Below the pieces are notes generated by a model that saw nothing but the letters and a program-made list of their open reading frames with translations, ran no database searches and was not told the DNA's origin. A program made the translations under genes and the position numbers. A stretch of DNA of 64,000 nt from Dyella marensis (lineage in GTDB: Bacteria; Pseudomonadota; Gammaproteobacteria; Xanthomonadales; Rhodanobacteraceae). The DNA lies in contig NZ_FONH01000001.1 of assembly GCF_900112865.1 (NCBI RefSeq), positions 62,001 to 126,000 on the forward strand. The letters are read 5' to 3'. Of this stretch, positions 1-64,000 are shown piece after piece (position 1 is the first letter of the stretch; every line of letters begins with the position of its first letter).

Positions 1-1
1 G

Positions 2-1144
2 CAACGCCTGGCTTTCAAACCGGCAGCGCTGCCGCCGCCGCAGAAACTGGCGCCGGATGGCCAGGCGCCGACTCCGCCGATGGGCTGGAGCAGCTGGAAC
101 AAGTTCGCCGAGCATATCGACGACCAGACCATCCGCGGCATCGCCGACGCGCTGGTGTCATCCGGCCTGCGCGATGCGGGCTATGTCTACGTCAATATCG
201 ACGACGGCTGGCAGGGCAGGCGCGATGCCCATGGCGTGCTGCAGCCCAATCCACGCTTCCCCGACATGAAGGCGCTCGCGAACTACGTGCACGCGCGGGG
301 GCTGAAGCTCGGCATCTACAGCTCGCCCGGCCCGCGCACCTGCGCCGGCTACGAGGGCAGCTACGGCCATGTCGAACAGGATGCGCAGACCTGGGCGGCA
401 TGGGGCATCGATTACCTGAAGTACGACCTTTGCTCGGGCGAAGGCATCTTCCGCCAGCCGCAGGAAGTCCGGCTGGCCTACCAGCAGATGGGACAGGCGC
501 TGCGCGCGACCGGCCGGCGCATCGTCTACAGCCTGTGCCAGTACGGCCGCGACGACGTCGGCAGCTGGGGGCGCGAGGTCGGCGGACACCTCTGGCGGAC
601 GACCGGCGACATCGAAGACAAGTACGAAGTGATGGCGCGCATCGGCTTCGACAGGAACGGCAATCCGGCGCATGCGGGGCCGGGCGGCTGGAACGATCCG
701 GACATGCTCGAAGCGGGTAACGGCGGCATGAGCGAGGACGAGTACCGCACGCACATGTCGCTGTGGGCGCTGTCGGCTGCGCCGCTGCTGCTGGGCAACG
801 ACGTGCGCGACATGTCGGCGCGGACGCTGGCCCTGCTGCTGAATCGCGAGGTCATCGCCATCGACCAGGACGCCCTGGGGCGGCAGGGCAAGGCCCTGCG
901 CAAGGCCGGCACGACCGAGATCTGGACCAAACCACTGGCGGACGGTTCGGTCGCAGTGGGTTTGTTCAATCGCGACGCGCAGATGCACGAGATCGCGTTC
1001 TCGCCGGCCGAAGCGGGGATGCCGGATGGCGCGGCGATCCGCGATGTGTGGCGTGGAGCATCGATCAAGGGAAGCGAGCACACCTTCAAAGTGCCGGCCC
1101 ATGGCGTCGTGCTGCTACGCCTGTCGCGGGTCGGAAGCGGTTGA
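2..1144 (+). CDS. GH27 alpha-galactosidase (5' end outside window)
   Basis: Glycoside hydrolase family 27 enzyme that hydrolyses terminal alpha-galactosides, probably in the periplasm or outside the cell. The frame is open to the window edge, so the N-terminus and any signal peptide are missing; an internal ATG at 80 is not the start because the family's APTPPMGW opening lies across it. Visible landmarks are the PPMGWSSWN entry motif, NIDDGW, the nucleophile Asp in YLKYDLC (Asp codon 425-427), the acid/base Asp in WRTTGDI, and GPGGWNDPDML. The C-terminal part is a short beta-sandwich, as usual in the family. A second GH27 gene lies about 4 kb downstream on the other strand. Family assignment is firm; the exact substrate is not. 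Confidence 0.9.
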   Translation, partial: QRLAFKPAALPPPQKLAPDGQAPTPPMGWSSWNKFAEHIDDQTIRGIADALVSSGLRDAGYVYVNIDDGWQGRRDAHGVLQPNPRFPDMKALANYVHARGLKLGIYSSPGPRTCAGYEGSYGHVEQDAQTWAAWGIDYLKYDLCSGEGIFRQPQEVRLAYQQMGQALRATGRRIVYSLCQYGRDDVGSWGREVGGHLWRTTGDIEDKYEVMARIGFDRNGNPAHAGPGGWNDPDMLEAGNGGMSEDEYRTHMSLWALSAAPLLLGNDVRDMSARTLALLLNREVIAIDQDALGRQGKALRKAGTTEIWTKPLADGSVAVGLFNRDAQMHEIAFSPAEAGMPDGAAIRDVWRGASIKGSEHTFKVPAHGVVLLRLSRVGSG

Positions 1145-1199
1145 CCGCACGGATGGAGCTAGACTTCCGGCCCCATCCTCGATGGACAAGGAAGCCGCA

Positions 1200-1868
1200 A
1201 TGAAGCTCCTCCTCACCTCTGGCGGCGTCAGCAACCCGAGCATCCGCAATGCCCTCGTCGACATGCTGGGCAAACCCATCGCCGAGTCGACCGCGCTATG
1301 CATTCCCACCGCGATGTACGGCATGCTGCCCAGGACCGCGGTCATGACGTGGCGGCAGATCGCCGGGCAGACGCCCACGCCCATGGTCGAGCTGGGATGG
1401 AAGTCCGTCGGCATGCTCGAGCTGACTGCGCTGCCCAGCATCGACAAGGAGAACTGGATCCCCTTGGTCCGGGAGACCGATGCCCTGCTGGTCTGCGGCG
1501 GCGATGCCCTGTATCTGCACCACTGGATGCGCGAGTCCGGCCTGGCCGATCTGTTCCCGTCGCTCAGCAAGACGGTCTATGTGGGATTGAGCGCCGGCAG
1601 CATGGTGATGGCGCCGCACATCGGCGAGGCATTCGTGGGCTGGAAGCCGTCCGCCGGTGGCGACAGCGCGCTGGGCATGGTCGGCTTCTCGATCTTCCCG
1701 CACCTGGATAATCCCATGTGCCCGGAGAACAGCATGGCCGATGCCGAGCAGTGGGCCGCGCGCGTGCCGGTGCCCGGATATGCGATCGACGACGAGACGG
1801 CGATCAAGGTGGAGGACGGGGCCTTGGAGATCGTCTCCGAAGGGCACTGGAAGTTCTTCGAGCGCTAG
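1200..1868 (+). CDS. Peptidase S51, dipeptidase E-like
   Basis: 222-residue cytoplasmic serine peptidase of family S51, related to PepE, which cleaves Asp-X dipeptides. The nucleophile elbow reads GLSAGSM, with the catalytic Ser in the middle, and the preceding LLVCGGDALYL strand and loop fits the alpha/beta fold. Length matches the family. The ATG at 1200 has an AAGGAA ribosome site about 6 bases upstream, which decides this start over the longer in-frame extension into the GH27 gene. It lies 55 bases after the GH27 stop in the same orientation and may be cotranscribed. No signal peptide is visible. Specificity for Asp is inferred from the family only. Confidence 0.85.
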   Translation: MKLLLTSGGVSNPSIRNALVDMLGKPIAESTALCIPTAMYGMLPRTAVMTWRQIAGQTPTPMVELGWKSVGMLELTALPSIDKENWIPLVRETDALLVCGGDALYLHHWMRESGLADLFPSLSKTVYVGLSAGSMVMAPHIGEAFVGWKPSAGGDSALGMVGFSIFPHLDNPMCPENSMADAEQWAARVPVPGYAIDDETAIKVEDGALEIVSEGHWKFFER

Positions 1869-2206
1869 ACGCGCTGCATCCCGGAGGCCGTACCAGCAGC
1901 CCGCGCGAGGCCATGAGACCTTGAGTTCTCGCCCGTGGCGTCATTGCGGCAAGAGATTCGCCTCAGGCCGCAGGCCGCGGCCGTGTTCCCGGTGACGAAG
2001 TCGCAATACGAACGCATGACGCCGGCACCGGGAAGGCAACCCCAAAAAAATCCCGCGAATGGTGACGCACATCGTCTTTTCGCATTTCACCTGATCGGCC
2101 AGGCGTCATACGGCCATCCGTCGAATTGCGTCGTCTTTCGGGCGCGCGTATCAACGCCGCGGAGCAGGGGACTCAAGTTCCGAACCATTACAGGGAGGGT
2201 GCCGCC
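1869..2206. other. Intergenic region, 338 bases
   Basis: Lies between the S51 peptidase and the GH25 muramidase gene. It includes an A-run (CCCAAAAAAAT) near 2040 and lower GC than its flanks, consistent with a promoter for the GH25 operon. I see no convincing gene or strong hairpin in it. Confidence 0.4.
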
Positions 2207-3259
2207 ATGGTGGCCACGAGCCGTTGGATAGTGCTTGCCTTGGTCTGTGCAGGATTGATTGCCGGCACCAAGAGCAACGCACAGGCCGCTGCTGGAACTG
2301 CACCCACCGATGCCGTGTCACTCGGGCTGACCGAGCTCAAAGACGACCTGTCCCGCCAGCAGCTGTTCGGTGAAATACAGGCCACCGACCGGCGCAGCGG
2401 CAGCGCATCTGCCCGGCGAGCCGAGGAGGCGGCCGAGTCCTTCGATCTGCGCGGACCATTCCGCTTTCCCGCAGACACCACCTACGACCCCTCGGCGAAC
2501 GACGGCGCCGGCGGACCGCGCGTCGACTCGTACTTCGGCATCGACATCAGCCACTACACGAGCCCGTCCTTTCCCTTGGACCTTCTGAAGATTCGCAATG
2601 TCCAGTTCCTCTACATGAAGGCCACCCAGGGCGCGAAAGGGCTCGACGGAAAGTTCGCGTATTTCTGGAAGCGCGCAGGCGAGCTGCCCAAGGGCAGGCA
2701 GGTTCATCGTGGCGCCTATCATTTCCTGTCGGCGTGCCAGGACGCGGACTGCGCGATCGCGCCCGCCGCCTGGGGCAAGTTGCAGGCTGAAACGTTCGTC
2801 AGAGTAATCAACGCGAACGGCGGCCTGCTACCCACCGATATGCCGCCGGTCGTCGATCTCGAATGGGACAAGGCGAGCGCCAACGGGCCCGATCGCTGGC
2901 AACGCCGGTCGCCGCAGGAGATCGTGCAGATCGTCGACGCATTCCTGGCCGAAGTGCAGGCCGGGCTCGGCCGCACGCCGATGATCTACACCGCGCAGGC
3001 CTGGTGGAATGAGCGCATGAAGGCCACGCCCATGAGCCCCGCGATGAAATCGGCATCGCTGTGGCTGGCCGATTATTCGAAGTCCTCGCGCGCCATCGAG
3101 GTCCCGCGCACGATCAACGCGACGAAATGGGCGCTATGGCAGTTCACCGATGCGGGAACCATGGCCACGGGTTTCGCCGGGGCGTTCGACACCAACATCT
3201 ACAAAGGCTCCCTGCCTGATCTCTACCGCTCGCTTGGGGTGCAGGACTTTGCGCCATGA
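2207..3259 (+). CDS. Secreted GH25 muramidase (lysozyme)
   Basis: 350-residue peptidoglycan muramidase of family GH25. The start at 2207 follows a strong AGGGAGGG site and opens a signal peptide (MVATSRWIVLALVCAGLIAG, followed by an Ala-rich cleavage region), so the enzyme is exported. After a linker of about 80 residues the GH25 barrel begins at SYFGIDISHY. The catalytic pair is in PPVVDLEWD (Asp217 and Glu219), and the terminal WQFTD...FDTN segment is intact, so it looks active. Its stop overlaps the start of the next gene by four bases (ATGA), implying coupled translation with the caspase/GH25-like fusion. A role in cell-wall remodelling or attack on competitors is inference. Confidence 0.88.
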   Translation: MVATSRWIVLALVCAGLIAGTKSNAQAAAGTAPTDAVSLGLTELKDDLSRQQLFGEIQATDRRSGSASARRAEEAAESFDLRGPFRFPADTTYDPSANDGAGGPRVDSYFGIDISHYTSPSFPLDLLKIRNVQFLYMKATQGAKGLDGKFAYFWKRAGELPKGRQVHRGAYHFLSACQDADCAIAPAAWGKLQAETFVRVINANGGLLPTDMPPVVDLEWDKASANGPDRWQRRSPQEIVQIVDAFLAEVQAGLGRTPMIYTAQAWWNERMKATPMSPAMKSASLWLADYSKSSRAIEVPRTINATKWALWQFTDAGTMATGFAGAFDTNIYKGSLPDLYRSLGVQDFAP

Positions 3260-5247
3260 CGGCCCGGCCCGGCATGGCGAGGGCCATGGCGGCCGCCTGG
3301 GCACTGCTGGCCCTGTTGCCGGCCGGGCCGCTGCGCGCGCAGAGCCCGCCGGCGCCGTTCGAGGGCACCTGTCCCAGCGGCGCACCCGCGAAGGAGCACT
3401 ACTGCGCATTCTTCGTGCGCTACAACACCGGCGACGGCCCTCTTCAAGCGATGGTGGGGGATTTTCTCGGCGTCACGGAGGCGTCGCAGACACGATCCGT
3501 CGGCCTCATTATCGCCATCGACGACTACCCGAACCTGCCCGGGCATAACTTGACCGCTGCCGCGGTGGACGCCCGGCGACTGCAGGATTTCCTGATCAAC
3601 GACCAGCATTTCGACGAAGTCATCGTGCTGCGCAATGCAGATGCCTCCGCCGAGAACATCAACTATTTCCTGGAAGACTATCTGCCCAGGCATGCCGACG
3701 ACTACAAAGGCAGCGACGGCAAGAGCAGGGCCAGGCTCCTGATCGCCTACAGCGGGCATGGCAGGGGACGCAGCCCGAGCGCGCAACCCGCCTTCATCCT
3801 GAGCGGCGCGACGGATCCGGAGGGCTCGGACGGCATCTACAAGATGACGGAATTCACCGGCGACGTCGCGAACCTGGCGACGCATTATTTTCACGTGCTG
3901 ACGCTGATCAATGCATGCTTTGGCGCCAATGTCTTTCCGAGCGGCAGTACCGGTGCGGCAGCGTCGCCGACGGCGCCGGGCTCCTTCATCATCACGGCCG
4001 GGTCGCCGAATGACGAAGTGCAGGCATTGATTCCGTCGCGCGGCAGCCTTTTCTTCGACCTGGTCGTCAACAGCATTACGCAAGGGGAGGCCGACCCGCA
4101 GAGCTATCAGTACTACTCCTCGAACCAGGACGGTTCGGTCCAGTCCGCGGGCACGCTCACCCTCACGCTGGCCCTGGACAGCTATCTGACGGCGGCCTTC
4201 TATCGGATCAATGCCATCCAGAAGAAAACCGATCCGGCGTTTCATGCGATCAGCCCGCCGTATTTTGGGCCGGTGCAATCCGGTGTGGCGCAAGGCGGAT
4301 TCTTTTTCGTGGCGAACAAGCCGCCGGGCGATCCTCTTGCCAGCATCAGTCCATACCTCAAGCCGCTGGCGCCCGGATCACCGATTGAGACGGCGTCGAT
4401 CGGCGAGATGCCACCCGCACCCGGACTCCCGTCACGAAGCTACGCTTTCTCGCCAAGGCCGGCATCGACGGAGGCTACCGCCGACCAGAGCGTTCCCGTC
4501 GGCCCGGTCAGCAGCATCAAGGGGCACCCCGATATCAAGATTTTCAAGCCGCCCGTGATCTATCCGATCAAGGGCTACGACCTATCGTCCGCCGATGGAC
4601 GGATCGATTGGAATGCCTTTGCCCGATCGCCACGCCCCAACTTCATCTATGCACGCGCGCTGGGCTGGGCCGGACCCGATCCGACCTTCGCCGATCGATG
4701 GTCGCATGTGAAAGGGCTGGGGATCGATCGCGGCGCGTACATCAAATTCAATTTCTGCCTTTCGGTCCAGGACCAGCTCGACCAGTTTCAGCGCCTGGTC
4801 GAAGCCGACCCGGACATGCTCCCCGTGGGCATCGAGCTGGTGACGCCGAGCGTCGACCAGAGCCAAGGCGCTCGGCAACTGGCCTGCTACCAGCAGCTTG
4901 GCGCAGCGCAAGCCCGCGAGCGGATTCTGCAGCTGGCCCAAGGGATCAAGCTGCAATCCCGCAAGACACCGATCCTGCTCGGCAACAGCTACAACCTCTC
5001 CGTCCTGACCGACGAGCGGTCGGAAACCTACATGATCTGGCTCAATGCCTATGGCCCCCACAACGCGATCAGCAGCAAGCTGAAGCTGCGCGGCCGCAAT
5101 CCGTGGACCATGTGGCAATACTCCGGAACGCTGCCGGTGCCCGGCATCGGCGCGCAGACCACCGGCGAGGTATTTTTTGGAACGCCATTGCAATACGAGG
5201 CGTTTCGGCGCGGGGAGGGCAATGTGGGGCTCGAGGCGGCGCGATAA
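3256..5247 (+). CDS. Exported caspase-family peptidase fused to a degenerate GH25-like domain
   Basis: 663-residue two-domain protein. The N-terminus (MTARPGMARAMAAAWALLAL, ending near LRAQS) is a signal peptide. Residues about 75-330 form a peptidase C14 (caspase/orthocaspase) domain with the catalytic His168 in YSGHG and Cys221 in LINACFG. After a Pro-rich linker, residues about 440-650 are a GH25-like barrel starting at KGYDLSS. Here the catalytic DxE motif of GH25 is changed to GIE (Gly525, Glu527) and the terminal FDxN is replaced, so muramidase activity is doubtful while wall binding may persist. It overlaps the active GH25 gene by 4 bases. Together they suggest a secreted wall-acting pair; the caspase target is unknown. 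Confidence 0.82.
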   Translation: MTARPGMARAMAAAWALLALLPAGPLRAQSPPAPFEGTCPSGAPAKEHYCAFFVRYNTGDGPLQAMVGDFLGVTEASQTRSVGLIIAIDDYPNLPGHNLTAAAVDARRLQDFLINDQHFDEVIVLRNADASAENINYFLEDYLPRHADDYKGSDGKSRARLLIAYSGHGRGRSPSAQPAFILSGATDPEGSDGIYKMTEFTGDVANLATHYFHVLTLINACFGANVFPSGSTGAAASPTAPGSFIITAGSPNDEVQALIPSRGSLFFDLVVNSITQGEADPQSYQYYSSNQDGSVQSAGTLTLTLALDSYLTAAFYRINAIQKKTDPAFHAISPPYFGPVQSGVAQGGFFFVANKPPGDPLASISPYLKPLAPGSPIETASIGEMPPAPGLPSRSYAFSPRPASTEATADQSVPVGPVSSIKGHPDIKIFKPPVIYPIKGYDLSSADGRIDWNAFARSPRPNFIYARALGWAGPDPTFADRWSHVKGLGIDRGAYIKFNFCLSVQDQLDQFQRLVEADPDMLPVGIELVTPSVDQSQGARQLACYQQLGAAQARERILQLAQGIKLQSRKTPILLGNSYNLSVLTDERSETYMIWLNAYGPHNAISSKLKLRGRNPWTMWQYSGTLPVPGIGAQTTGEVFFGTPLQYEAFRRGEGNVGLEAAR

Positions 5248-5281
5248 GGACTACTCATCGCGCCACGGCGATTCGCACCGG

Positions 5282-6667
5282 CTACGGCATCTTCTGTACG
5301 CTCAGCAAAGCAGTCCCGTGCGCCGGCAGGCTCAGGCTCAAGCTGCCGGATGCCCTGGAGCTTCGTCCGCTCCATAAGTCGCGCGCGGCGTACCTGCCGG
5401 ACTCCAGGCCCAGTTCGCCCCAGGCCGCTTTCAGCGCGAACGGCTTCTCGCCCAGATTGAACAGCGCCAGGTAGCGCTCGCCGTTGCGCCCGGACGCCAC
5501 CCAGGCGCGCACCTGTTCGTAGCCCTCGGGAAGGCGATCGACCGGATGGTTGTCGTGGCTGTGCTGATCGAGCGCGATGACATCCTGGTTAGTAATCAGG
5601 GCCCTGGTCGTCTCGTCCAGCCGGGTAAGATTGGCGCCCAGGACCAGCGGCGAGCGCGCCATGGCATGCAGGCTCAGCAGCGTGCGCTGTTCTTCCGCCG
5701 TCAGGCGCGAGCTGCGCGCATCGCCCCAGCCGGGATGCGGTGCAAGCGTGCCCAGCGGCAGCATGTCGGCATCGGGCCAGCGGCCGTCGCGAGCCTGGCC
5801 GGCCCAGGCGGGCAGGCGGTCGAAGAGGTCGCGCACGCCCATCGGAAAATCGTCGTTGGGATGCTCCCGGGTGAAGGTCCATCCGTCCCAGACATCATTG
5901 GAGATGCGCCACATCTGGCCGAACTGGCGAATCTCCGCGGCATGCGCGAGCTGGGTCGGGCCGGGCGACAGGCTGAGCACGATCGGACGGCCGGACTTGC
6001 GGATCGCCGCCGCGATCTGGCGAATTTCGCCGATCTTGTAAGGGTGGTCGGCGATGCAGTCGACCTTGAGAAAATCCACGCCCCAGCGAGCATACAAGGC
6101 CAGCATGGCGTCGTAATAGGCCTGTCCGGCGGGTGTGTCGCGCACGCCGTAGTTGCTGTCGTCCCAAGGGCAGGTGTCCGTGGTGTCGGCAGCGTCTTTC
6201 GCGCGGAACGCGGAGTCGGCGATGGGCAGGTTCGATGTCACGGCCTGCTTGGGAATGCCCCGCACGATATGGATGCCGAATTTCAATCCTTGCGCATGCA
6301 CCCAGTCGGCCAGCGGCTTGAAGCCCTGGCCAGCGGCGGCGGAGGGGAAGCGATTGAGCGCCGGAATCAGCAGGCCGTTCGCGTCCAGCGCGTAGTCACG
6401 GGTCTGCAGCTTGTCGCCGAAAGGCTGGCGCATGTACCAGCCCTGGTCGATGACCGCATAACTCCAGCCGTGGGCGCGCAGTCCGGCGAGCACGCTGGCA
6501 TTGGCCTTGAAATCCGCCTCGTCGATGGTCAGGCCATAGGCATCCCAGCTGTTCCAGCCCATGGGCGGGGTGGGGCTGACCTCTTGGGCCGCTGCCGTCC
6601 CGGCCAGCGTCAGCACGCAAATCAGCAGTGTGCGCATCGCATTCCACATGAGGCTTGCTCTCGCCAT
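5282..6667 (-). CDS. Secreted GH27 alpha-galactosidase-like enzyme
   Basis: 461-residue GH27 family protein. The N-terminus contains a signal peptide (MRTLLICVLTLAGTAAAQ). The first ATG at 6667 and in-frame ATGs at 6649 and 6637 are all possible, and none has a strong ribosome site. The core starts with SPTPPMGWNSWD; further landmarks are VIDQGWY, the nucleophile Asp in FLKVDC, and WRISNDVWDGW for the acid/base region. It carries an insertion around TTDTCPWDD compared with the first GH27 gene, typical of the longer bacterial subgroup. It converges on the caspase fusion gene (34 bases apart) and diverges from the oxidoreductase at 6880. Substrate is uncertain: alpha-galactose, or possibly alpha-N-acetylgalactosamine or beta-L-arabinose in some relatives. 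Confidence 0.88.
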   Translation of the reverse strand: MARASLMWNAMRTLLICVLTLAGTAAAQEVSPTPPMGWNSWDAYGLTIDEADFKANASVLAGLRAHGWSYAVIDQGWYMRQPFGDKLQTRDYALDANGLLIPALNRFPSAAAGQGFKPLADWVHAQGLKFGIHIVRGIPKQAVTSNLPIADSAFRAKDAADTTDTCPWDDSNYGVRDTPAGQAYYDAMLALYARWGVDFLKVDCIADHPYKIGEIRQIAAAIRKSGRPIVLSLSPGPTQLAHAAEIRQFGQMWRISNDVWDGWTFTREHPNDDFPMGVRDLFDRLPAWAGQARDGRWPDADMLPLGTLAPHPGWGDARSSRLTAEEQRTLLSLHAMARSPLVLGANLTRLDETTRALITNQDVIALDQHSHDNHPVDRLPEGYEQVRAWVASGRNGERYLALFNLGEKPFALKAAWGELGLESGRYAARDLWSGRSSRASGSLSLSLPAHGTALLSVQKMP

Positions 6668-6720
6668 GCCGTCGGCAACGCGCCATGAGACGCCAAGCCG
6701 CTCTGCGCCGCATTACGTAG

Positions 6721-6736
6721 AACGACAGACGTCGTT
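6721..6736. promoter_or_regulatory. Inverted repeat in divergent promoter region
   Basis: AACGAC-AGAC-GTCGTT is a perfect 6-base inverted repeat with a 4-base spacer. It sits in the 212-base gap between the divergent GH27 gene and the Gfo/Idh/MocA oxidoreductase. It could be an operator shared by both genes; this is inferred from position only. Confidence 0.3.
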
Positions 6737-6879
6737 ATGAAATTTGCAAGAGACCGGGGTGTTTCCATGCGAAGCGCTTACCGCGCGGCGTCCCGACGGC
6801 TCGCCTTGATCCCCTGATCACGTTGCGGCCAGAATGCTGCGGATCGGATATCGATATCCAACCGAGGGTTGCAGCGCCC

Positions 6880-8463
6880 ATGACGGAAGAATCGAAAATC
6901 ACGAAAGAGCAGCAGGACCAACAGGTCGGGGGAGCCTCCGGGAATACGGAGGCGCGCGGCAGGATCTCACGCCGCGAATTCCTCACCGGCACGGCCATCG
7001 CCGCGGCCGGGCTGATGATCGTGCCCCGCCACGTCCTGGGCGGACCCGGCCACACGCCGCCCAGCGATCGATTGAACATTGCCGGCATCGGTGTCGGCGG
7101 CATGGGCCTGCACAACATGCGCGCGCTGGCCGGCGAGAACATCGTCGCCTTGTGCGATGTGGACTGGGGCTATACGGAGAAGTCCTTCCGCGGGATGGTG
7201 GACGGCTTGCCGAAAACGCAGGCACGCCTCGACAAGGCCCAGACCGCTAAGGAACGCCGGGAACTGCAAGAAGAGATCGCGCAGACAAAGCTGCTTTCCG
7301 GCAAGTTCAACTCGGCCAGGCGCCACACCGATTACCGCCGGATGCTGGAACAGCAGAAGGACATCGACGCGGTGGTCATCGCGACCCCGGACCACCTGCA
7401 TGCAGTGATCGCCAGCGCGGCGATGAGCCACGGCAAGCACGTGTATCTGCAGAAGCCGCTCACCTGGTCGATTTACGAAGCCCGCGAACTGTCCAGGAAA
7501 GCGCAGGACCATCCCAAGCTCGTCACGCAGATGGGCAACCAGGGACACTCGACCGACGACGCCCGGCTGATCAACGAGTACATCGCGGCCGGGGCGATCG
7601 GCGAGGTTCGCGAGGTCCACGCCTGGACCAATCGCCCGCTTGCCTTCTGGCCGCAGGGCATTCCACGCCCGCAAGCCAGGCCGCGGCCGGACGATGCGAG
7701 CTGGAGCGAGGACGCGGTGATGGACCGGCTCGCCAACGCCATGGCCGGCAACTATCCGAAGCCCGAAGGGTTGGTCTGGGACCTCTTCCTCGGTCCCGGC
7801 CCCGTCGTCGACTACCACCCGGTGTATCACCCGTTCAACTGGCGCGGCTGGGTGGATTGGGGTGTGGGTGCGATCGGGGACATGGGGGCACACCTGATCG
7901 ACTCCCCGTTCTGGTCGCTGGACCTGGGCTTCCCGACCGCCGTGGAGACCGTCTCGACGCCATTCAACGAGGCGTCGTATCCCATGGCGACGATGACGCA
8001 TTACGAGTTCCCCGCGCGTGGCAGCAGGCCGCCGGTGAAGCTCACCTGGTATGACGGCGCGTTGCTGCCGCCGCGGCCGAAAGGGTTGGGAGCAGGGCAG
8101 ATCAGCAAGGACGGCGGTGTCCTGTATGTGGGCGACAAGGGCGAACTGATCCACGAGACCTACGGCGCGAACCCGCGCCTGTTGCCGCAGTCGCTGCATG
8201 ACGCGGTGGGCACGCCTCCGCAACGGTATGCGCGCATCAAGACCTCGCACGAGATGAACTGGGTGGATGCCTGCAAGGGGAGGGCGGAAGCATCGTCGCC
8301 GTTCTCGTACGCCGCACGGCTGACGGAGGTCATGCTGCTGGGGGTTGTGTCGCTTCGCGCCGGGGGAAGGATCGAGTACGACGCGGAGAACATGCGCATC
8401 ACCAATATGCCTGACGCCAATGCGTTTCTGCGGCGTGAGTATCGCGACGGGTGGGCGCTCTAG
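6880..8463 (+). CDS. Tat-exported Gfo/Idh/MocA family oxidoreductase
   Basis: 527-residue NAD(P)-dependent dehydrogenase-type protein. The start at 6880 is chosen because it precedes a twin-arginine signal ([16 protein letters not shown]), so the folded protein is exported with its cofactor bound. The Rossmann domain follows ([16 protein letters not shown]), with [11 protein letters not shown] and the family QKPLTW lysine motif. The C-terminal substrate domain is of the larger type with Trp-rich inserts. Such exported members are often glycoside-modifying enzymes, some acting by redox-assisted glycosidase mechanisms. The divergent GH27 neighbour supports a role in extracellular carbohydrate processing. 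The reaction itself is not deducible. Confidence 0.85.
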
Positions 8464-8493
8464 GGATTGCTGCGATACACAGAGGACGTGTTC

Positions 8494-9024
8494 TTGGACG
8501 TTTTCGATCTAGCCAAAAACCCCGACCAGATTGGCCCGGACTATCTGTTCCATCTCATCTTCGTGGTGCTCGGCCTGGGCGGGTCGGGCTTCATGCTGTA
8601 CCTGATCCGCAGCGGACGAAAAGGTGCGTGGTTCTATCTTTTGCTTACCGTGGCCATCACGGCGGGCGCGTGCTGGGCGATGCTGCATGAGATCCGTCAT
8701 GCCGGCATGGTGAAGGCGCAAGTCCTGAGTGGCCGCTTTGCCAGCGTCGAGGGTTGCCTCGATCAGTTCCACCCAGGGCTGGCCTCATCGAGCGAGGCCG
8801 ATGCCGGCGTGGAGCAATGGTCCGTGGCGGGGCAGCGGTTCGATTACGCAGCGGACGAAATCCGGCTTGGCTACCATGCGACCGAGCCCGCGGGCGGCAT
8901 GGTCCATGCGGATTCCTGGGTTCGGGTCGGTTATGTCCGTGACGACGTGCTTGCACGCAACGACATCGTACGGCTTGAGGTAACCCGGCATGCGTGTCCG
9001 GTGGCGCCGGATTTCGCCAGGTAG
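8494..9024 (+). CDS. Small hypothetical membrane protein
   Basis: 176 residues from a TTG start at 8494, preceded by AGAGGA seven bases upstream; a TTG at 8467 and a GTG at 8488 are alternatives with worse spacing. Two hydrophobic segments (about LFHLIFVVLGLGGSGFMLYL and WFYLLLTVAITAGACWAML) are followed by a soluble domain of about 110 residues rich in beta-strand pattern (VEQWSVAGQRFDY, SWVRVGYV). The layout, two membrane helices and then a small beta domain, resembles DUF3592-type proteins, but I do not recognise the family securely. It lies 30 bases after the oxidoreductase gene and may be cotranscribed with it. Confidence 0.6.
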   Translation: MDVFDLAKNPDQIGPDYLFHLIFVVLGLGGSGFMLYLIRSGRKGAWFYLLLTVAITAGACWAMLHEIRHAGMVKAQVLSGRFASVEGCLDQFHPGLASSSEADAGVEQWSVAGQRFDYAADEIRLGYHATEPAGGMVHADSWVRVGYVRDDVLARNDIVRLEVTRHACPVAPDFAR

Positions 9025-9088
9025 GCTGTCGAAAAGTGCTGCGCAGCCTCGGTACCGCGTACCGATCGCGCACTTCAGCTTGACAGCC
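9024..9088. terminator. Nested palindromic hairpin between convergent genes
   Basis: Three nested complementary arms: GGCTGTC (9024-9030) with GACAGCC (9082-9088), AAGTGC (9034-9039) with GCACTT (9070-9075), and TCGGTAC (9049-9055) with GTACCGA (9059-9065). It begins at the last base of the membrane protein gene and lies 66 bases beyond the end of the convergent biosynthetic operon. It may act as a bidirectional terminator, although no long T-run follows; a mobile palindromic repeat is the alternative. Confidence 0.5.
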
Positions 9089-9153
9089 AATCCCTATCTT
9101 CCAGGCCGAGAGCTTCATGCAGTCTTCGCTCGCCGGATTCCGGCCGACCGCGC

Positions 9154-10761
9154 TCACATCCGCATCGTCCGCGATCCGTACAGCCGTTCCGCCGTCAGTC
9201 CGGCTTCCCGGCAGCGACCGATGAACTTGTCGGACTCGACGATCTGCTTGCTCTGCGGGGTGTATTGCAGTCCGGCAACGAAGCGCAGCCAGGGCTCCTG
9301 CCCCATGGCGTAGACATAAGCCGTCTTGCAGCCGATTTCCTCCACGATCCTCCAGGCGTTTTCGCTGCCGGATCCGGACAGACGCCGCGAGTCATCATCC
9401 TTGCGGCTGATCGGCTGGCTCAGATAAGGGCCGTAGAGCCAGGTGAGCGGCGCGCCATCGCATTCCATGCCGATGAACAAGGTATCGACCTTGCCCAATC
9501 TCTGCACGATGCGCCGATAAAGCGCGCGATCCTTGCCGTCGGAGTCCGCCAGGAACATCAGCGTCCTGCCTTGCAAGTCCACATGCAGGCCGTGCTTGCT
9601 GGCAATGCTCAGGTCGGCGTGCTCGCCATAGAAAGGCAAGGCGGTAAGGTGGCCGCCGGGAATCGCGACGCGCTCCATCGGGTCGAGTACCTGCACGCGC
9701 GGCTGGCCGATGGCCTGTAGCGCAAGTTTCATCGACGGGTCGGCAAGACTGTTGGCGTTATTGCGCGGCACCAGGATCGTGCCGATACGGTCGCGCAGCT
9801 GCAGCAGCGTCTCGACGCTGAAATGGTCCTGGTGGTTGTGGGTGAGGAAGACATAGTCGATGCGGTCCGGCAGGTCGTGGAACGTAAGCCGGCCGTCGTC
9901 GCCGTCGTCCCAGGCCAGGAAAGGATCGATCAGCACCGAGACCTCGGCACTCTGCACCAGCACGCAGGCGTGTCCGAAGTAGCGCACGCGCACTCCTTCG
10001 CCAGCAAAATTCGGTTCCTTGCGCGGCGGCGGCGTCTGCGCGAAATAGCCGCGCAGACGCGCGCGCTCTGCATCGCCGTCGACACCCAGCGCATTAGCCA
10101 GGACGCCGAACGGGACCGGCGAGAGTCGGCTGCGGGACACCAGATCGTATGCGGCACTGTCGAACGGCAGCGGCACGACGAAGCGGTCCTCACCGTCCAG
10201 CCGCGGTGTGTTGATGAAGAAGCTGCGTTCCGCGTCCGGCGTCTTGCAGAAGGCGATCTCCTGCGCCGCCGTGCCGGCCAGTTCGCCCCGGTAGATCAAT
10301 TCCTCGAGCACGCGCAGCGAAGGATGGTGATTGAGGTCGTAGTTGGCCTCCACCAGGCCCGCGAGCGATGCGGGCAGCGCACCGTAATGGTGGTCGAGGC
10401 TGAAGCCGGTCTCACTCTTTTGCAGCTGGCGGTCCAGCTTGAGCAGATCTTCGGCGAAGCCGAGCAGATCCGCTCCGCGCGTCAAGATGTCCTGCTGCAA
10501 AGCGCGCACGGCTGGCAGATCACGCTGGCCCAGCTCCAGAAACGACCCGCCAAGCATCTTCGGGTTTTTCCTGGCCGCCTCGTGCACCGCCGGATTGGCG
10601 ACGAACGATTTCAGCATCGGCAGGTGGCGAAAGGCCAGCGACAGCGCCAGTTGCACCGGCGAGACCAGATGGCCCCAGGCATACCAGCGGAAGACCAGCG
10701 GCTCGAGCTTGGTATCGGGTGCGAGGCATACCAGGTCGCTGTCGGCGGCGGTGGCGTTCAT
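9154..10761 (-). CDS. CmlA-like diiron beta-hydroxylase (metallo-beta-lactamase fold)
   Basis: 535 residues from the ATG at 10761, which has a GGAGA site; longer in-frame starts lack one. An N-terminal all-alpha-like domain (about 1-240) precedes a metallo-beta-lactamase domain with THNHQDHF, a PFYGEHADL segment and FLADSDG. Size, two-domain order and these ligand motifs match the CmlA group, in which the fold carries a dinuclear iron centre that beta-hydroxylates an aminoacyl group tethered to an NRPS carrier domain. It is the last gene of the NRPS operon, 82 bases after the reductase gene, which supports that role. An ordinary MBL hydrolase is the alternative. The hydroxylated residue is unknown. 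Confidence 0.72.
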   Translation of the reverse strand: MNATAADSDLVCLAPDTKLEPLVFRWYAWGHLVSPVQLALSLAFRHLPMLKSFVANPAVHEAARKNPKMLGGSFLELGQRDLPAVRALQQDILTRGADLLGFAEDLLKLDRQLQKSETGFSLDHHYGALPASLAGLVEANYDLNHHPSLRVLEELIYRGELAGTAAQEIAFCKTPDAERSFFINTPRLDGEDRFVVPLPFDSAAYDLVSRSRLSPVPFGVLANALGVDGDAERARLRGYFAQTPPPRKEPNFAGEGVRVRYFGHACVLVQSAEVSVLIDPFLAWDDGDDGRLTFHDLPDRIDYVFLTHNHQDHFSVETLLQLRDRIGTILVPRNNANSLADPSMKLALQAIGQPRVQVLDPMERVAIPGGHLTALPFYGEHADLSIASKHGLHVDLQGRTLMFLADSDGKDRALYRRIVQRLGKVDTLFIGMECDGAPLTWLYGPYLSQPISRKDDDSRRLSGSGSENAWRIVEEIGCKTAYVYAMGQEPWLRFVAGLQYTPQSKQIVESDKFIGRCREAGLTAERLYGSRTMRM

Positions 10762-10843
10762 GCTTTCTCCATGGCGAAAATCGGATCGCAGGCTGGGGCG
10801 CGGCGAACGGCGCGCCGGAATCGCGCGTAACGGATGGCGTCGT

Positions 10844-11866
10844 TCACAGCAGCGAGGCTCCTTCCGTATCGCGAACCGCCAGCACGATCTTGCCGATGTT
10901 CCGGTTCTCCTCCATCTCGGCTTGGGCCAGCGCGAGATCGGCAAGGGCATAGGTGGCGTGGATGACGGGACTTATGTCGCCCTGTTGAAGGGGCTTGGCC
11001 CAACGCTGGCGGAAGCGCGCGTTCACGCCGCGCTTCTGGGCCATCGGGCGCAACCGCAGCGACGAACCCTTGATCTGCAGACGGCGCTCCACCAGGAACA
11101 GCAGGTCGATTTCCGCCGACAGTCCGTCCAGCAGTCCCGCCGACACCATGCATCCGCCAGGGCGAAGCGCGCGAAGGTTGCGCTCCAGATACGCACCTCC
11201 AACGAAATCCAGGACCAGCGCAACGCCCTCGCCGCCGGTCAGGCGCAGCACCTCGGCGAGGAAATCCTGTGTCCTGTATTCGATGACGTCCGCGGCGCCG
11301 AGTCCGCGCAGCGCCTCGGCCTTGGCCCGGGAGCCGACGGTGCAGATCGGCCGCGCCCCGGCGTGCAAGGCCATCCGCATCGCCGTGGTGCCGATACCGC
11401 TGGCGCCGGCGTGGATAAGCACACTGTCGCCCGGCGCCAGGCCGCCGAGTTCGAACAGGGTTTCGTTGCAGGTCAGAAAGGACTCGGCCGTCGCCGCGGC
11501 CTCTTCGAAACCCACTCCGTCGGGAATCGGGTTGGCCATGAGGCGGTCCAGCAGGCAGAACTCGGCGAAGCCGCCGCCTTCTACCACGCCGTAGACACGC
11601 TGGCCGCGGGAGAAACCCGAGACATGCTCGCCCCAGGCTTCCACCGTGCCCGCGATTTCCACGCCGGGAATGGTCGATTGCCCGGCGGGTATCTCGTATT
11701 CCCCTTCGCGTTGCAGCACGTCGGCCCGGTTGAGGGCGCTGGCATGCACCTTCACCAGCAGCATGTCCGGCGTGCACACCGGCATGGGCAGCTCGCGCCG
11801 CGCGATGACATGCGGACCGCCGGCGCCTTCGTAGACCATCGCCAGCATCCGCTCAGTATCCGGCAT
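10844..11866 (-). CDS. NAD(P)H:quinone oxidoreductase / enoyl reductase-type MDR enzyme
   Basis: 340-residue zinc-free medium-chain dehydrogenase/reductase of the PIG3 quinone-reductase group. Landmarks are the MLAMVYEG...G start, ALNRADVLQREG, PGVEIAGTV and the nucleotide-binding stretch VLIHAGASGIGTTAMRMA. No structural or catalytic zinc ligands are present. Members reduce quinones or alpha,beta-unsaturated carbonyls. Starts at 11866 and 11881 are both possible; both overlap the end of the MaoC gene, indicating coupled translation. In this operon it most plausibly reduces an enoyl intermediate that follows or precedes the hydratase step, which is inference. Confidence 0.82.
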   Translation of the reverse strand: MPDTERMLAMVYEGAGGPHVIARRELPMPVCTPDMLLVKVHASALNRADVLQREGEYEIPAGQSTIPGVEIAGTVEAWGEHVSGFSRGQRVYGVVEGGGFAEFCLLDRLMANPIPDGVGFEEAAATAESFLTCNETLFELGGLAPGDSVLIHAGASGIGTTAMRMALHAGARPICTVGSRAKAEALRGLGAADVIEYRTQDFLAEVLRLTGGEGVALVLDFVGGAYLERNLRALRPGGCMVSAGLLDGLSAEIDLLFLVERRLQIKGSSLRLRPMAQKRGVNARFRQRWAKPLQQGDISPVIHATYALADLALAQAEMEENRNIGKIVLAVRDTEGASLL

Positions 11867-12386
11867 GGTCTTCAGTCTCATGGCCGCGCGTCGGCACCAG
11901 GAAGCTGCGCTCGAACGTGAGGAATACTTCGCCCGTGGACAGCAGCCCCCGCGTCAGGCAACTGACGATCCCCGCGCCCGGTCGGGTCTGCGAAAGCCGC
12001 TTGGCCAGGATCTCGCTCTCTGCATAGATGGTGTCGCCGGCGAAGACCGGGTGGGTGAGGCGCACCTTGTCCCAACCCAGGTTGGCGAGCGCGCGGCCGC
12101 TGGTGCTGCGCACGCTCATGCCGCAGACGATGCTGAAGGTCACCAGGCTGGACATCAGTGGCCGTTTCCACGGCGTATGCGCGCAATACTCGGTATCGAT
12201 GTGCAGCGGCGAAGGGTTCATGCTGAATCCGGCCATCCACAGATTGTCCGATTCGCCCAGCGTGCGTCCTGGACGGTGCTCGAACACGTCGCCCGGGCGG
12301 AAGTCGTCGTAGCAAAAGCCGATGACCTCGCGATAGCGGTGCTCGCCGACGGCCCGGTAACCCCATAAACGATCGTCTCGATCCAT
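11853..12386 (-). CDS. MaoC-family hydratase, mesaconyl/itaconyl-CoA hydratase-like
   Basis: 177 residues from the ATG at 12386, preceded by AGGAGAG; an ATG at 12419 that overlaps the previous stop (ATGA) would add 11 residues. The hot-dog fold hydratase motif is clear: FRPGDVFEHRPGRT, ESDNLW, NPSPLHID, and then ANLGWDKVRLTHPVFAGDTIYAESE. This long-form signature resembles C4/C5-dicarboxyl-CoA hydratases (mesaconyl-, itaconyl-CoA) rather than short R-specific enoyl hydratases. It is paired in the operon with a CitE-like lyase, the partner such hydratases have in itaconate and mesaconate metabolism. The real substrate may be a CoA- or carrier-bound precursor of the NRPS product. Confidence 0.8.
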   Translation of the reverse strand: MDRDDRLWGYRAVGEHRYREVIGFCYDDFRPGDVFEHRPGRTLGESDNLWMAGFSMNPSPLHIDTEYCAHTPWKRPLMSSLVTFSIVCGMSVRSTSGRALANLGWDKVRLTHPVFAGDTIYAESEILAKRLSQTRPGAGIVSCLTRGLLSTGEVFLTFERSFLVPTRGHETEDHAGY

Positions 12387-12415
12387 GCTCAAGCGCTCTC
12401 CTGACGGCATCGGGC

Positions 12416-13648
12416 TCATGCGCTGGCCATCAGTGATTCGACGGCATCACAGAAATGATCCAGGCGGTCGGCTTCCAGATCGGCGCGAAGCATCACCCGG
12501 ACGCCGGCCGCACCTCGCGCGACGATCGGGAAGAACACCGCCGAGCAGTAGTAGCCGGCCTGATAAAGCTGTTCGGACAAGCGCACCGCCAGATCCTCGT
12601 CGCCCACGTCGATCAGGCGGATGGGCAAGCCGTTGCCTGAGAAGCGGGTGGGGAACCGTCGATCGAAGACATCGATGTTCCGCTGCAGCTTCGCCTGCAG
12701 CTGGCCGAGTTCCGCCGTGCGGTGCAGTTCTGCGCTCGCGAGGCAGGCGCCTACCGCGGCCACATCCATGTTCTGCGACCAGGTCACCGGACCCGCATTG
12801 CGATAGAGGAACTGGAAATCGCGCTCGCTGCCGAGCATGGCGACGCCGCCCGACGCACCGAAAGCCTTGGCCAGGGAGCCCACGATCATGGTCAAGGGAT
12901 TCATCTCCATCCTGGAACGGACATAGCCCTCGCCATGCGGGCCCTCGATCGACAGCGCATGGGAGTCGTCGAAATAGAGGAACAGTCCGTAGCGATCCTG
13001 CAGCTCGATCAGGCCCTCCAGCGCGGTGCGTCCGCCCATGGAATAGGCACCGTCGGCGACATAGGCCACGCGCGGGTATTTCTTGCAGATGTCCTCCAGA
13101 TAGTTCAAGTCGTTGTGCGGGCAATTCAGCACCAGGGCTTCGTCCCCGCAGATGGGCTTGATGTAGGCCATCGAGAAGTGACAGAAGCGGTCGAAGACCA
13201 TCACTCGCGGTCCGCTGCCGCCGCCGATGTGTCCGGAGGCGATCAGGGGCAGGATGCCGGCGGTGAGCACGCTGCAGCTCACCCCGGGCAGCGCGGGCGC
13301 GCCATAGAGATCGCGCAGGCTTTCCTCCAGTTCGACCAGCAGGTTCAGCCGGACCCGCACTTCCGCGATCGACAGCCCGGTGGTCCCGGCCTTGCGCAAC
13401 GCGGACACCGCGCCCTCGATGATCTTCGGGTGGTGGTTCAGGCCCAGGTACGAGCAGGAGCACAGCAAGGTGAATTCGTGCCCGCTATCGCGGACGATCA
13501 GGCGATCGTTGGACTCGTGGTCGACCTGGATATTGAGCAATCCGCTGTCAGCCGCGCGCAGCCACACCCGCTCGCCATGGGCGAGCATGGCTTCGGCATT
13601 CCGATAACGACGCGGTCCGACGATTTCGTTCGAGTCGCTCTGGTCCAT
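12416..13648 (-). CDS. Alpha-oxoamine synthase (PLP-dependent, KBL/AONS type)
   Basis: 410-residue fold-type I PLP enzyme. The start at 13648 is fixed by an AGGAG site six bases upstream. Diagnostic motifs are LGLNHHP, DDSHALSIEGPHG in the cofactor-binding region, and the Schiff-base lysine in MIVGSLAKAFGASGG. The family (8-amino-7-oxononanoate synthase, 2-amino-3-ketobutyrate ligase, serine palmitoyltransferase, 5-ALA synthase) condenses an amino acid with an acyl-thioester, losing CO2, to give an alpha-aminoketone. It lies between the deiminase-fold gene (80 bases) and the MaoC gene (abutting). An aminoketone could serve as the amine that accepts the peptide chain from the terminal C domain; that is inference. 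Confidence 0.85.
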   Translation of the reverse strand: MDQSDSNEIVGPRRYRNAEAMLAHGERVWLRAADSGLLNIQVDHESNDRLIVRDSGHEFTLLCSCSYLGLNHHPKIIEGAVSALRKAGTTGLSIAEVRVRLNLLVELEESLRDLYGAPALPGVSCSVLTAGILPLIASGHIGGGSGPRVMVFDRFCHFSMAYIKPICGDEALVLNCPHNDLNYLEDICKKYPRVAYVADGAYSMGGRTALEGLIELQDRYGLFLYFDDSHALSIEGPHGEGYVRSRMEMNPLTMIVGSLAKAFGASGGVAMLGSERDFQFLYRNAGPVTWSQNMDVAAVGACLASAELHRTAELGQLQAKLQRNIDVFDRRFPTRFSGNGLPIRLIDVGDEDLAVRLSEQLYQAGYYCSAVFFPIVARGAAGVRVMLRADLEADRLDHFCDAVESLMASA

Positions 13649-13728
13649 GGCGGTCTCCTGGCTGATGGGTGTCGGCGATGCGCCCGGACGGCGCGCCGAT
13701 GCGTAGGGAAAGGGCGGCACGGGACGGC

Positions 13729-15057
13729 TCATCCGCGCTCCAAAGGCAAGGTCAGGCAGTGCGGCCCGCCCCACCACGGCCACAGATCGCGGCCGTCGAA
13801 GGCCTGCACATCGACACCCCGGGCTTGCAGCGCCGCATGGGTGCGCGGCGCATCGGCATACGCGAGCACCCGGCCGGGTGCGGTAGCCACCAGATTCGAT
13901 GCTTGCTTGTCGTGCTCGGCGAGCACCACGCGGAAGAAATGCTCCAGGTCGAGTGCATCCGCGGCGCCGCCGACGAAGTCCACCTGCCACCCCCATGCGC
14001 GGACCAGGTCCACCAGCTTCATGCCTTCGCAGCTGTCATCCACATCGCCGCTTCCGGCCCGGTAGCGACGAACCCATCCGATGCCCGCCAGGTTGGCGAC
14101 GGCGGCATCCGCCTGCTGAGCGTCCACGGTGGGCTCCACCAGCAAGCCTTTGAGAAACCGGGTCAGCGGGTCCCGGCCCGCATATCCGGCTTCGAGGAAA
14201 TAGGGCAGGGCGACCGCGAGCTTGTGGTCCACACGTGTGAAACAGCTGTCCAGGTGCAGGAACATATGCGCCAGGACGCTATCGTCCGGCTTCCACCGCA
14301 CCGTACTGTCGCCGCGCATCCGCACGGCGATCACATCCATGTCGAGCCGCCTGGCCAACAACGGGGCAACGCGCGGATCCGTGCAATGGCCCACCCCGAC
14401 CAGCAGAGTTCGCTCGTCTACGACCTGCAGGTCTCCGCCCACCAGGCAAAGCCCCGCTTCGAGGGCGTCGAACAGCACGGGATATTCGCGCAGCGAGGGC
14501 GAGAATTCCGCCGCGAACCGCATGAGCGAAGCCTCGCCTCGCCGCGAAGGCGAGATGAAGTTGCCGAGTATCCATCCGCGTGGCGTCATGACGGCCAGGT
14601 CACGGGTGAAAGCAAGCCCGAGACGGTGATCGACGATATGGCGGTAGACACCCTCGGCATCGGTCTGGAACTGCACGTGCCCGGCCCGGGCCAGCAGCGT
14701 TGCACCGGTCGCCGAGCCGGCCCAGGGCGCGAGCCGGGGCAGGGCGGCGCGCAGCCAGGTCGCGAACTGTCCTTTCCGGCGGGCTTCCTCGATCGCTTCG
14801 TCCAGCAACCGCTCCATCGAGAGCACTTCCGCGCCGGAGGCCGCAAGCAGGCGTTCGAGTTCCCCGTGCTGTCGCGCGGCCGCTACCGGTGGCGGGTTGT
14901 AGTGCAGGAAATTGCCGGTTGCGACCTCAAGGTGATAGTCGGCGGGCGACGGTGCATTCACGATCACACGCCGCAATGGCGCGATGTCGGAAACCACATA
15001 CGGCGTCGCCGATACGGCGGCCTCCTCGAACGGCACCCTGTGCGTCAGGCGATTCAT
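13729..15057 (-). CDS. Arginine deiminase-fold (pentein) enzyme with altered active site
   Basis: 442 residues from the ATG at 15057, which overlaps the stop of the CitE gene (ATGA). The pentein pattern of arginine deiminases is present in order: FTRDL, VGGD, HLDSCFT and a C-terminal nucleophile Cys in GGPHCLTLPLER. Two positions normally conserved in arginine deiminase differ: Glu of EGGD is Val, and the Arg-containing loop (G-x-x-R-T) reads GVGHCTD. Cys, His and the Asp residues persist, so catalysis on an amidino-type or related group is still possible, but free arginine as substrate is doubtful. In the NRPS operon it may act on a guanidine of an intermediate or transfer one. Confidence 0.75.
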   Translation of the reverse strand: MNRLTHRVPFEEAAVSATPYVVSDIAPLRRVIVNAPSPADYHLEVATGNFLHYNPPPVAAARQHGELERLLAASGAEVLSMERLLDEAIEEARRKGQFATWLRAALPRLAPWAGSATGATLLARAGHVQFQTDAEGVYRHIVDHRLGLAFTRDLAVMTPRGWILGNFISPSRRGEASLMRFAAEFSPSLREYPVLFDALEAGLCLVGGDLQVVDERTLLVGVGHCTDPRVAPLLARRLDMDVIAVRMRGDSTVRWKPDDSVLAHMFLHLDSCFTRVDHKLAVALPYFLEAGYAGRDPLTRFLKGLLVEPTVDAQQADAAVANLAGIGWVRRYRAGSGDVDDSCEGMKLVDLVRAWGWQVDFVGGAADALDLEHFFRVVLAEHDKQASNLVATAPGRVLAYADAPRTHAALQARGVDVQAFDGRDLWPWWGGPHCLTLPLERG

Positions 15058-15941
15058 GCCTGGCCCATGTTCGCGGGTTCCGCGTAATAGCCCGTGGCCA
15101 TCGGCCGTGGCGCGTCGAACTCTTGCAGCAAGCGCCGGGCGGATTCGATGAACGGCGCGCCGACGGCGATTCCATCGATCAGGCATATGCCACTGCCGTC
15201 GCGGGCGCTCGCGGCGACCAGGCGCCTTGCACGATCGATGTCATCCTGACTCGGCGAAAAAATCTCATTGATGATCGGCACCTGGCATGGATGCACCGCG
15301 CCCATGCCGCTGTAGCCGAGCTCGCGGGCGCGCCTGGCCGCGATCGTCAAGCCTTCCGCGTCGCGGACATCGAACCAGGGCGAATCGAGGGGATGCAGAC
15401 CCGCGCCGCGCGTAGCGGTGGCCAGGCGCGAGCGCGCGTAGTGTTGCGACTGCCAATCGATCGACATGCCGGTGGTGAGCGCGAAATCGGCGGCCCCGAA
15501 AATCGTCGCGGTCAAACGGGCCCGCGTGGATACCGTGGCGGATATGTTCTCGATGCCCAGCGGCGTCTCGATGATCGCAATCAGCTCGACCCCGTCCCCC
15601 AGCAGGCTCCCGGCGATCTCCAGATCGCGCGGCGATTCGACCTTGGGAACCATCACCACTTCGGGCTTGTACGGACAGCCGCACAGCGCCAGCAGATCGA
15701 GCAGTCCGTCGGCGCTGCCCAGGTTGTTGATCCTCACCGCGCGCCGGCACGAAGTTATCGGTGGCCTGGAGAAGAAAGCCACGGCCCGGTTCCTGGCCTC
15801 GGCCTTATGGACCGCGGCGACGGAGTCCTCAAGATCGATCAATGCGATATCGGCGTCCGCGGCGTCCGCGTTGACCGATCGCTCGGCCACCAGGGCGGGC
15901 GTGAAGAGGATCGATCGGCAATAACGGCTGAACTTTTTCAT
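15054..15941 (-). CDS. CitE-like HpcH/HpaI family lyase
   Basis: 295-residue (beta/alpha)8 enzyme of the citrate-lyase beta-subunit-like group, which cleaves or forms malyl-, methylmalyl- or citramalyl-CoA by retro-aldol/Claisen chemistry. Motifs are RSILFTPA, IALIDLEDSV, VPKVES, AIIETPLGIENI (metal-binding Glu region) and FGAADFALTTGM. The start at 15941 has a GGTGG site; longer frames lack one. It lies 111 bases downstream of the NRPS with the vestigial A domain and overlaps the deiminase-fold gene. Paired with the MaoC hydratase it could generate or break a C4-C6 dicarboxyl building block. Confidence 0.82.
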   Translation of the reverse strand: MKKFSRYCRSILFTPALVAERSVNADAADADIALIDLEDSVAAVHKAEARNRAVAFFSRPPITSCRRAVRINNLGSADGLLDLLALCGCPYKPEVVMVPKVESPRDLEIAGSLLGDGVELIAIIETPLGIENISATVSTRARLTATIFGAADFALTTGMSIDWQSQHYARSRLATATRGAGLHPLDSPWFDVRDAEGLTIAARRARELGYSGMGAVHPCQVPIINEIFSPSQDDIDRARRLVAASARDGSGICLIDGIAVGAPFIESARRLLQEFDAPRPMATGYYAEPANMGQA

Positions 15942-16052
15942 GTTCACCACCCATCGGCTGACAACTCTCTCTGAGTTGAAATGCCGGCTCTGTGCTGCAT
16001 GCGCAGAGCCGGGACGCATCCCGCGACCTCACCCGCCGGCGCCAGGCCGCCG

Positions 16053-19000
16053 CTACCACAGCATGGATGTCTCCTGATCCAATCGCGCTCCATGCCCGGC
16101 GGACCGCTGCGGCGCCGTAATGACGAGGGTCGAAGCGATATGAGCCGGAAGCACCGGGCTCAGGCAGCCTCGAAGCTCATCCGCATCCACGGATTGGCCA
16201 GGTCCGGTGATGACATACGACACCAGTTGCTTACGTCCGGGTTCGTCCTCCCGCAGCACGCTTGCCGCGTGCGCGATCGCGGGATGCGCGCGCAGCAGGG
16301 CGTCGACCCGCTCGATGTCGATGGCGCAATCCGTGCCCTGTGCAGGGCGCTCGGCGGGTGCGTGGAGCATCAACGAACCGTCCGGCGACCAGGATGCAAG
16401 ATCCCCGGTCCGGTACAGGCGACGGCCATCGGCGAACGGATGGGCGATGAAGCTGCACGCGGTCGGCGCAGGCGAGCCTGCGTGATGGTTTTCGATGCCG
16501 TCCCCGGCGAGATACAGCGCTCCGGTCACTCCCGCCGGTACTGGCTGGAGCGTGCCATCGAGGATGTAGGCACGAACCCTCTCCGCGCGCAGGCCTGCCG
16601 GCATCGACACGCCGGGAACCGCGCGCGTGTCGGCCGACCATTCGCCAAGGATGCGGGCGGTTTCATCGTCGTCGAGCAGGCTGCGCGCACCCACGGGTGC
16701 GTCCGGAGCCTCGGCCATCGTCTGCAGGATATCGGCATAGCCATCCGCGTAGCGCTGTAGCGTAGCCCGGTCGTAGAGATGGCTGTGACCGGTGACCGTA
16801 GCGGTGATTCCGTTCGCGTCGCGCTGGAAATCCATGCCCAGCGGGAAGGCCGAATGCCCCTCGCCACTGCCTACGTCGAGTTTCTTGCCCAATTCGTCCA
16901 GCTGGTCGTAAACGTGGAAGTGGATGTAGTTGAAGATGACGCCTATCCCGTTCCTCAAACCGCTGTCGCCCAGGATCGCAGGCAACGGGTAGCGCCGGTG
17001 GGGGAACAGGCGACTCTCCGCCTCCATGACGTCCCGGATCAGGCCTCTCCAGCTGACGCTGCCGATGCGCATGCGCAAGAACACCGCATTGAGGAACAGG
17101 CCGATCAGCTTTTCGGCATCGACGGCTTCGGGGCGGCCGTGGCAGACGATCGCCGTCGCCACGTCACGGCTGCCGGTCAGCACGCTCAGCGCGGCCATGT
17201 GGGCGGACAACAGGATCGTCTTGAGCGGAACCTGGCTTTGCTGGGCCAGGTCGACCAGGCCCTCGAAGGTCCGCTGCGAAATCCGGATGACGGCAAAGTC
17301 TTCCGGCTGCGCGTGGGACGCGCCTCGCCGCGCCGGCAGGACGCTGCGTTGCGGCTCTACCGGCCTATAGCCTGCCAGCATGTCACGCCAGAAGCGCTGC
17401 GTGGCCTCCGACGCGATCGCCTGCTGCTCCAGCGCGATGTAGTCGCGATATCTGACGGGCAAAGGCACGGCGGGCAGCGCGCGCCCTTCGAGCCTGGCCT
17501 GGTAGCGCTGCATGAATTCAGTCACCAGGCTGGCGTCGCTCCACCCGTCCAGGACGGCGTGATTGAAGCTGAGGGTAAAGCGGAACTCCACGTCGGTCAT
17601 GCGATGCACGAAGACGCGCAGCAGGGGAGGCACGTGAACATCGAAGGGGCTTCGCGCCTCCTGTCCGCACCAGCGGTCGAACGCCGCTTCCCGCTCTGCC
17701 TCGTCCAGGCCGCGCAAGTCGTCGACAACCAGCGGCACGCGGGCGGATCGATGCACCAGTTGCAAGGGCACGCTGTAGCGATCGAAGTCGTAGCTGGTGC
17801 GCAACACCTCATGGCGCAGGGCCAGCTCATCGAGCACGCCACGGATCATCGCCTCTTCGAAAGGCAGGCGCATGGATGCGCAGAAGACCACGTGATACAC
17901 GGATGAGGCGGTGTCGTAGCGGTTGTAGAACACCATGCCCGCCTGCACCTGGCTGAGCGGGTAGGCGTCCTCGACGTGGTCGGGGACGCACTGGCGATCC
18001 GCTTCGGAAATGAGTTCGAAAGCCTCTACCGGGCGCGCGCTCCCGCCCACCGAGAAGGTCGCGATCGCCGCCAGCCTGGCGACGCTTTGATGATCGAAAA
18101 GATGGGCCAGATCGAACGCGACGCCGGCGTTCTGCGCGCGCGCCTTGAGCTGTATCGCCAGGATCGAATCCCCGCCCAGATCGAAGAAGCTTTCGTCCAT
18201 GCCGACCTGTTCCAATCCCAGGATGTCGGCGAACAGCCGCGCCAGCAGAACCTCTTGCGAGGTGCGCGGCTCGCGGCGTCCGGCCGGGGCGAAATCCGGC
18301 GCGGGCAGCGACTTATGATCGAGCTTGCCGTTGTGCGTGAGTGGCAACGCCTCGAGCAGCACGATCGCCACCGGCACCATGTATTCGGGCAAGCGCTCGC
18401 CGAGTCGGCGGCGCAGCGCCGCAGGATCGGGAGCCTGGCCCGGAGCGGCCACCACATAGCCGACCAGACGCTTGTGCCCGGGCTGGTCTTCGCGCGCAAC
18501 GACTACCGCCTGAGCTACGCCGGCCTGCTCGCGCAAGGCCGCCTCGATTTCGCCCGGCTCGATGCGGAAGCCCCGGACCTTGACCTGGCCATCGATGCGG
18601 CCGACGAAAACGAGCTGGCCATCGGCGCGCCAGCGCACCAGATCGCCGGTGCGGTACAGGCGGCTGCCCGGCGGGCCATAGGGGTCGGCCACGAAGCGCT
18701 CGGCCGTCAATGCGGGACGTCGCAGATAACCGCGCGCAAGCCCCGAGCCGGCGATGTAGAGCTCTCCGGGCACGCCGATCGGAACCAGGCGCAACCTGCG
18801 ATCCAGGACATAGGCGCGTGTATTGTCCATGGGAGCGCCGATCGGCACGCCGCCGTCGGCGCGCCAGCGCGGCGGCAGCGGATGGCAGGTCGCGAAAGTC
18901 GTGGTCTCGGTCGGACCGTAGACGTGCACGACCGTTGCGTGCGGACAGGCGTCCAGCACTTTCTGGAAGGCTTGCGGCGATGCCGCCTCGCCTCCGCTCC

Positions 19001-21170
19001 ACAGGGTGCGTACGCCGGCCAGGCAGTCCGGCATGTCGGCGATAAGGCGAAACAGCGCGGTGGTCAGGAACAGCGCCGTGACCTGTCCCTCCACGATCGT
19101 TCGCGCCAACGCGTCGATATCGGTCTTGCCCGGCGGGGCGATCACGATCTCGCGCCCACTCAGCAAAGGCACCCAGATTTCGTAGGTGGACGCGTCGAAG
19201 ACCTGCGGCGAGTGCAACAGCACGCGCAGTTGGCGCTCGTCTTGCCAACGCCGGTCCAAAGCCAGATCCAGCACGTTGCGATGGGTGACCGCGATGCCCT
19301 TGGGCAAGCCGGTCGAGCCGGAGGTATACATCGCATAGGCCAGATGGGCCGCTTGCAATGCGTGCCCGGGCGCGGTCCGCGGCTGCTGCGCGATTGCCTC
19401 GGCTTCTTCCTCCAGCACGACCAGCGCTCCCCAGTGCGCGGGCAGCCGATCGACCAGCTCCGCCTGCGTGACCAGCACCGGCGACATGGTCTCGCCCAGC
19501 ATCTGCGCCAGGCGCTCGGCCGGGTAATCCGGATCCAGCGGCAGATAGGCGGCGCCCGCCTTGACGATGGCCAGGGTGGCCGTCAGCAGTGCGGGCGAAC
19601 GCTCCAGGCACAAGCCCACCAGCACATCCGGTCCTACGCCCAGCGACTGCAAGTGGTGCGCGAGACGATTAGCGTCCGCGTCGAGCTCGCCATACGTCAC
19701 CGCCCGTTCGCCGGCCCGCATCGCAATCGCATCGGGCGTGCGCGTGGCGACGGCGGCGAAAGCATCGGCCAGATTGTCCGCGGGCACCGGGTGAGCCGTC
19801 GCGTTCCAGTTTTCCAGCACATGCCGGCGCTCGGATTCCTCGAGCAGGTCGATCCGGTCCAACGGCAGATCCGGCTGCCCGGTGGCTTCCGATAGCAGCC
19901 GCAAAAACCGGTCGACCAGACGTTGCGCGGTGTCCGGCTCATACAGGTCGAGCGCGTATTCCAGGTCGCAACTCAGTCCCGTGGGCGCACCATCCTCGTC
20001 GAATGCTTCGACGAAGCCGAACCCAAGATCGTATTTGGCAACGGCCACGTGCATGAAATCGAAAGTCAACTGCAAGTCCGCGAAATCGCTCGCGGCGGAA
20101 GCATTGTTATTGAGCACCAGCGCGACCTGAAACAAAGGGTGCGCGCCCTGGGTACGCAGCGGATTGACTGCCTCGACGACGCGTTCGAAGGGCAGCGCCT
20201 GGTGGGAAAATGCCGCCAGATCGACACTGCGCGCGCGGCGGAGCAGTTCGCGGAAACTTGGATTGCCCGAGGTATCCGTGCGCAGCACCAGCAGGTTGAC
20301 GAACAGGCCGACCATCGCCTCCATCGCTTCGTCGTCGCGACCAGCCACGGAAGTGCCGATCGGCAGATCCTCGCCCGCGCCATGCAAGGACAACAGCGCC
20401 GCCACCGCGGCGTGCAGCGCCATGAACAAGCTTGACTGGGTCTCGCGGGCCAGCTCGCGCAGACGGCGGTGCACCGATGCGGAAACCTTGAAGACAACGC
20501 TCGCCCCGCGGTGGCTGGCATGCGCAGGGCGCGGCCGATCGGCGGCGATCGTCAGCTGCTCCGGCAGACCGGCCAGTGTCGACGTCCAGTAGGCGATCTG
20601 GCGCGCCACGCTGCTGTCCGGATCGCGCTCCTCGTTCATCCATTCGCGTTGCCACAGGCTGTAATCCGCATACTGCACCGGTAGCGGCTCCCACGCCGGC
20701 GCCTGGCCGCGGCGGCGCGCCGCGTAGGCAGTCGCCAGGTCGCCGATGAGCGGCGCCAGCGAACTGCCATCGCTGGCGATGTGATGCAACAGCAGCAACA
20801 GGACATGCTCGTCCGGCCGCAGCCGGAACAAGGTGGCGCGGATGGGAATTTCTGTAGCCAGATCGAAGACGTGTTCGGCCGCCTGCCGTTGCGCGGCTTC
20901 CAATGCGCCGGCATCGACCTCGCGCAGCTCGAATGGAACCCGGGCCTGCCCGGCGCCGCGCACGATCTGCCGGCCCACGCCGTCGACGTCGGCGAACACG
21001 GTGCGCAGGCTTTCATGTCGGTTTGTCACGTCATCCAGCGCCGTCTGCAGCGCGTTCGCGTGCAGCACGCCGCGCAACCGCAGCAGCAGCGGCACATTGA
21101 ACAAGGTGTTCGGGCCCTGCAGCTGCTGCAGGAACCAGAGCCGTTGCTGGGCGTAGGACAAGGGGATCAT
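16053..21170 (-). CDS. NRPS: C-A-T-C plus vestigial A domain
   Basis: 1705-residue non-ribosomal peptide synthetase. Domains by eye: C1 (1-440; [19 protein letters not shown]), A (about 455-940; [35 protein letters not shown]), T (LGGDSI, carrier Ser1002), C2 (about 1040-1480; [19 protein letters not shown]). The final stretch of about 180 residues matches only the A6-A7 part of an A domain (GALYLAG, YRTGDL) with no substrate-binding half, no A10 and no carrier. There is no thioesterase or reductase. The specificity positions read by eye are D-A-Y-F-W-G-V-T-F, closest to the branched aliphatic (Ile/Val) codes. Its ATG overlaps the stop of the previous NRPS gene. C2 probably performs chain release onto an amine. 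Confidence 0.93.
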
Positions 21171-24100
21171 GAGGGAGATTCCGTGGCGCGCATGGGTCGC
21201 AGCGGCGCACGGGCAGGGCGGCGCGTCGTCTCCATCCGTGCCGCGAGCTGGGCGACCGTCGGCGCGTCGAAAATATCGGCCAGCGGTACCTCGGCGCTCA
21301 TGACGCTGCGGATGCGGGAGATCAGGCGCGCCGCCAACAGGGAGTGGCCGCCCAGTTCGAAAAAACTGTCGTCCACGCCGACCTGGTTCAGGCCTAGCAC
21401 TTCGGCGAACAGGCCCGCCAGGACCTGCTCTTGCGGCGTGCCCGGCGCACGCACCTGGGTGCGGTCGAAATCCGGCGCAGGCAAGGCTCGATGATCGAGC
21501 TTGCCGTTGGCGGTGAGCGGCAGCGCGGGTAGCGGCACGATCGCAGCCGGCACCATGTAGGCGGGCAGACGCTCGCCGAGCACCCGGCGCAAGACGACGG
21601 TATCCAGCGTCAAGTCTGGCGCGCCAACGATGTAGGCCACCAATTGCTTTTGTCCGGGCCGATCCTCGCGAACGACCACCGCCGCCTGCCTCACGCCACG
21701 CTGGGCAAGCAGGGCCGTTTCGATCTCCACCGGTTCGATGCGAAAACCGCGCAGCTTCACTTGCCGATCCGCGCGTCCGACGAAGTCCAGCGTCCCGTCC
21801 GCGCGCCAGCGCACCAGGTCGCCGGTGCGATACAGACGCTCGCCGGCATGGAACGGATTCGCCACGAAGCGCTCCGCGGTCAACGCGGGACGCGCCAGAT
21901 AGCCGCGGGCGAGGCCGGACCCGCCGAGGTACAACTCGCCCACCTGGCCGACCGATGCCAGTTGCAAGGCGCTATCGAGCACGTAGGCGCGCATGTTGTC
22001 GATCGGCGCACCGATGGGCAGGGCTCCGGCCGGTTGCGATCCGGCGCGCATGGGGTGCAGGGTGGCGAACGTCGTCGTTTCGGTCGGACCATAGGCATTG
22101 CACATGGTCAGTTGCGGACAGGCTGCCAGCAGCTTGGCGACGTGCGGTGGCGACAATACTTCGCCTCCGGAAATGACCCGCCGCAGACCACTGAAGGATT
22201 CCACGTGGTCGTCGACCATCAGATGGAACAAGCCCGCCGTGACCCATAGATCCGTGATCCCGCCCTCCACGACGGCGCGCGCCAGCTCCCGGGCGCCGAT
22301 CTTGCCGCGCGGAGCGACGACGATCCGCCAGCCGCGCAGCAGCGGCACCCAGATCTCGAAGGTGGAAGCGTCGAACGCCAAGGGCGCATGCAGCAGCAGG
22401 CGTCGCTCGTCGCTCTCCTGCCAGCGGCGGTCGAACGCAAGATCGACCACGTTGCGATGCGTGACCACGATGCCCTTGGGCGCGCCGGTAGATCCCGATG
22501 TGTAGGTGGCGTAAGCCAGATGCCCGGCCTGCAGCCCGTGCGGCGGCGCCAGCTCCGGCTGCGCATCGATCTCCGCCTCGTGTTCCTCCAGAACCAGCAA
22601 CACGCCCCAGTGCACCGGAAGCCGGTCGCGAAACGCCGTCTCGGTGAGCACGATGGGCGCCATGCTTTCGTTGAGGATGGCGGCGAGCCGCTCGGTGGGA
22701 TGCTCCGGGTCCAGCGACAAATAGGCGCCGCCCGCCTTGAGGATGGCCAGCATGGCCACCAGCAGGTCCAGCGAACGCTCCATACACAGCCCTACCAGCA
22801 CGTCCGGGCCGACGCCCAGGCCTTGCAGATAGTGCGCGAGCCGATTGGCGCGGCGATCGAGTTCGCCGTAGTTGAGCGTGCGCTCGCCGTCGGACGCGAC
22901 GACGGCATCCGGATGGCGCGCCGCCTGCGCCGCGAACAGATCGGGCAGGGTGCCGGACGGCACGGATCGAGCGGTGCCATTCCACTTGTTCAGCAGGCGA
23001 TCGCGTTCTTCTTCGCCGAGCAGGTCGACACGACTCAAAGGCAGATCCGGCCGCTTCGTCACCGTCTTGATCAGGCGCGCGAGTTTTTCGGCGAAGCCGT
23101 CGACGGTGACGCGGTCGTAGAGATCGACCATGTACTCGATGTTGCATGAAAGTCCGCGCGCGCTTCCGTCGGGATCCGACTGCTCGACGAATTCGAACGT
23201 CAGGTCGTACTTGGCGGTGCCCAGAGGCAGGAATTCCGTGCGCACCGCCAGGTCCGGCATCGAAACGCTGGCGTCACGGTTGTTCTGCAGCACCATCGCC
23301 ACCTGGAATAAGGGATGCTGCGACGATTGGCGCAACGGATTGACCATGTTGACCAGGCGTTCGAACGGCACCTCCTGGTGCGAATAGATCGCCAGGTCGG
23401 TTTCACGCACCCGGTCGAGCAGTTGATGGAAGGAGGGATCGCCGGAAGTATCGGTGCGCAATACCAGCAGGTTGACGAAGAAACCCACCAGGTTGTTCAA
23501 GGCCTCGTCGTGGCGCCCGGCTACCGAGGTGCCGATGGGCAGATCGGTTCCGCCGCCCAGCTTGGTCAACAGCGCGGCGACCAGCGCGTGCAAGACCATG
23601 AACAGGCTGCAGCGGTGCTGGTTCGCCAGCTCGCGCAAGTCGCGCAGCACCTTGGGGCCGAAGTCGATCTCGACGCTGTCGCCGGCGTGGACCGTCCTGG
23701 CCGGGCGCGGGCGATCCGTCGCTAACCCAATCTGCTCGGGAAGTCCGACAAGATTGTCTTTCCAGAACGCGAGCTGCCGCGCGATGTCGCTGTCGGGATC
23801 GGATTCCTGGGCCATCCACTCCTGCTGCCACAACGAGTAGTCGGCGTACTGCACCGGCAACGGCGCTTGATGCGGCGCCTCGCCCTGACGGCGGGCGGCG
23901 TAGGCGACGCCCAAGTCCTCAATCAAGGGCGCCCAGGACCAGCCATCGCTGGCGATATGCTGGACCAGCAACACCAGCGTGTGGCGGCGAGGCGCCGACC
24001 GGAACAGCGCGGCGCGTAGCGGAATATCCCGGGTCAGGTCGAAGCGGTATTCGGAGAATGCTCTTGCCGACTGCGCCAACGTTTCCTGGGAAGCATCGAT

Positions 24101-24346
24101 CCGCTCGAAGGTCAGTTCGACCGCGGCGGGATCGAGCACGATCTGCTCGCCCACGCCGTTCGCTTCACGGAAGATGGTGCGCAGCGTTTCGTGCCGGACA
24201 ACCACGTCGCGCACGGCGGCCTGCAAGGCGTCCGCGTCCAGCTCGCCTTCCAGGTGCAATGCCAATGGCACATTAAACGTGGTGCTGGGACCCTCGAGCT
24301 TGTGAAGGAACCATAGGCGCTGCTGGGCCAGGGACATGGGGATCAT
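21167..24346 (-). CDS. NRPS: C-A-T elongation module
   Basis: 1059-residue single-module NRPS. The ATG at 24346 ([14 protein letters not shown]) overlaps the upstream NRPS stop (ATGA), which decides the start against a longer frame. C domain (about 1-440) has QHIASDGWS in place of the canonical HHxxxDG, with the second His and Asp kept. The A domain (about 460-950) has [32 protein letters not shown] and NGKLD. The T domain carries LGGHSLLA with carrier Ser1002. The specificity positions read by eye are D-A-F-W-I-G-A-T-F, one change from the well-known valine code D-A-F-W-I-G-G-T-F, so Val or a close analogue is predicted. It accepts the N-methylated residue from the starter module. Confidence 0.95.
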
Positions 24347-27300
24347 TGGGCAGACTCGCGTGGTTGCATGCGGCGCAAGCGCAGGCGGGTGGAATGGCGC
24401 GCATGGGCCAGCTGTTCGGCCAGCGCAGACAGGGTAGGAGCCTCGAACAGGGTGCGGATCGGAACATCCACATGGAGCGCGTCGCGCATGCGGCTCGCGA
24501 GCTGGATCGCCAGCAGCGAATTGCCGCCGAGCTCGAAAAAGTGATCGCTGCGTCCGACTTGCCAGACCCCCAGCAGGCTCTCCCACAGCTCCGCCAGCAG
24601 TTGTTCGACATCGCCCTGCGGCGGCTCGTAGGCGCGGCGCAGCACGGCGGCACCGGTCGGCGCAGGCAAGGCCTGGCGATCGAGCTTGCCATTGGCGGTA
24701 AGCGGCAACTCGGCCAGCACGACGATCGAGCCGGGCAGCATGAAAGAGGGCAGGTGTTCGCCGAGGCGTTCCCGCAGCGCAGCCACGTAACCGCGATGGT
24801 CCTGCATGGCGCCAGGGTCGTGGCAGAGCGGCGAGCCGGCTGCGATGGTCGGCGCGAGATACAGGCTGTCGAGCGCGGCGCCACGCGCGTCGGACACAGG
24901 CAGGAACACGGCGTCGAAATGTCGGCCGGTGCGGTCCGGCGACCAGGTTACGGCCATCTGGTAGCCGAGCTCGGCTCCGAGCGTCCTCAGGTCCTCGGGG
25001 TCGACGGCAGGCGCCGATGCATCTTCGCGTCCGCCCCAGATCCGGTGCGAGATCTCGAACTCGCTCGTCAATCGAGCGTTGACGATGGCGCTTACCCGCA
25101 GACCTTCAGAACGCACAGCCAACAGGCGTTGACGCAGCGACGCCAACGTATCGATGTCGCGCCCCCACGCCAGGGTGGGCAGCGCGGCGGCGGAATGCAC
25201 GGGTGTGCCGCGCATATGCAGCACGACGTCGTAGCGATAGCGCGTCATTTCGTTGCGGGCGCGCCCCCGTTTGAGCTGGATGTCGACACCGACCAGATCG
25301 CCGATCTGTTGCGGCAGCGCCGAAAAATAGCCTGGATCGACCAGCATCTCGTTTTCCAGCCGCATTTCCTCTTCGGCCACGTGGCGAATGGCGCGCGAAT
25401 CGCCGCCGCCAGCCCGGTGCCAGGCGACGGATGTGGCGAAGCAGCGCATGAGGCGGAAATCGGGCACGTCGCCGATCAACATGCGCCCACCTGGGGCCAG
25501 CAGCGCCGCGCACTGCCGCAGCACCGCGCTCAGGTAGCCGGCGCCGGGAAAGTATTGCAGGACCGAATTGATGACGATGGTATCGAAACCGCCCATCGGC
25601 AAATCGCCGATCTCATGCGCAGGCTGGCAACGCAGATCCACGCGCTCCCGCAGCTGCGGATGGCCCGCCACGCGCGCCTTCAGGGAATCGATGACCGGCA
25701 GCGAAAAATCCGTGCCGCAATAAAAGGCGCAATGCGGCGCCACTTTCCACAGGATCAGGCCAGTGCCGACGCCAATCTCCAATAACCGCTGCGGTCGCAG
25801 GTCCAGGATCTTGCCTACGATCGCATCGCGCCATTCGCGCATCTCTTCCAACGGGATCGGAGCGCCGTCGTAGCTGCTGTCCCAGCCCCCGAAATCCTCG
25901 TCATCCGCCAGCTCCGCGTGCTGGCTGTACAGGCCGTCGTGCAATACCTGCCACTGCTCCACCTGTTGCATCTCGTAGCCCGCATCGCGCATCGCCTCCT
26001 GCCGCCCATGCTTCGGCACGACGTAGCCGACCAGTTGCCGGTGGCCGATACGATCCTCGCGCATCAGCACGGCCGCCTGCGCCACGGTGGCGTCGCGCCT
26101 CAGCCAGGCTTCGATCTCTTCGAGTTCGATGCGCAAGCCATTGAGCTTGACCTGCTGATCGGCGCGGCCGACGAAGCACAGCGAGCCATCCGCTAGCTGC
26201 CGCACGACATCGCCGGTCCGATACATGCGGGCGCCCGGAGGGCCGAACGGGTCGGGATGAAAGCGGGCCGCCGTCAAACCGGGGCGTTGCAGGTAGCCGC
26301 GCGCCAGGCCCGGGCCGGCCAGATACAGTTCGCCTTCGTCGCCTTCCGGCACACGCCGCAAGGAGGCGTCGAGAATGTATGCGGCCGCGTCAGAGACCGG
26401 GCTTCCGATGGGTACGGCGGCCTTCGCCTCGGTGTCGATCGGCGCTGAAATCAGTGCATCGACGGTAGCCTCGGTCGGTCCGTAGCAATTGACCAGGCGA
26501 TGCATGCGAGCCCACTTGGCGGCAAGTTCCGCCGGACACGCCTCACCGCCCACGACCAGGGTCTCCACACCCGGAAGATCGCCGGGCGTCATCAACGCCA
26601 ACAGACTCGGCGGCAGCGCCAGATGGGTGATGCGCTGTCGCTCGCACAGCGCCGCCAGGTTCGTGCCAGGGAGCAGATCGTCAGACGGAGCCATGACCAG
26701 ACGCGCGCCGAGCGCAAGCGCCATGGCGATCTCCGCGAAAGAGGCGTCGAAGGATAGCGACGCAAACTGCAATACGCGGCTTTCCGGTTCGATGCGCAGC
26801 CGCTCGCGGTAGGTGGTCACCAGCGCGGCGACGCCGGCATGGGTCGCCACCACGCCTTTGGGTTGGCCCGTCGAACCCGAGGTATAGATCACATAGGCGG
26901 CGTGTTGCGCGGCCTTCGCATCGTGCGCGATCCCGATCCGGGAGGGCGGCAGCGCTTCGATCTCGGCTCGGATATCCGCATCGTCCAGAAGATAGACGGG
27001 CAGGGCAGGCGGCGTCTTCAAGACCGTCTCCCGGAACCCGAGCACGCAAGCCGGAGCCGCGTCTTCAAGCATGTAGATCAGCCGCTGCTCGGGATAATCA
27101 AGATCGAGCGGCAGATAAGCAGCGCCGAGCTTGTGCGCCGCCAGGATCGCCACGATCGATTCGAACGATCGCGGCAGTGCTATAGCGACGATATCTTCCG
27201 AGCGAATGCCTTTTTCGGACAGCCACGCGGCCAGGCGGTTGGCGCGCGCATCCAATTCGCCATAACTCAAGCTGGCATCGCCAAAGACCAGCGCAACGGC

Positions 27301-27417
27301 ATCCGGGGTCAGCTCGACCTGCCGCTCGAACAGCGCGGCAAAACTGACGTTGGGAAGACCCTGTTGCGGGGCCTTCGGCACGTCAATGTAAGCGCCATCG
27401 AGCGAGAACCCTTCCAT
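24343..27417 (-). CDS. NRPS: A-N-methyltransferase-T starter module
   Basis: 1024-residue initiation module without a C domain. The A domain opens at about residue 25 (YIDVPKAPQQG...; YTSGSTGQPKG; FDASFAEIA; NCYGPTEATV; YRTGDV). A methyltransferase is inserted between A8 and A10: the SAM loop LEIGVGTG lies near residue 541, and NSVLQYFP is the motif typical of NRPS N-methyltransferases. The C-terminal T domain has LGGNSLLAIQL with carrier Ser967. The specificity positions read D-A-A-A-V-G-C-V-D, which I cannot assign to an amino acid. The module should load and N-methylate the first residue. It follows the MbtH gene by 92 bases in the same operon. Confidence 0.94.
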   Translation of the reverse strand: MEGFSLDGAYIDVPKAPQQGLPNVSFAALFERQVELTPDAVALVFGDASLSYGELDARANRLAAWLSEKGIRSEDIVAIALPRSFESIVAILAAHKLGAAYLPLDLDYPEQRLIYMLEDAAPACVLGFRETVLKTPPALPVYLLDDADIRAEIEALPPSRIGIAHDAKAAQHAAYVIYTSGSTGQPKGVVATHAGVAALVTTYRERLRIEPESRVLQFASLSFDASFAEIAMALALGARLVMAPSDDLLPGTNLAALCERQRITHLALPPSLLALMTPGDLPGVETLVVGGEACPAELAAKWARMHRLVNCYGPTEATVDALISAPIDTEAKAAVPIGSPVSDAAAYILDASLRRVPEGDEGELYLAGPGLARGYLQRPGLTAARFHPDPFGPPGARMYRTGDVVRQLADGSLCFVGRADQQVKLNGLRIELEEIEAWLRRDATVAQAAVLMREDRIGHRQLVGYVVPKHGRQEAMRDAGYEMQQVEQWQVLHDGLYSQHAELADDEDFGGWDSSYDGAPIPLEEMREWRDAIVGKILDLRPQRLLEIGVGTGLILWKVAPHCAFYCGTDFSLPVIDSLKARVAGHPQLRERVDLRCQPAHEIGDLPMGGFDTIVINSVLQYFPGAGYLSAVLRQCAALLAPGGRMLIGDVPDFRLMRCFATSVAWHRAGGGDSRAIRHVAEEEMRLENEMLVDPGYFSALPQQIGDLVGVDIQLKRGRARNEMTRYRYDVVLHMRGTPVHSAAALPTLAWGRDIDTLASLRQRLLAVRSEGLRVSAIVNARLTSEFEISHRIWGGREDASAPAVDPEDLRTLGAELGYQMAVTWSPDRTGRHFDAVFLPVSDARGAALDSLYLAPTIAAGSPLCHDPGAMQDHRGYVAALRERLGEHLPSFMLPGSIVVLAELPLTANGKLDRQALPAPTGAAVLRRAYEPPQGDVEQLLAELWESLLGVWQVGRSDHFFELGGNSLLAIQLASRMRDALHVDVPIRTLFEAPTLSALAEQLAHARHSTRLRLRRMQPRESAQ

Positions 27418-27509
27418 GGCCCATGAACCTCTTGTCGCCCTTGAACGGGCATGTTTGGTTCAATCGGTATGCCGACGTGTTGCTGCTATCGGCGTCCAGT
27501 TGCGTTTCT

Positions 27510-27728
27510 CTAACCGCTCGGATGCTCCATCGCCGCGACAAGGCTCCTGGGGCGCATATCGGTCCAGCTACGGTCCACATAGTCCATGCAGGCCGCTCGC
27601 GCCTCTGGCCCGAAAGCCGTAGTCCAGCCCGCCGGAATTGCCGCAAAATCAGGCCAAAGCGAATGCTGGCCTTCGTCGTTGACGAGCACCAGGAAGGTGC
27701 CCTTGTCGTCATCGAATGGGTTGCTCAT
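27510..27728 (-). CDS. MbtH-like protein
   Basis: 72-residue MbtH-family partner of NRPS adenylation domains, needed by many A domains for solubility and activity. The sequence shows the family signature: [44 protein letters not shown], with the conserved Trp residues in place. The ATG at 27728 has a GAAGGA site four bases upstream. It is the first gene of the NRPS operon, so the operon promoter should lie in the 27729-28240 gap. Confidence 0.95.
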
Positions 27729-28240
27729 GAGTTCCTTCTCCTCGCACCATTTGCCGCGATCATTTTCAATGACACTGTTAACAGCGTGACGAAAATATGA
27801 AATCGGTAGGCGCCCCATCCTGGATACGCGCGGGGTGCAGCAAATCAATATCCGCCGACGAGATGTGGCTGTCAATCGATACGCCGAATTGAGGAGCCCA
27901 GTAATAAGAGCCTGCAGGTCGCGCCCTACAACCACCGGCGGCCCCACCATTCGCCTGGTATGAAAACACCTGCTCAGGCAGATGTTTTAGCGTCCTGGCC
28001 TGGGCAGGATTCGCCGCCGGGGAAGGCCTGGCACCCCGATAAACACCCGTTTGAAAATGGCGATCAATGCATAGCCGAATGCTGCATGTCCCTGCCTGCC
28101 AGACGGCCCGATCCTTGCTCCACTATCGAACTGCAGCCACCGCACGCCCTTGCCCGCCACAGCGAGGCCTGGCGGCGTGAACGGATGCGCCGGCACCGGC
28201 GAAAACCGACCGAGGTGTGCGGCGGTCGCTTACCGATCGG
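27729..28240. other. Promoter region of the NRPS operon, 512 bases
   Basis: Gap between mbtH (minus) and the end of the amidohydrolase gene (minus), so it should contain the NRPS operon promoter. GC drops near 27755-27800, with A/T-rich stretches and the palindrome listed separately. A 153-residue plus-strand open frame from 27960 runs into the amidohydrolase gene and has no recognisable features; I do not call it a gene. Confidence 0.5.
27775..27784. promoter_or_regulatory. CTGTTAACAG palindrome upstream of mbtH
   Basis: Perfect 10-base palindrome, extendable imperfectly on both sides (CAC...GTG), 47 bases upstream of the mbtH start in the A/T-rich part of the promoter gap. It is a candidate operator for the NRPS operon; no regulator gene for it is recognised in the operon. 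Confidence 0.35.
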
Positions 28241-29746
28241 TCACCGATCAGTAATATCACCCTTCGTCAAAGGCACAAATGCACTCCGCGCAAAGACGCG
28301 ACCACGCTTAACGGTCATCAGCACGGATCGAAGATTCTTCAGGTCTACAAGCGGATTGCGGGCGAGGGCGACCATGTTGGCGAGCTTGCCCGGCTCGATA
28401 CTGCCCATATCGCGTTGCTGACCTGCCGCGCGCGCGCCGATGAGCGTGGCCGATTGCAAAATCGCATCATTCGGCATGCCGGCCTTGGTGGCCAGGGCAG
28501 TGAGTTCGTGAAACACATCCGGCCATTGATCGGTCCAATCGCCGATGAAGTCGGTTCCCGCAGCGATCGGTACACCAGCGCGATAGGCCTGGCCGGTGAT
28601 CTTGCCTCCCACCGCGTCATCGCAACTGCCAGGCGGTAGTGGCGGCATGGTCGTCGAGCTAGCGGTATCTGCGCTGTAGGCCCAAAGCGTGGCATCGAGG
28701 ATCGTGCCATGCCGGACCATTTCCTTGAAAAGACGAGCAAGCGCCGGATGGTCACTACCGCGAAAGGGCGCCAGGTCGACACGCTCATGCGGCTCGTTCC
28801 AGCCAGGGATATGCGCATCGGGCTCGCGGATGAGCAAACAGGCATGCGAGATCGCGTCGACTCCCGCCCCAACCATGTCCGAGGGCTTGGCGGGATAGAG
28901 CGTTGCATGAGCCCAAACCAATAGACCCTGTCGATGCGCTTCGGCCGTGATCCGCGTGACAAGATCGGCAGGGAGATCGGCGTAGAGCTTGATCGCCGTT
29001 GCCCAGGTCCCTTTCGCTTGCGCGACTGCCAATGACAGATCGGAGTCTTTGGTAATGGCCTGCATCCAGGGCAGGTGCCCCGGCGTGCCGCCCATGGAAA
29101 CCTGGCCGGCTCGCTCGTCGGTGAAGAAACTGGGGCCGGCCATCAGCGCGGCATAGTAAATATCAGGAGCGGGTATCTCGTTGACCAGGCTGGCACGAGT
29201 GAGCTCTCCCACCGGTCGAAGATCGTCGGCCATATCGCGAACCGCCGTCACGCCTCCGTACAGATCTCGCCTCAGGATCGCTTCGGCCTGCCGCCTGTTC
29301 GGCGGAGTAGCCAAATGGACGTGCGCGTCAATCATTCCAGGCATCAGAAACCGCCCACGCAGGTCGATCGTTTTTGCCTTGGCACGAACCGCCGGCTCCA
29401 ATTCGGAGTCCGGCAGAACGCGAAGGATTCGCTCACCTTCCACAAGGACATCCATGCCGGGCCGTGCTGGAGCACCTGTGCCATCGATCAGGGTCGCCCC
29501 CTGGAACAGGGTGATGCGCGATTGCGAGGTTTTGTGAGCGGCAGATTCCGCCGCGGGCGCGAGCGCGCACCATAAGATCATGGCCAAAATAATGACCGGA
29601 CGGACCGGAGACAGAATCAAGCGGATCCGCCGATGTGTTTTCGGCAATGCAGAAGTCGGCATTTGGTCCAATGACCGATGCCGGCGGGCGGGCAGGCGAG
29701 ATTTGACAGGCATGATTGATTCGATGCCGCCTTTTTCGTCATCCAT
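28241..29746 (-). CDS. Exported amidohydrolase-superfamily protein
   Basis: 501-residue metal-dependent hydrolase of the imidazolonepropionase/prolidase-like amidohydrolase group. A GAGAGG site precedes the ATG at 29746. The unusually long basic N-terminus leads into a hydrophobic segment (VIILAMILWCALAPAAES), probably a signal peptide or membrane anchor. Metal-site motifs are MPGMIDAHVHL, a candidate carboxylated Lys in AIKLYADL, WAHATL, SHACLL and AAGTDF. The C-terminal composite domain ends GSIEPGKLANMV. The substrate is not deducible; relatives cleave dipeptides, imides or lactones. It lies 13 bases upstream of the LysR gene's end, and both are on the minus strand. Confidence 0.82.
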   Translation of the reverse strand: MDDEKGGIESIMPVKSRLPARRHRSLDQMPTSALPKTHRRIRLILSPVRPVIILAMILWCALAPAAESAAHKTSQSRITLFQGATLIDGTGAPARPGMDVLVEGERILRVLPDSELEPAVRAKAKTIDLRGRFLMPGMIDAHVHLATPPNRRQAEAILRRDLYGGVTAVRDMADDLRPVGELTRASLVNEIPAPDIYYAALMAGPSFFTDERAGQVSMGGTPGHLPWMQAITKDSDLSLAVAQAKGTWATAIKLYADLPADLVTRITAEAHRQGLLVWAHATLYPAKPSDMVGAGVDAISHACLLIREPDAHIPGWNEPHERVDLAPFRGSDHPALARLFKEMVRHGTILDATLWAYSADTASSTTMPPLPPGSCDDAVGGKITGQAYRAGVPIAAGTDFIGDWTDQWPDVFHELTALATKAGMPNDAILQSATLIGARAAGQQRDMGSIEPGKLANMVALARNPLVDLKNLRSVLMTVKRGRVFARSAFVPLTKGDITDR

Positions 29747-29759
29747 GCTGCCTCTCCCG

Positions 29760-30653
29760 TCACGGCGAACTATCAGTCAAGTCACCCGCACGGCCAAAAC
29801 ATTCGATCAACATCTCAGTAAGTACCCGGATCTTTCGTGCAGGGTAATGGCCAGGCGGTCTTATGACGTATATGCCTAACTCGGGTGGCGGATACCGTGT
29901 CATCACCGGCACGAGCGCGCCCGACGCCAGGTGGCTGGTGATCAGGTCCTCGGGTACCCCGGCGATACCCATACCGGCCACAGCCGCGGCGACGAGGGCG
30001 ACGCCATTGTCCGCCTTGAACCTTCCCTGTGGCTTGATCATGACCACCCGGTCGCCGTCCATGACCGGCCAGCTCTCGTTGCCCTGCATTACCGCCTGAT
30101 GGGTAATGAGCTCGTCGGGCGTTTCGGGCGCGCCGTACTTCTCGATGTATTCCGGGCTGGCCACCCATTTTGCGCACATCGGGCCAACACGCCGAGACAG
30201 CAGGTTGGAATCCGGCAGGCGTCCCACCCGGATTGCACAATCGAAGCCCTCGGCGATCAGGTCCACGAACCGATCGGTGTAGCTGATCTGCACATGGAGC
30301 TCAGGATTGCGTTTCGCCAGGTCCGCGAGGACGGAGGTGAAATGGGTGGGGCCGAATGACAGCGGCGCGGCGATGCGAAGGCGTCCGCGCAATTCGCCGG
30401 CAGGCAGGATCGTCTCCTTGGCGATATCGATCTCCGCGCACGCCTTGGCCGCGTGATCGCGGAACGTGAGGCCGGCCTCGGTAAGACCAGCGCCCCGCGT
30501 AGTGCGCGCCAGCAGCTGGATGCCAAGGTCTTCTTCGAGTCGCGCGAGACGCCGGCTGACGATCGACTTGGACACCCCCAGGCGAAGCGCAGCTTGCGTG
30601 ATGCCGCCAGCGTCAGCGACTTCTACGAAGGTCCGTAGTTCTTCGATCTCCAT
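29760..30653 (-). CDS. LysR-family transcriptional regulator
   Basis: 297-residue LysR regulator. The ATG at 30653 (MEIEELRTFVEV) has a GGGGAA site; the longer frame has none. The N-terminal winged helix-turn-helix covers residues about 1-60 (GGITQAALRLGVSKSIVSRRLARLEEDLG). The effector domain then shows RGRLRIAAPLSFG and the DCAIRVG segment of the group often found beside oxidoreductases. It is divergent from the YcaC-like hydrolase gene, the usual target arrangement, with a 147-base shared promoter region. The effector is unknown. Confidence 0.9.
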   Translation of the reverse strand: MEIEELRTFVEVADAGGITQAALRLGVSKSIVSRRLARLEEDLGIQLLARTTRGAGLTEAGLTFRDHAAKACAEIDIAKETILPAGELRGRLRIAAPLSFGPTHFTSVLADLAKRNPELHVQISYTDRFVDLIAEGFDCAIRVGRLPDSNLLSRRVGPMCAKWVASPEYIEKYGAPETPDELITHQAVMQGNESWPVMDGDRVVMIKPQGRFKADNGVALVAAAVAGMGIAGVPEDLITSHLASGALVPVMTRYPPPELGIYVIRPPGHYPARKIRVLTEMLIECFGRAGDLTDSSP

Positions 30654-30737
30654 GCGGTGTTCCCCGATGCGCGACACAGTTGATCTCAGAACGAGGCTAC
30701 CGGATCAAATGCGGCAATGCGAATAATGACCAAGGGC

Positions 30738-30761
30738 GATGCATAAATCAGCCGGCGCATC
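30738..30761. promoter_or_regulatory. Candidate LysR-type binding site
   Basis: GATGC (30738-30742) and GCATC (30757-30761) form a spaced inverted repeat 40 bases upstream of the YcaC-like gene and 85 bases upstream of the divergent LysR start. Position and dyad form fit a LysR site; sequence alone does not prove it. Confidence 0.35.
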
Positions 30762-30800
30762 CGATTACTCATACAGTTCATTGACAGCAAAGGAAACGAC

Positions 30801-31454
30801 ATGACCTTCCGCAATGGCCTCGATTCGCTGCTTCGTCCTGAAGACTCGGTACTTGTCCTGATCGACCATCAGCCCTACCAGCTTGCCAACCTCAATAGCC
30901 ACGATCCGCAAATGGTGGTCAACAACGTGACGGGCCTGGCCAAGGCGGCGAAGGTGTTCAATGTACCGACCATTCTGACCAGCGTGGTCGCAGAGCGCGG
31001 TGGCCTTCTGTTCCCCACGATCACCGATGTGTTTCCCGGCCAGAAAGTCATCGACCGCACTTTCATCAACACCTGGGAAGACAAGGCTGTAGTCGATGCC
31101 GTCAAGGCGACCGGGCGCAAGCAGCTGATCATCGCCGGCCTGTGGACCGAAATCTGCGTAGCGATGCCGGCGATCCAGGCGCTCGGCGAAGGCTGGGATG
31201 TCACCGTAGTCACCGACGCATCGGGCGGTACGTCGCTCGAAGCGCACCAGGTAGGCGTGCAGCGCATGATCGCCGCCGGCGCGAACGTGATGACGTGGGT
31301 GGCCGTTGCGGCCGAATGGCAGCGCGACTGGGCCAGGTCCGAGTCCGCCGAAAAACTGAACATGGTGATCGGCCCACACTCCGCCGGCAGCGGCATCGCG
31401 TATTTCTGGGAGCAGCAATTGCTTCAAACGTCAAAGGCTGCGGGCAGGCAGTGA
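30801..31454 (+). CDS. YcaC-like isochorismatase-family hydrolase
   Basis: 217-residue cysteine hydrolase of the isochorismatase superfamily. It has the YcaC pattern: LIDHQPYQLAN with the catalytic Asp, NTWEDKAVVDAVKATGRKQLIIAGLWTEICV with the nucleophile Cys, and VVTDASGGTS. A good AAAGGAAA site precedes the ATG. It is divergent from the LysR gene that probably controls it. YcaC homologues are octameric hydrolases with poorly defined substrates. A downstream hairpin at 31632-31656 may end the transcript. Confidence 0.88.
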   Translation: MTFRNGLDSLLRPEDSVLVLIDHQPYQLANLNSHDPQMVVNNVTGLAKAAKVFNVPTILTSVVAERGGLLFPTITDVFPGQKVIDRTFINTWEDKAVVDAVKATGRKQLIIAGLWTEICVAMPAIQALGEGWDVTVVTDASGGTSLEAHQVGVQRMIAAGANVMTWVAVAAEWQRDWARSESAEKLNMVIGPHSAGSGIAYFWEQQLLQTSKAAGRQ

Positions 31455-31631
31455 CCCGGACGGGTGACGAGCCGAAGACGATAAGCGCCGTCATGAAGGA
31501 CAGTGCCCACCAGGGCCAGCCGCCCTCTGACGCCAGCGGGCCCTCTCTTCATCGTCAACTCGATATGTGCCGCAAGCTCCGCGCGTAGCTGCGGAAACTG
31601 CAGCATGATGATCTAGGGCAAGTCGAAAAGG

Positions 31632-31656
31632 ACGGCGGCGAAATTCGCCGCCGTCA
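31632..31656 (-). terminator. Intrinsic terminator of the hsp20 gene
   Basis: Ten-base GC-rich stem (GACGGCGGCG with CGCCGCCGTC, AAATT loop). Read on the minus strand it is followed by CCTTTTC. It lies 38 bases beyond the hsp20 stop and may also stop read-through from the convergent YcaC-like gene. Confidence 0.6.
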
Positions 31657-31693
31657 ATCTCGTGATCAGGGAAAATCGAGAGAAAAAGCAGCG

Positions 31694-32167
31694 TCAAGCC
31701 GCCTGTCTTTGCAACAGGCGTGCTTCGGAGGGTGCCTTTTCGGCGCCACCGATAGGAATGGTTCGTGGCTTGAGCGCTTCGGGTAGTTCGCGTTTAAGAT
31801 CGATGACGAGCAGTCCGTCATGAAGCTCTGCTCGCGCGACGAGCATGTGTTCGGCCAGCTCGAATCGTCGGGTGAACGGGCGGTTGGCGATGCCGCGATG
31901 CAGAATTTCGCCGACATGGTCGGTTTTCCGCTCGCCAGTGACGGTAAGCAGGTTGTTCTGCACCTCGATCCGTAGATCGTCACGCGAGAACCCGGCGAGG
32001 GCCATCACGATGCGGTATTGGTCCTCACCGATCTTGACAGAATCGAAGGGCGGCCAATTGTCCGGCTGCGGCGTGCGAGCAGCCGATTCGAGCAGGTCAA
32101 AGACCCGGTCAAAGCCAATGCTGGAACGGTGAAGAGGGGAGAAATCAAGCACAGTGCGCATTGCCAT
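31694..32167 (-). CDS. Hsp20/alpha-crystallin small heat shock protein
   Basis: 157-residue ATP-independent holdase chaperone of the IbpA type. The alpha-crystallin domain runs from about PPFDSVKIGEDQYRIVMALAGF to LHDGLLVIDLKRELPEALKPR, and the C-terminal extension carries an I-x-I-type motif (TIPIGG). The AGAGGA site precedes the ATG by seven bases. The leader contains a possible thermosensing fold (see separate entry). Transcription ends at the hairpin at 31632-31656. Confidence 0.93.
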   Translation of the reverse strand: MAMRTVLDFSPLHRSSIGFDRVFDLLESAARTPQPDNWPPFDSVKIGEDQYRIVMALAGFSRDDLRIEVQNNLLTVTGERKTDHVGEILHRGIANRPFTRRFELAEHMLVARAELHDGLLVIDLKRELPEALKPRTIPIGGAEKAPSEARLLQRQAA

Positions 32168-32539
32168 ATCCTCTTGGAAGCAACATGGAAGTGAGGACTG
32201 TTACCGCGTCGCTGGACGCGGTGTCCGCTGACCCCGTAGCGATCAGCGGGCAGAAAGATAATCATCCGCCGCACTCCTGCAAGATGCAAAATGATGGCCA
32301 TTTAGCTATTGTTTTGAAATGTGCGTGCCCTGTGGAAATCACCATGGCGCCCTCCCATTGAGAAGCACTGGTGTCGTGACCGGACGGTTCGTCATCCAGC
32401 GTGGCAAGCACAAGACTCGCGCGACAAGGCTGCCGCAGTCGGCCCTGCAGCTGACAGATCTTTCCTCGACGGAAAACTCTCTGCCGTTTCCGTGATAGGG
32501 GATTGATCCGTGCGGGCAAGTTGCTGGGGGCAGGGCAAA
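32168..32539. other. Leader and promoter region between hsp20 and the deacetylase gene
   Basis: 372-base divergent gap. On the minus strand, TTGCT (complement of 32179-32183) lies just upstream of the hsp20 ribosome site AGAGGA (complement of 32169-32174), the pairing arrangement of ROSE-type RNA thermometers. Further up, CCGCTGA (32225-32231) and TCAGCGG (32243-32249) form an inverted repeat. No additional gene is convincing. Confidence 0.35.
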
Positions 32540-33328
32540 ATGTTGGGGATAGCGATGAGAACCGGACCGGTTTTGTTGATGATCGCCATGATGACCAACC
32601 AGGCCGTCGCCGGACCTTGGCCAGGCGGCAAGAGAGCGGCCGTGGTGCTGACCTATGACGACACGCTCGTCTCGCAGCTCGACATCGCGATTCCGGCGCT
32701 CGATGCCGTTGGCCTCAAAGGAACCTTCTTCCTGATCGGCAGCAAGATCACCCCGGACCAGATCGCGCGCTGGCGGGCTGCCGCCGCCGAAGGCCATGAA
32801 CTCGGCAACCACACCATTCGCCACGCCTGTCCACAGGCCAACTATCCACCCGCGAAAAAAATCGACACCAGCGAAACCTACGATGTCGACACCATGCTGA
32901 CAGAGATCCGCACGATGAACACGATGCTGACGGCGATCGACGGCAAGCAGCAGCACAGCTATGCCACGCCCTGTGGCCAGCACCGGGCCGGAGGCGTCGA
33001 TTACCTTCCGGCGCTGCGCGCCAGCGGACTGACACGCCACACCCGTGCCGCGGACCCCTCGGAGCGCCCTCTCGATCCAATGGATGTGCCGAGTCGTTTT
33101 TTCCCCTCGAACGCGACCGGCGCCGACCTGATCGCCGCAGTCCAAGATGCCGAGCGCAAGGGCGAGATGATCGTGCTCGGCTTCCACGGTGTGGGCGGCG
33201 ATTACCTCTCAGTGTCCGCAGAAGCTCACGCCAAGCTCCTTGCCTATCTCAAAGCCCATTCCGACACGATTTGGGTTGCGCCGTTCTCGACCGTGATCGA
33301 TTACGCCACCAGCCACCCGGGCCATTGA
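32540..33328 (+). CDS. Exported polysaccharide deacetylase (CE4)
   Basis: 262-residue carbohydrate esterase family 4 (NodB) protein that removes N- or O-acetyl groups from glycans such as chitooligosaccharides or peptidoglycan. A hydrophobic N-terminus (GPVLLMIAMMTNQAVAGPW) looks like a signal peptide. Motif 1 is VVLTYDDT, with the Asp pair for base and metal; motif 2 is HELGNHTIRH, with the metal His residues; GFHGVGG gives a late motif. The ATG at 32540 is chosen; a GTG at 32510 and an ATG at 32555 are alternatives. A hairpin follows the stop by a few bases. The target glycan is not deducible. Confidence 0.87.
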   Translation: MLGIAMRTGPVLLMIAMMTNQAVAGPWPGGKRAAVVLTYDDTLVSQLDIAIPALDAVGLKGTFFLIGSKITPDQIARWRAAAAEGHELGNHTIRHACPQANYPPAKKIDTSETYDVDTMLTEIRTMNTMLTAIDGKQQHSYATPCGQHRAGGVDYLPALRASGLTRHTRAADPSERPLDPMDVPSRFFPSNATGADLIAAVQDAERKGEMIVLGFHGVGGDYLSVSAEAHAKLLAYLKAHSDTIWVAPFSTVIDYATSHPGH

Positions 33329-33331
33329 CGA

Positions 33332-33354
33332 CCGGGGCTGATCACGAGCCCCGG
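33332..33354 (+). terminator. Hairpin after the deacetylase gene
   Basis: CCGGGGCT and AGCCCCGG form an 8-base perfect stem with a 7-base loop, three bases after the stop codon. No T-run follows, so termination is likely but not certain. Confidence 0.45.
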
Positions 33355-33416
33355 CGCAAACATCCGGGGTTCGGTTAGCTGACTGCCCGGTCGTTGAGTG
33401 CGACAAATCTTTCTTG

Positions 33417-33438
33417 TAGCGATTAGGTCAAGTTATCG
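33417..33438. repeat. TAGCGATTAGG-N4-GTTATCG repeat, copy 1
   Basis: Constant blocks TAGCGATTAGG and GTTATCG separated by TCAA. A second copy with the same blocks and a different 4-base spacer is at 36293-36314. The element can fold as CGATTA pairing with TTATCG. Confidence 0.5.
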
Positions 33439-33694
33439 GAGGTGGAGCGAGTATTCGCTGCCGAGGTCTTCCGGCTGGGAGGTGAGACGGAACCCGCCAG
33501 TTCGCCAGCAGTGAACTTCGTGACTATCCGAAGCCCCTTCAAATGCCGAATACTGGCCGGCAGCTCCGTAGGGCTAAGATGCGCATGGCGGCGCCATCAG
33601 CGGCTGCCAAGAGTGCCAACGGTTCCATATCAGGGAAGATGTCGATACACACACCCTGCCATGGGAATGAAGTGACCAGGTCAAGGAGGGGGCC

Positions 33695-35200
33695 ATGGAA
33701 AGCGTTACTCATGTTGTCCGCATCGCATCGCGGTTCGCGGCCGTTCTAGGTGTGCTACTTGCACTTCCAGCGTCGGCTCAAACGACTTTTGTACCACCCT
33801 TGAAAGCTGCACGGTCGACGCCTGCAACGCGGGTTGACCAACTTTATTATTTGCAGCCGCACAATACCTACATGCATGGCAAGGATTTCAGCGGATGGCT
33901 CAATGCGGGCTATCGCGCGGTCGAAATCGACGTGATTGATCGCGGCAATTGGGAAAACGAAGCTGCCGGCCCGTATGTGGCCCATGACTTGAATCCCATG
34001 AAAGCCAATTGCGGAACCGCCCAGCAAACCCGTTTGAAAGATTGCCTGGATGTGATCCTTGCCTGGAAGGCAAGCCATCCAGGCGATACCACGCCGCTGC
34101 TTGTTTTTGTGGACATGAAAGCCAGCTGGGATCCAGCCAGCGCATGGAAGAGCGACGAAGTCGGCATGCTGGATGAGTACATCAGCAAGGCGATTCCAGC
34201 GCAGAATCGCTACACCTATGCCGAACTCATGAGTTACATCAACAGTGCACCTGGCGCCTCGCCTCGTTTGAAACTGAAAAACCGCGGCTGGCCCGCCATC
34301 GGTTCGCTCGGCAACAAGATCATCGTGCTGCTGACTGGTGGGCACATAGGATCCGTCAACCAGAATATGAACGGCGGGCGTAAGTGGCTTTCGGATCGCG
34401 GCAAAAGTCAGAACACGTTTTTCTGTCCGGATGTCGATGCCGGCGACCCCGGGGAGATTACGACCCAGATCGACGGCATGAGTGCTTCTGACTCCGGTTA
34501 TTTCTTCTGCGCCAATGTGAAGGCCGGCGACCACGATGAGCAGGTACTCAATCGTTCGGCCGAATATCGCCAGTTGTTACACCTATGGGGAAGCTCCGGC
34601 GATTTCACCAACAAGGACTACGCCTACGCCTATATCGGTGTCGCCCAAGGCGTGGGGGCATTGGGCATCGACGTAAGCGAGAGCCTGTCCAGCACGACTT
34701 ATTACCGGCCCGATTGGATCGGCAGCATTCCTTATGTGGGGATCCGGCGCAGCCTGCCTGGCTACTTCATGATGCCCACCTTGACCAGTCAGCAAAGGGG
34801 TTGCATCGATGTGGAAGGCGGCTCATATGGGAACGGCAAATCCATCGTCCAGTGGACTTGCAACAACGGTGCCGGTAACCAGCAGTTTGTGTATACCGCC
34901 GAAGGGCAGCTAAGGCCAAAGGGCAACAACAAATATTGCCTGGACATCAAAGGCGGTACGGCGGGACAAAACAAGGAGATGAACTTGTGGGACTGCGATG
35001 GGGGTCGCTCCGAAAAATGGTACATCACCCCCGACGGCCTGATGGCGAATCGCGACCAGGATCGGAGATTTTGCATGGACGTGTACGGAAACTCGCCAGC
35101 CAATGGCACCCGCATGAAGCTGTGGCCGTGCGACAAGAATGACACCGCCCAGAGACTCGTTTTCCGGCAGGTACCCGACTGGTATCCCACCGGTTTCTGA
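33695..35200 (+). CDS. Secreted PI-PLC-like phosphodiesterase with ricin-type lectin domain
   Basis: 501 residues with an AAGGAGG site before the ATG. A signal peptide ends near LALPASAQ. Residues about 40-350 are a phosphatidylinositol-specific phospholipase C X-like domain: HNTYMHG with the first catalytic His, GYRAVEIDVIDRG, VAHDLNP with the second His, and LLVFVDMKA. Residues about 360-495 form a ricin-B beta-trefoil with repeated Q-x-W-type units (CIDVEGG, IVQWTCN, CLDIKGG, MNLWDCD, MKLWPCD). The lectin part should bind galactose-like or other glycans. Such proteins cleave glycerophosphodiester linkages outside the cell; a bacterial Ca-dependent PI-PLC activity is likely, but the lipid target is unknown. 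Confidence 0.85.
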   Translation: MESVTHVVRIASRFAAVLGVLLALPASAQTTFVPPLKAARSTPATRVDQLYYLQPHNTYMHGKDFSGWLNAGYRAVEIDVIDRGNWENEAAGPYVAHDLNPMKANCGTAQQTRLKDCLDVILAWKASHPGDTTPLLVFVDMKASWDPASAWKSDEVGMLDEYISKAIPAQNRYTYAELMSYINSAPGASPRLKLKNRGWPAIGSLGNKIIVLLTGGHIGSVNQNMNGGRKWLSDRGKSQNTFFCPDVDAGDPGEITTQIDGMSASDSGYFFCANVKAGDHDEQVLNRSAEYRQLLHLWGSSGDFTNKDYAYAYIGVAQGVGALGIDVSESLSSTTYYRPDWIGSIPYVGIRRSLPGYFMMPTLTSQQRGCIDVEGGSYGNGKSIVQWTCNNGAGNQQFVYTAEGQLRPKGNNKYCLDIKGGTAGQNKEMNLWDCDGGRSEKWYITPDGLMANRDQDRRFCMDVYGNSPANGTRMKLWPCDKNDTAQRLVFRQVPDWYPTGF

Positions 35201-35389
35201 AGGGCACAATATCCCTTGCTCAGGCAGATTTCATGGCTTGAGGTCGCGGATGACGGGCGAGGGAGCGGGCCGGTTCTATAACGAGTGGCTGATTGCGGGC
35301 CAGATGGTTTGTCGAGAAAGCTCCGGCGAGCAGGTGGGCGCAGGCAGCGTCCAACGGAAACCAGGCCGGTTCCAGCACAGGGAGCAATG

Positions 35390-36229
35390 ATGGCCAGTCA
35401 GCTTGGGCGACACCGAGGGGCGGCGTCGCTGCTTTTCCTCGCTTTGTTGGTCGCGATCGGGATTTTCGGCAAGCCGGCGCGTTATTCCACCGCGGTATCG
35501 GCCGCGCTCACCCTGGGCCAGTTGCTATTGATGGGCGGAGCGGCGTTGGCCCTGATCCTGCCGGCTTGGCGTTCCGGCGACGAGCACCGGCGCGCGGTGG
35601 CGATCGCCGGAGCGTTGCTGATCCTGCCGTGGGCGCTGCTTACGCTGATGCCGGGTTATGGTCCACCGTTCGCCGCCAACCTCGCGATGAATCATGTGCG
35701 GTTCGTCATCCTGTTCGTCTCCACCGCCTTCCTCGGCGCGGGCTTGTTATTGCTCAAGGAGCCGCTCGCACATGGCGACACCGGAGACCGGCTGCTCGCC
35801 CCACTGGGTCAGGCCAGCGGCCTGCTCGCCGTGGGCGGCCAGCTCGTCTGGGCGGCCATCCTGATCGGTTGGACCATGTCGGCGGCGCGTGACCTGGCGC
35901 AGTATCGATCCTTGGATGGCACGCCATTAGCCAATGCCTCGGACGTGCTGCTCTTCTTCGCCGGACTGATGACGTACATGGCGACAGCCTTCTATGCGCT
36001 GTCTTTCATGCGGCAGGGCTGGCTTTCCCGAGGAGCCGCGTGGGTCATGGCGATCATCGCCGCGATCGCCATCGTGGGGCTGGTGACTCGCGGCCTGCAG
36101 TATCCCGATCTCTCGGAACGGTGGTTCACCATGCCGGGGATGATCGTGGGCATTCCGGCGATACCGTGGGTGATGCCATATGTGCTGGGGGTGGTGGCGT
36201 TGGTGCGGGCGGGGAGGGGCCGAGAATAA
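35390..36229 (+). CDS. Integral membrane protein of unknown function
   Basis: 279 residues with about seven or eight hydrophobic segments (for example SLLFLALLVAIGIFG, LGQLLLMGGAALALILPAW, FVILFVSTAFLGAGLLLL, GAAWVMAIIAAIAIVGLV). There are no known catalytic or transport motifs that I recognise. ATGs at 35387 and 35390 are adjacent; the GGGAG site spacing favours the second. It stands alone between the PI-PLC-like gene and the DUF2238 gene, which it faces convergently. Confidence 0.7.
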   Translation: MASQLGRHRGAASLLFLALLVAIGIFGKPARYSTAVSAALTLGQLLLMGGAALALILPAWRSGDEHRRAVAIAGALLILPWALLTLMPGYGPPFAANLAMNHVRFVILFVSTAFLGAGLLLLKEPLAHGDTGDRLLAPLGQASGLLAVGGQLVWAAILIGWTMSAARDLAQYRSLDGTPLANASDVLLFFAGLMTYMATAFYALSFMRQGWLSRGAAWVMAIIAAIAIVGLVTRGLQYPDLSERWFTMPGMIVGIPAIPWVMPYVLGVVALVRAGRGRE

Positions 36230-36292
36230 AATCGGCTTCGCTTTGAACTTCTTGCCCAGATACTCCGGAGCGACGCCAACCGTGACTTGCGA

Positions 36293-36314
36293 TAGCGATT
36301 AGGCTGCGTTATCG
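36293..36314. repeat. TAGCGATTAGG-N4-GTTATCG repeat, copy 2
   Basis: Same constant blocks as the copy at 33417-33438, with CTGC as spacer. Here flanking GCGATA and TATCGC lengthen the potential hairpin. It overlaps the last codons of the DUF2238 gene and lies between convergent genes. Confidence 0.5.
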
Positions 36315-36956
36315 CGAGTTCTGCGCCACGGGATTTTCTCGCCCGGCAATCAACCATGCCGTCATTGCCACCATGCTTCCCAGCGTGGCGGCCAGCATGT
36401 CCCGTTGCGCGTCCCAAGGGTCACCTTGCGTGCCGAGGTACGCCGCGCCCAGGTCGCCACCGAATGCCATGGCGGCGGCCCATTCGATCAATTCGTACAG
36501 CAGCGAATGGGACATGATGAAGCTCACCGGCAGGATCCAGCGCCAGATCCCGCGGGTTGGCGCTACCGCGGCAAGCCATTCGGCGGCGGCCGGAGTGACC
36601 AGGAGCCCGTACAGGAAGTGCACCAGACGGTCGTAGCTGTTGCGGCCCAGCCAGGTAAGCGACACGTTTACGTGCGACAGCCATTGCTCGTAGGGCACTT
36701 CGGAATAGGTATAGTGCGCGCCGATTTCGTGGCAGGTAAAGAACACGAACAGCGCCAGACAGGCAGCATTCGACAGGTGCAAGCGCCGATAGCCGTAAAC
36801 CAGCAAGGGGATGGCGGCCACGACCAGAACGTTCTCCAGCAACCAGTCCTGCCGATACCGAGGCGCGATGGCCAGCGCACCCCAGATCGCCGCGAATGCC
36901 ATGAGCAGGAGCAGCGGAAAGCGAGTGCTTCGATGCCATCCTCTTGACTCATGCAT
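36309..36956 (-). CDS. DUF2238 (YjdF-like) membrane protein
   Basis: 215-residue inner-membrane protein with about six hydrophobic helices. The DUF2238 signature is visible: FFTCHEIGAHYTYSEVPYEQW, and the paired acidic and His motifs NSYDRLVHFLYGLL and SLLYELIEWAAA. Function is unknown in the family. It begins three bases after the stop of a universal stress protein gene, so it is the third gene of an operon (usp-usp-DUF2238) under the FNR-type box at 37886. Confidence 0.87.
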   Translation of the reverse strand: MHESRGWHRSTRFPLLLLMAFAAIWGALAIAPRYRQDWLLENVLVVAAIPLLVYGYRRLHLSNAACLALFVFFTCHEIGAHYTYSEVPYEQWLSHVNVSLTWLGRNSYDRLVHFLYGLLVTPAAAEWLAAVAPTRGIWRWILPVSFIMSHSLLYELIEWAAAMAFGGDLGAAYLGTQGDPWDAQRDMLAATLGSMVAMTAWLIAGRENPVAQNSR

Positions 36957-36959
36957 AGG

Positions 36960-37397
36960 TCAGCGCCAGGCGAGTACCGGAATGGCGGAAGCCTGCATCA
37001 CGGCTTGCGCCTCTCGCGTGAAAAGGCCCGACACCATACCTGACCGCAGGGGTGCGGCCATCACGATCAGATCGCAGCCGTAGTCCCTGGCTACATCCAC
37101 GATGGCTTCGTGGATGCGCGGGGCGAACGTGTAATCGCCTTCGCAGGCTACGCCCGCGCCAAGTGCATGCTCGCGCGCCTCGCCGAGCCATGCCAGGGCT
37201 CGCGCCCCGGCCTCCCGTTCGTAGAGTTCGCGCGTGGCGTGGACGCGTTCGGCCAGATATGCCACGGCCGGAAACGACGGAATCACATGGAGCAGATGGA
37301 TGTCCGCCTTGCCAATACGTGCAATGGCGATGGCGGCATCCACTGCCTCCAGGGCCACGGGCGTACCGTCAACGGGAACCAGCAAGCGGCGGAACAT
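36960..37397 (-). CDS. Universal stress protein (UspA family)
   Basis: 145 residues. The start at 37397 (MFRRLLVPVDGT) gives the canonical UspA N-terminus. The ATP-binding-type loop is altered: the usual G-x2-G-x9-G(S/T) reads MAAPLRSGMVSGLFTREAQAV, so ligand binding may be weak. Length is standard. It lies eight bases after another usp gene and three bases before the DUF2238 gene in the same operon. Confidence 0.9.
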   Translation of the reverse strand: MFRRLLVPVDGTPVALEAVDAAIAIARIGKADIHLLHVIPSFPAVAYLAERVHATRELYEREAGARALAWLGEAREHALGAGVACEGDYTFAPRIHEAIVDVARDYGCDLIVMAAPLRSGMVSGLFTREAQAVMQASAIPVLAWR

Positions 37398-37405
37398 GGT
37401 GCGTC

Positions 37406-37819
37406 TCAGCGCACGACCAGCACGGGCACGCTCGAACCGGCCAGCACCTTCACCACGACCGAACCGAGGAACAGGCTCTTCAGCGCGCCACGCCCATGCG
37501 AACCCATCACCACCAAGTCGTAACGGCCGCGCCTGGCCAGGCGCAGGATCTCGGTGGCCGGGTCGCCGGTCAGCAGGCATTCGTCGAACAGGTGGCCTGC
37601 CTTGGCCAGCGGGCGGCGCGCCGGACGCAACGCGGCTGAGCCGTTGTCGAGATGGAAGCGCGCCACGCTGTCCGCGTCGAGATATCCGGCGATCGTTTCG
37701 CGCAGCGGCGCATCCACATTGAGCAGGGTTACCGCGGCATCGGCTGGCCAATGCCTGGCAAGGTAGCGAGCGGCGCGCGTGCTGTAGATACTTCCATCCA
37801 CTGGCAGCAGGATTTTCAT
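37406..37819 (-). CDS. Universal stress protein (UspA family)
   Basis: 137 residues. A perfect AAGGAGG site precedes the ATG at 37819 (MKILLPVDGS). The C-terminal motif MGSHGRGALKSLFLGSVVVKVL keeps the G-x2-G-x9-G(S) nucleotide-binding pattern, so ATP binding is likely. First gene of the usp-usp-DUF2238 operon; its start is 67 bases downstream of the FNR-type box at 37886-37899, a typical distance for oxygen- or energy-limitation induction. Confidence 0.93.
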   Translation of the reverse strand: MKILLPVDGSIYSTRAARYLARHWPADAAVTLLNVDAPLRETIAGYLDADSVARFHLDNGSAALRPARRPLAKAGHLFDECLLTGDPATEILRLARRGRYDLVVMGSHGRGALKSLFLGSVVVKVLAGSSVPVLVVR

Positions 37820-37885
37820 GCAGCCTCCTTGCCGGCCGGGCCGGCGTGACGGCATTCATCAGAATGCGGCTGGCACGTGGCCGTA

Positions 37886-37899
37886 TTGACCCGCATCAA
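37886..37899 (-). promoter_or_regulatory. FNR/ANR-type box upstream of usp operon
   Basis: TTGACCCGCATCAA, one mismatch to TTGAT-N4-ATCAA, 67 bases upstream of the usp start at 37819. A CATTCT hexamer follows about 20 bases downstream on the minus strand, consistent with an activated promoter. Confidence 0.75.
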
Positions 37900-37906
37900 T
37901 GCCGGC

Positions 37907-40426
37907 TCAGTTCCCGACGAGTGAAGGCTTCCAGCGGCACAGGACGCGCCGGATGCCCTCAAGCCAAACCGCACAAAGCGATGCAAGCGCGGCTATCAGC
38001 AAGAGCGCTTCGCCGCCCACGCCATGGAGGCCGATCGCCGCTCGCAGCGGGGCCACGCCGGCCAGCAGCGCCAGCATGAACGCTCCCGCGCCCAATAGGC
38101 CCGGCAGCCAGGGATTCTCCCTCCAGGCGATGCGCCACAGCGGCTGCGCCGGCCGGCCATTGGCCAGCACCAGCAACAGCACCGTCAGCACCAAGCCAAG
38201 AAAAACCGCGCCACGGGCCAGTTCCTGCGACCCGCGCAGGATCAACGTCGCGCCGTAGCACGCCGCCAGGATCGCGGCCAGGCCGGCACCCTGGATGGCG
38301 CCCCAACCCAGATTGGCCAGGCGAAACGGCGATTCGCCTAGCGCTCGCGGCGGACGCCGCATGATGCGCGCAGACGCCGGTGCGGCCTCGAACACGATCG
38401 AACACGCCGGATCGATCAGCAGCTCCAGCAGCACGATCTGCAATGGCATCAACAGAATCGGCCAATGCAGCAGGCTGGGCAGCAGGGCCAGGACCACTAC
38501 CGGCAGGTGCACCGCCACCACGAAGCGGACGGCCTTGCCGATGTTGTCGTAGATCCGCCGTCCCTGGCGGATCGCCGCTACCAGGCTGGCGAAATCGTCA
38601 TCCAGCAGCACCAGAGCCGCCGCCTCGCGGGCGACGTCGGTGCCGCGGCCGCCCATCGCCACGCCGGCGTCCGCGGCTTTCAATGCGGGGGCGTCGTTCA
38701 CGCCGTCGCCGGTCATGCCGACCACCTCGCCGCGTTGTTGCAGCGCGCGCACCAGGCGCAGCTTTTGGGTGGGCTTCACTCGCGCGCAGACTTCCACCTC
38801 GGCCAGGCGAATGGCCAGCTGTGCGTCATCGAGTGCGTCTATATCGGCACCGGAGATCGAACGCGGCGCATCACTGAGACCGACCTGGGCAGCGATGGCC
38901 CGCGCGGTGACTTCGTGATCGCCAGTCATCATCAGCACGCGGATGCCCGCTGCATGGCATTCGTCGACGGCAGCCCGCGCACCTTCGCGCGGCGGATCGA
39001 TCAAACCCAACAATCCCACGAAGCGGAAAGGGAGTTCGCGTTGCGTGTCCGGCCATGCCTGTCCGGGCCAGTCCGCCGCTGCCACGGCCAGTACGCGCAG
39101 ACCGCGCACGGCCATGGCATGCACCTGTCGGTTCCACGCCTCCTGCTGGGCGGCGTCGAGCCGGCACATGATCATCACCGCCTCGGGCGCGCCCTTGGCG
39201 CCAATCGCAAAACCGCCTTCGGCCAGCGGCGCCGCGCGGCTCATGGCCAGCAGATCCGGCGACAGTGCGTACTCCTTGATCGCGCTGTCGGCAAAGGCAC
39301 GGTCGCCCTCGCTCAGATGCTGGGCGCCGAAAGCACGGATCGCGTGCTCCATGGGGTCGGCCGAATCGACCGGGGTGGCCAGCAACGCCAGCCTGGCCAG
39401 TTCATGAAAGGCGGACGGTGCGGCCTTGCCGTCCACGCGGAACAGGTCGTGGCCAAGCGCCAACTCGGCCACCGCCATGCGGCTTTGCGTGAGCGTGCCG
39501 GTCTTGTCCGCGGCAAGCACGGTGATCGCGCCCAGTGTTTCCACCGCGGCGAGGCGGCGGGTCAGCACCTTGTGCCGGGCAATGCGCCAGGCCCCCAAGG
39601 CGAGGAAGACGGTGAGGATCACCGGGAATTCCTCGGGCAGAATGGCGATCGCCAGCGCGACGCCCGACAGCAGGCTGTCGAGCAGGCCATGCCCGTCCCA
39701 CAACCAGTTGAGCAAGGCCAAGCCGACAGCGCAGGCCAGCGCTGCCAGGCCGAAGCGGCGCACCAGGGTGCGCGATGCCCGTTGCAAGGGCGAGGCTGTT
39801 TCCACCGTGGCCGCCAGCGCCTCGCCGATACGGCCGGCCGCGGTATTCGCGGCAATGCCGATGACCCGTGCCATGCCGCGGCCGCGGGTGACCAAGGTGC
39901 CCGCGAAGACTTCGACGGCATCGCCTGCCGGCGACTTGCTTGCCGGCACGGACTCGCCGGTGAGCAGGGACTCGTCCGCTTCCAGCAGGCCTTCCAGCAT
40001 GACGGCGTCCGCGGCGACGCGTTCGCCTTCGCCCAATGCCAGCACGTCGCCCAATACCACGTCCGTCGCTGCGACGCGCTGCTCCCGCCCGTCCCGGATC
40101 ACGCGCGCCAATGGCGCCGACAGATCACGCAGGGCTTCCAGAGCACGCTGGGTCTTGCGCTCCTGCACCAGCGTGATGCCGATGATCACCAGCACCGACA
40201 GCAGCAGGAAGATCGCATCGGTGCGCTCGCCCAGTGCCAGGTAGATAGCGCCGGCGCACAGCAGCATCAGGAACATGGGTTCCATCACCACGGCGCCGGC
40301 GATCGCCCACAACGGGCGTGTCCGGTTGCCGGGCAGGGCATTGGGGCCATCCCGCTGCAAGCGTTCGCGCGCCTCGGCCTCGCTCAGGCCCAGGCCGGGC
40401 GCAGCCACGGGCCCTGCGCGGTTCAC
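37907..40426 (-). CDS. P-type cation-translocating ATPase
   Basis: 839-residue P-type ATPase related to P2/P3 Ca/H-type pumps. The GTG start at 40426 overlaps the preceding usp stop (GTGA) and begins close to the family N-terminal cation-ATPase domain. Motifs are LTGESVPA (actuator), AILPEEFPVILTVF (membrane helix 4), DKTGTLTQ with the phosphorylated Asp, KGAPEAVM (nucleotide binding), MTGDHEVTA and MTGDGVNDAPALK (hinge). About ten membrane helices are present. The PEEFP form of helix 4 differs from PEGLP of SERCA, so the ion is uncertain. It is the third gene of the cytochrome b561-usp-ATPase operon. Confidence 0.9.
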   Translation of the reverse strand: MNRAGPVAAPGLGLSEAEARERLQRDGPNALPGNRTRPLWAIAGAVVMEPMFLMLLCAGAIYLALGERTDAIFLLLSVLVIIGITLVQERKTQRALEALRDLSAPLARVIRDGREQRVAATDVVLGDVLALGEGERVAADAVMLEGLLEADESLLTGESVPASKSPAGDAVEVFAGTLVTRGRGMARVIGIAANTAAGRIGEALAATVETASPLQRASRTLVRRFGLAALACAVGLALLNWLWDGHGLLDSLLSGVALAIAILPEEFPVILTVFLALGAWRIARHKVLTRRLAAVETLGAITVLAADKTGTLTQSRMAVAELALGHDLFRVDGKAAPSAFHELARLALLATPVDSADPMEHAIRAFGAQHLSEGDRAFADSAIKEYALSPDLLAMSRAAPLAEGGFAIGAKGAPEAVMIMCRLDAAQQEAWNRQVHAMAVRGLRVLAVAAADWPGQAWPDTQRELPFRFVGLLGLIDPPREGARAAVDECHAAGIRVLMMTGDHEVTARAIAAQVGLSDAPRSISGADIDALDDAQLAIRLAEVEVCARVKPTQKLRLVRALQQRGEVVGMTGDGVNDAPALKAADAGVAMGGRGTDVAREAAALVLLDDDFASLVAAIRQGRRIYDNIGKAVRFVVAVHLPVVVLALLPSLLHWPILLMPLQIVLLELLIDPACSIVFEAAPASARIMRRPPRALGESPFRLANLGWGAIQGAGLAAILAACYGATLILRGSQELARGAVFLGLVLTVLLLVLANGRPAQPLWRIAWRENPWLPGLLGAGAFMLALLAGVAPLRAAIGLHGVGGEALLLIAALASLCAVWLEGIRRVLCRWKPSLVGN

Positions 40427-41229
40427 GCCTCGACCACCAGCAGGGGCAACTCGCCGTGCTGGAACATGTGGCGCGTGACGCCACCGAGCAGCCATTCGCT
40501 CATGCGCGAATGGCCCCACGCGCCCATCACCAGCAGGTCGGCCCCGCATTCGTGCGCGCGCGCCTGGATCGACGGGCCATTGTCATCCGCCTCGTCGAGG
40601 ATTTCCCAGCGTGCTCGCAACGCGTGACGTTGCAGCCATGCATCCACCGCCAGCGGCATGCGCCGTGCATTGGCCTGGATGCGCGAAACGCCGTCCAGCA
40701 CCACGATGTCGTCGGCGCGAAGCAATAGCGGAGTCGCCGCGCGAATCGCACGCGCCGCTTCGGCCGAGCCATTCCAGGCCAGCGCCACCTTGTGTACCCC
40801 CTTCGTGCCGGCCCAGTGCTCCGGCACCAGCAGCATGGGGGCGGCATCGGTAGACAGTACGCGGCCGAGCGGATGGAGACCGGAGGCGAGGCGTGCGGTT
40901 TCGCGTGAAAGCTGCCCCAATACCAGGTCGACGAGGCTGGCGCGGCGGGACAGCACCGACTCGTGCAAGCCGCGATGGGCCTCCCAGCTGCCCTCGACAC
41001 CATGGCCGCGGCATAACTGGCGCCACCAGTCATGGCGCCCTCGTGCGGCCTGCTCTTGTTCCTCCAGCACCAGCATGGCATCCGGCATCGCCAGCATGGC
41101 GGTGGGGCTGAGCGTCACCGCCTGCAGGCCGGTCAGGTGCGCGCCGTGCTGGCGGGCCAGGCCGAAGGCGAAGCGCAGCAAGGCGGTGTCGCCGCGTTCC
41201 GGATCGATGTCGACAAGGTATTCCGGCAT
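40423..41229 (-). CDS. Tandem-domain universal stress protein
   Basis: 268-residue protein with two Usp-like halves. The first (MPEYLVDIDPERGDTALLRF) is degenerate. The second begins KVALAWNGSAEAARAIRAA and keeps VMGAWGHSRMSEWLLGGVTRHM, the G-x2-G-x9-G pattern. The start at 41229 is chosen because longer frames overlap the cytochrome gene. It sits between the cytochrome b561 and P-type ATPase genes, overlapping the latter, and is probably controlled by the box at 41951. Confidence 0.88.
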   Translation of the reverse strand: MPEYLVDIDPERGDTALLRFAFGLARQHGAHLTGLQAVTLSPTAMLAMPDAMLVLEEQEQAARGRHDWWRQLCRGHGVEGSWEAHRGLHESVLSRRASLVDLVLGQLSRETARLASGLHPLGRVLSTDAAPMLLVPEHWAGTKGVHKVALAWNGSAEAARAIRAATPLLLRADDIVVLDGVSRIQANARRMPLAVDAWLQRHALRARWEILDEADDNGPSIQARAHECGADLLVMGAWGHSRMSEWLLGGVTRHMFQHGELPLLVVEA

Positions 41230-41246
41230 GGGGCGCCCCCTGGGCG

Positions 41247-41888
41247 CTAGGTGGTCCATTCCAACCACCAGAACGCCAGCAGGCAGACGAGCACGATCAA
41301 CCCGATCGGCAACATGGGACGTTCGGCCGCTTCATCCGGATACCCGAGCTTGCGGCCCGTGATCATCGCCCCGACCAGGTTCTCGCGATGCAGCCAGCTA
41401 CCTGCCAAGGCGCCGGCTACGTGCACGCCGACAAGAGCGATCATCACGTTGGCAAGCAGCTCGTGCGTTTCGCCGAGCCACTCGATATGCGTGGTGTAGG
41501 CCAGCCAGCCGAAGCAGGTCACCAGCAAGGTCATCGCCAGCAGGGCCAGGATCGCCACGGCGCCGGCGGGATTGTGTCCGGTGTAGTGCGGCGGATGTCC
41601 GTGCAGCATCTGGCGCACGTAGCGGACAGTCTCGCGCGGCCCGCGCACGAAACTGCCGAACTGGGCGTGTCGAGTGCCGATGATGCCCCAGTAGATACGG
41701 AAGCCAGCGAGCAGGGCCAAGCTATAGCCGAGCACGGCATGCACGCGCCGCCACTGATCTTCTTCAGCCGTGATCCACGCGCCGGCGAAACAGGCCACCA
41801 TCAGCCAGTGCGACAGCCGCACGGGAAGATCCCAGACCAGGATGCGGCGGAGTGGCCGGTCCTGCGGCGCGCGGGTCTTGTCTGTCAT
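41247..41888 (-). CDS. Cytochrome b561 family protein
   Basis: 213-residue membrane di-heme cytochrome b of the hydrogenase/formate dehydrogenase cytochrome-b561 type. Helices include LPVRLSHWLMVACFAGAWITA, VHAVLGYSLALLAGFRIYWG and ANVMIALVGVHVAGAL, with His residues positioned for heme in SHW, VHAVLGY, ETHELLA and GVHVAGA. A GGGAA site precedes the ATG at 41888. It is the first gene of an operon with usp and the ATPase, 63 bases downstream of an FNR-type box. It likely carries electrons between quinone and an unidentified partner. Confidence 0.9.
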   Translation of the reverse strand: MTDKTRAPQDRPLRRILVWDLPVRLSHWLMVACFAGAWITAEEDQWRRVHAVLGYSLALLAGFRIYWGIIGTRHAQFGSFVRGPRETVRYVRQMLHGHPPHYTGHNPAGAVAILALLAMTLLVTCFGWLAYTTHIEWLGETHELLANVMIALVGVHVAGALAGSWLHRENLVGAMITGRKLGYPDEAAERPMLPIGLIVLVCLLAFWWLEWTT

Positions 41889-41950
41889 GACCGGTATTCC
41901 CGATGCGATTCTGCGTGCCGGCATTACAGGACAGCCGTCCGGCCGATGGG

Positions 41951-41964
41951 TTGACATGAATCAA
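41951..41964. promoter_or_regulatory. FNR/ANR-type box between cytochrome b561 and adh genes
   Basis: TTGACATGAATCAA, 63 bases from the cytochrome b561 start (minus) and 84 bases from the alcohol dehydrogenase start (plus). A CCTAAGCT stretch about 20 bases further on the plus strand could be the -10 region. It may serve both directions. Confidence 0.75.
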
Positions 41965-42047
41965 TCGAATGCCAACCGGGGTCCCTAAGCTGGCATCGGC
42001 GATGCGGCCTGGGTCCGCCGCCCCCACGATCACAAAGGTGATGCCGC

Positions 42048-43049
42048 ATGCGCGCCATGGTTCTCCATCGCTTGGCGACACCGCTGGTCCAGGAGGAGCG
42101 GCCAACGCCCTCTCTCGGCCGCGGCGAAGTGCGCCTTCGCGTCGAGGCATGCGGCGTGTGCCGCACCGACCTGCATCTGGTGGACGGCGAACTGCCGCAG
42201 GCCCGCCTGCCGGTCGTGCCCGGGCATGAAGTGGTGGGCACCATCGAAGCTGTCTGCCCGGACGTGAGCGCATGGAAACCGGGCGACCGCGTCGGTGTGC
42301 CATGGCTGGGTGGCGCGTGCGGCGTCTGCAGCTATTGCGCGCAGGGCCGGGAAAATCTCTGCGACACGCCAGTCTTCACCGGCTGCACGCGCGATGGCGG
42401 CTACGCCACTCACGTGCTGGCCAACGCAGATTTTTGCCTGCCGATGCCGACGCATGATTATCCCGACGCCGTGCTCGCCGCGCCCTTGCTGTGCGCAGGC
42501 CTGATCGGCGGCCGCGCCTTGCGCCTGGCGGGCGAGGGCACCGCCCTGGGCCTGTACGGCTTCGGCGCGGCCGCCCATATCCTGCTGCAGGTAGCGTGCG
42601 CGGAAGGTCGCCGCGTGTATGCCTTCACTCGCGCCGGCGACCTGGCAGCGCAAACGCTCGCGCGCTCGCTGGGCGCCACCTGGGCGGGCGCTTCCAATGA
42701 AGCGCCGCCGGAGCCGCTGGATGCCGCCATCATTTTCGCGCCCGCCGGCGAACTGGTGCCGGTCGCGCTGGCCGCGGTGCGGAAGGGCGGGACGGTGGTC
42801 TGCGGCGGCATTCATATGAGCGACATCCCCGGCTTTCCCTATCGCCTGTTGTGGGAGGAGCGCCGCCTGCTCTCCGTCGCTAACCTGACCCGGGCGGACG
42901 GCCATGCTTTTCTGGCCGCCGCGGCACGCGCGAGGGTGCAGGTGCAGGTGCACCGCTATGCATTGGACGCCGCCAACGAAGCCCTGGCCGATTTGCGCGC
43001 AGGCCGCATCCACGGCGCGGCGGTGCTGGTGCCGCCAGGATGGGTTTGA
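42048..43049 (+). CDS. Zinc-dependent alcohol dehydrogenase
   Basis: 333-residue medium-chain zinc alcohol dehydrogenase. The catalytic zinc motif is GVCRTDLHLVDGE with PGHEVVG, and the structural zinc Cys cluster lies in GACGVCSYCAQGRENLC. The coenzyme domain has LYGFGAAAHILLQVA, a variant of GxGxxG. An AAAGGTG site is placed seven bases before the ATG. Single-gene unit divergent from cytochrome b561 and preceded by an FNR-type box, fitting fermentative NADH re-oxidation. Confidence 0.92.
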   Translation: MRAMVLHRLATPLVQEERPTPSLGRGEVRLRVEACGVCRTDLHLVDGELPQARLPVVPGHEVVGTIEAVCPDVSAWKPGDRVGVPWLGGACGVCSYCAQGRENLCDTPVFTGCTRDGGYATHVLANADFCLPMPTHDYPDAVLAAPLLCAGLIGGRALRLAGEGTALGLYGFGAAAHILLQVACAEGRRVYAFTRAGDLAAQTLARSLGATWAGASNEAPPEPLDAAIIFAPAGELVPVALAAVRKGGTVVCGGIHMSDIPGFPYRLLWEERRLLSVANLTRADGHAFLAAAARARVQVQVHRYALDAANEALADLRAGRIHGAAVLVPPGWV

Positions 43050-43389
43050 CCCCGGTGTTGCGCCAGGGGCAGCTGATCGCACAACTCCGCGACGTCAGGC
43101 GAGGTGCCCTGGATCGACTGCAGGTACGTTGCCACTTCTTTCATTTCCTCCGGCTGGACCGCCAAGTCGTCGTGGCGACATTCACTGCTGCCGATATTGA
43201 TGCATGTCAACACCACTGAGTGCGGGCGGAACATGCTTATGCGACCCCCCCCCTTGCCTGGCCAGTGCATCGGCTCGCCATGAAAAAACTTCCGCTCTTC
43301 GTGGTGGCGAAAGGCCCTGGCCCGAGCGTCGATCACTGGCAGCTCCGGCACGGCGAAGGGCGCTGTACGCATCTGCGGTCCTTGACCCT
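43050..43389. other. Intergenic region upstream of ackA, 340 bases
   Basis: Contains the FNR-type box at 43197-43210 and a run of nine C residues at 43245-43253. A minus-strand open frame through this gap has no recognisable product. The expected transcript leader for acetate kinase would be about 145 bases. Confidence 0.5.
43197..43210 (+). promoter_or_regulatory. FNR/ANR-type box upstream of acetate kinase
   Basis: TTGATGCATGTCAA, a near-perfect dyad, 180 bases upstream of the ackA start. The distance is longer than for the other boxes, so a leader or an unseen small gene may lie between. Confidence 0.65.
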
Positions 43390-44595
43390 ATGAACGGGAT
43401 CATCCTCGCGCTCAATGCGGGCTCTTCGAGCATCAAGTTCGCGCTGCACGAGCACCGGCTGGCCGCGCAGCGCCTGATCCTGCGCGGGGCCATCGAAGGG
43501 ATCGGCGCGGAACCCCGCTTCACGGCGTGGCAGCCCGATGGCGCAATCATCGACCGAGAGGCATGGGCGGACGCGGCCGCGCCGCATGAGCAACTGCTGC
43601 AGCCGCTACTTGCCTGGATCACCGCCCGTCTGGGCGCCGCCGAGCTTGCCGTGGTGGGGCACCGCGTCGTGCATGGCGGGCCCTCATTCGGCCAGCCCGT
43701 GCGCATCGATACGCCGGTCATGCAGGAGCTGGAACGGCTGGTGTCCTTGGCACCGCTGCACCAGCCCCATCCGCTGGCCGCGGCGAGGGCGATCGCCCGC
43801 CTGCGGCCCGGACTGATGCAGGTGGCGTGCTTCGATACGGCATTTCACCGCGGCATGCCGGCCGTCGCCGCCAGCCTGGGCCTGCCGCGCGCCTATGCCG
43901 ACGATGGCATGCGCCGCTACGGCTTCCATGGACTGTCCTACGAATACCTCGCCGGCCGGCTGCGCGAGTTCGCCCCGGAGCTGGCGGACGGGCGCGTCAT
44001 CATGGCGCACCTGGGCAATGGCGCCAGCCTGTGCGCGATGCGCCACGGCCGCAGCATCGATACCACCATGGGCTTCAGTGCACTGGATGGCCTGGTCATG
44101 GGTTCGCGCTGCGGCAGTCTCGATCCCGGGGCGGTACTGCATCTGCTGCAGGCGCGAGGGCTGAGCGTTGCCGCGATCGAGCACTTGCTCTACCAGGAAA
44201 GCGGCCTGCTGGGCGTCTCCGGGATCAGCGCCGATATGCGTGCGCTGCTGGCCAGCGACAGCGGCCACGCCAGGGAGGCGATCGAGTTGTTCGTCTATCG
44301 CATCGTCAAGGAAATCGGCGCGCTCACATCCGTGGCAGGCGGCCTGGACGCGCTGGTGTTCTCTGCCGGTATCGGCGAGCACGCCGCCAGTATCCGGTCG
44401 GCGGTGTGCCGGGCGCTGGCGTGGCTGGGCGTCGAGTGCGACGAATCGGCCAACGGCCTGCACAAGATGCTGATCAGCACCGCGCACAGCGCGGTGCGCG
44501 TGTTCGTCATCCGCACCGACGAAGAGGCGGTGATCGCCGCACATGCCGCCGGGGTCCTCCGCGCATCCTGTCCACCACAGGCCGCGGCCGGGTAG
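43390..44595 (+). CDS. ackA: Acetate kinase
   Basis: 401-residue cytoplasmic kinase that makes ATP and acetate from acetyl phosphate (reversible). Family signatures are IILALNAGSSSIKFAL at the N-terminus, VVGHRVVHGG, FDTAFH with the catalytic Asp, YGFHGLSYEY, HLGNGASLCA and FSAGIGEH. Length is standard. It converges on the phosphoketolase gene (28 bases apart), whose product acetyl phosphate is its substrate, so the two form one metabolic unit although transcribed from opposite strands, each with its own FNR-type box. Confidence 0.95.
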   Translation: MNGIILALNAGSSSIKFALHEHRLAAQRLILRGAIEGIGAEPRFTAWQPDGAIIDREAWADAAAPHEQLLQPLLAWITARLGAAELAVVGHRVVHGGPSFGQPVRIDTPVMQELERLVSLAPLHQPHPLAAARAIARLRPGLMQVACFDTAFHRGMPAVAASLGLPRAYADDGMRRYGFHGLSYEYLAGRLREFAPELADGRVIMAHLGNGASLCAMRHGRSIDTTMGFSALDGLVMGSRCGSLDPGAVLHLLQARGLSVAAIEHLLYQESGLLGVSGISADMRALLASDSGHAREAIELFVYRIVKEIGALTSVAGGLDALVFSAGIGEHAASIRSAVCRALAWLGVECDESANGLHKMLISTAHSAVRVFVIRTDEEAVIAAHAAGVLRASCPPQAAAG

Positions 44596-44623
44596 CGAGC
44601 GCGCAGGGCGGGCGCCGTCGCCT

Positions 44624-47002
44624 TCAGGCACTGCTGGCGGCAGGCGCCGGCACGCGCCACTGCCAGTGGCGCACCTCCGGCAGATCCTCGCCATGCTCGC
44701 CGATATAGAGCCGATGCTTTTCCATGATGGCCTCGTAGCGCTGCGTCGCCTCTTCGACATGATCGGCGAAGCGCTCGGCATGGCGGATGGCATCCAGCGA
44801 CAGCTGGTAGCGGTCCAGGTGATTGAGCACGGCCATGTCGAACGGCGTGGTGGTGGTGCCTTCCTCCTGGTAGCCGTGTACATGGAAACGCTCGGGGCGG
44901 CTGCGCCGGTAGATCATCTTGTGAATCAGTGACGGATAGCCGTGGAAGGCGAAGATCACAGGCACGTCCTGGGTGAAGATCCGCTCGAAATCGCGGTCGG
45001 AAAGCCCATGCGGATGCTGCGACCGCGGTTCGAGCACCATCAGGTCGACCACGTTGACCACGCGGATCCGCAACGTGGGCAGGTAATCGCGCAACAGGCT
45101 GACGGCTGCCAGGCACTCCTGGGTCGGCACGTCGCCGGCACAGGCCATCACCACATCCGGATCGCCATCATCGTTGCTGGCCCAGTCCCAGATACCGGCG
45201 CCCGCTTCGCAATGCCTGGTCGCCGCGTCCATGTCGAGCCACTGCCAGGCTGGCTGCTTGCCGGCCACGATCAGGTTGATGTAACCGCGGCTGCGCAGGC
45301 AATGGTTGGCCACGGAAAGCAGGCAGTTGGCGTCGGGCGGCAGATAGATGCGCACGACCTCGGCCCTCTTGTTGGCCACGACATCCAGGAATCCCGGATC
45401 CTGGTGCGAAAGACCGTTGTGATCCTGGCGCCACACATGCGACGTCAGCAGATAATTGAGCGAAGCCACCGGCACCCGCCATGGCACGCGCTGGCTGGTC
45501 CTGAGCCACTTGGCGTGCTGGTTGAACATCGAATCCACGATGTGGATGAAGGCTTCGTAACAGGAAAAGAAGCCGTGCCGGCCGCTGAGCAGATAACCCT
45601 CCAGCCAGCCCTCGCACAGATGCTCGCTCAGCACTTCCATCACGCGACCGTCGGCGCTGAGATGGTTGTCGGAGGCCTCGATGCGATCCAGCCACATCTT
45701 GCCGGAGATGTCATAGACCGCATCCAGCCGATTGGAAGCCGTCTCGTCCGGGCCGAACAGGCGGAAATTGGCTGGCGCCAGATTGAGCCGCATGACATCG
45801 CGCAGGAATCCGCCAAGCACGCGGGTCGACTCCGCCTCGACCGCGCCAGGGCGCGGTACCGCGATCGCGTGGTCGCGGAACGCCGGCATGTCCAGGGGCG
45901 TGAGCAGTTCGCCTCCATTGGCATGGGGGTTGGCGCCCATGCGGCGGTTGCCGGTCGGGGCCAGCGCGGCGAGGGTGTCCTGCAACTTGCCGTCGGCATC
46001 GAACAGCTCCTCGGGCCGGTAGCTCTTCAGCCAGGCTTCGAGCTGGGCAACGTGCGCCGCGTTGTCGAAATGCGCCAGCGGGACTTGATGGGCGCGCCAG
46101 GTGCCCTCGACCTGTTCGCCATCGACGACGCCCGGGCCGGTCCATCCCTTGGGCGTGCGCAAGACCAGCATCGGCCAGCGCGGCCGGTGCGCGATGCCTT
46201 TGGCGCGCGCGGTCCGCTGCTCGGCTTGAATGCGTTCGAGCATTTCGTTCAGCGCGCGGGCCAGCTGTTGATGAATGGCCGACGGCTCGCTGCCTTCGAC
46301 GAACCAGGGCTCGTAGCCGTAGCCGTGCAGAAGCGCTACCAGTTCAGTGTGATCGAGGCGCGACAGAATGGTCGGATTGGCGATTTTGTAGCCGTTCAAG
46401 TGGAGGATCGGCAACACGGCGCCATCGCGCACGGGGTTAAGAAACTTGTTGGAATGCCAGCTCGTGGCGAGCGCGCCCGTCTCTGCTTCGCCATCGCCGA
46501 CCACGCACGCCACGATCAGATCGGGATTGTCGAACGCTGCGCCGTAGGCATGGGCCAGCGAGTAGCCGAGTTCGCCACCTTCATGGATGGACCCGGGCGT
46601 CTCGGGGGATACGTGGCTTGGCACACCATGGGGCCACGAAAACTGGCGAAACAGCCGAGCCAGGCCTTCCCGGTTGCGCTCGATCGCCGGATAACGCTCC
46701 GTGTAGGACCCCTCAAGATACGTCTGCGCCACCAGCGCCGGGCCACCATGCCCGGGGCCGGTGACGAAGATCATGTTGAGGTCATGCTGCCTGATCAGCC
46801 GGTTCAGATGCACGTAGAGCATGTTCAGTCCCGGAGCGGTGCCCCAGTGGCCGAGCAGGCGCGGCTTGATGTGTTCGTGCCGCAATGGTTGTTCCAGCAG
46901 CGGGTTGTCGCGCAGATAGATCTGCCCGGCGGAGAGATAGTTGGCGGCTCTCCAATAAGCGTCCATGCGCTGCAGGAGTTGGGGCGACAGTGGGCTATGC
47001 AT
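44624..47002 (-). CDS. xfp: Xylulose-5-phosphate/fructose-6-phosphate phosphoketolase
   Basis: 792-residue thiamine-diphosphate enzyme that splits xylulose 5-phosphate or fructose 6-phosphate with phosphate into acetyl phosphate and an aldose phosphate. Features are [32 protein letters not shown], the ThDP/Mg motif VGDGEAETG...[10 protein letters not shown], and [12 protein letters not shown]. The length matches the family. It lies 17 bases after the stop of the attachment-like protein gene and is probably cotranscribed under the perfect FNR-type box at 47519. Its product feeds the adjacent acetate kinase to give ATP without respiration. Confidence 0.95.
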
Positions 47003-47019
47003 GGGATGGTCTGTGCGGG

Positions 47020-47451
47020 TCAGGCTGGAAGATGAGTGCGCAACTGCGCGGGAGTGAGCGTCAACAGGTCGTTGCGCACCTCGCCGACGACACGCGCCGC
47101 CGTCTGCTCGTCGAGGCTGTCATGCAGTACGCCGAGGAAGCGTGGCGGCCCCATCAGGATCAGCTTGTCGTAGCAGCCATCCTGCCGCCCTTGCTGCACG
47201 ACCGCGCTCAAGGTATCGGCGAACCGATGCGCATGCTTATCGCGCAGCGAGGTCCTCGGCTCGATGGCATGGCGGCTGGGGCTGTTGCTTTCCTGTACGC
47301 GAGGCAGCCGTCCGTGGTCCTGTTCGCGACCGGGCGAGCGCCCCTCCGGATACGAATAACAGGCTATCTCGGCCGGATCGGCTCCCTTGCGGGTCAATTC
47401 GAACAGCCGTGCCCTGGCGGCGTCCGCGACCAGAATCCACGTATTGGACAT
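47020..47451 (-). CDS. Host-attachment-protein family (baeRF-like) protein
   Basis: 143 residues; the start at 47451 ([19 protein letters not shown]) is fixed by GGAGG five bases upstream. The N-terminal strand-helix pattern [13 protein letters not shown] and the C-terminal [15 protein letters not shown]...LDEQTAARV match the PF10116 family, named for plant-attachment proteins in Agrobacterium but related in fold to the release-factor eRF1 middle domain. Biochemical role unknown. First gene before phosphoketolase, 68 bases from an FNR-type box. Confidence 0.88.
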
Positions 47452-47518
47452 GGCGACCTCCGGAACCACCTTTGCATGAAGTGGCGGCTCCAGCTTAGGT
47501 GCCGTGCGTCGCGGCGCC

Positions 47519-47532
47519 TTGATCATGATCAA
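47519..47532 (-). promoter_or_regulatory. Perfect FNR/ANR-type box
   Basis: TTGATCATGATCAA is a perfect palindrome and a perfect match to TTGAT-N4-ATCAA. It lies 68 bases upstream of the attachment-like protein/phosphoketolase operon. Confidence 0.85.
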
Positions 47533-47601
47533 CAAGCCGCGCGGATAGCCTGGAGCGGCCAGCCCATGGGATTGGCGCGAACGTCTGCGTTTTCATGCCA
47601 C

Positions 47602-48297
47602 CTATCCAGCGCCTCCAAAAAGCATCCCGACCGCCGTCGTCATAGCCATGGCCAGCGCCCCCCATAGCGTGATCCGGGTGGCCCCGATGCGGACGTTTGC
47701 GCCTCCGATGCGGGCCGCCATGCCGCCAAGCACTGCAAGAAAGAACAGCGCCGTCATGAAGATCCACCCCAGGAGGCCGGCGGCCGGAGCCAGTGCGACG
47801 ACGAGCAGCGGCAACGCCGCGCCGGCAGCGAAGCTGACAGCGGAAGCCGATGCCGCCTGCAGGGGGCGTGCCTTGAGTGTCTCGGTGATGCCCAACTCAT
47901 CGCGGGCATGCGCATCGAGCGCGTCATGCGCCATCAGCTGATCGGCGACCTGCTGCGCCAACCGAGGGTCGAGTCCGCGCCCGACATAGATGGCAGCCAG
48001 TTCCCTGTGCTCGCCTTCCGTGTCGTTCGCCAGCTCCTCCACCTCGCGCGCCCGATCAGCTTTTTCGCTATCCGCCTGTGAATGGACCGATACGTATTCG
48101 CCTGCCGCCATCGACATGGCGCCGGCCACCAGTCCCGCGGTACCGGCGACCAGGATGGCGGACGGCGTGGCGTGGGCTGCTGCGACACCCATCACGAGAC
48201 TGGCCGTGGACACGATGCCGTCGTTGGCGCCAAGGACGGCGGCCCGCAACCAGCCCATGCGCTCGATAACATGACGTTCCCGATGGCGATAGGTCAT
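47602..48297 (-). CDS. VIT1/CCC1-family iron/manganese transporter
   Basis: 231-residue membrane protein of the VIT1/CCC1 family, exporters of Fe2+ or Mn2+ into vacuoles or out of the cytoplasm. The signature GWLRAAVLGANDGIVSTASLV is at the N-terminus; the family motif GLVAGAMSMAAGEYVSV and an acidic cytoplasmic loop (EVEELANDTEGEHRELAAIYVGRG, DPRLAQQVADQLM) follow, then three more helices. AGGAG precedes the ATG. It stands alone between the attachment operon and the CBS gene. Confidence 0.9.
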   Translation of the reverse strand: MTYRHRERHVIERMGWLRAAVLGANDGIVSTASLVMGVAAAHATPSAILVAGTAGLVAGAMSMAAGEYVSVHSQADSEKADRAREVEELANDTEGEHRELAAIYVGRGLDPRLAQQVADQLMAHDALDAHARDELGITETLKARPLQAASASAVSFAAGAALPLLVVALAPAAGLLGWIFMTALFFLAVLGGMAARIGGANVRIGATRITLWGALAMAMTTAVGMLFGGAG

Positions 48298-48747
48298 GGG
48301 TCGACTCCTGAACCTTGGTAAATCGGATCATGCGCCCTCGTCCTTGCAGTGGAGGTTGGCGCCACTTCGCCAGCGTTCGAGGACGAGGACGAGGACGGAT
48401 TTAAGGATGTCGCGCCGCGGAACCGGCGGATTGACGGCGATCAAGTGGACGGGCATGCGCCGTGCCAACCGGCGGATAAGCTGGGCGCAGGAGCGCGAGC
48501 TTCGGTAGCCGAGACAATTCATGCGACCCGGCCTGGACAAGCGCGGCCCTGAAGCACGACACAGGCGACAGCGCATTTCCCGATGGGAACGGAGCGGCTT
48601 GATCCTCATCAATAGGGCGGGCAGCAGCAGGCGGCACTATGCATTCCAGCGGATGCCTGGCTGCATGGAAGGCATCGCCGCACCCTTGCATTGAAGAACA
48701 CCCCGCAGACAACGCGCATGACCGTGCCCGAACGCAGGAGAACGCCG
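48298..48747. other. Intergenic region, 450 bases
   Basis: Divergent gap between the VIT1 transporter gene and the CBS-BON gene. It contains the FNR-type box at 48599-48612 with a following CTATGCA. The part nearer VIT1 (48298-48590) shows open frames on both strands without recognisable sequence; I see no gene there. Confidence 0.5.
48599..48612 (+). promoter_or_regulatory. FNR/ANR-type box upstream of CBS-BON gene
   Basis: TTGATCCTCATCAA matches the consensus in both half-sites, 135 bases before the CBS-BON start. A CTATGC stretch about 24 bases downstream could be the -10 element. Confidence 0.82.
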
Positions 48748-49464
48748 ATGAAAGTCGCCGACGCGATGACTTGCCAGGTGCGCACCGTGCTCGCTACCGA
48801 CAGCGTGTCGCTGGCCATGCAGATCATGCGCGGCGTCAGGGTCAGCGGACTCCCCGTCCTCGATGGCGATGGACATCTTGTCGGCATGGTGACCACCGGC
48901 GATCTGTTGCGGCGGGCCGAGCTCGGCACGGAGCGCCACCGCCCGCACTGGCTGGAGAAAATACTCGGCCCGCGCCGCATGGCGCAGGAGTACATGGCCA
49001 GCCATAGCCGCCGCATCGGCGACCTGATGACTGCGCCGGTGCTGACGATCGACGAGGGCGCTCCGCTGATCGACGCCGTGGACTTGCTCGAGAAGCATCA
49101 CATCAAGCGGCTGCCGGTGACGCACAAGGGCAGGCTGATCGGCATCATCAGCCGCACCGACCTGATGCGGATACTGCTGGAGCGGTTGCCGAGTGCCGAC
49201 GACGCAGCGACCAGGATGTGGTCGGATGCCCAGATCCAGCGGCATATCGCCGAGGAGATCGGTCAGCAGCCCTGGCTTGCCCAAGCCGCCGTCCAGGTCT
49301 CGGTGCATCGAGGCACGGTCGACATCTGCGGAACCGTGGCGCACGACGCCATGCGCCATGCCTTGCGCGTCTTGCTGGAGAACACGCCCGGGGTTTCCCA
49401 GGTCATGGACCGGCTGCTGGTGCAGCGACGGCGCGACAGGCGGCACAGCCTGGCGCATCGCTGA
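48748..49464 (+). CDS. CBS-pair protein with C-terminal BON domain
   Basis: 238 residues; AGGAG precedes the ATG at 48748. Two CBS motifs (MKVADAMTCQVRTV...GLPVLDGDGHLVGMVTTGDLL and IGDLMTAPVLTIDE...KRLPVTHKGRLIGIISRTDLM) form a Bateman module that usually binds adenine nucleotides. Residues about 165-230 make a BON domain (IAEEIGQQPWLAQAAVQVSVHRGTV). Such proteins are thought to sense energy charge. Monocistronic or leading the next CBS gene, under an FNR-type box. Confidence 0.9.
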   Translation: MKVADAMTCQVRTVLATDSVSLAMQIMRGVRVSGLPVLDGDGHLVGMVTTGDLLRRAELGTERHRPHWLEKILGPRRMAQEYMASHSRRIGDLMTAPVLTIDEGAPLIDAVDLLEKHHIKRLPVTHKGRLIGIISRTDLMRILLERLPSADDAATRMWSDAQIQRHIAEEIGQQPWLAQAAVQVSVHRGTVDICGTVAHDAMRHALRVLLENTPGVSQVMDRLLVQRRRDRRHSLAHR

Positions 49465-49503
49465 CCGGGAACGTCCCTGCCTGACCCGACGCCATCGAGC
49501 CGG

Positions 49504-49517
49504 TTGACCTGCATCAA
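49504..49517 (+). promoter_or_regulatory. FNR/ANR-type box upstream of CBS-deoA-prs operon
   Basis: TTGACCTGCATCAA, 57 bases upstream of the CBS gene at 49575 and 40 bases after the previous stop. Confidence 0.75.
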
Positions 49518-49574
49518 TATGCGAGGCGCGCCGGCGGCGCACGTTCCCCTACGGATCCATCGAGGCACGCCGCC

Positions 49575-50021
49575 ATGCTTGCCAGAGACATCGCCACCCA
49601 CCGGGTGATCCAGGCCGACGCCGCGCAGAGCCTGCGGGAGGCGGCGCGCATCATGTACCGCCACCAGGTCAGCTGCCTGGTGGTGGTCGGCAGCCGCGGC
49701 CAGGAAAAAGTGCCGGTGGGGATGCTCGCGATCCGCGACGTGGCCACGGCGGTCCTGCTGGAGGGCAAGGATCCGGACGCCACGCCGATGGCGGCCATCA
49801 TGGCGCGGCCGCCGGTGGTGGCGCGCGAAGACTGCACGCTGGCGGAGCTGATTGCCATCCTGCGCGGCAGCGGTTTGCGCCGGCTGCCGGTGGTCGATGC
49901 GTCCGGCGGCCTGGTCGGCATCGTCAGTGCGGACGACGTGATCGCGGCGATGGCCGAACTGATGGAAGACCTGGCCCACGCCCTGATCGTCGATCCGCAA
50001 CTCGATCATGCCGCCCGCTAG
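49575..50021 (+). CDS. CBS-pair protein
   Basis: 148-residue stand-alone Bateman module: the first CBS unit spans MLARDIATHRVIQADAAQSL to VPVGMLAIRDVA and the second MAAIMARPPVVAREDCTL to GLRRLPVVDASGGLVGIVSADDVI. Probably binds AMP/ATP or NAD and modulates a partner. It begins the operon with the phosphorylase and PRPP synthetase homologues, which handle adenylate-derived sugars, so adenylate sensing would be fitting; this is inference. Confidence 0.9.
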   Translation: MLARDIATHRVIQADAAQSLREAARIMYRHQVSCLVVVGSRGQEKVPVGMLAIRDVATAVLLEGKDPDATPMAAIMARPPVVAREDCTLAELIAILRGSGLRRLPVVDASGGLVGIVSADDVIAAMAELMEDLAHALIVDPQLDHAAR

Positions 50022-50034
50022 GCGGACCTGCGCG

Positions 50035-51609
50035 ATGACGGCACCCATCCCTCCCGCCGCCTGTCCGCTGCCCGATGCGGCCCCGCCGGAGATTCCCCGT
50101 CCAGTGCTGTCCTGCGCGCAGCTGCGGCGAGTCGGCATCGATACCGGCGACGAGCATGTGATCTACCTGCACGAGGATTCGCCGATCTGCCGCGCCGAAG
50201 GCTTCGGCGCGCACAGCCGCGTGCAGATCAGCATCGACGAGCGGCGGCTGCTGGCCCGCTTGAACATGGTGAGCGGCGGCTGGCTGGCCCCGGAGGAGGC
50301 CGGCCTGTCCGAGCCGGCCTGGTCGGCACTGGCGCCGCGGCTCGGCGAGACGGCCATGTTCGCGCACCCCTCCAGCGTGGAATCGCTGTCGCGGGTGCGC
50401 GCCAAGATCCACGGCCAGCCGCTCAACAATGAGGATTTCCAGGCGATCATGCAGGACGTCGCCCAGCGGCGTTATTCCGCGCTGGAACTGGCCGCCTTCG
50501 TCACGGCCTGCGCCAACGGCCATCTCACGCCGCGGGAAATCAGCAGCCTCACCGGCGCCATGGTCGCTACCGGCGCGCGGCTGGACTGGTCCCGCGCGAT
50601 CGTCGCGGACAAGCATTGCATCGGCGGGCTGCCGGGCAATCGCACGACACCCATTGTCGTGGCGATCGCCACCTCCCTGGGCCTGGTCATGCCCAAGACG
50701 TCCTCGCGCGCCATCACGTCACCGGCGGGCACGGCCGATACGATGGAGATGCTCGCGCCGGTGGATCTCTCGCTGCCGCGCATGCGGGAGATCGTCGAAC
50801 GCACCGGCGGCTGCCTTATCTGGGGCGGCTCGATCGGACTGAGCCCGGCGGACGACGTGATGATCCGGATCGAGCGCGCCCTGGACATCGACAGCGAAGG
50901 CCAGCTGGTCGCCTCCGTGCTTTCCAAGAAGATCGCGGCCGGCTCCTCGCATGTGCTGATCGATATGCCCGTCGGACCGACCGCGAAGATCCGCGACATG
51001 ATCGAGGCGCGCTCATTGGCCGCCTGCCTGCAGCAGGTCGCGCGGGATTTCGGCATGCATATGCGCTGCGTGTTCACCGACGGCAGCCAGCCGATCGGCC
51101 GTGGCGTCGGCCCGGCGCTGGAGGCGCACGACGTACTGGCGGTGTTGCAAGGGCGGCCCGGTGCGCCGCTCGATCTGCGCGAGCGCGCCATCGCGTTGGC
51201 ATCGGCGCTGCTGGAGCTGACCGGCGCGGCGGCCGGCGAGGTGTTGGCCACCCGGATGGCGACGGAGGCGCTCGATCGCGGCGCCGCCTGGCGGCAGTTC
51301 CAGGCCATCTGCGAGGCGCAGGGCGGCATGCGCACGCCGGGCCGCGCCGCCCAGCAGTACCCCGTGCGTTCCGCGCTCGGCGGCCGGGTGCATGCCATCG
51401 ACAATCGCCAGTTGTCGCGCACGGCCAAGCTGGCCGGCGCGCCCATGTCGCCACTGGCCGGACTGGAACTGCACGTGCGGGTGGGCGACCGGGTGGAACC
51501 CGGCCAGCCGATCTTCACGGTGCATGCGCAGACGCGCGGCGAGCTGGCCTATGCGATGGAGTATGTGCGCCGCCATCCCTGCATCGTGACGCTGGCAGAA
51601 GCCCCGTGA
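50035..51609 (+). CDS. deoA: Thymidine/AMP phosphorylase family protein
   Basis: 524-residue nucleoside phosphorylase family II protein of the long form with an extra N-terminal domain (about 85 residues), as in archaeal AMP phosphorylases. Core signatures are DKHCIGGLPGNRTTPIVVAIATSLGL (phosphate-binding loop), KTSSRAITSPAGTADTMEML, GGSIGLSPADD and KKIAAGSSHVLIDMPVGPTAK. It phosphorolyses a nucleoside or nucleoside monophosphate to base and ribose phosphate. The start at 50035 lies just after the CBS stop; an ATG at 50008 would overlap it. Its stop overlaps the next gene (GTGA). NMP versus thymidine specificity is not settled from sequence. Confidence 0.85.
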   Translation: MTAPIPPAACPLPDAAPPEIPRPVLSCAQLRRVGIDTGDEHVIYLHEDSPICRAEGFGAHSRVQISIDERRLLARLNMVSGGWLAPEEAGLSEPAWSALAPRLGETAMFAHPSSVESLSRVRAKIHGQPLNNEDFQAIMQDVAQRRYSALELAAFVTACANGHLTPREISSLTGAMVATGARLDWSRAIVADKHCIGGLPGNRTTPIVVAIATSLGLVMPKTSSRAITSPAGTADTMEMLAPVDLSLPRMREIVERTGGCLIWGGSIGLSPADDVMIRIERALDIDSEGQLVASVLSKKIAAGSSHVLIDMPVGPTAKIRDMIEARSLAACLQQVARDFGMHMRCVFTDGSQPIGRGVGPALEAHDVLAVLQGRPGAPLDLRERAIALASALLELTGAAAGEVLATRMATEALDRGAAWRQFQAICEAQGGMRTPGRAAQQYPVRSALGGRVHAIDNRQLSRTAKLAGAPMSPLAGLELHVRVGDRVEPGQPIFTVHAQTRGELAYAMEYVRRHPCIVTLAEAP

Positions 51610-52487
51610 GGCACGTCGTCTATGCCATGCCGGGCAACCAGGAACTGGCCGATGCGCTGGCCCATCGCCGGCGGATGGCGCGCCTGGCCCTGGAGCTGCA
51701 CCGCTTTCCCGATGGCGAAGGACTGGTGCGAGTGGAGGAGCCGCCGGTCGGCGCCGAAGCCATCATCGTCTGCACGTTGGATCGGCCGGACGAGAAAACA
51801 CTGCCGCTGCTGATGGCCGCCGATACCTTGCGCGAACTGGGCGCAGGCAGCGTCGGGCTGGTCGCGCCCTACCTGGCGTACCTGCGGCAGGATGCGCGTT
51901 TCCGGCCCGGCGAGGCGGTGTCGTCGGGCATCTTCGGACGCCTGCTGGCGGAACATTTCGACTGGCAGGTCACGATCGATCCGCACCTGCATCGCCTGCG
52001 CAGCCTGACCGAGGCCGGCATGCCGCAGGGCAGGGCGATCTCGGCGGCGCCAGCCCTTGCTGGATGGTTGCGCGAGCGGGTGGAGCTGCCGCTACTGATC
52101 GGTCCGGATGAGGAAAGCGCGCCATGGGTGGAAAGCGTCGCAGCCCTGATGTCGGCGCCGGCCGTCGTTGCCACCAAGCGCCGCTTCGGCGACCGCAAGG
52201 TGCAGGTGCAGCTGCCGGATCTATCCAACTGGCCTGGCCACAACCCGGTCTTGCTGGACGACATCATCTCCAGCGGGCATACCCTGCTCAAATCTATCGA
52301 GGGCCTGCGCGCGCTGGGCATGCCTGCGCCCTGGTGCGTCGCCGTGCATGGCCTGTTTGCCGATAACGCGCTGGAGCGCCTGCGCGTGGCGGGAGTGGCC
52401 GGCGTGGTCACCACCAACAGCGTGCCTGGCGAAACGGCACGGATCGACCTGTCGGAACTGCTGGCGGCGGCCCTGCCGGAACATTGA
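51606..52487 (+). CDS. prs: Ribose-phosphate pyrophosphokinase (PRPP synthetase) homologue
   Basis: 293-residue protein starting at GTG 51606, overlapping the phosphorylase stop. It has the PRPP synthetase layout: PGNQELADALA, HRFPDGEGLVRV, APYLAYLRQDARFRPGEAVSS, DPHLHR, the ATP loop KRRFGDRKVQV, and the ribose-phosphate loop PVLLDDIISSGHTLLKS. It is shorter than housekeeping Prs (about 310-315) and divergent, a second-copy type found next to such phosphorylases. It may interconvert ribose phosphates and PRPP during nucleotide breakdown. Confidence 0.85.
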   Translation: MRHVVYAMPGNQELADALAHRRRMARLALELHRFPDGEGLVRVEEPPVGAEAIIVCTLDRPDEKTLPLLMAADTLRELGAGSVGLVAPYLAYLRQDARFRPGEAVSSGIFGRLLAEHFDWQVTIDPHLHRLRSLTEAGMPQGRAISAAPALAGWLRERVELPLLIGPDEESAPWVESVAALMSAPAVVATKRRFGDRKVQVQLPDLSNWPGHNPVLLDDIISSGHTLLKSIEGLRALGMPAPWCVAVHGLFADNALERLRVAGVAGVVTTNSVPGETARIDLSELLAAALPEH

Positions 52488-52526
52488 AGGGCACGCCCGA
52501 CCTGAAGTGGACGGCATGCATGCCGA

Positions 52527-53552
52527 TCAGGCACTGCCGGCATGCATGGCGACGGCCTTGATCGTCTCGTCCGTCGCAGGATCGGCCCACGCGTAGCGAA
52601 TAGGTTCATCGATCCAGCCTTGCATGGCGTTGCGCAAGGCGTATTGCGCCGAGCGCGACATGCCGGCCAATTCGGTGCCCAGGCGATGCGCGGCATGCCG
52701 GGCATGCAGGCGTCCGGCGACGGTAAGCGCATAGCCGGGCGAGCAGATCGTGCGAACCGTATCGCCGTCGAGAATGGTCTGCACCTCGCCGCGCGCCAGC
52801 AGGGGATCCACGGCATCGGCGACGTTGTTGGCGAGCAAGGCCAGGCGCGGCTGCGGCTCGATGGCGGTGAGGCAGGCATGGCGCAGCCCTGCGCTTCCCG
52901 CATGCACGGGAAGCGCAGCAGACAGTTGATCCAGCCGACGACGCTGCTGCGGCGCCTCCGCCAGCGCGAGCCCTGCGCCGCGCTCGTGCGCCAGGCGAAG
53001 ACTTTCGCGCAGGCAGCCGCGCGCCAGGCTGCCGGCGATGTTCTGTGCTATCCGGCGGCCTTGCTCGCTGTCGTAGGCCTGCCCCAACTGCAGCAGGGCA
53101 TCGGCCAGGCCGATGATGCCTACGCGCAGATGGATGCCGGGCCGCCCCTGGCCGACCAGCAGGCTGGCATTGTCCAATGCGCGCACCGCCAGCTCGGCCG
53201 TCGCCTCGAACGCTTCGTACCTGAAGCTGGCCTCCGCGGTGAACGGCGACCTGACAAAGACTGCGGGATTGAGCACGGCCCCGAGCCCGTCATGCGGCCA
53301 GCCCAGCCGTGACGTGCCCGCATCGGCGAGGATGCGTTCGTCCAGCAGCAGGCGCCAATCGGCACAGGCGTCGAACAGTTGCCGCTCCCAGGCGGAGCGG
53401 GTCGCCGGCGGTTCGGCCGACGAGAGCGAACGGGTGACGCGAAACCAGGTGTCGCCGATCGACAGGTCGCGGATCAGGCCTTGGTCGCGCCAGCGGAACC
53501 AGGCGTCCCAGGCTTCGACGGCGACCATATCGAGAAAAGGAGAGCGCTGCAT
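52527..53552 (-). CDS. Ribonucleotide reductase large-subunit-like protein (degenerate)
   Basis: 341 residues resembling part of the ribonucleotide reductase barrel. RSPFLDMVAVEAWDAWFRWRD, HLRVGIIGLADALLQLGQAYDSEQGRRIAQNIAG and RESLRLAHERGAGLALAE match the stretch around the family G-x-x-G-L-A-D region. The Cys of the NP-C-x-E finger-loop motif is absent: the aligned segment is NPAVF, and the four Cys residues present (DACADW, RGCLRES, RHACLTA, RTICSPG) are not in canonical contexts. It is less than half the family length. Probably not a functional reductase; it could be a regulator, a partner, or a repurposed enzyme. An FNR-type box lies 54 bases upstream. Confidence 0.7.
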   Translation of the reverse strand: MQRSPFLDMVAVEAWDAWFRWRDQGLIRDLSIGDTWFRVTRSLSSAEPPATRSAWERQLFDACADWRLLLDERILADAGTSRLGWPHDGLGAVLNPAVFVRSPFTAEASFRYEAFEATAELAVRALDNASLLVGQGRPGIHLRVGIIGLADALLQLGQAYDSEQGRRIAQNIAGSLARGCLRESLRLAHERGAGLALAEAPQQRRRLDQLSAALPVHAGSAGLRHACLTAIEPQPRLALLANNVADAVDPLLARGEVQTILDGDTVRTICSPGYALTVAGRLHARHAAHRLGTELAGMSRSAQYALRNAMQGWIDEPIRYAWADPATDETIKAVAMHAGSA

Positions 53553-53605
53553 ATCCGGTGGCCGGCTGAGTGATGGCCAGCATGCACGGCCGTGGCGGCG
53601 CGGCC

Positions 53606-53619
53606 TTGAGGCAGGTCAA
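53606..53619. promoter_or_regulatory. FNR/ANR-type box between RNR-like and crp/fnr-like genes
   Basis: TTGAGGCAGGTCAA, weaker left half-site, 54 bases upstream of the RNR-like start (minus) and 126 bases upstream of the regulator start (plus). It could also give autoregulation. Confidence 0.6.
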
Positions 53620-53745
53620 TCGCCACGCGCGCCGCTCCCGGCGTTACACACGGTTACAAACCGTTGCCGTGCCGCCATCGCCTGGTGACGATGCGGCGCT
53701 AGCTTGGGTGGCGCGGAAGGGACCGCGCACTCGATGGGGAATGCC

Positions 53746-54447
53746 ATGAACATGCAAGCTGAAGCCACCGATACGCGCACGGCGCATGCCGCGGCATTCG
53801 CCGACCTGGACTTCGACCTGCTGCGCCGATACGTGCAGGTCATCCGCCACAAGCTCACCGCCGACCAGTATCTCTACCATGCCGGCCAGCCTTTCCAGGC
53901 GCTGTACTTTGTGCATTCGGGCTGCCTCAAGACAGTGGAGCTGGCCGACGACGGCCGCGACCAGGTCACCGGCTTCCGCATGCGCGGCGATCTGCTGGGC
54001 ATCGAGTCGATCGGCCTGCGCCAGCATGCCTGCAGCGCAGTGGCGCTGGAGCAGGGCGAAGTGTGGGAGCTGCCGTATCCGGCGATGCTCACCGCCTGCC
54101 GCGAGCTGCCCGAGCTGCAGGCCAAGCTGACGGCCGCGCTGGCCGAGCAGATCCGCCAGGATCACGCCTGGATGCTCAATGTCGGCACGCTCAACGCCGA
54201 GCAGCGCGTGGCCAGCTTCCTGGTCGACGTGGCCGCGCGTTACGCCCGCCTGGGCTACAGCGCGCGCCACTTCATCCTGCGCATGCGCCGCACCGACATG
54301 GCCAACTTCCTGGCGCTGAAGCATGAAACGGTGAGCCGTGCGATGACCCGCCTGGACGACCTGCGGCTGATCGCGGTGGAACGCCGCGAAGTGCGGGTAC
54401 TGGACGACGCGGGACTGCGGCGGATGGCGGCCGGCTGCGCCAGCTGA
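53746..54447 (+). CDS. Crp/Fnr-family regulator without N-terminal Cys cluster
   Basis: 233-residue activator. The cyclic-nucleotide-binding-like beta-roll covers about 20-140 (YLYHAGQPFQALYFVHSGCLKTVE, GFRMRGDLLGIESIG). The dimer helix is NVGTLNAEQRVASFLVDVAARYARLG, and the helix-turn-helix TDMANFLALKHETVSRAMTRL carries E-T-V-S-R, matching the Glu, Ser and Arg by which FNR reads TTGA(T/C). The N-terminus has no Cys trio, so a [4Fe-4S] oxygen sensor of the FNR kind is unlikely; a DNR-type heme/NO or redox input, or another effector, is possible. GGGGA precedes the ATG at 53746. Probable master regulator of the boxes in this island. Confidence 0.88.
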   Translation: MNMQAEATDTRTAHAAAFADLDFDLLRRYVQVIRHKLTADQYLYHAGQPFQALYFVHSGCLKTVELADDGRDQVTGFRMRGDLLGIESIGLRQHACSAVALEQGEVWELPYPAMLTACRELPELQAKLTAALAEQIRQDHAWMLNVGTLNAEQRVASFLVDVAARYARLGYSARHFILRMRRTDMANFLALKHETVSRAMTRLDDLRLIAVERREVRVLDDAGLRRMAAGCAS

Positions 54448-54457
54448 GCGGCGGCGT

Positions 54458-56464
54458 TTATCGCTCTTTGTATGCGGCCAAGGCATGGCGCAGGGAGGCC
54501 GACAGCTGTTCGATGCGATACGGCTTGCGCAGCAGTTCCACGCCCTGGGCTGAGAGGTCGTCCGCGTCCAGCGAGCCGCGCTCATAGCCGGACGTCAGCA
54601 GCACCGGCAAGCCGGGGCGCAGGCCGCGCGCGGCCTTGACCAGTTCCGCGCCGGTCAGGCCGTTGCCCAGCACGACATCGGAGAACAGCAGGTCGATGTC
54701 CGGATGGTTTTCGAGCTGGGCGAGCGCCGCCGCGGCGCTGTCGGCCTCGCGGGTGGCGTAGCCGAGCGAGCGCAGGAAGGCGAGGGCGATGGCGCGCACT
54801 TCCGGTTCGTCCTCGACCACCAGAATGGTTTCCTGCCCGTGGCGCACCGGGGCTTTCATCGCGGCAGGTTCATGCGAGGCGACGTTTTCCAGGGCCGGGA
54901 AGTACAGGCTGATGCGCGTGCCATAACCGAGCTGGCTATCGACGCTCAGATAACCTCCCGATTGCTTGACGAAGCCATACACCATGCTCAGGCCGAGGCC
55001 GCTGCCCTTGCCAAGCTCCTTGGTCGTGAAGAAGGGCTCCAAGGCACGGGCTTGGACCTCGGGCGTCATGCCCATGCCGGTGTCCGCGACGCGGAAGACC
55101 ACATAGGTGCCAGCCGGCAGCTTCGGTGACGCATGGGCGCCCTCGATATGCTCCACGCTCACCGACAGCGTCAGCTGGCCGCCGCGCGGCATGGCGTCTC
55201 GCGCATTGACCGCGAGATTGACCAGGGCGGTATCGAATTCGGCCGGATCCACATGGATCTGCGGTACGTTGCGGGGGCACTCCGTCGTTACGCGAATGCG
55301 CTCGCCGAGCGTGCGCGCGAGCATTTCACGCAGGTCGTTCAGCGCCTGTGCGGGACGTACCGCGCGCGGCATGAGGCGGCGGCGGCTGGCGAAGGACAGC
55401 AGCTTGGCGGTCAGCGTGGCACAGCGGTCGGCGGCACGCGTCGCGCTATCGACGATCTCGCCTTCCGGCGAGTCCGGCGGCAGCGACATGCCCAGCAGCT
55501 GCAGATTGCCGGAGATCACCGTCAGCATATTGTTGAAGTCATGCGCGATGCCGCCGGTGAGCTGGCCGATCGCATCCAGGCGCTGCGCATGCGACAGCTG
55601 CTCCTCGCTGCGGCTGCGCTGTACCGCCGCGGCCAGCATATTGGCCACCGATTGCAGGAAGTGCAGCAGATCGTGGCCGAAGCTGTCCGCTTCGCGCGCG
55701 GGCACCACCAGCAGCCCCATCGGGCCATGGCGGTCCGGCAATGGAACGATGGCGGCATCGCGGAAGTCGGTACCCTTGAGCAGAGCGGCGGCGCCTTCGG
55801 CGGAACGCGACAGCACGGCGGCGCCGTCTTCGCCGCGCGAGACTGCGCTCATCCATGGGCCGCGGGAAAGGCGCCGGGCCAGGCTGCGCAACAGCTGGTC
55901 GGGCAAGCCGATGGCGGCGCGCACGTGCAGGTCAGAATCCTGCGTATCGCGAAACAGAATCAGGGCCGCCTCGGTGTGCAGTGCAGACGCTACCAGGGCG
56001 GCGATGCTGTCTACCGCCACGTCCAGGTTCGGCGATTCCAGCAGCAGCCGGCTGGCCTGCGCCAGGAAGGCGTCGTAGCGAGCGCGCGCCAGCGCCTGCC
56101 GCGCGCGCTGCGTTTCGGAGATGTCGCGGATGGAGGCGGCGAACAGCGTGCGCTCGCCGTCCTGGACCGGACTCAGGCCGATCTCCACCGGGAAGGGTTG
56201 GCCGTTGCGGCGCACGCCGGTCAATTCATAGCCGGCGCCCATCGGCCGCACGCGCGGCGTGGACATGTAGCGGGCGCGGTGCTGCGTATGCATCTGGCGC
56301 ACCTGCTCGGGCAGCAGGACCTCGACCGGCAGCCCCTGCAGCTCGCCTTCGCCGTAGCCGAACAGACGATCGGCCTGTGGGTTGGCCAGCACGATCACGC
56401 CATCGTGGCCGACCACGACCATCGCGTCCGGGGCCGTATCGAACAGCGCCTTGAACAGGGTCAC
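54458..56464 (-). CDS. Soluble PAS-GAF hybrid histidine kinase
   Basis: 668 residues starting at GTG 56464, which overlaps the response regulator stop (GTGA). PAS (about 1-125, LFDTAPDAMVVVGHDGVIVLANPQADRLFGY), GAF-like (about 140-285), HisKA with GGIAHDFNNMLTVISGN, HATPase (NLAVNARDAMP, DTGMGM, GKGSGLGLSMVYGF) and a C-terminal receiver (VVEDEPEVR, phosphoacceptor Asp in SDVVLG, Lys in RKPYR). No membrane segment, so the signal is cytosolic, for instance redox, gas or ligand sensed by PAS/GAF. Its partner is the OmpR-type regulator upstream in the same operon. Confidence 0.92.
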   Translation of the reverse strand: MTLFKALFDTAPDAMVVVGHDGVIVLANPQADRLFGYGEGELQGLPVEVLLPEQVRQMHTQHRARYMSTPRVRPMGAGYELTGVRRNGQPFPVEIGLSPVQDGERTLFAASIRDISETQRARQALARARYDAFLAQASRLLLESPNLDVAVDSIAALVASALHTEAALILFRDTQDSDLHVRAAIGLPDQLLRSLARRLSRGPWMSAVSRGEDGAAVLSRSAEGAAALLKGTDFRDAAIVPLPDRHGPMGLLVVPAREADSFGHDLLHFLQSVANMLAAAVQRSRSEEQLSHAQRLDAIGQLTGGIAHDFNNMLTVISGNLQLLGMSLPPDSPEGEIVDSATRAADRCATLTAKLLSFASRRRLMPRAVRPAQALNDLREMLARTLGERIRVTTECPRNVPQIHVDPAEFDTALVNLAVNARDAMPRGGQLTLSVSVEHIEGAHASPKLPAGTYVVFRVADTGMGMTPEVQARALEPFFTTKELGKGSGLGLSMVYGFVKQSGGYLSVDSQLGYGTRISLYFPALENVASHEPAAMKAPVRHGQETILVVEDEPEVRAIALAFLRSLGYATREADSAAAALAQLENHPDIDLLFSDVVLGNGLTGAELVKAARGLRPGLPVLLTSGYERGSLDADDLSAQGVELLRKPYRIEQLSASLRHALAAYKER

Positions 56465-57213
56465 GGGCGGCGCACCTGGCCGGTGAACATGTAGCCGGCG
56501 CCGCGCACGGCCTTGAACAGCGGCGGCCGGTCGGTGGCGGTATCGATCTTGCGGCGCAGGCGGCTCAGCTGCACGTCGATCGCGCGATCGAACGGACCGC
56601 TGTCGCGGCCGTGGATGCGGCTCATGATGTCGTTGCGCGACAGCACCCGGTTGGGGTGGTCCAGGAACAGGCACAGCAAATCGTACTCGCCCGTGGTCAG
56701 CGGGATGTCCCTGCCGTCGGCGCCTGACAGTGCGCGGGCGGCCGGATCGAGCCGGTAGCCGGCGAATTCCAGCACGCCGGAAGCCGGTGCCGGCGGCGGT
56801 TCATTCGCGGCTTTTGCCGCCGAACGGCGCAACACACTGCGCACGCGCGCCAGCAGTTCGCGCAGATCGAACGGCTTGGTGATGTAGTCGTCGGCGCCCA
56901 GTTCCAGGCCCACCACGCGGTCCACCGACTCGCCGCGGCCGGAGACGATGATCACCGGCCCGCGCCAGTGCTCGTGCAGATAGCGGGTCAGGGCGAAGCC
57001 GTCTTCGCCGGGCAGGCCAAGATCCAGCAGGATCAGGTCGACCGGGCCCTCGGCCAGGGCCTGGCGAAGCATGGCGCCGTTGGCGGCGAGCCGGACCTGG
57101 AAACCCTGGCCGGACAGATAACGACTGACCAGCGCGGCAATCTCGCTGTCGTCCTCGACGACCAGCAGGCGGACGGACGGCGATTCCGTGGATGGATCCT
57201 GGCCGGTATGCAT
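56461..57213 (-). CDS. OmpR-family response regulator
   Basis: 250 residues. The receiver domain (about 12-125) has VVEDDSEI, phosphoacceptor Asp in LILLDLGLPGEDG, and ITKPFDL with the conserved Lys. The C-terminal winged helix (about 150-245) has LTTGEYDLLCLFLDHPNRVLSRNDIM and RKIDTATDRPPLFKAVRGAGYMF. The ATG at 57213 is used; a TTG at 57243 is an alternative. It leads the kinase gene, and the FNR-type box at 57287 lies 74 bases upstream, linking this two-component pair to the island. Confidence 0.92.
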   Translation of the reverse strand: MHTGQDPSTESPSVRLLVVEDDSEIAALVSRYLSGQGFQVRLAANGAMLRQALAEGPVDLILLDLGLPGEDGFALTRYLHEHWRGPVIIVSGRGESVDRVVGLELGADDYITKPFDLRELLARVRSVLRRSAAKAANEPPPAPASGVLEFAGYRLDPAARALSGADGRDIPLTTGEYDLLCLFLDHPNRVLSRNDIMSRIHGRDSGPFDRAIDVQLSRLRRKIDTATDRPPLFKAVRGAGYMFTGQVRRP

Positions 57214-57286
57214 GAAAGTCCCAAAAAGGAGGGTAGCCCCCAAACGGATGGGCTCGTGACCTGCAAGAGATTACATCCGCGCCGGC

Positions 57287-57300
57287 TTGATCGGCATCAA
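57287..57300. promoter_or_regulatory. FNR/ANR-type box between regulator and NRAMP-like genes
   Basis: TTGATCGGCATCAA, consensus in both half-sites, 74 bases upstream of the response regulator (minus) and 35 bases upstream of the NRAMP-like start (plus). On the plus strand CTAGAT lies about 23 bases further, close to the annotated start, so the plus-strand gene may instead start at 57360. Confidence 0.82.
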
Positions 57301-57335
57301 TATGCCCGATCCGCCGTTACGCCTAGATCGCCGTC

Positions 57336-58625
57336 ATGCCCATCGATACCGCCACCCCCATGGATGCAAACGCTCCGGCCCCTCCAGCCAGGCGGCACTG
57401 GCTGCGCCGCCTCGGCGCTGGCCTGATCGCCGGCGCGGCCGACGATGACCCCAGCGGTATCGCCACCTATTCGCAGGCGGGCGCGCAGTTCGGCTATGCC
57501 ACGCTGTGGACCATGCTATTCACGCTGCCGCTGATGATCGGCATCCAGACCGTGAGTGCGCACGTGGGCCGGGTCACCGGGCGCGGCCTGGCGGCCAATA
57601 TGCGCCGGCATTTTCCACGGCCCGCGCTGCTGTTGCTGGTGTCGTTGCTGCTGGTGGCGAACGTCGTCAACCTGGCCGCGGACATCGGCGCGATGGGAGC
57701 GGCGATGCGCCTGCTGCTGGGCGGTCCGCCGGTGCTGTACGCGCTGGCCTTCGCCTCGTTGTCGCTGTTGCTGGAAGTGGCGATTCCGTTCCCGCGCTAT
57801 GCGCCGCTGCTGAAAGTCATGACCCTGAGCCTGTTCGCCTATGTGGCGACGGTGTGCGTGATCGACGTGCCGTGGCGCGAGATGTGGCGTTCGCTCATAC
57901 CGCACGATCTGCCCTGGCACGACTACATGGTGACGGTGGTGGCGGTGTTCGGCACCACGATCAGCCCGTACCTGTTCTTCTGGCAGGCCTCCGAAGAAGC
58001 GGAAGAGGAGGAGGTCGACGCGGCGCAGTCGCCGCTGACCGCGGCGCCCGAGCAGGCCGGCGAGGCCTTTGCACGCATCCGCTTCGATACCGACGTGGGC
58101 ATGATCTATGCGGGCGTGGTGGCATTCTTCATCACGCTCACCGCCGCCGCGGTGCTGCATGCGCATGGCGTCACGCGGATCGAGACCGCGGCCGACGCGG
58201 CCAGCGCGCTGCAGCCGCTGGCGGGTCCTTTCGCGGCAACGCTGTTCGCCATCGGCATCGTCGGCACTGGCCTGCTGGCGGTGCCGGTACTGGCCGGCTC
58301 GGCAGCCTACGCCGTGGCCGAAGCGTTCGACGTCAAGGCCGGGCTGGGCAACAAGCCCGGCGATGCGCGCGTGTTCTATCTGATCATCGCCGGCTCGACC
58401 GTGCTGGGCGCGTTGTTGAGCGTGTCGCGGATCGATCCGATCCGCATGCTGTTCTGGGCGGCCGTGGTCAACGGCGTGATCTCGGTGCCGCTGATGACGG
58501 GAATCATGCTGGTCGCCACGCGGGAAGCGGCCATGGGCGCTTTTCGCGTTACCGGCGCGCTGCGCTGGCTGGGCTGGCTCGCCACGTTGGCGATGGCGGC
58601 GGTGGTCGCGGCGATGCTGTTCTGA
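57336..58625 (+). CDS. NRAMP-like divalent metal transporter with altered metal site
   Basis: 429-residue membrane protein of the NRAMP superfamily with about eleven helices. The first helix reads DDDPSGIATYSQAGAQFGY where Mn/Fe NRAMPs have DPGN, and the sixth reads TTISPYLFFWQASEEAEEEE where they have a Met-Pro-His, so two of the usual metal ligands are replaced. An acidic cytoplasmic loop follows. A Mg2+, other-ion or non-metal substrate is plausible. An in-frame ATG at 57360 is an alternative start. The gene converges on the DUF4010 gene with only four bases between. Confidence 0.85.
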   Translation: MPIDTATPMDANAPAPPARRHWLRRLGAGLIAGAADDDPSGIATYSQAGAQFGYATLWTMLFTLPLMIGIQTVSAHVGRVTGRGLAANMRRHFPRPALLLLVSLLLVANVVNLAADIGAMGAAMRLLLGGPPVLYALAFASLSLLLEVAIPFPRYAPLLKVMTLSLFAYVATVCVIDVPWREMWRSLIPHDLPWHDYMVTVVAVFGTTISPYLFFWQASEEAEEEEVDAAQSPLTAAPEQAGEAFARIRFDTDVGMIYAGVVAFFITLTAAAVLHAHGVTRIETAADAASALQPLAGPFAATLFAIGIVGTGLLAVPVLAGSAAYAVAEAFDVKAGLGNKPGDARVFYLIIAGSTVLGALLSVSRIDPIRMLFWAAVVNGVISVPLMTGIMLVATREAAMGAFRVTGALRWLGWLATLAMAAVVAAMLF

Positions 58626-58629
58626 GGCT

Positions 58630-59877
58630 TCAGTCGGCCAGCACGGCCAAGCCGAAAGCGAGCGCCATGGCGAGCGTGCCCGGCGTCACGCGCCAGGCGT
58701 AGGCCGGCGTGCCCTTGAGGAACGCCATCGCGCATTTCAACGTGGAGTTGGCCGCCAGCGCGGCCAGGATGCCGAGCACCGCGTCCTGGCGCCCGATGCG
58801 TCCCACGGCATCGAGCTGTGCCGCCGACGCTGCGGCCGCATGAACATCAATCAAGCCGGAGAGCGCCATCACGCCGGCCGTACTGCCTGGCCCCAGCCAT
58901 TCGCGTGCCATCGCGGCCACTGTCATCACGCCGGCGAGCAGGACGACGAAGCGGATCGCCGCCAGCGGCTCGAACGGGCGCGTGCCTGCCAGCGCCCGCA
59001 CCTGCTCGCGGTCGGCCAGCAGATGGCGGCTCGATAGCAGGGCGGCCAGCACGGCCACCGCGCCGGCGGCAGCCAGCGGCACGGCCAGCAGGCGCAACAG
59101 CGGCGGCGAGATCGTGCCCAGCACCACCGCCAATTGCGCGATGGTGCCGACGTTCGACATCAGCCCCGCGCTGGCGGCCGCCGGCGCCAGCGGCGGAGAC
59201 GAGCGCGCCCGCTCGCCCATGCCGGCGATGGTGGCGGTGCTGGAGACGAAGCCGCCGGCCAGGCCGGCCAGGCCCAGCCCCAGGCGCGAACCGAACACGC
59301 GCAGCGCGATATAGCCCAGCGAGGCGATCGTCATGATCGACACCGCCAACTGCCACAACTTGCGCAAGTTGAGCACCTGCCAGGGATCGACTGCGCGATC
59401 GGGCAGCAGTGGCAGCACCACGAACACCGCCGTGGCCAGGATCAGCAGATCGTGAAGTTCGCGCTCGGAAAGCCAGTGCCTGGCCATGGCATGCAGCCTG
59501 GCCTTGCCCGCCAGGGTCACGGCCACGATGACCCCCAGCGCGCCGGCCAGCGCACGCTCATGCAGCGCGAGCATGCCAAGCAGGAAGGTGGCCAGCATGG
59601 CGACCTCGGCGGATGGCCCCGCGCCCTCGGCCCGGCGCTGCCAACGGCTCATGGCGAGCAACGCGGCCACTCCCAGTCCCGCGGCCAGGATGGCCGGCGT
59701 GCCCAGCAGATCGGCCATGGCACCGACCAGCGCCAGCAGCAGGCAGGTGCGCAAGCCCGGCTCGCCCCCGGGGCTCTCCACCCGCCCCTTGGCACGCTCG
59801 CGCTGCAGCCCGATCAGCAGCCCGATGCCCAGCGCCATGGCCAGGCCGGCAAGGTCGGGGAAGCCGCCGCCATTCAC
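58630..59877 (-). CDS. MgtC/DUF4010-family membrane protein
   Basis: 415 residues from GTG 59877, which overlaps the usp stop (GTGA). The N-terminal part has the MgtC/SapB pattern (LAMALGIGLLIGLQRERAK, GLRTCLLLALVGAMADLLG) and the C-terminal part is DUF4010 (GLAGLAGGFVSSTATIAGMGERAR, NSTLKCAMAFLKG). About eleven hydrophobic segments. Function is unknown; related MgtC proteins modulate the F-type ATP synthase and Mg homeostasis. Cotranscribed with usp under the boxes at 60372 or 60410. Confidence 0.88.
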   Translation of the reverse strand: MNGGGFPDLAGLAMALGIGLLIGLQRERAKGRVESPGGEPGLRTCLLLALVGAMADLLGTPAILAAGLGVAALLAMSRWQRRAEGAGPSAEVAMLATFLLGMLALHERALAGALGVIVAVTLAGKARLHAMARHWLSERELHDLLILATAVFVVLPLLPDRAVDPWQVLNLRKLWQLAVSIMTIASLGYIALRVFGSRLGLGLAGLAGGFVSSTATIAGMGERARSSPPLAPAAASAGLMSNVGTIAQLAVVLGTISPPLLRLLAVPLAAAGAVAVLAALLSSRHLLADREQVRALAGTRPFEPLAAIRFVVLLAGVMTVAAMAREWLGPGSTAGVMALSGLIDVHAAAASAAQLDAVGRIGRQDAVLGILAALAANSTLKCAMAFLKGTPAYAWRVTPGTLAMALAFGLAVLAD

Positions 59878-60305
59878 CGGCAGACCAGCACCGACACATC
59901 GCAGTTGAGAATGACCTTGCGCGTGGCATCGCCCTGCAGCAGCTCGCCGAGTCCGCCGCCGGCGTGCGCGCCCATCACGATCAGATCGCAGCGATGCTTG
60001 CCGGCCGCGCCGGCGATGGCGGCATAAGGCCGGTTGTCGAACACGTGCTCGGTCGTGCACGAAATGCCGGCTGCGGCAGCCGCCGCCTGTACCTTGGCCA
60101 GGTGCTCGTTGGCGTGCAGCAGTGCACGCAAGGCGGGCACCTCGCCCTGGATCACGTCGGCCACCAGGCTTACCGCCGGCTCCGGTTCCAGTACACGCAG
60201 CACGTGCAGATGCGCGCCCAGCCGGGCAGCCAGTTCGATGCCGGCATCTTCCGCGCGGCGCGCGGCCGGCGAACCATCGGTGGCGAGCAGGATGTGTTTG
60301 TACAT
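59874..60305 (-). CDS. Universal stress protein (UspA family)
   Basis: 143 residues starting MYKHILLATDGSPAARRAED at 60305. The C-terminal loop VMGAHAGGGLGELLQGDATRKVI keeps much of the G-x2-G-x9-G pattern. First gene before the DUF4010 membrane protein and 67 bases downstream of a symmetrical FNR-type box. Like the other usp genes in this island it likely responds to energy or oxygen limitation. Confidence 0.93.
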   Translation of the reverse strand: MYKHILLATDGSPAARRAEDAGIELAARLGAHLHVLRVLEPEPAVSLVADVIQGEVPALRALLHANEHLAKVQAAAAAAGISCTTEHVFDNRPYAAIAGAAGKHRCDLIVMGAHAGGGLGELLQGDATRKVILNCDVSVLVCR

Positions 60306-60371
60306 GGGGATGCTCCCGCGAGCGGCGGCCCGCGCATGGATCCAGCTTGCAGTGCCCATGCCGGACGCTTG

Positions 60372-60385
60372 TTGACGCCGGTCAA
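60372..60385 (-). promoter_or_regulatory. FNR/ANR-type box upstream of usp-DUF4010
   Basis: TTGACGCCGGTCAA, symmetrical arms TTGAC/GTCAA, 67 bases upstream of the usp start at 60305, the same spacing as the boxes at 37886 and 47519. Confidence 0.72.
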
Positions 60386-60409
60386 GCGAATGGCTGGCGG
60401 AGCGCCAGC

Positions 60410-60423
60410 TTGACCTTTGTCAA
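60410..60423. promoter_or_regulatory. Second FNR/ANR-type box in the usp/GNAT gap
   Basis: TTGACCTTTGTCAA, symmetrical arms, between the boxes at 60372 and 60471. It may assist either divergent promoter. Confidence 0.65.
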
Positions 60424-60470
60424 CCGGGCGGGGCGCGGCCCGCTGCTCGCGCACTGAAAGCGCGCCGCAG

Positions 60471-60484
60471 TTGACCGACGTCAA
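60471..60484 (+). promoter_or_regulatory. FNR/ANR-type box upstream of GNAT-usp
   Basis: TTGACCGACGTCAA, symmetrical arms, 86 bases upstream of the GNAT start. CATACA about 21 bases downstream could be the -10 region. Confidence 0.72.
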
Positions 60485-60570
60485 ATCGCCATGGGCAAAG
60501 GCGGCATACACAGGACTCGAGCGCATCCGCTCTGCCCAGGGCGACGCCATCACTCGGCCAGGAGCCAGTC

Positions 60571-61143
60571 ATGACCACCAGCGCACCGCAGCCCGCCAAG
60601 GGCTCTTTCGAAAACTTCCCGCACCTGCTCACCGGCACCCACTGGATCGAGCATCTCCGTGACGGCAGGCCGGTGCTGATCCGGCCGCTGCGCGCCGAGG
60701 ACCGGGAGCGCGAAGAGGATTTCATCCGCCGCCTGTCGCCCACGGCGCGCCGCTACCGCTTCCTGGGCGATTTCCGCCAGGCCAGCCCGGCGCTGGTGGA
60801 TCAGCTGATGCAGGTCGACTTTCCGCGCCAGGTCGCCTTCGTGGCGCTGTTGCATGAAGACGGCAAGCTGCGCGAGATCGGCGTGAGCCGCTACGCCGCC
60901 ACCAGCGAGGAGCGGCAATGCGAATGCGCGGTGACCGTGGCCGACGATTGGCAGAACAAGGGCCTGGGCGTGCTGCTGATGCGGCACCTGATCGATGTGG
61001 CGCGCGGCAATGGCTTCAAGCGCATGTTCTCGATCGACGAGGCCTCGAACCAGAACATGCACCACCTCGCCGATTTCCTGGGCTTCCGGCGTGAGCTGTC
61101 GCCGGACGATCCCGCCCGCGTCGTGCACACCCTGGACCTGTGA
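60571..61143 (+). CDS. GNAT-family N-acetyltransferase
   Basis: 190-residue GCN5-related acetyltransferase; AGGAG precedes the ATG. The acetyl-CoA loop motif is present as VTVADDWQNKGLGVLLMRHLIDVARGNGFKRM, the usual (Q/R)-x-x-G-x-(G/A) form. The N-terminal IRPLRAEDREREEDFIRRLSPTARRYRFLG resembles the GNAT domain of Pat-type protein acetyltransferases, so a protein substrate is possible. It precedes a tandem usp gene by 12 bases under an FNR-type box. Substrate unproven. Confidence 0.88.
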   Translation: MTTSAPQPAKGSFENFPHLLTGTHWIEHLRDGRPVLIRPLRAEDREREEDFIRRLSPTARRYRFLGDFRQASPALVDQLMQVDFPRQVAFVALLHEDGKLREIGVSRYAATSEERQCECAVTVADDWQNKGLGVLLMRHLIDVARGNGFKRMFSIDEASNQNMHHLADFLGFRRELSPDDPARVVHTLDL

Positions 61144-61155
61144 CCGGAGCCGTCC

Positions 61156-62043
61156 ATGAGCCTGCGCCTGCGCCGCTCCGACGAACCGCGCCACGCGGCC
61201 GGCACGCGCGGCGAGAGCCGCCATTTTCCCGCCGAGATCCTTGCCCTGGTCACTTCGTCCGGCCCCTGGAGTCCCGCCGTCATGGCGGCATTCGCTCTGG
61301 CCAAGCCCTGGGACAGCCACGTCACCGGTTGCTTTATCGATCCCGCGCTGCGCACCCTGCGTGGGCTGGATGCCGAGCCCAGCGTGCTGTCGCTGCTGCT
61401 GGAACTGCCGCGCGACACGCAAGGCGAGGCCGAGGCCTTCGCGACGCTGGCGCGCCGCTGCGGCGTGGAAGGGGCGACCTGGATCTGCGCGCAGACCGGA
61501 CTGGCGCGCTCGATGCACCAGCTGGGCGCCTGGCATGACCTGATCGTGCTGGAGCGCGATACCGGCAACGACGATGGCGGTTTCGAGCTGCTCGGCGAAG
61601 CCTTGCTCGGCTGCCGCAAGCCTTGTTTCGTGCTGCCGCCGCGCTGGGACAAGGAGCTGGCGTTCGAGCGCGTGCTGCTGGCCTGGAACGGCAGCCTGGA
61701 GGCCGTGCGCGCCATGCATGCCGCGCTACCGTTCCTGGCGATGTCCCGCGAGGTGGTGCTGCTGGACGGCGCAGCCGCAGTGCTGGAGGACGAAGGCACG
61801 ATCATGCCGAACTTCCATCCGCTGGAGCATCTGGCGCGGCACGGCATTGCCGCCACGCGGCGGCGCATCCACGCCACCGCCCACGAAGCCGGCGACGCGC
61901 TGTTGCACGAGGCCAAGCGCATGAATGCCGACCTGCTGGTGATGGGCGCCTATGGGCGGTCGCGGCTGCGCGAGCGCATCCTGGGCGGCGCGACCCGGCG
62001 GGTGCTGGGGCAGGCGACTTTGCCGGTGTTGATGCAGCACTGA
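61156..62043 (+). CDS. Tandem-domain universal stress protein
   Basis: 295 residues with two Usp-like halves. The first (AEILALVTSSGPWSPAVMAAFALAKPWDS) is degenerate; the second begins RVLLAWNGSLEAVRAMHAALPFL and ends VMGAYGRSRLRERILGGATRRVL, with the G-x2-G-x9-G nucleotide motif largely kept. Closely similar in layout to the tandem Usp at 40423. Second gene of the GNAT-usp operon. Confidence 0.88.
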   Translation: MSLRLRRSDEPRHAAGTRGESRHFPAEILALVTSSGPWSPAVMAAFALAKPWDSHVTGCFIDPALRTLRGLDAEPSVLSLLLELPRDTQGEAEAFATLARRCGVEGATWICAQTGLARSMHQLGAWHDLIVLERDTGNDDGGFELLGEALLGCRKPCFVLPPRWDKELAFERVLLAWNGSLEAVRAMHAALPFLAMSREVVLLDGAAAVLEDEGTIMPNFHPLEHLARHGIAATRRRIHATAHEAGDALLHEAKRMNADLLVMGAYGRSRLRERILGGATRRVLGQATLPVLMQH

Positions 62044-62067
62044 GCCGGCGTCTGTCCCGCACGACTT

Positions 62068-63471
62068 TCAATCCAGCACGATGGGCTCGTGCATGTCGGG
62101 AATCCGGCTGGCGATATCGCGCTGCTGCAGCGCTTCGCCCATCGCGGCCATGCCGCGCTCGTATTCGCCATGTACCAGGAAGACCTCGCGCCGCGGCGAG
62201 CGGCCCAGCCAATCCAGCAGCGCCGCCTGGTCCGCGTGCGCCGAAAAGCCGTTGATCGTCCAGACCTGCGCGCGCACCTGGATCTCCTCGCCGAACAGAC
62301 GCACCGACCCGGCGCCATCGACGATGCGCCGCGCCAGGGTGCCCTCGGCGGCATAGCCGACAAAGACAATGCTGCAGCGCTCGCGCCACAGGTTGTGCTT
62401 GAGGTGATGGCGGACGCGCCCGCCGGTGCACATGCCCGATCCGGCGAGGATCACCGCGCCGCTTTCGATGCGGTTGATCGCCATCGATTGCTCGACGTCG
62501 CGAGTGAAGTGCAGGCCGGGCATGGCAAAGGGGTCGCAGTCGCGCAACAGCGCAAGGAAGGGTTGGTCGAAGCATTCCTGATGGCGCCGGAAAATCTCCG
62601 TCGCCGAGATCGCCATGGGCGAGTCCAGAAACACCGGCATGCGCGCGGGCAGCTTGCCCTCGGCCGCGCCCAGATGCAGGTAATAGAGAATTTCCTGTGC
62701 GCGTTCGAGCGCGAACGTCGGGATCACCACGTTGCCGCCACGCTCGAAGGTTTCGCGGATGGCGCGATACAGCTCGTCGACCGAGTCGGGCAGGGCACGA
62801 TGCGGGCGATTGCCGTAGGTCGTTTCCATCACCACGTAGTCGGCCGGGGGCGCCGGCGTGGGGTCGCGCAGGATCGGGCGCCCGGGATTGCCCAAGTCGC
62901 CCGAGAACAGCATGGTGCGGCTGCGCCCCTGGTCCTCCAGCGTGAGCAGGATCGAGGCGGAGCCGAGAATATGGCCGGCATCGAGGAAGCATGCGGTGAT
63001 GCCGGGCGCCACCGGCACGGTCTGCCCATAGGCCGCCGGCGGGTCGAAGTAGTCCAGGCAGTGCAGCGCAGCGTCAATGGTAAACAGCGGCTCCCTGACG
63101 TGCTCGCCACGGCGGCGCCCGCTGCGTTCGGCGCGGGCGGCGTCCTCTTCCTGCAGGCCGGCGGCATCAAGCAGCACGATGCGCGCCAGGTCGCGGGTGG
63201 CTGCCGTGGACAGGATCCTGCCGCGGAAACCCTGCCGCACCAGGCGCGGAATGCGCCCGCAATGATCCAGGTGCGCGTGGGTGAGCAGCAGGACGTCGAT
63301 GTCCTCCGGCTCGAAGCCGAACGGCTGATAATTCAGGTCGCGGTGCTCGCTGCCGCCCTGGAACATCCCGCAGTCGATCAGGATACGCCGCTCGCCGCAG
63401 CTCACCAGGTGGCACGAGCCGGTCACTTGCCTGGCGGCGCCGTGGGCGCTGTAGACCATGCTTGCGTTCAT
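62068..63471 (-). CDS. MBL-fold/beta-CASP RNA-processing exonuclease
   Basis: 467-residue cytoplasmic zinc nuclease of the CPSF73/Ysh1-like group. The metallo-beta-lactamase core has TGSCHLV, LLLTHAHLDHCGRIP, the GHILGSAS metal site and FSGDLGNPGRPI. The beta-CASP insert has VIPTFALERAQEIL, ILAGSGMCTGGRV and the C-terminal FSAHADQ site. It likely degrades or matures RNA; in such islands these proteins are co-induced on anaerobiosis. It lies 54 bases downstream of a usp gene on the same strand and is probably cotranscribed with it. Confidence 0.92.
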   Translation of the reverse strand: MNASMVYSAHGAARQVTGSCHLVSCGERRILIDCGMFQGGSEHRDLNYQPFGFEPEDIDVLLLTHAHLDHCGRIPRLVRQGFRGRILSTAATRDLARIVLLDAAGLQEEDAARAERSGRRRGEHVREPLFTIDAALHCLDYFDPPAAYGQTVPVAPGITACFLDAGHILGSASILLTLEDQGRSRTMLFSGDLGNPGRPILRDPTPAPPADYVVMETTYGNRPHRALPDSVDELYRAIRETFERGGNVVIPTFALERAQEILYYLHLGAAEGKLPARMPVFLDSPMAISATEIFRRHQECFDQPFLALLRDCDPFAMPGLHFTRDVEQSMAINRIESGAVILAGSGMCTGGRVRHHLKHNLWRERCSIVFVGYAAEGTLARRIVDGAGSVRLFGEEIQVRAQVWTINGFSAHADQAALLDWLGRSPRREVFLVHGEYERGMAAMGEALQQRDIASRIPDMHEPIVLD

Positions 63472-63525
63472 GCCTGTGCGCTCTCCCTCTATGTCACCGT
63501 GGCCACCGCGGGCGCGAACCGCGCT

Positions 63526-63963
63526 TCAACGGCAGACCAGCACCGGCACCGGACTGGTCTGCAGCACCCGCTGCGTTTCGCTGCCCAGCAGCAGCTTGGT
63601 GATGCCGCTCCAGCCATGCGAGGCCATCACGATCAGATCGCATTGATGGCGCTGCGCCTCATGCACGATCCAGTCGCTGGGCACGTCGCTGACCACGTGT
63701 CCGCCGTCGGAGGCCACGCCAGCCTTCGCCGCCAGGTCGCGCACGTCGGCGACGTAATGCTCGGCGCGCTCGACGGCGCCTTCCATATAAGTGGCCTCGG
63801 TCGCCGCCAGCATCTCCGCCACATAGGTGAAGGTATGGAAGGGAGGGATAACGTGCAGGGCATATATACGGGCCCCGCACGAACGGGCCAGCTCGATGCC
63901 GAGCTGCACGCCGCGCAGGGATATGTCGGAGCCGTCGGTCGGCAAAAGAATGTGCTTGAACAT
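63526..63963 (-). CDS. Universal stress protein (UspA family)
   Basis: 145 residues starting MFKHILLPTDGSDISLRG, with a perfect AGGAGG ribosome site. The C-terminal motif MASHGWSGITKLLLGSETQRVL keeps the G-x2-G-x9-G(S) nucleotide-binding pattern, so ATP binding is likely. First gene before the beta-CASP nuclease; its promoter and any FNR-type box lie beyond the window edge. Confidence 0.94.
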   Translation of the reverse strand: MFKHILLPTDGSDISLRGVQLGIELARSCGARIYALHVIPPFHTFTYVAEMLAATEATYMEGAVERAEHYVADVRDLAAKAGVASDGGHVVSDVPSDWIVHEAQRHQCDLIVMASHGWSGITKLLLGSETQRVLQTSPVPVLVCR

Positions 63964-64000
63964 GAGTGATTCCTCCTGCTCAGCGGCAGCGGTAGCCGCC

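Follow-up and report, generated by a model that had tools for sequence, protein, structure and literature searches.

A Dyella marensis gene cluster that may couple a shortened nonribosomal peptide synthetase to a ketomemicin-type carbonylmethylene pathway

The window analysed in this study, a stretch of 64,000 nucleotides from Dyella marensis, contains ten genes between positions 9154 and 27728, all on the minus strand. An initial annotation had described them as a colinear operon with ATGA overlaps between genes. Pfam and NCBIfam searches confirmed its domain assignments, and ATGA overlaps are present at four joins (NRPS1/NRPS2, NRPS2/NRPS3, CitE/ADI and AOS/MaoC). The genes encode an MbtH-like protein, three nonribosomal peptide synthetase (NRPS) proteins with the domain orders A-nMT-T, C-A-T and C-A-T-C-(partial A), an HpcH/CitE-like lyase, an arginine deiminase (ADI)-fold enzyme, an alpha-oxoamine synthase (AOS), a MaoC-type hydratase, a PIG3/QOR-type MDR enzyme and a CmlA-type diiron hydroxylase. 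Several listed open reading frames started too early, and the starts were mended to 27728 (MbtH, an ATG), 15941 (CitE), 13648 (AOS) and 10761 (CmlA); NRPS2 starts at 24346 instead of at the GTG listed at 24586. An amidohydrolase gene (28241-29746) and a LysR gene (29760-30677) lie directly upstream on the same strand, which corrects the earlier statement that no regulator accompanies the operon. Neither protein had a match above 38% identity in the 39-kb stretches of the other three cluster-bearing genomes.

The MbtH-like protein (27510..27728) has 72 aa and matches PF03621 with 97 bits. C, A and T domains were all found in NRPS1-3 by Pfam and by a motif scan, whose narrow patterns missed some motifs. 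By alignment, the A-nMT-T initiation module of NRPS1 (24343..27417) has the code DAAAVGCVDK. NRPS2 (21167..24346), which has an ATGA overlap on either side, has the Val-like code DAFWIGATFK, one letter off a Val code. PMC9113097 lists the code of NRPS3 (16053..21170), DAYFWGVTFK, as Val. These codes support the N-methylated aliphatic tripeptide proposed earlier as a mostly aliphatic one, with residue 1 designated X1. No thioesterase (TE) was found in the Pfam tables of NRPS1-3, and the last C domain has neither a T nor a TE domain behind it.

Of 197 genomes of the family that were searched, four, including the window's own, carry the ADI protein at E below 1e-200. MbtH and the block NRPS3-CitE-ADI-AOS-MaoC-QOR occur in identical order in all four, and this co-occurrence exceeds chance. 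The initial annotation had named beforehand, as counter-evidence, a lack of conserved co-occurrence of the tailoring genes with the NRPS genes; the block that includes NRPS3 was found in every carrier. MbtH is 92, 65 and 63% identical to its counterparts in the three relatives. NRPS1 and NRPS2 adjoin NRPS3 in three clusters, and the hydroxylase adjoins the cassette in two. In the D. subtropica cassette cluster, NRPS3 has no NRPS1/2 alongside, which speaks against the hybrid pathway proposed below.

A second locus of D. subtropica (contig C11) encodes MbtH, A-nMT-T-C-A-T, C-A-T-C-A-T-C-A-T-TE and the hydroxylase, with no cassette. In this sister NRPS, modules 4 and 5 and a thioesterase complete the line, whereas in the window and the three relatives it breaks off in an A-domain remnant behind the fourth C, and the cassette comes next. 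In the window, the cassette stands where the remaining line would follow, ahead of the hydroxylase. By motif, T-TE ends the NRPS in six of six hydroxylase-linked NRPS places drawn from other family genomes. The terminal C domain (16671..17993) contains NHAVLDG, in which the second His is kept. Its four cassette-bearing copies form one clade of their own (96/100), within which the window copy shares 74-90% identity with the others. With the sister line, identity is about 50% to C4 and likewise to C5, whereas the C, A and T domains further upstream reach 61-71%. The A remnant (16056..16658) aligns to the C-terminal part of A domains; in the alignment to A4 of the sister line, it lacks the front part, and no T follows. 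Several A domains are similarly close to it, and its omega is 0.27-0.39 in three comparisons. Together with the terminal C, it is also about equally close to several sister-line domains, and a related line (L079) has one module past its matching C. If D. subtropica's sister line is taken as the measure, the cassette lines would have lost two modules.

One alternative is that the cassette makes an unusual acyl starter, loaded N-terminally as in lipopeptides. CitE, MaoC and MDR could build acyl-CoAs, and the D. subtropica cassette cluster opens with a C domain. However, the lines of the window and Dyella sp. SG609 both open with A-nMT-T, without a starter C. The C domain at the front of NRPS3 clusters with C domains of internal modules, and the TE-ended line has a near match to it in the equivalent position. 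We consider this explanation unlikely, since it also offers no reason for the AOS, for the lack of a TE or for the orphan terminal C. Lines that carry the cassette and the line that lacks it have one and the same A3 code, and in modules 1 and 2 the codes differ little from those found where the cassette is missing; therefore, no A domain is left for loading a cassette product.

We compared the cassette with the ketomemicin (ktm) clusters of actinomycetes. The ktm gene list, according to PMC11943689, comprises an HpcH aldolase, a PLP C-acyltransferase, a dehydratase, a dehydrogenase, the amidinotransferase ktmE and a ligase. The best NCBIfam models for CitE, AOS, MaoC and MDR of the window were RipC_Ccl, PRK07505, RipB_Ich and quinone_pig3, the same as for all four counterparts at the Streptomyces locus L021. 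The KtmA-like CitE protein (15054..15941) scored 225.6 bits with RipC_Ccl (cut-off 375) and is 45% identical to Streptomyces KtmA-like proteins, including that of L021. The KtmC-like MaoC protein (11853..12419) scored 211 bits with RipB_Ich (cut-off 340) and is 63-65% identical to Streptomyces KtmC-like proteins; the scores with both models are under cut-off in the window and in L021. In alignments of 11 rows (MaoC) and 10 rows (HpcH), each counting the window row, the window proteins agree with the others in the invariant columns. The KtmB-like AOS (12416..13648) exceeded the PRK07505 cut-off of 342 with 497 bits, is 64-65% identical to the KtmB-like proteins of four Streptomyces/Kitasatospora loci (L020-L023), and groups with them at 94/95, just short of the level that the tool marks with a star. 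The MDR enzyme (10844..11866), with a possible KtmF-like role, exceeded the TIGR02824 cut-off of 296.8 with 338 bits but is only 35% identical over 246 aa to the MDR of L021, which scored 178.9 bits with quinone_pig3, under the same cut-off.

A PreATP-grasp/PGM1_C ligase is also present in L020-L023, and with the shared genes it corresponds to the ktmA-B-C-D-F set named in PMC11943689. No match of the L021 ligase, a KtmD-type ATP-grasp ligase, was found in the window at 1e-5, and the NRPS stands in its place. The view that no characterised pathway is similar to this set is not supported, since three of its genes correspond to ktmA, B and C, and a fourth may correspond to ktmF, in the part of the ketomemicin pathway that makes the carbonylmethylene unit. 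The proposed joining of the chain to a unit from the lyase, hydratase, reductase and AOS group is supported, but the unit is therefore better read as a pseudodipeptide than as non-peptidic. Elsewhere, CitE-AOS-MaoC triads akin to this one are found with no match to an NRPS-type query or to the ligase, so the triad alone is no proof of a peptide isostere.

Direct off-loading was also considered, in which the AOS condenses an amino acid onto the NRPS3 peptidyl thioester while CitE, MaoC and MDR serve another purpose. It would fit NRPS1-3 having no TE, and stand-alone PLP C-acyltransferases are thought to be active in several natural-product pathways, according to PMC9239090. This explanation is improbable, as it accounts neither for a terminal C with its own conserved clade nor for the way CitE, MaoC and MDR always stay together in the four carriers, as do CitE, AOS and MaoC in L020-L023. 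Still less probable is that a TE-ended pathway is decaying here and that the cassette is an unrelated itaconate-type catabolic operon which has landed beside its remains. The A remnant with its raised omega and the matches to the RipB and RipC models of itaconate degradation agree with such decay, but these matches are far under their cut-offs and the arrangement is common to four genomes. Moreover, the NRPS3 domains of the other three genomes have open frames, with dS of 0.25 to 1.6 and omega of 0.10-0.39 relative to the window.

The ADI-fold protein (13729..15057) matches PF02274 with 92 bits. The catalytic Asp/His/Asp/Cys are kept in all four ADI-fold proteins, and the Arg of the R185 column is also kept. 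In the P. aeruginosa enzyme, R243, R401 and N160 hold the arginine backbone. Such contacts are mostly lost in the four proteins, with SERT changed to GHCT or GHFT, GRGGGHC to WWGGPHC or WCGGPHC, and the Asn column altered. The probable target of the enzyme is the guanidino group on a residue derived from arginine. It is possible, though doubtful, that the gene encodes an amidinotransferase replacing KtmE rather than a side-chain hydrolase, a variant within the ketomethylene pathway whose odds overlap with those of the main reading. The Cys/His/Asp core would allow this, and ktm clusters contain ktmE (PMC11943689). However, all nine PDB matches at E <= 0.01 are named arginine deiminases, and the FTRD, HLD and HC.T motifs align with those of the deiminase L008, which is over the arcA cut-off and was aligned to 1rxx along its length. 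The genomes of L020-L023 have 0, 1, 0 and 1 PF02274 matches, none placed near the cluster, although PF02274 may miss ktmE-type enzymes.

The hydroxylase (9154..10761) has a CmlA_N domain (236 bits) and the MBL-fold motif HNHQDH. It matched PDB 8a90, which we take to be FrsH, with 772 bits and CmlA (4jo0) with 338 bits. FrsH hydroxylates leucine on an NRPS (PMC7794379). The suggested presence of a beta-hydroxylase is supported, and this accessory enzyme, predicted to act on a T-bound residue, may beta-hydroxylate a Val.

From the gene content, its conservation, the shortened NRPS and the family matches, we infer the reactions, substrates and product of an NRPS-ketomethylene hybrid pathway, with a probability of about two in three. 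NRPS1-3 would assemble carrier-bound N-Me-X1-Val-Val, of which one residue, perhaps Val2, would be beta-hydroxylated by the FrsH/CmlA-type enzyme. In a separate branch, the CitE-like enzyme would form a 2-substituted malyl-CoA from a 2-oxo acid (aryl- or alkylpyruvate) by adding a carbon unit that derives from acetyl- or malonyl-CoA. MaoC would then remove water, and the MDR enzyme would reduce the enoyl-CoA to a 2-substituted succinyl-CoA. Its decarboxylative condensation with an amino acid by the AOS, arginine in the known cases, would yield H2N-CHR-CO-CH2-CHR'-COOH, a dipeptide in which CO-CH2 replaces the amide. The terminal C would use the free amine of this pseudodipeptide as the acceptor for the tripeptidyl thioester, so a thioesterase would not be needed for chain release. 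The product would be a pseudopeptide of pentapeptide length in which positions 4 and 5 are joined by a bond that cannot be cleaved.

Ketomethylene isosteres are used in medicinal chemistry as substitutes for the scissile amide. Since the final NRPS steps are seemingly replaced by a maker of an uncleavable two-residue mimic, the product would probably be a protease inhibitor and may be one of a new type. A fuller scenario, to which we give slightly less than even odds, is that the closing modules and TE were swapped for an off-line two-residue isostere pathway and the orphan C was retuned to the isostere nucleophile. The ADI-fold enzyme would then edit an arginine-derived side chain lacking its carboxylate, and the A-nMT-T-C-A-T protein of D. 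subtropica may feed both TE-ended and cassette-ended lines. If this swap occurred, it would be the first NRPS-ketomethylene hybrid family. Bacteria would have equipped a modular peptide line with an isostere made beforehand, a natural blueprint for letting the end of an NRPS give way to a free acceptor of two residues. The members of this family, which are probable protease inhibitors, could be searched for by a terminal C without A-T-TE beside CitE-AOS-MaoC.

Several known systems resemble parts of this cluster. FrsH and CmlA belong to the same family as the window hydroxylase, which adjoins a Val-Val line. The TE-ended hydroxylase-linked NRPSs of the same family of bacteria are those of contig C11 and of places in G012, G020, G021, G028, G080 and G103. 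The closest of these lines (C11, L079 and L080) share MbtH, A-nMT-T and hydroxylase homologues with the window, and their upstream modules are recognisably the same line; they differ in the T-TE end and in having no ktm-type query match in the stretches examined. The arphamenines of Chromobacterium violaceum are likewise ketomethylene pseudopeptides from a Gram-negative producer, but arphamenine is a free pseudodipeptide with no known NRPS part; among the papers listed by a literature search, none dealt with its gene cluster. The best PDB matches of the AOS were 8xha, 8xhd, 8i7u and 8xhk, and its top solved relative by sequence is the albogrisin AOS Alb29 (8xha). Alb29 condenses L-glutamate with acyl-CoAs (PMC11906848) and differs in pathway and substrate set. 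Ketomemicins are described as independent of ribosomal and NRPS pathways, and only ketomemicins and arphamenines were counted as natural ketomethylene pseudopeptides in 2025 (PMC11943689). The window differs from the ktm clusters in having an NRPS and MbtH instead of the ATP-grasp ligase, an additional hydroxylase and a gammaproteobacterial host. The likeness, judged by gene set and family models, lies in the counterparts of ktmA, B and C and the possible counterpart of ktmF, which would provide the steps to the carbonylmethylene unit.

The minus-strand operon consists of ten genes, for which corrected starts are given: MbtH (27728), NRPS1 (27417), NRPS2 (24346) and NRPS3 (21170), a cassette of CitE-like lyase (15941), ADI-fold enzyme (15057), alpha-oxoamine synthase (AOS, 13648), MaoC (12419) and PIG3/QOR-type MDR (11866), and an FrsH/CmlA-type hydroxylase (10761). 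Four gene joins within the operon show ATGA overlap. Directly upstream of MbtH, an amidohydrolase and a LysR regulator lie on the same strand (28241-30677); the best NCBIfam model for the former is Xaa-Pro dipeptidase, with a score far under its cut-off, and neither had a match above 38% identity in the stretches fetched from relatives. Downstream of the hydroxylase (6823-9024), a Gfo/Idh/MocA-family protein and a 185-aa protein have matches of 88% and 79%, found among three relatives only in Dyella sp. SG609. The initial annotation had listed the same ten genes, and this was borne out gene for gene. Its interpretation was only partly right: the joining of a tripeptide to a second unit is kept in our reading, while the statement that no characterised pathway with such a set was known gives way to a comparison with the ketomemicin (ktm) pathway. 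We consider it probable (about 0.67) that the NRPS tripeptide is coupled by the terminal C domain to a ketomethylene pseudodipeptide made by a ktm-type cassette.

The distribution of these genes was examined in related genomes. The genus group of the window also includes Dyella sp. SG609 and D. subtropica RXD159; D. tabacisoli L4-6 belongs to the same family under a different genus number. At E <= 0.001, nine of the 197 family genomes gave a match to the ADI-fold protein, and only four of these, the window's own counted, were strong (E < 1e-200). The other five matches were short and weak, and at least one is a genuine arginine deiminase (locus L008). At class level, the only genome of 369 with a match (E <= 1e-20) was the window's own. 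AOS was found in 3/6 genus genomes, in 3/369 class genomes (the window's own, G265 and G291), and in 3/394 genomes from the class of the Streptomyces-type locus L021 (its own, G652 and G703). MbtH, NRPS3, CitE, ADI, AOS, MaoC and MDR stand in identical order in all four strong ADI carriers, so the tailoring genes do co-occur with the NRPS genes in relatives, and the lack of such co-occurrence, which would have spoken against the initial annotation, is not seen. NRPS1 and NRPS2 precede NRPS3 in three of the four carriers, being fused in D. tabacisoli; in two of the four the cassette is followed by the hydroxylase. In the 5.1 Mb D. tabacisoli genome, 119 stretches matched the A, T and methyltransferase parts of NRPS1, which points to very many predicted NRPS modules.

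The A1 code is DAAAVGCVDK, and the A2 code, DAFWIGATFK, is one letter from a presumed Val code. For the A3 code, DAYFWGVTFK, PMC9113097 gives Val. In each of the three clusters that have both NRPS2 and the hydroxylase, the A2 code is Val-like; in the single cluster where NRPS2 has no hydroxylase next to it, the code is DGYFLGGAAK. Because Val-like A2 goes with the hydroxylase (three clusters versus one), this small number of clusters hints that residue 2 may be the hydroxylation target. The closest structure to the hydroxylase was 8a90, which we take to be FrsH. FrsH hydroxylates T-bound leucine (PMC7794379). At E <= 1e-50 the hydroxylase had matches in 15 genomes out of the 197 of the family, and 12 of these belong to other genera. 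In 6/6 places, one each from six of these 12 genomes (L079-L084 in G012, G020, G103, G080, G021 and G028), motifs place T-TE at the end of the NRPS that precedes the hydroxylase. A thioesterase-ended NRPS followed directly by an FrsH/CmlA-type hydroxylase is an arrangement seen in several genera of the family.

A second locus on D. subtropica contig C11 (L050 and L051, joined coordinates 10323-29175) carries MbtH (63%), NRPS proteins of 2130 and 3480 aa, and the hydroxylase (75%); the cassette queries had no match there. The 2130-aa protein is A-nMT-T-C-A-T, and the 3480-aa protein, read from sequence, is C-A-T-C-A-T-C-A-T-TE with the TE motif GWSIG. Over its first part the latter shares 61% identity with NRPS3, and its first A code recurs unchanged in all four NRPS3 copies. 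Its next A code, DFWNIGMVHK, has been reported for Thr-type substrates (PMC12283262), and its last, DAWQFGLIQK, is one letter off a Gln code tabulated in PMC2866473. These codes suggest that the product of this sister line would be an N-Me-X-Val-Val-Thr-Gln-like pentapeptide. The cassette cluster of D. subtropica has no NRPS1 or NRPS2 alongside, and the A-nMT-T-C-A-T protein of C11 could act for it in trans.

Compared with the C11 line, the window's NRPS has neither the thioesterase nor residues 4 and 5. NRPS3 breaks off beyond the line's fourth C domain, with about 200 aa matching the C-terminal part of A domains, and the cassette stands between NRPS and hydroxylase, where the closing modules would otherwise follow. 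In a wider comparison, this A remnant was 36-41% identical to several A domains and no closer to A4 of the sister line than to others, and replacement of exactly two modules was withdrawn as a finding. The number of modules lost is therefore an inference: the remnant is about equally close to several A domains, the terminal C domain shares 50% identity with each of C4 and C5, and at L079 a related line has one module only after its matching C domain (48% identical). The comparison slightly lowered the probability of the coupling reading, from 0.68. It did the same for the fuller reading, in which the closing modules and thioesterase were swapped for an isostere pathway, the terminal C domain was retuned and the ADI-fold enzyme edits an arginine-derived side chain; we hold this as a possibility at somewhat less than even odds.

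Identity between NRPS3 and the sister line was 61% (C), 71% (A) and 71% (T), but only about 50% for the terminal C domain. The window's copy of this last domain shares 74-90% identity with those of the other cassette carriers, and the four copies group in a separate clade (support 96/100). Carriers are equally alike in their A domain (75-91%), so what stands out is the difference from the sister line and not the conservation itself. Such a pattern would fit a changed acceptor for the terminal C domain. Three comparisons gave the A remnant omega values of 0.27, 0.36 and 0.39; the corresponding ranges were 0.13-0.22 for C1, A and C2, and 0.10-0.36 for T. The remnant is relaxed, yet its frame is open in all four carriers, and for this reason it may have a structural or docking role.

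The ADI-fold proteins were compared with a single reference, L008, a full-length deiminase (arcA 491.3 bits against a cut-off of 489.1) that aligns with 1rxx along its length; the alignment rows for L042, L006, L007, L009 and L045, translated in a wrong frame, were left aside. In each of the four proteins FTRD retains its Asp, HLD its His and Asp, and HC.T its Cys. Missing from all four are the EGGD Glu, the SERT Arg, an Asn and the Arg that stands five positions ahead of the Cys; another Arg column is conserved. The residues that we take to be catalytic are thus kept, but most of those presumed to contact the arginine backbone are lost, and deiminase activity on free arginine therefore seems unlikely. 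One guess compatible with this is a substrate that lacks the usual carboxylate, for instance an arginine-derived aminoketone; an activity as amidinotransferase, like that of ktmE, is also conceivable. Structure prediction from the four sequences gave a pLDDT of 36.5.

A profile search of genome contigs with the AOS alignment found 10 loci: three in Dyella relatives, four in Streptomyces/Kitasatospora (L020-L023), and L024-L026. At L020-L023, CitE (45-46%), AOS (64-65%) and MaoC (63-65%) are adjacent to one another; at L021, the next two genes, divergent, encode a zinc-type MDR and a PreATP-grasp/PGM1_C ligase. All five families occur in 4/4 of these loci, whose ORFs were chosen for the Pfam scan by a codon-composition filter. 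The Dyella and L021 proteins share their best NCBIfam model in 4/4 cases (RipC_Ccl, PRK07505, RipB_Ich and quinone_pig3). The two Rip models would suggest itaconate catabolism, but both Dyella proteins score well under the curated cut-offs, and this reading was set aside; the L021 proteins also fall below them. By sequence, the AOS of solved structure closest to the window's is 8xha, which is Alb29, an L-glutamate/acyl-CoA enzyme (PMC11906848). Neither the NRPS queries nor the ligase query had a hit at related CitE-AOS-MaoC triads in L024, L052, L053, L057 and L058, and an OCD/mu-crystallin-family gene lies close to the triad at L024, L052 and L058; the triad therefore has other uses too. L052 and L024 come from proteobacterial genomes of about 2 Mb.

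Kawata et al. in 2017 and Ohuchi et al. in 1984 are said to have placed the steps in the order aldol, dehydration, reduction and decarboxylative condensation with arginine, and the cassette would follow this order. PMC9239090 supports both a KtmB-type condensation and a make-up of arginine and phenyl units. Searches of the open literature on ketomemicin, arphamenine, ketomethylene and Dyella nonribosomal peptides, with subscription journals mostly outside their coverage, turned up no description of this system. As far as these searches show, a ketomethylene sub-pathway joined to an NRPS in place of its closing modules was not found in open print. According to PMC11943689, ketomemicins and arphamenines are the only natural ketomethylene pseudopeptides known, the ktm pathway is NRPS-independent, and its genes encode an aldolase, a PLP C-acyltransferase, a dehydratase, an ATP-grasp ligase, an amidinotransferase and a dehydrogenase. 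The likeness of the Dyella cassette to ktm runs via the gene set and family models of L020-L023 and not via proven ktm sequences, and its MDR is only distantly like that of L021 (35%). Both points weigh against the coupling reading, and so do the D. subtropica cassette cluster with no NRPS1 or NRPS2 alongside, the triads at L024, L052, L053, L057 and L058, and the low-scoring model of the ADI-fold protein. The sub-pathway is already known in kind.
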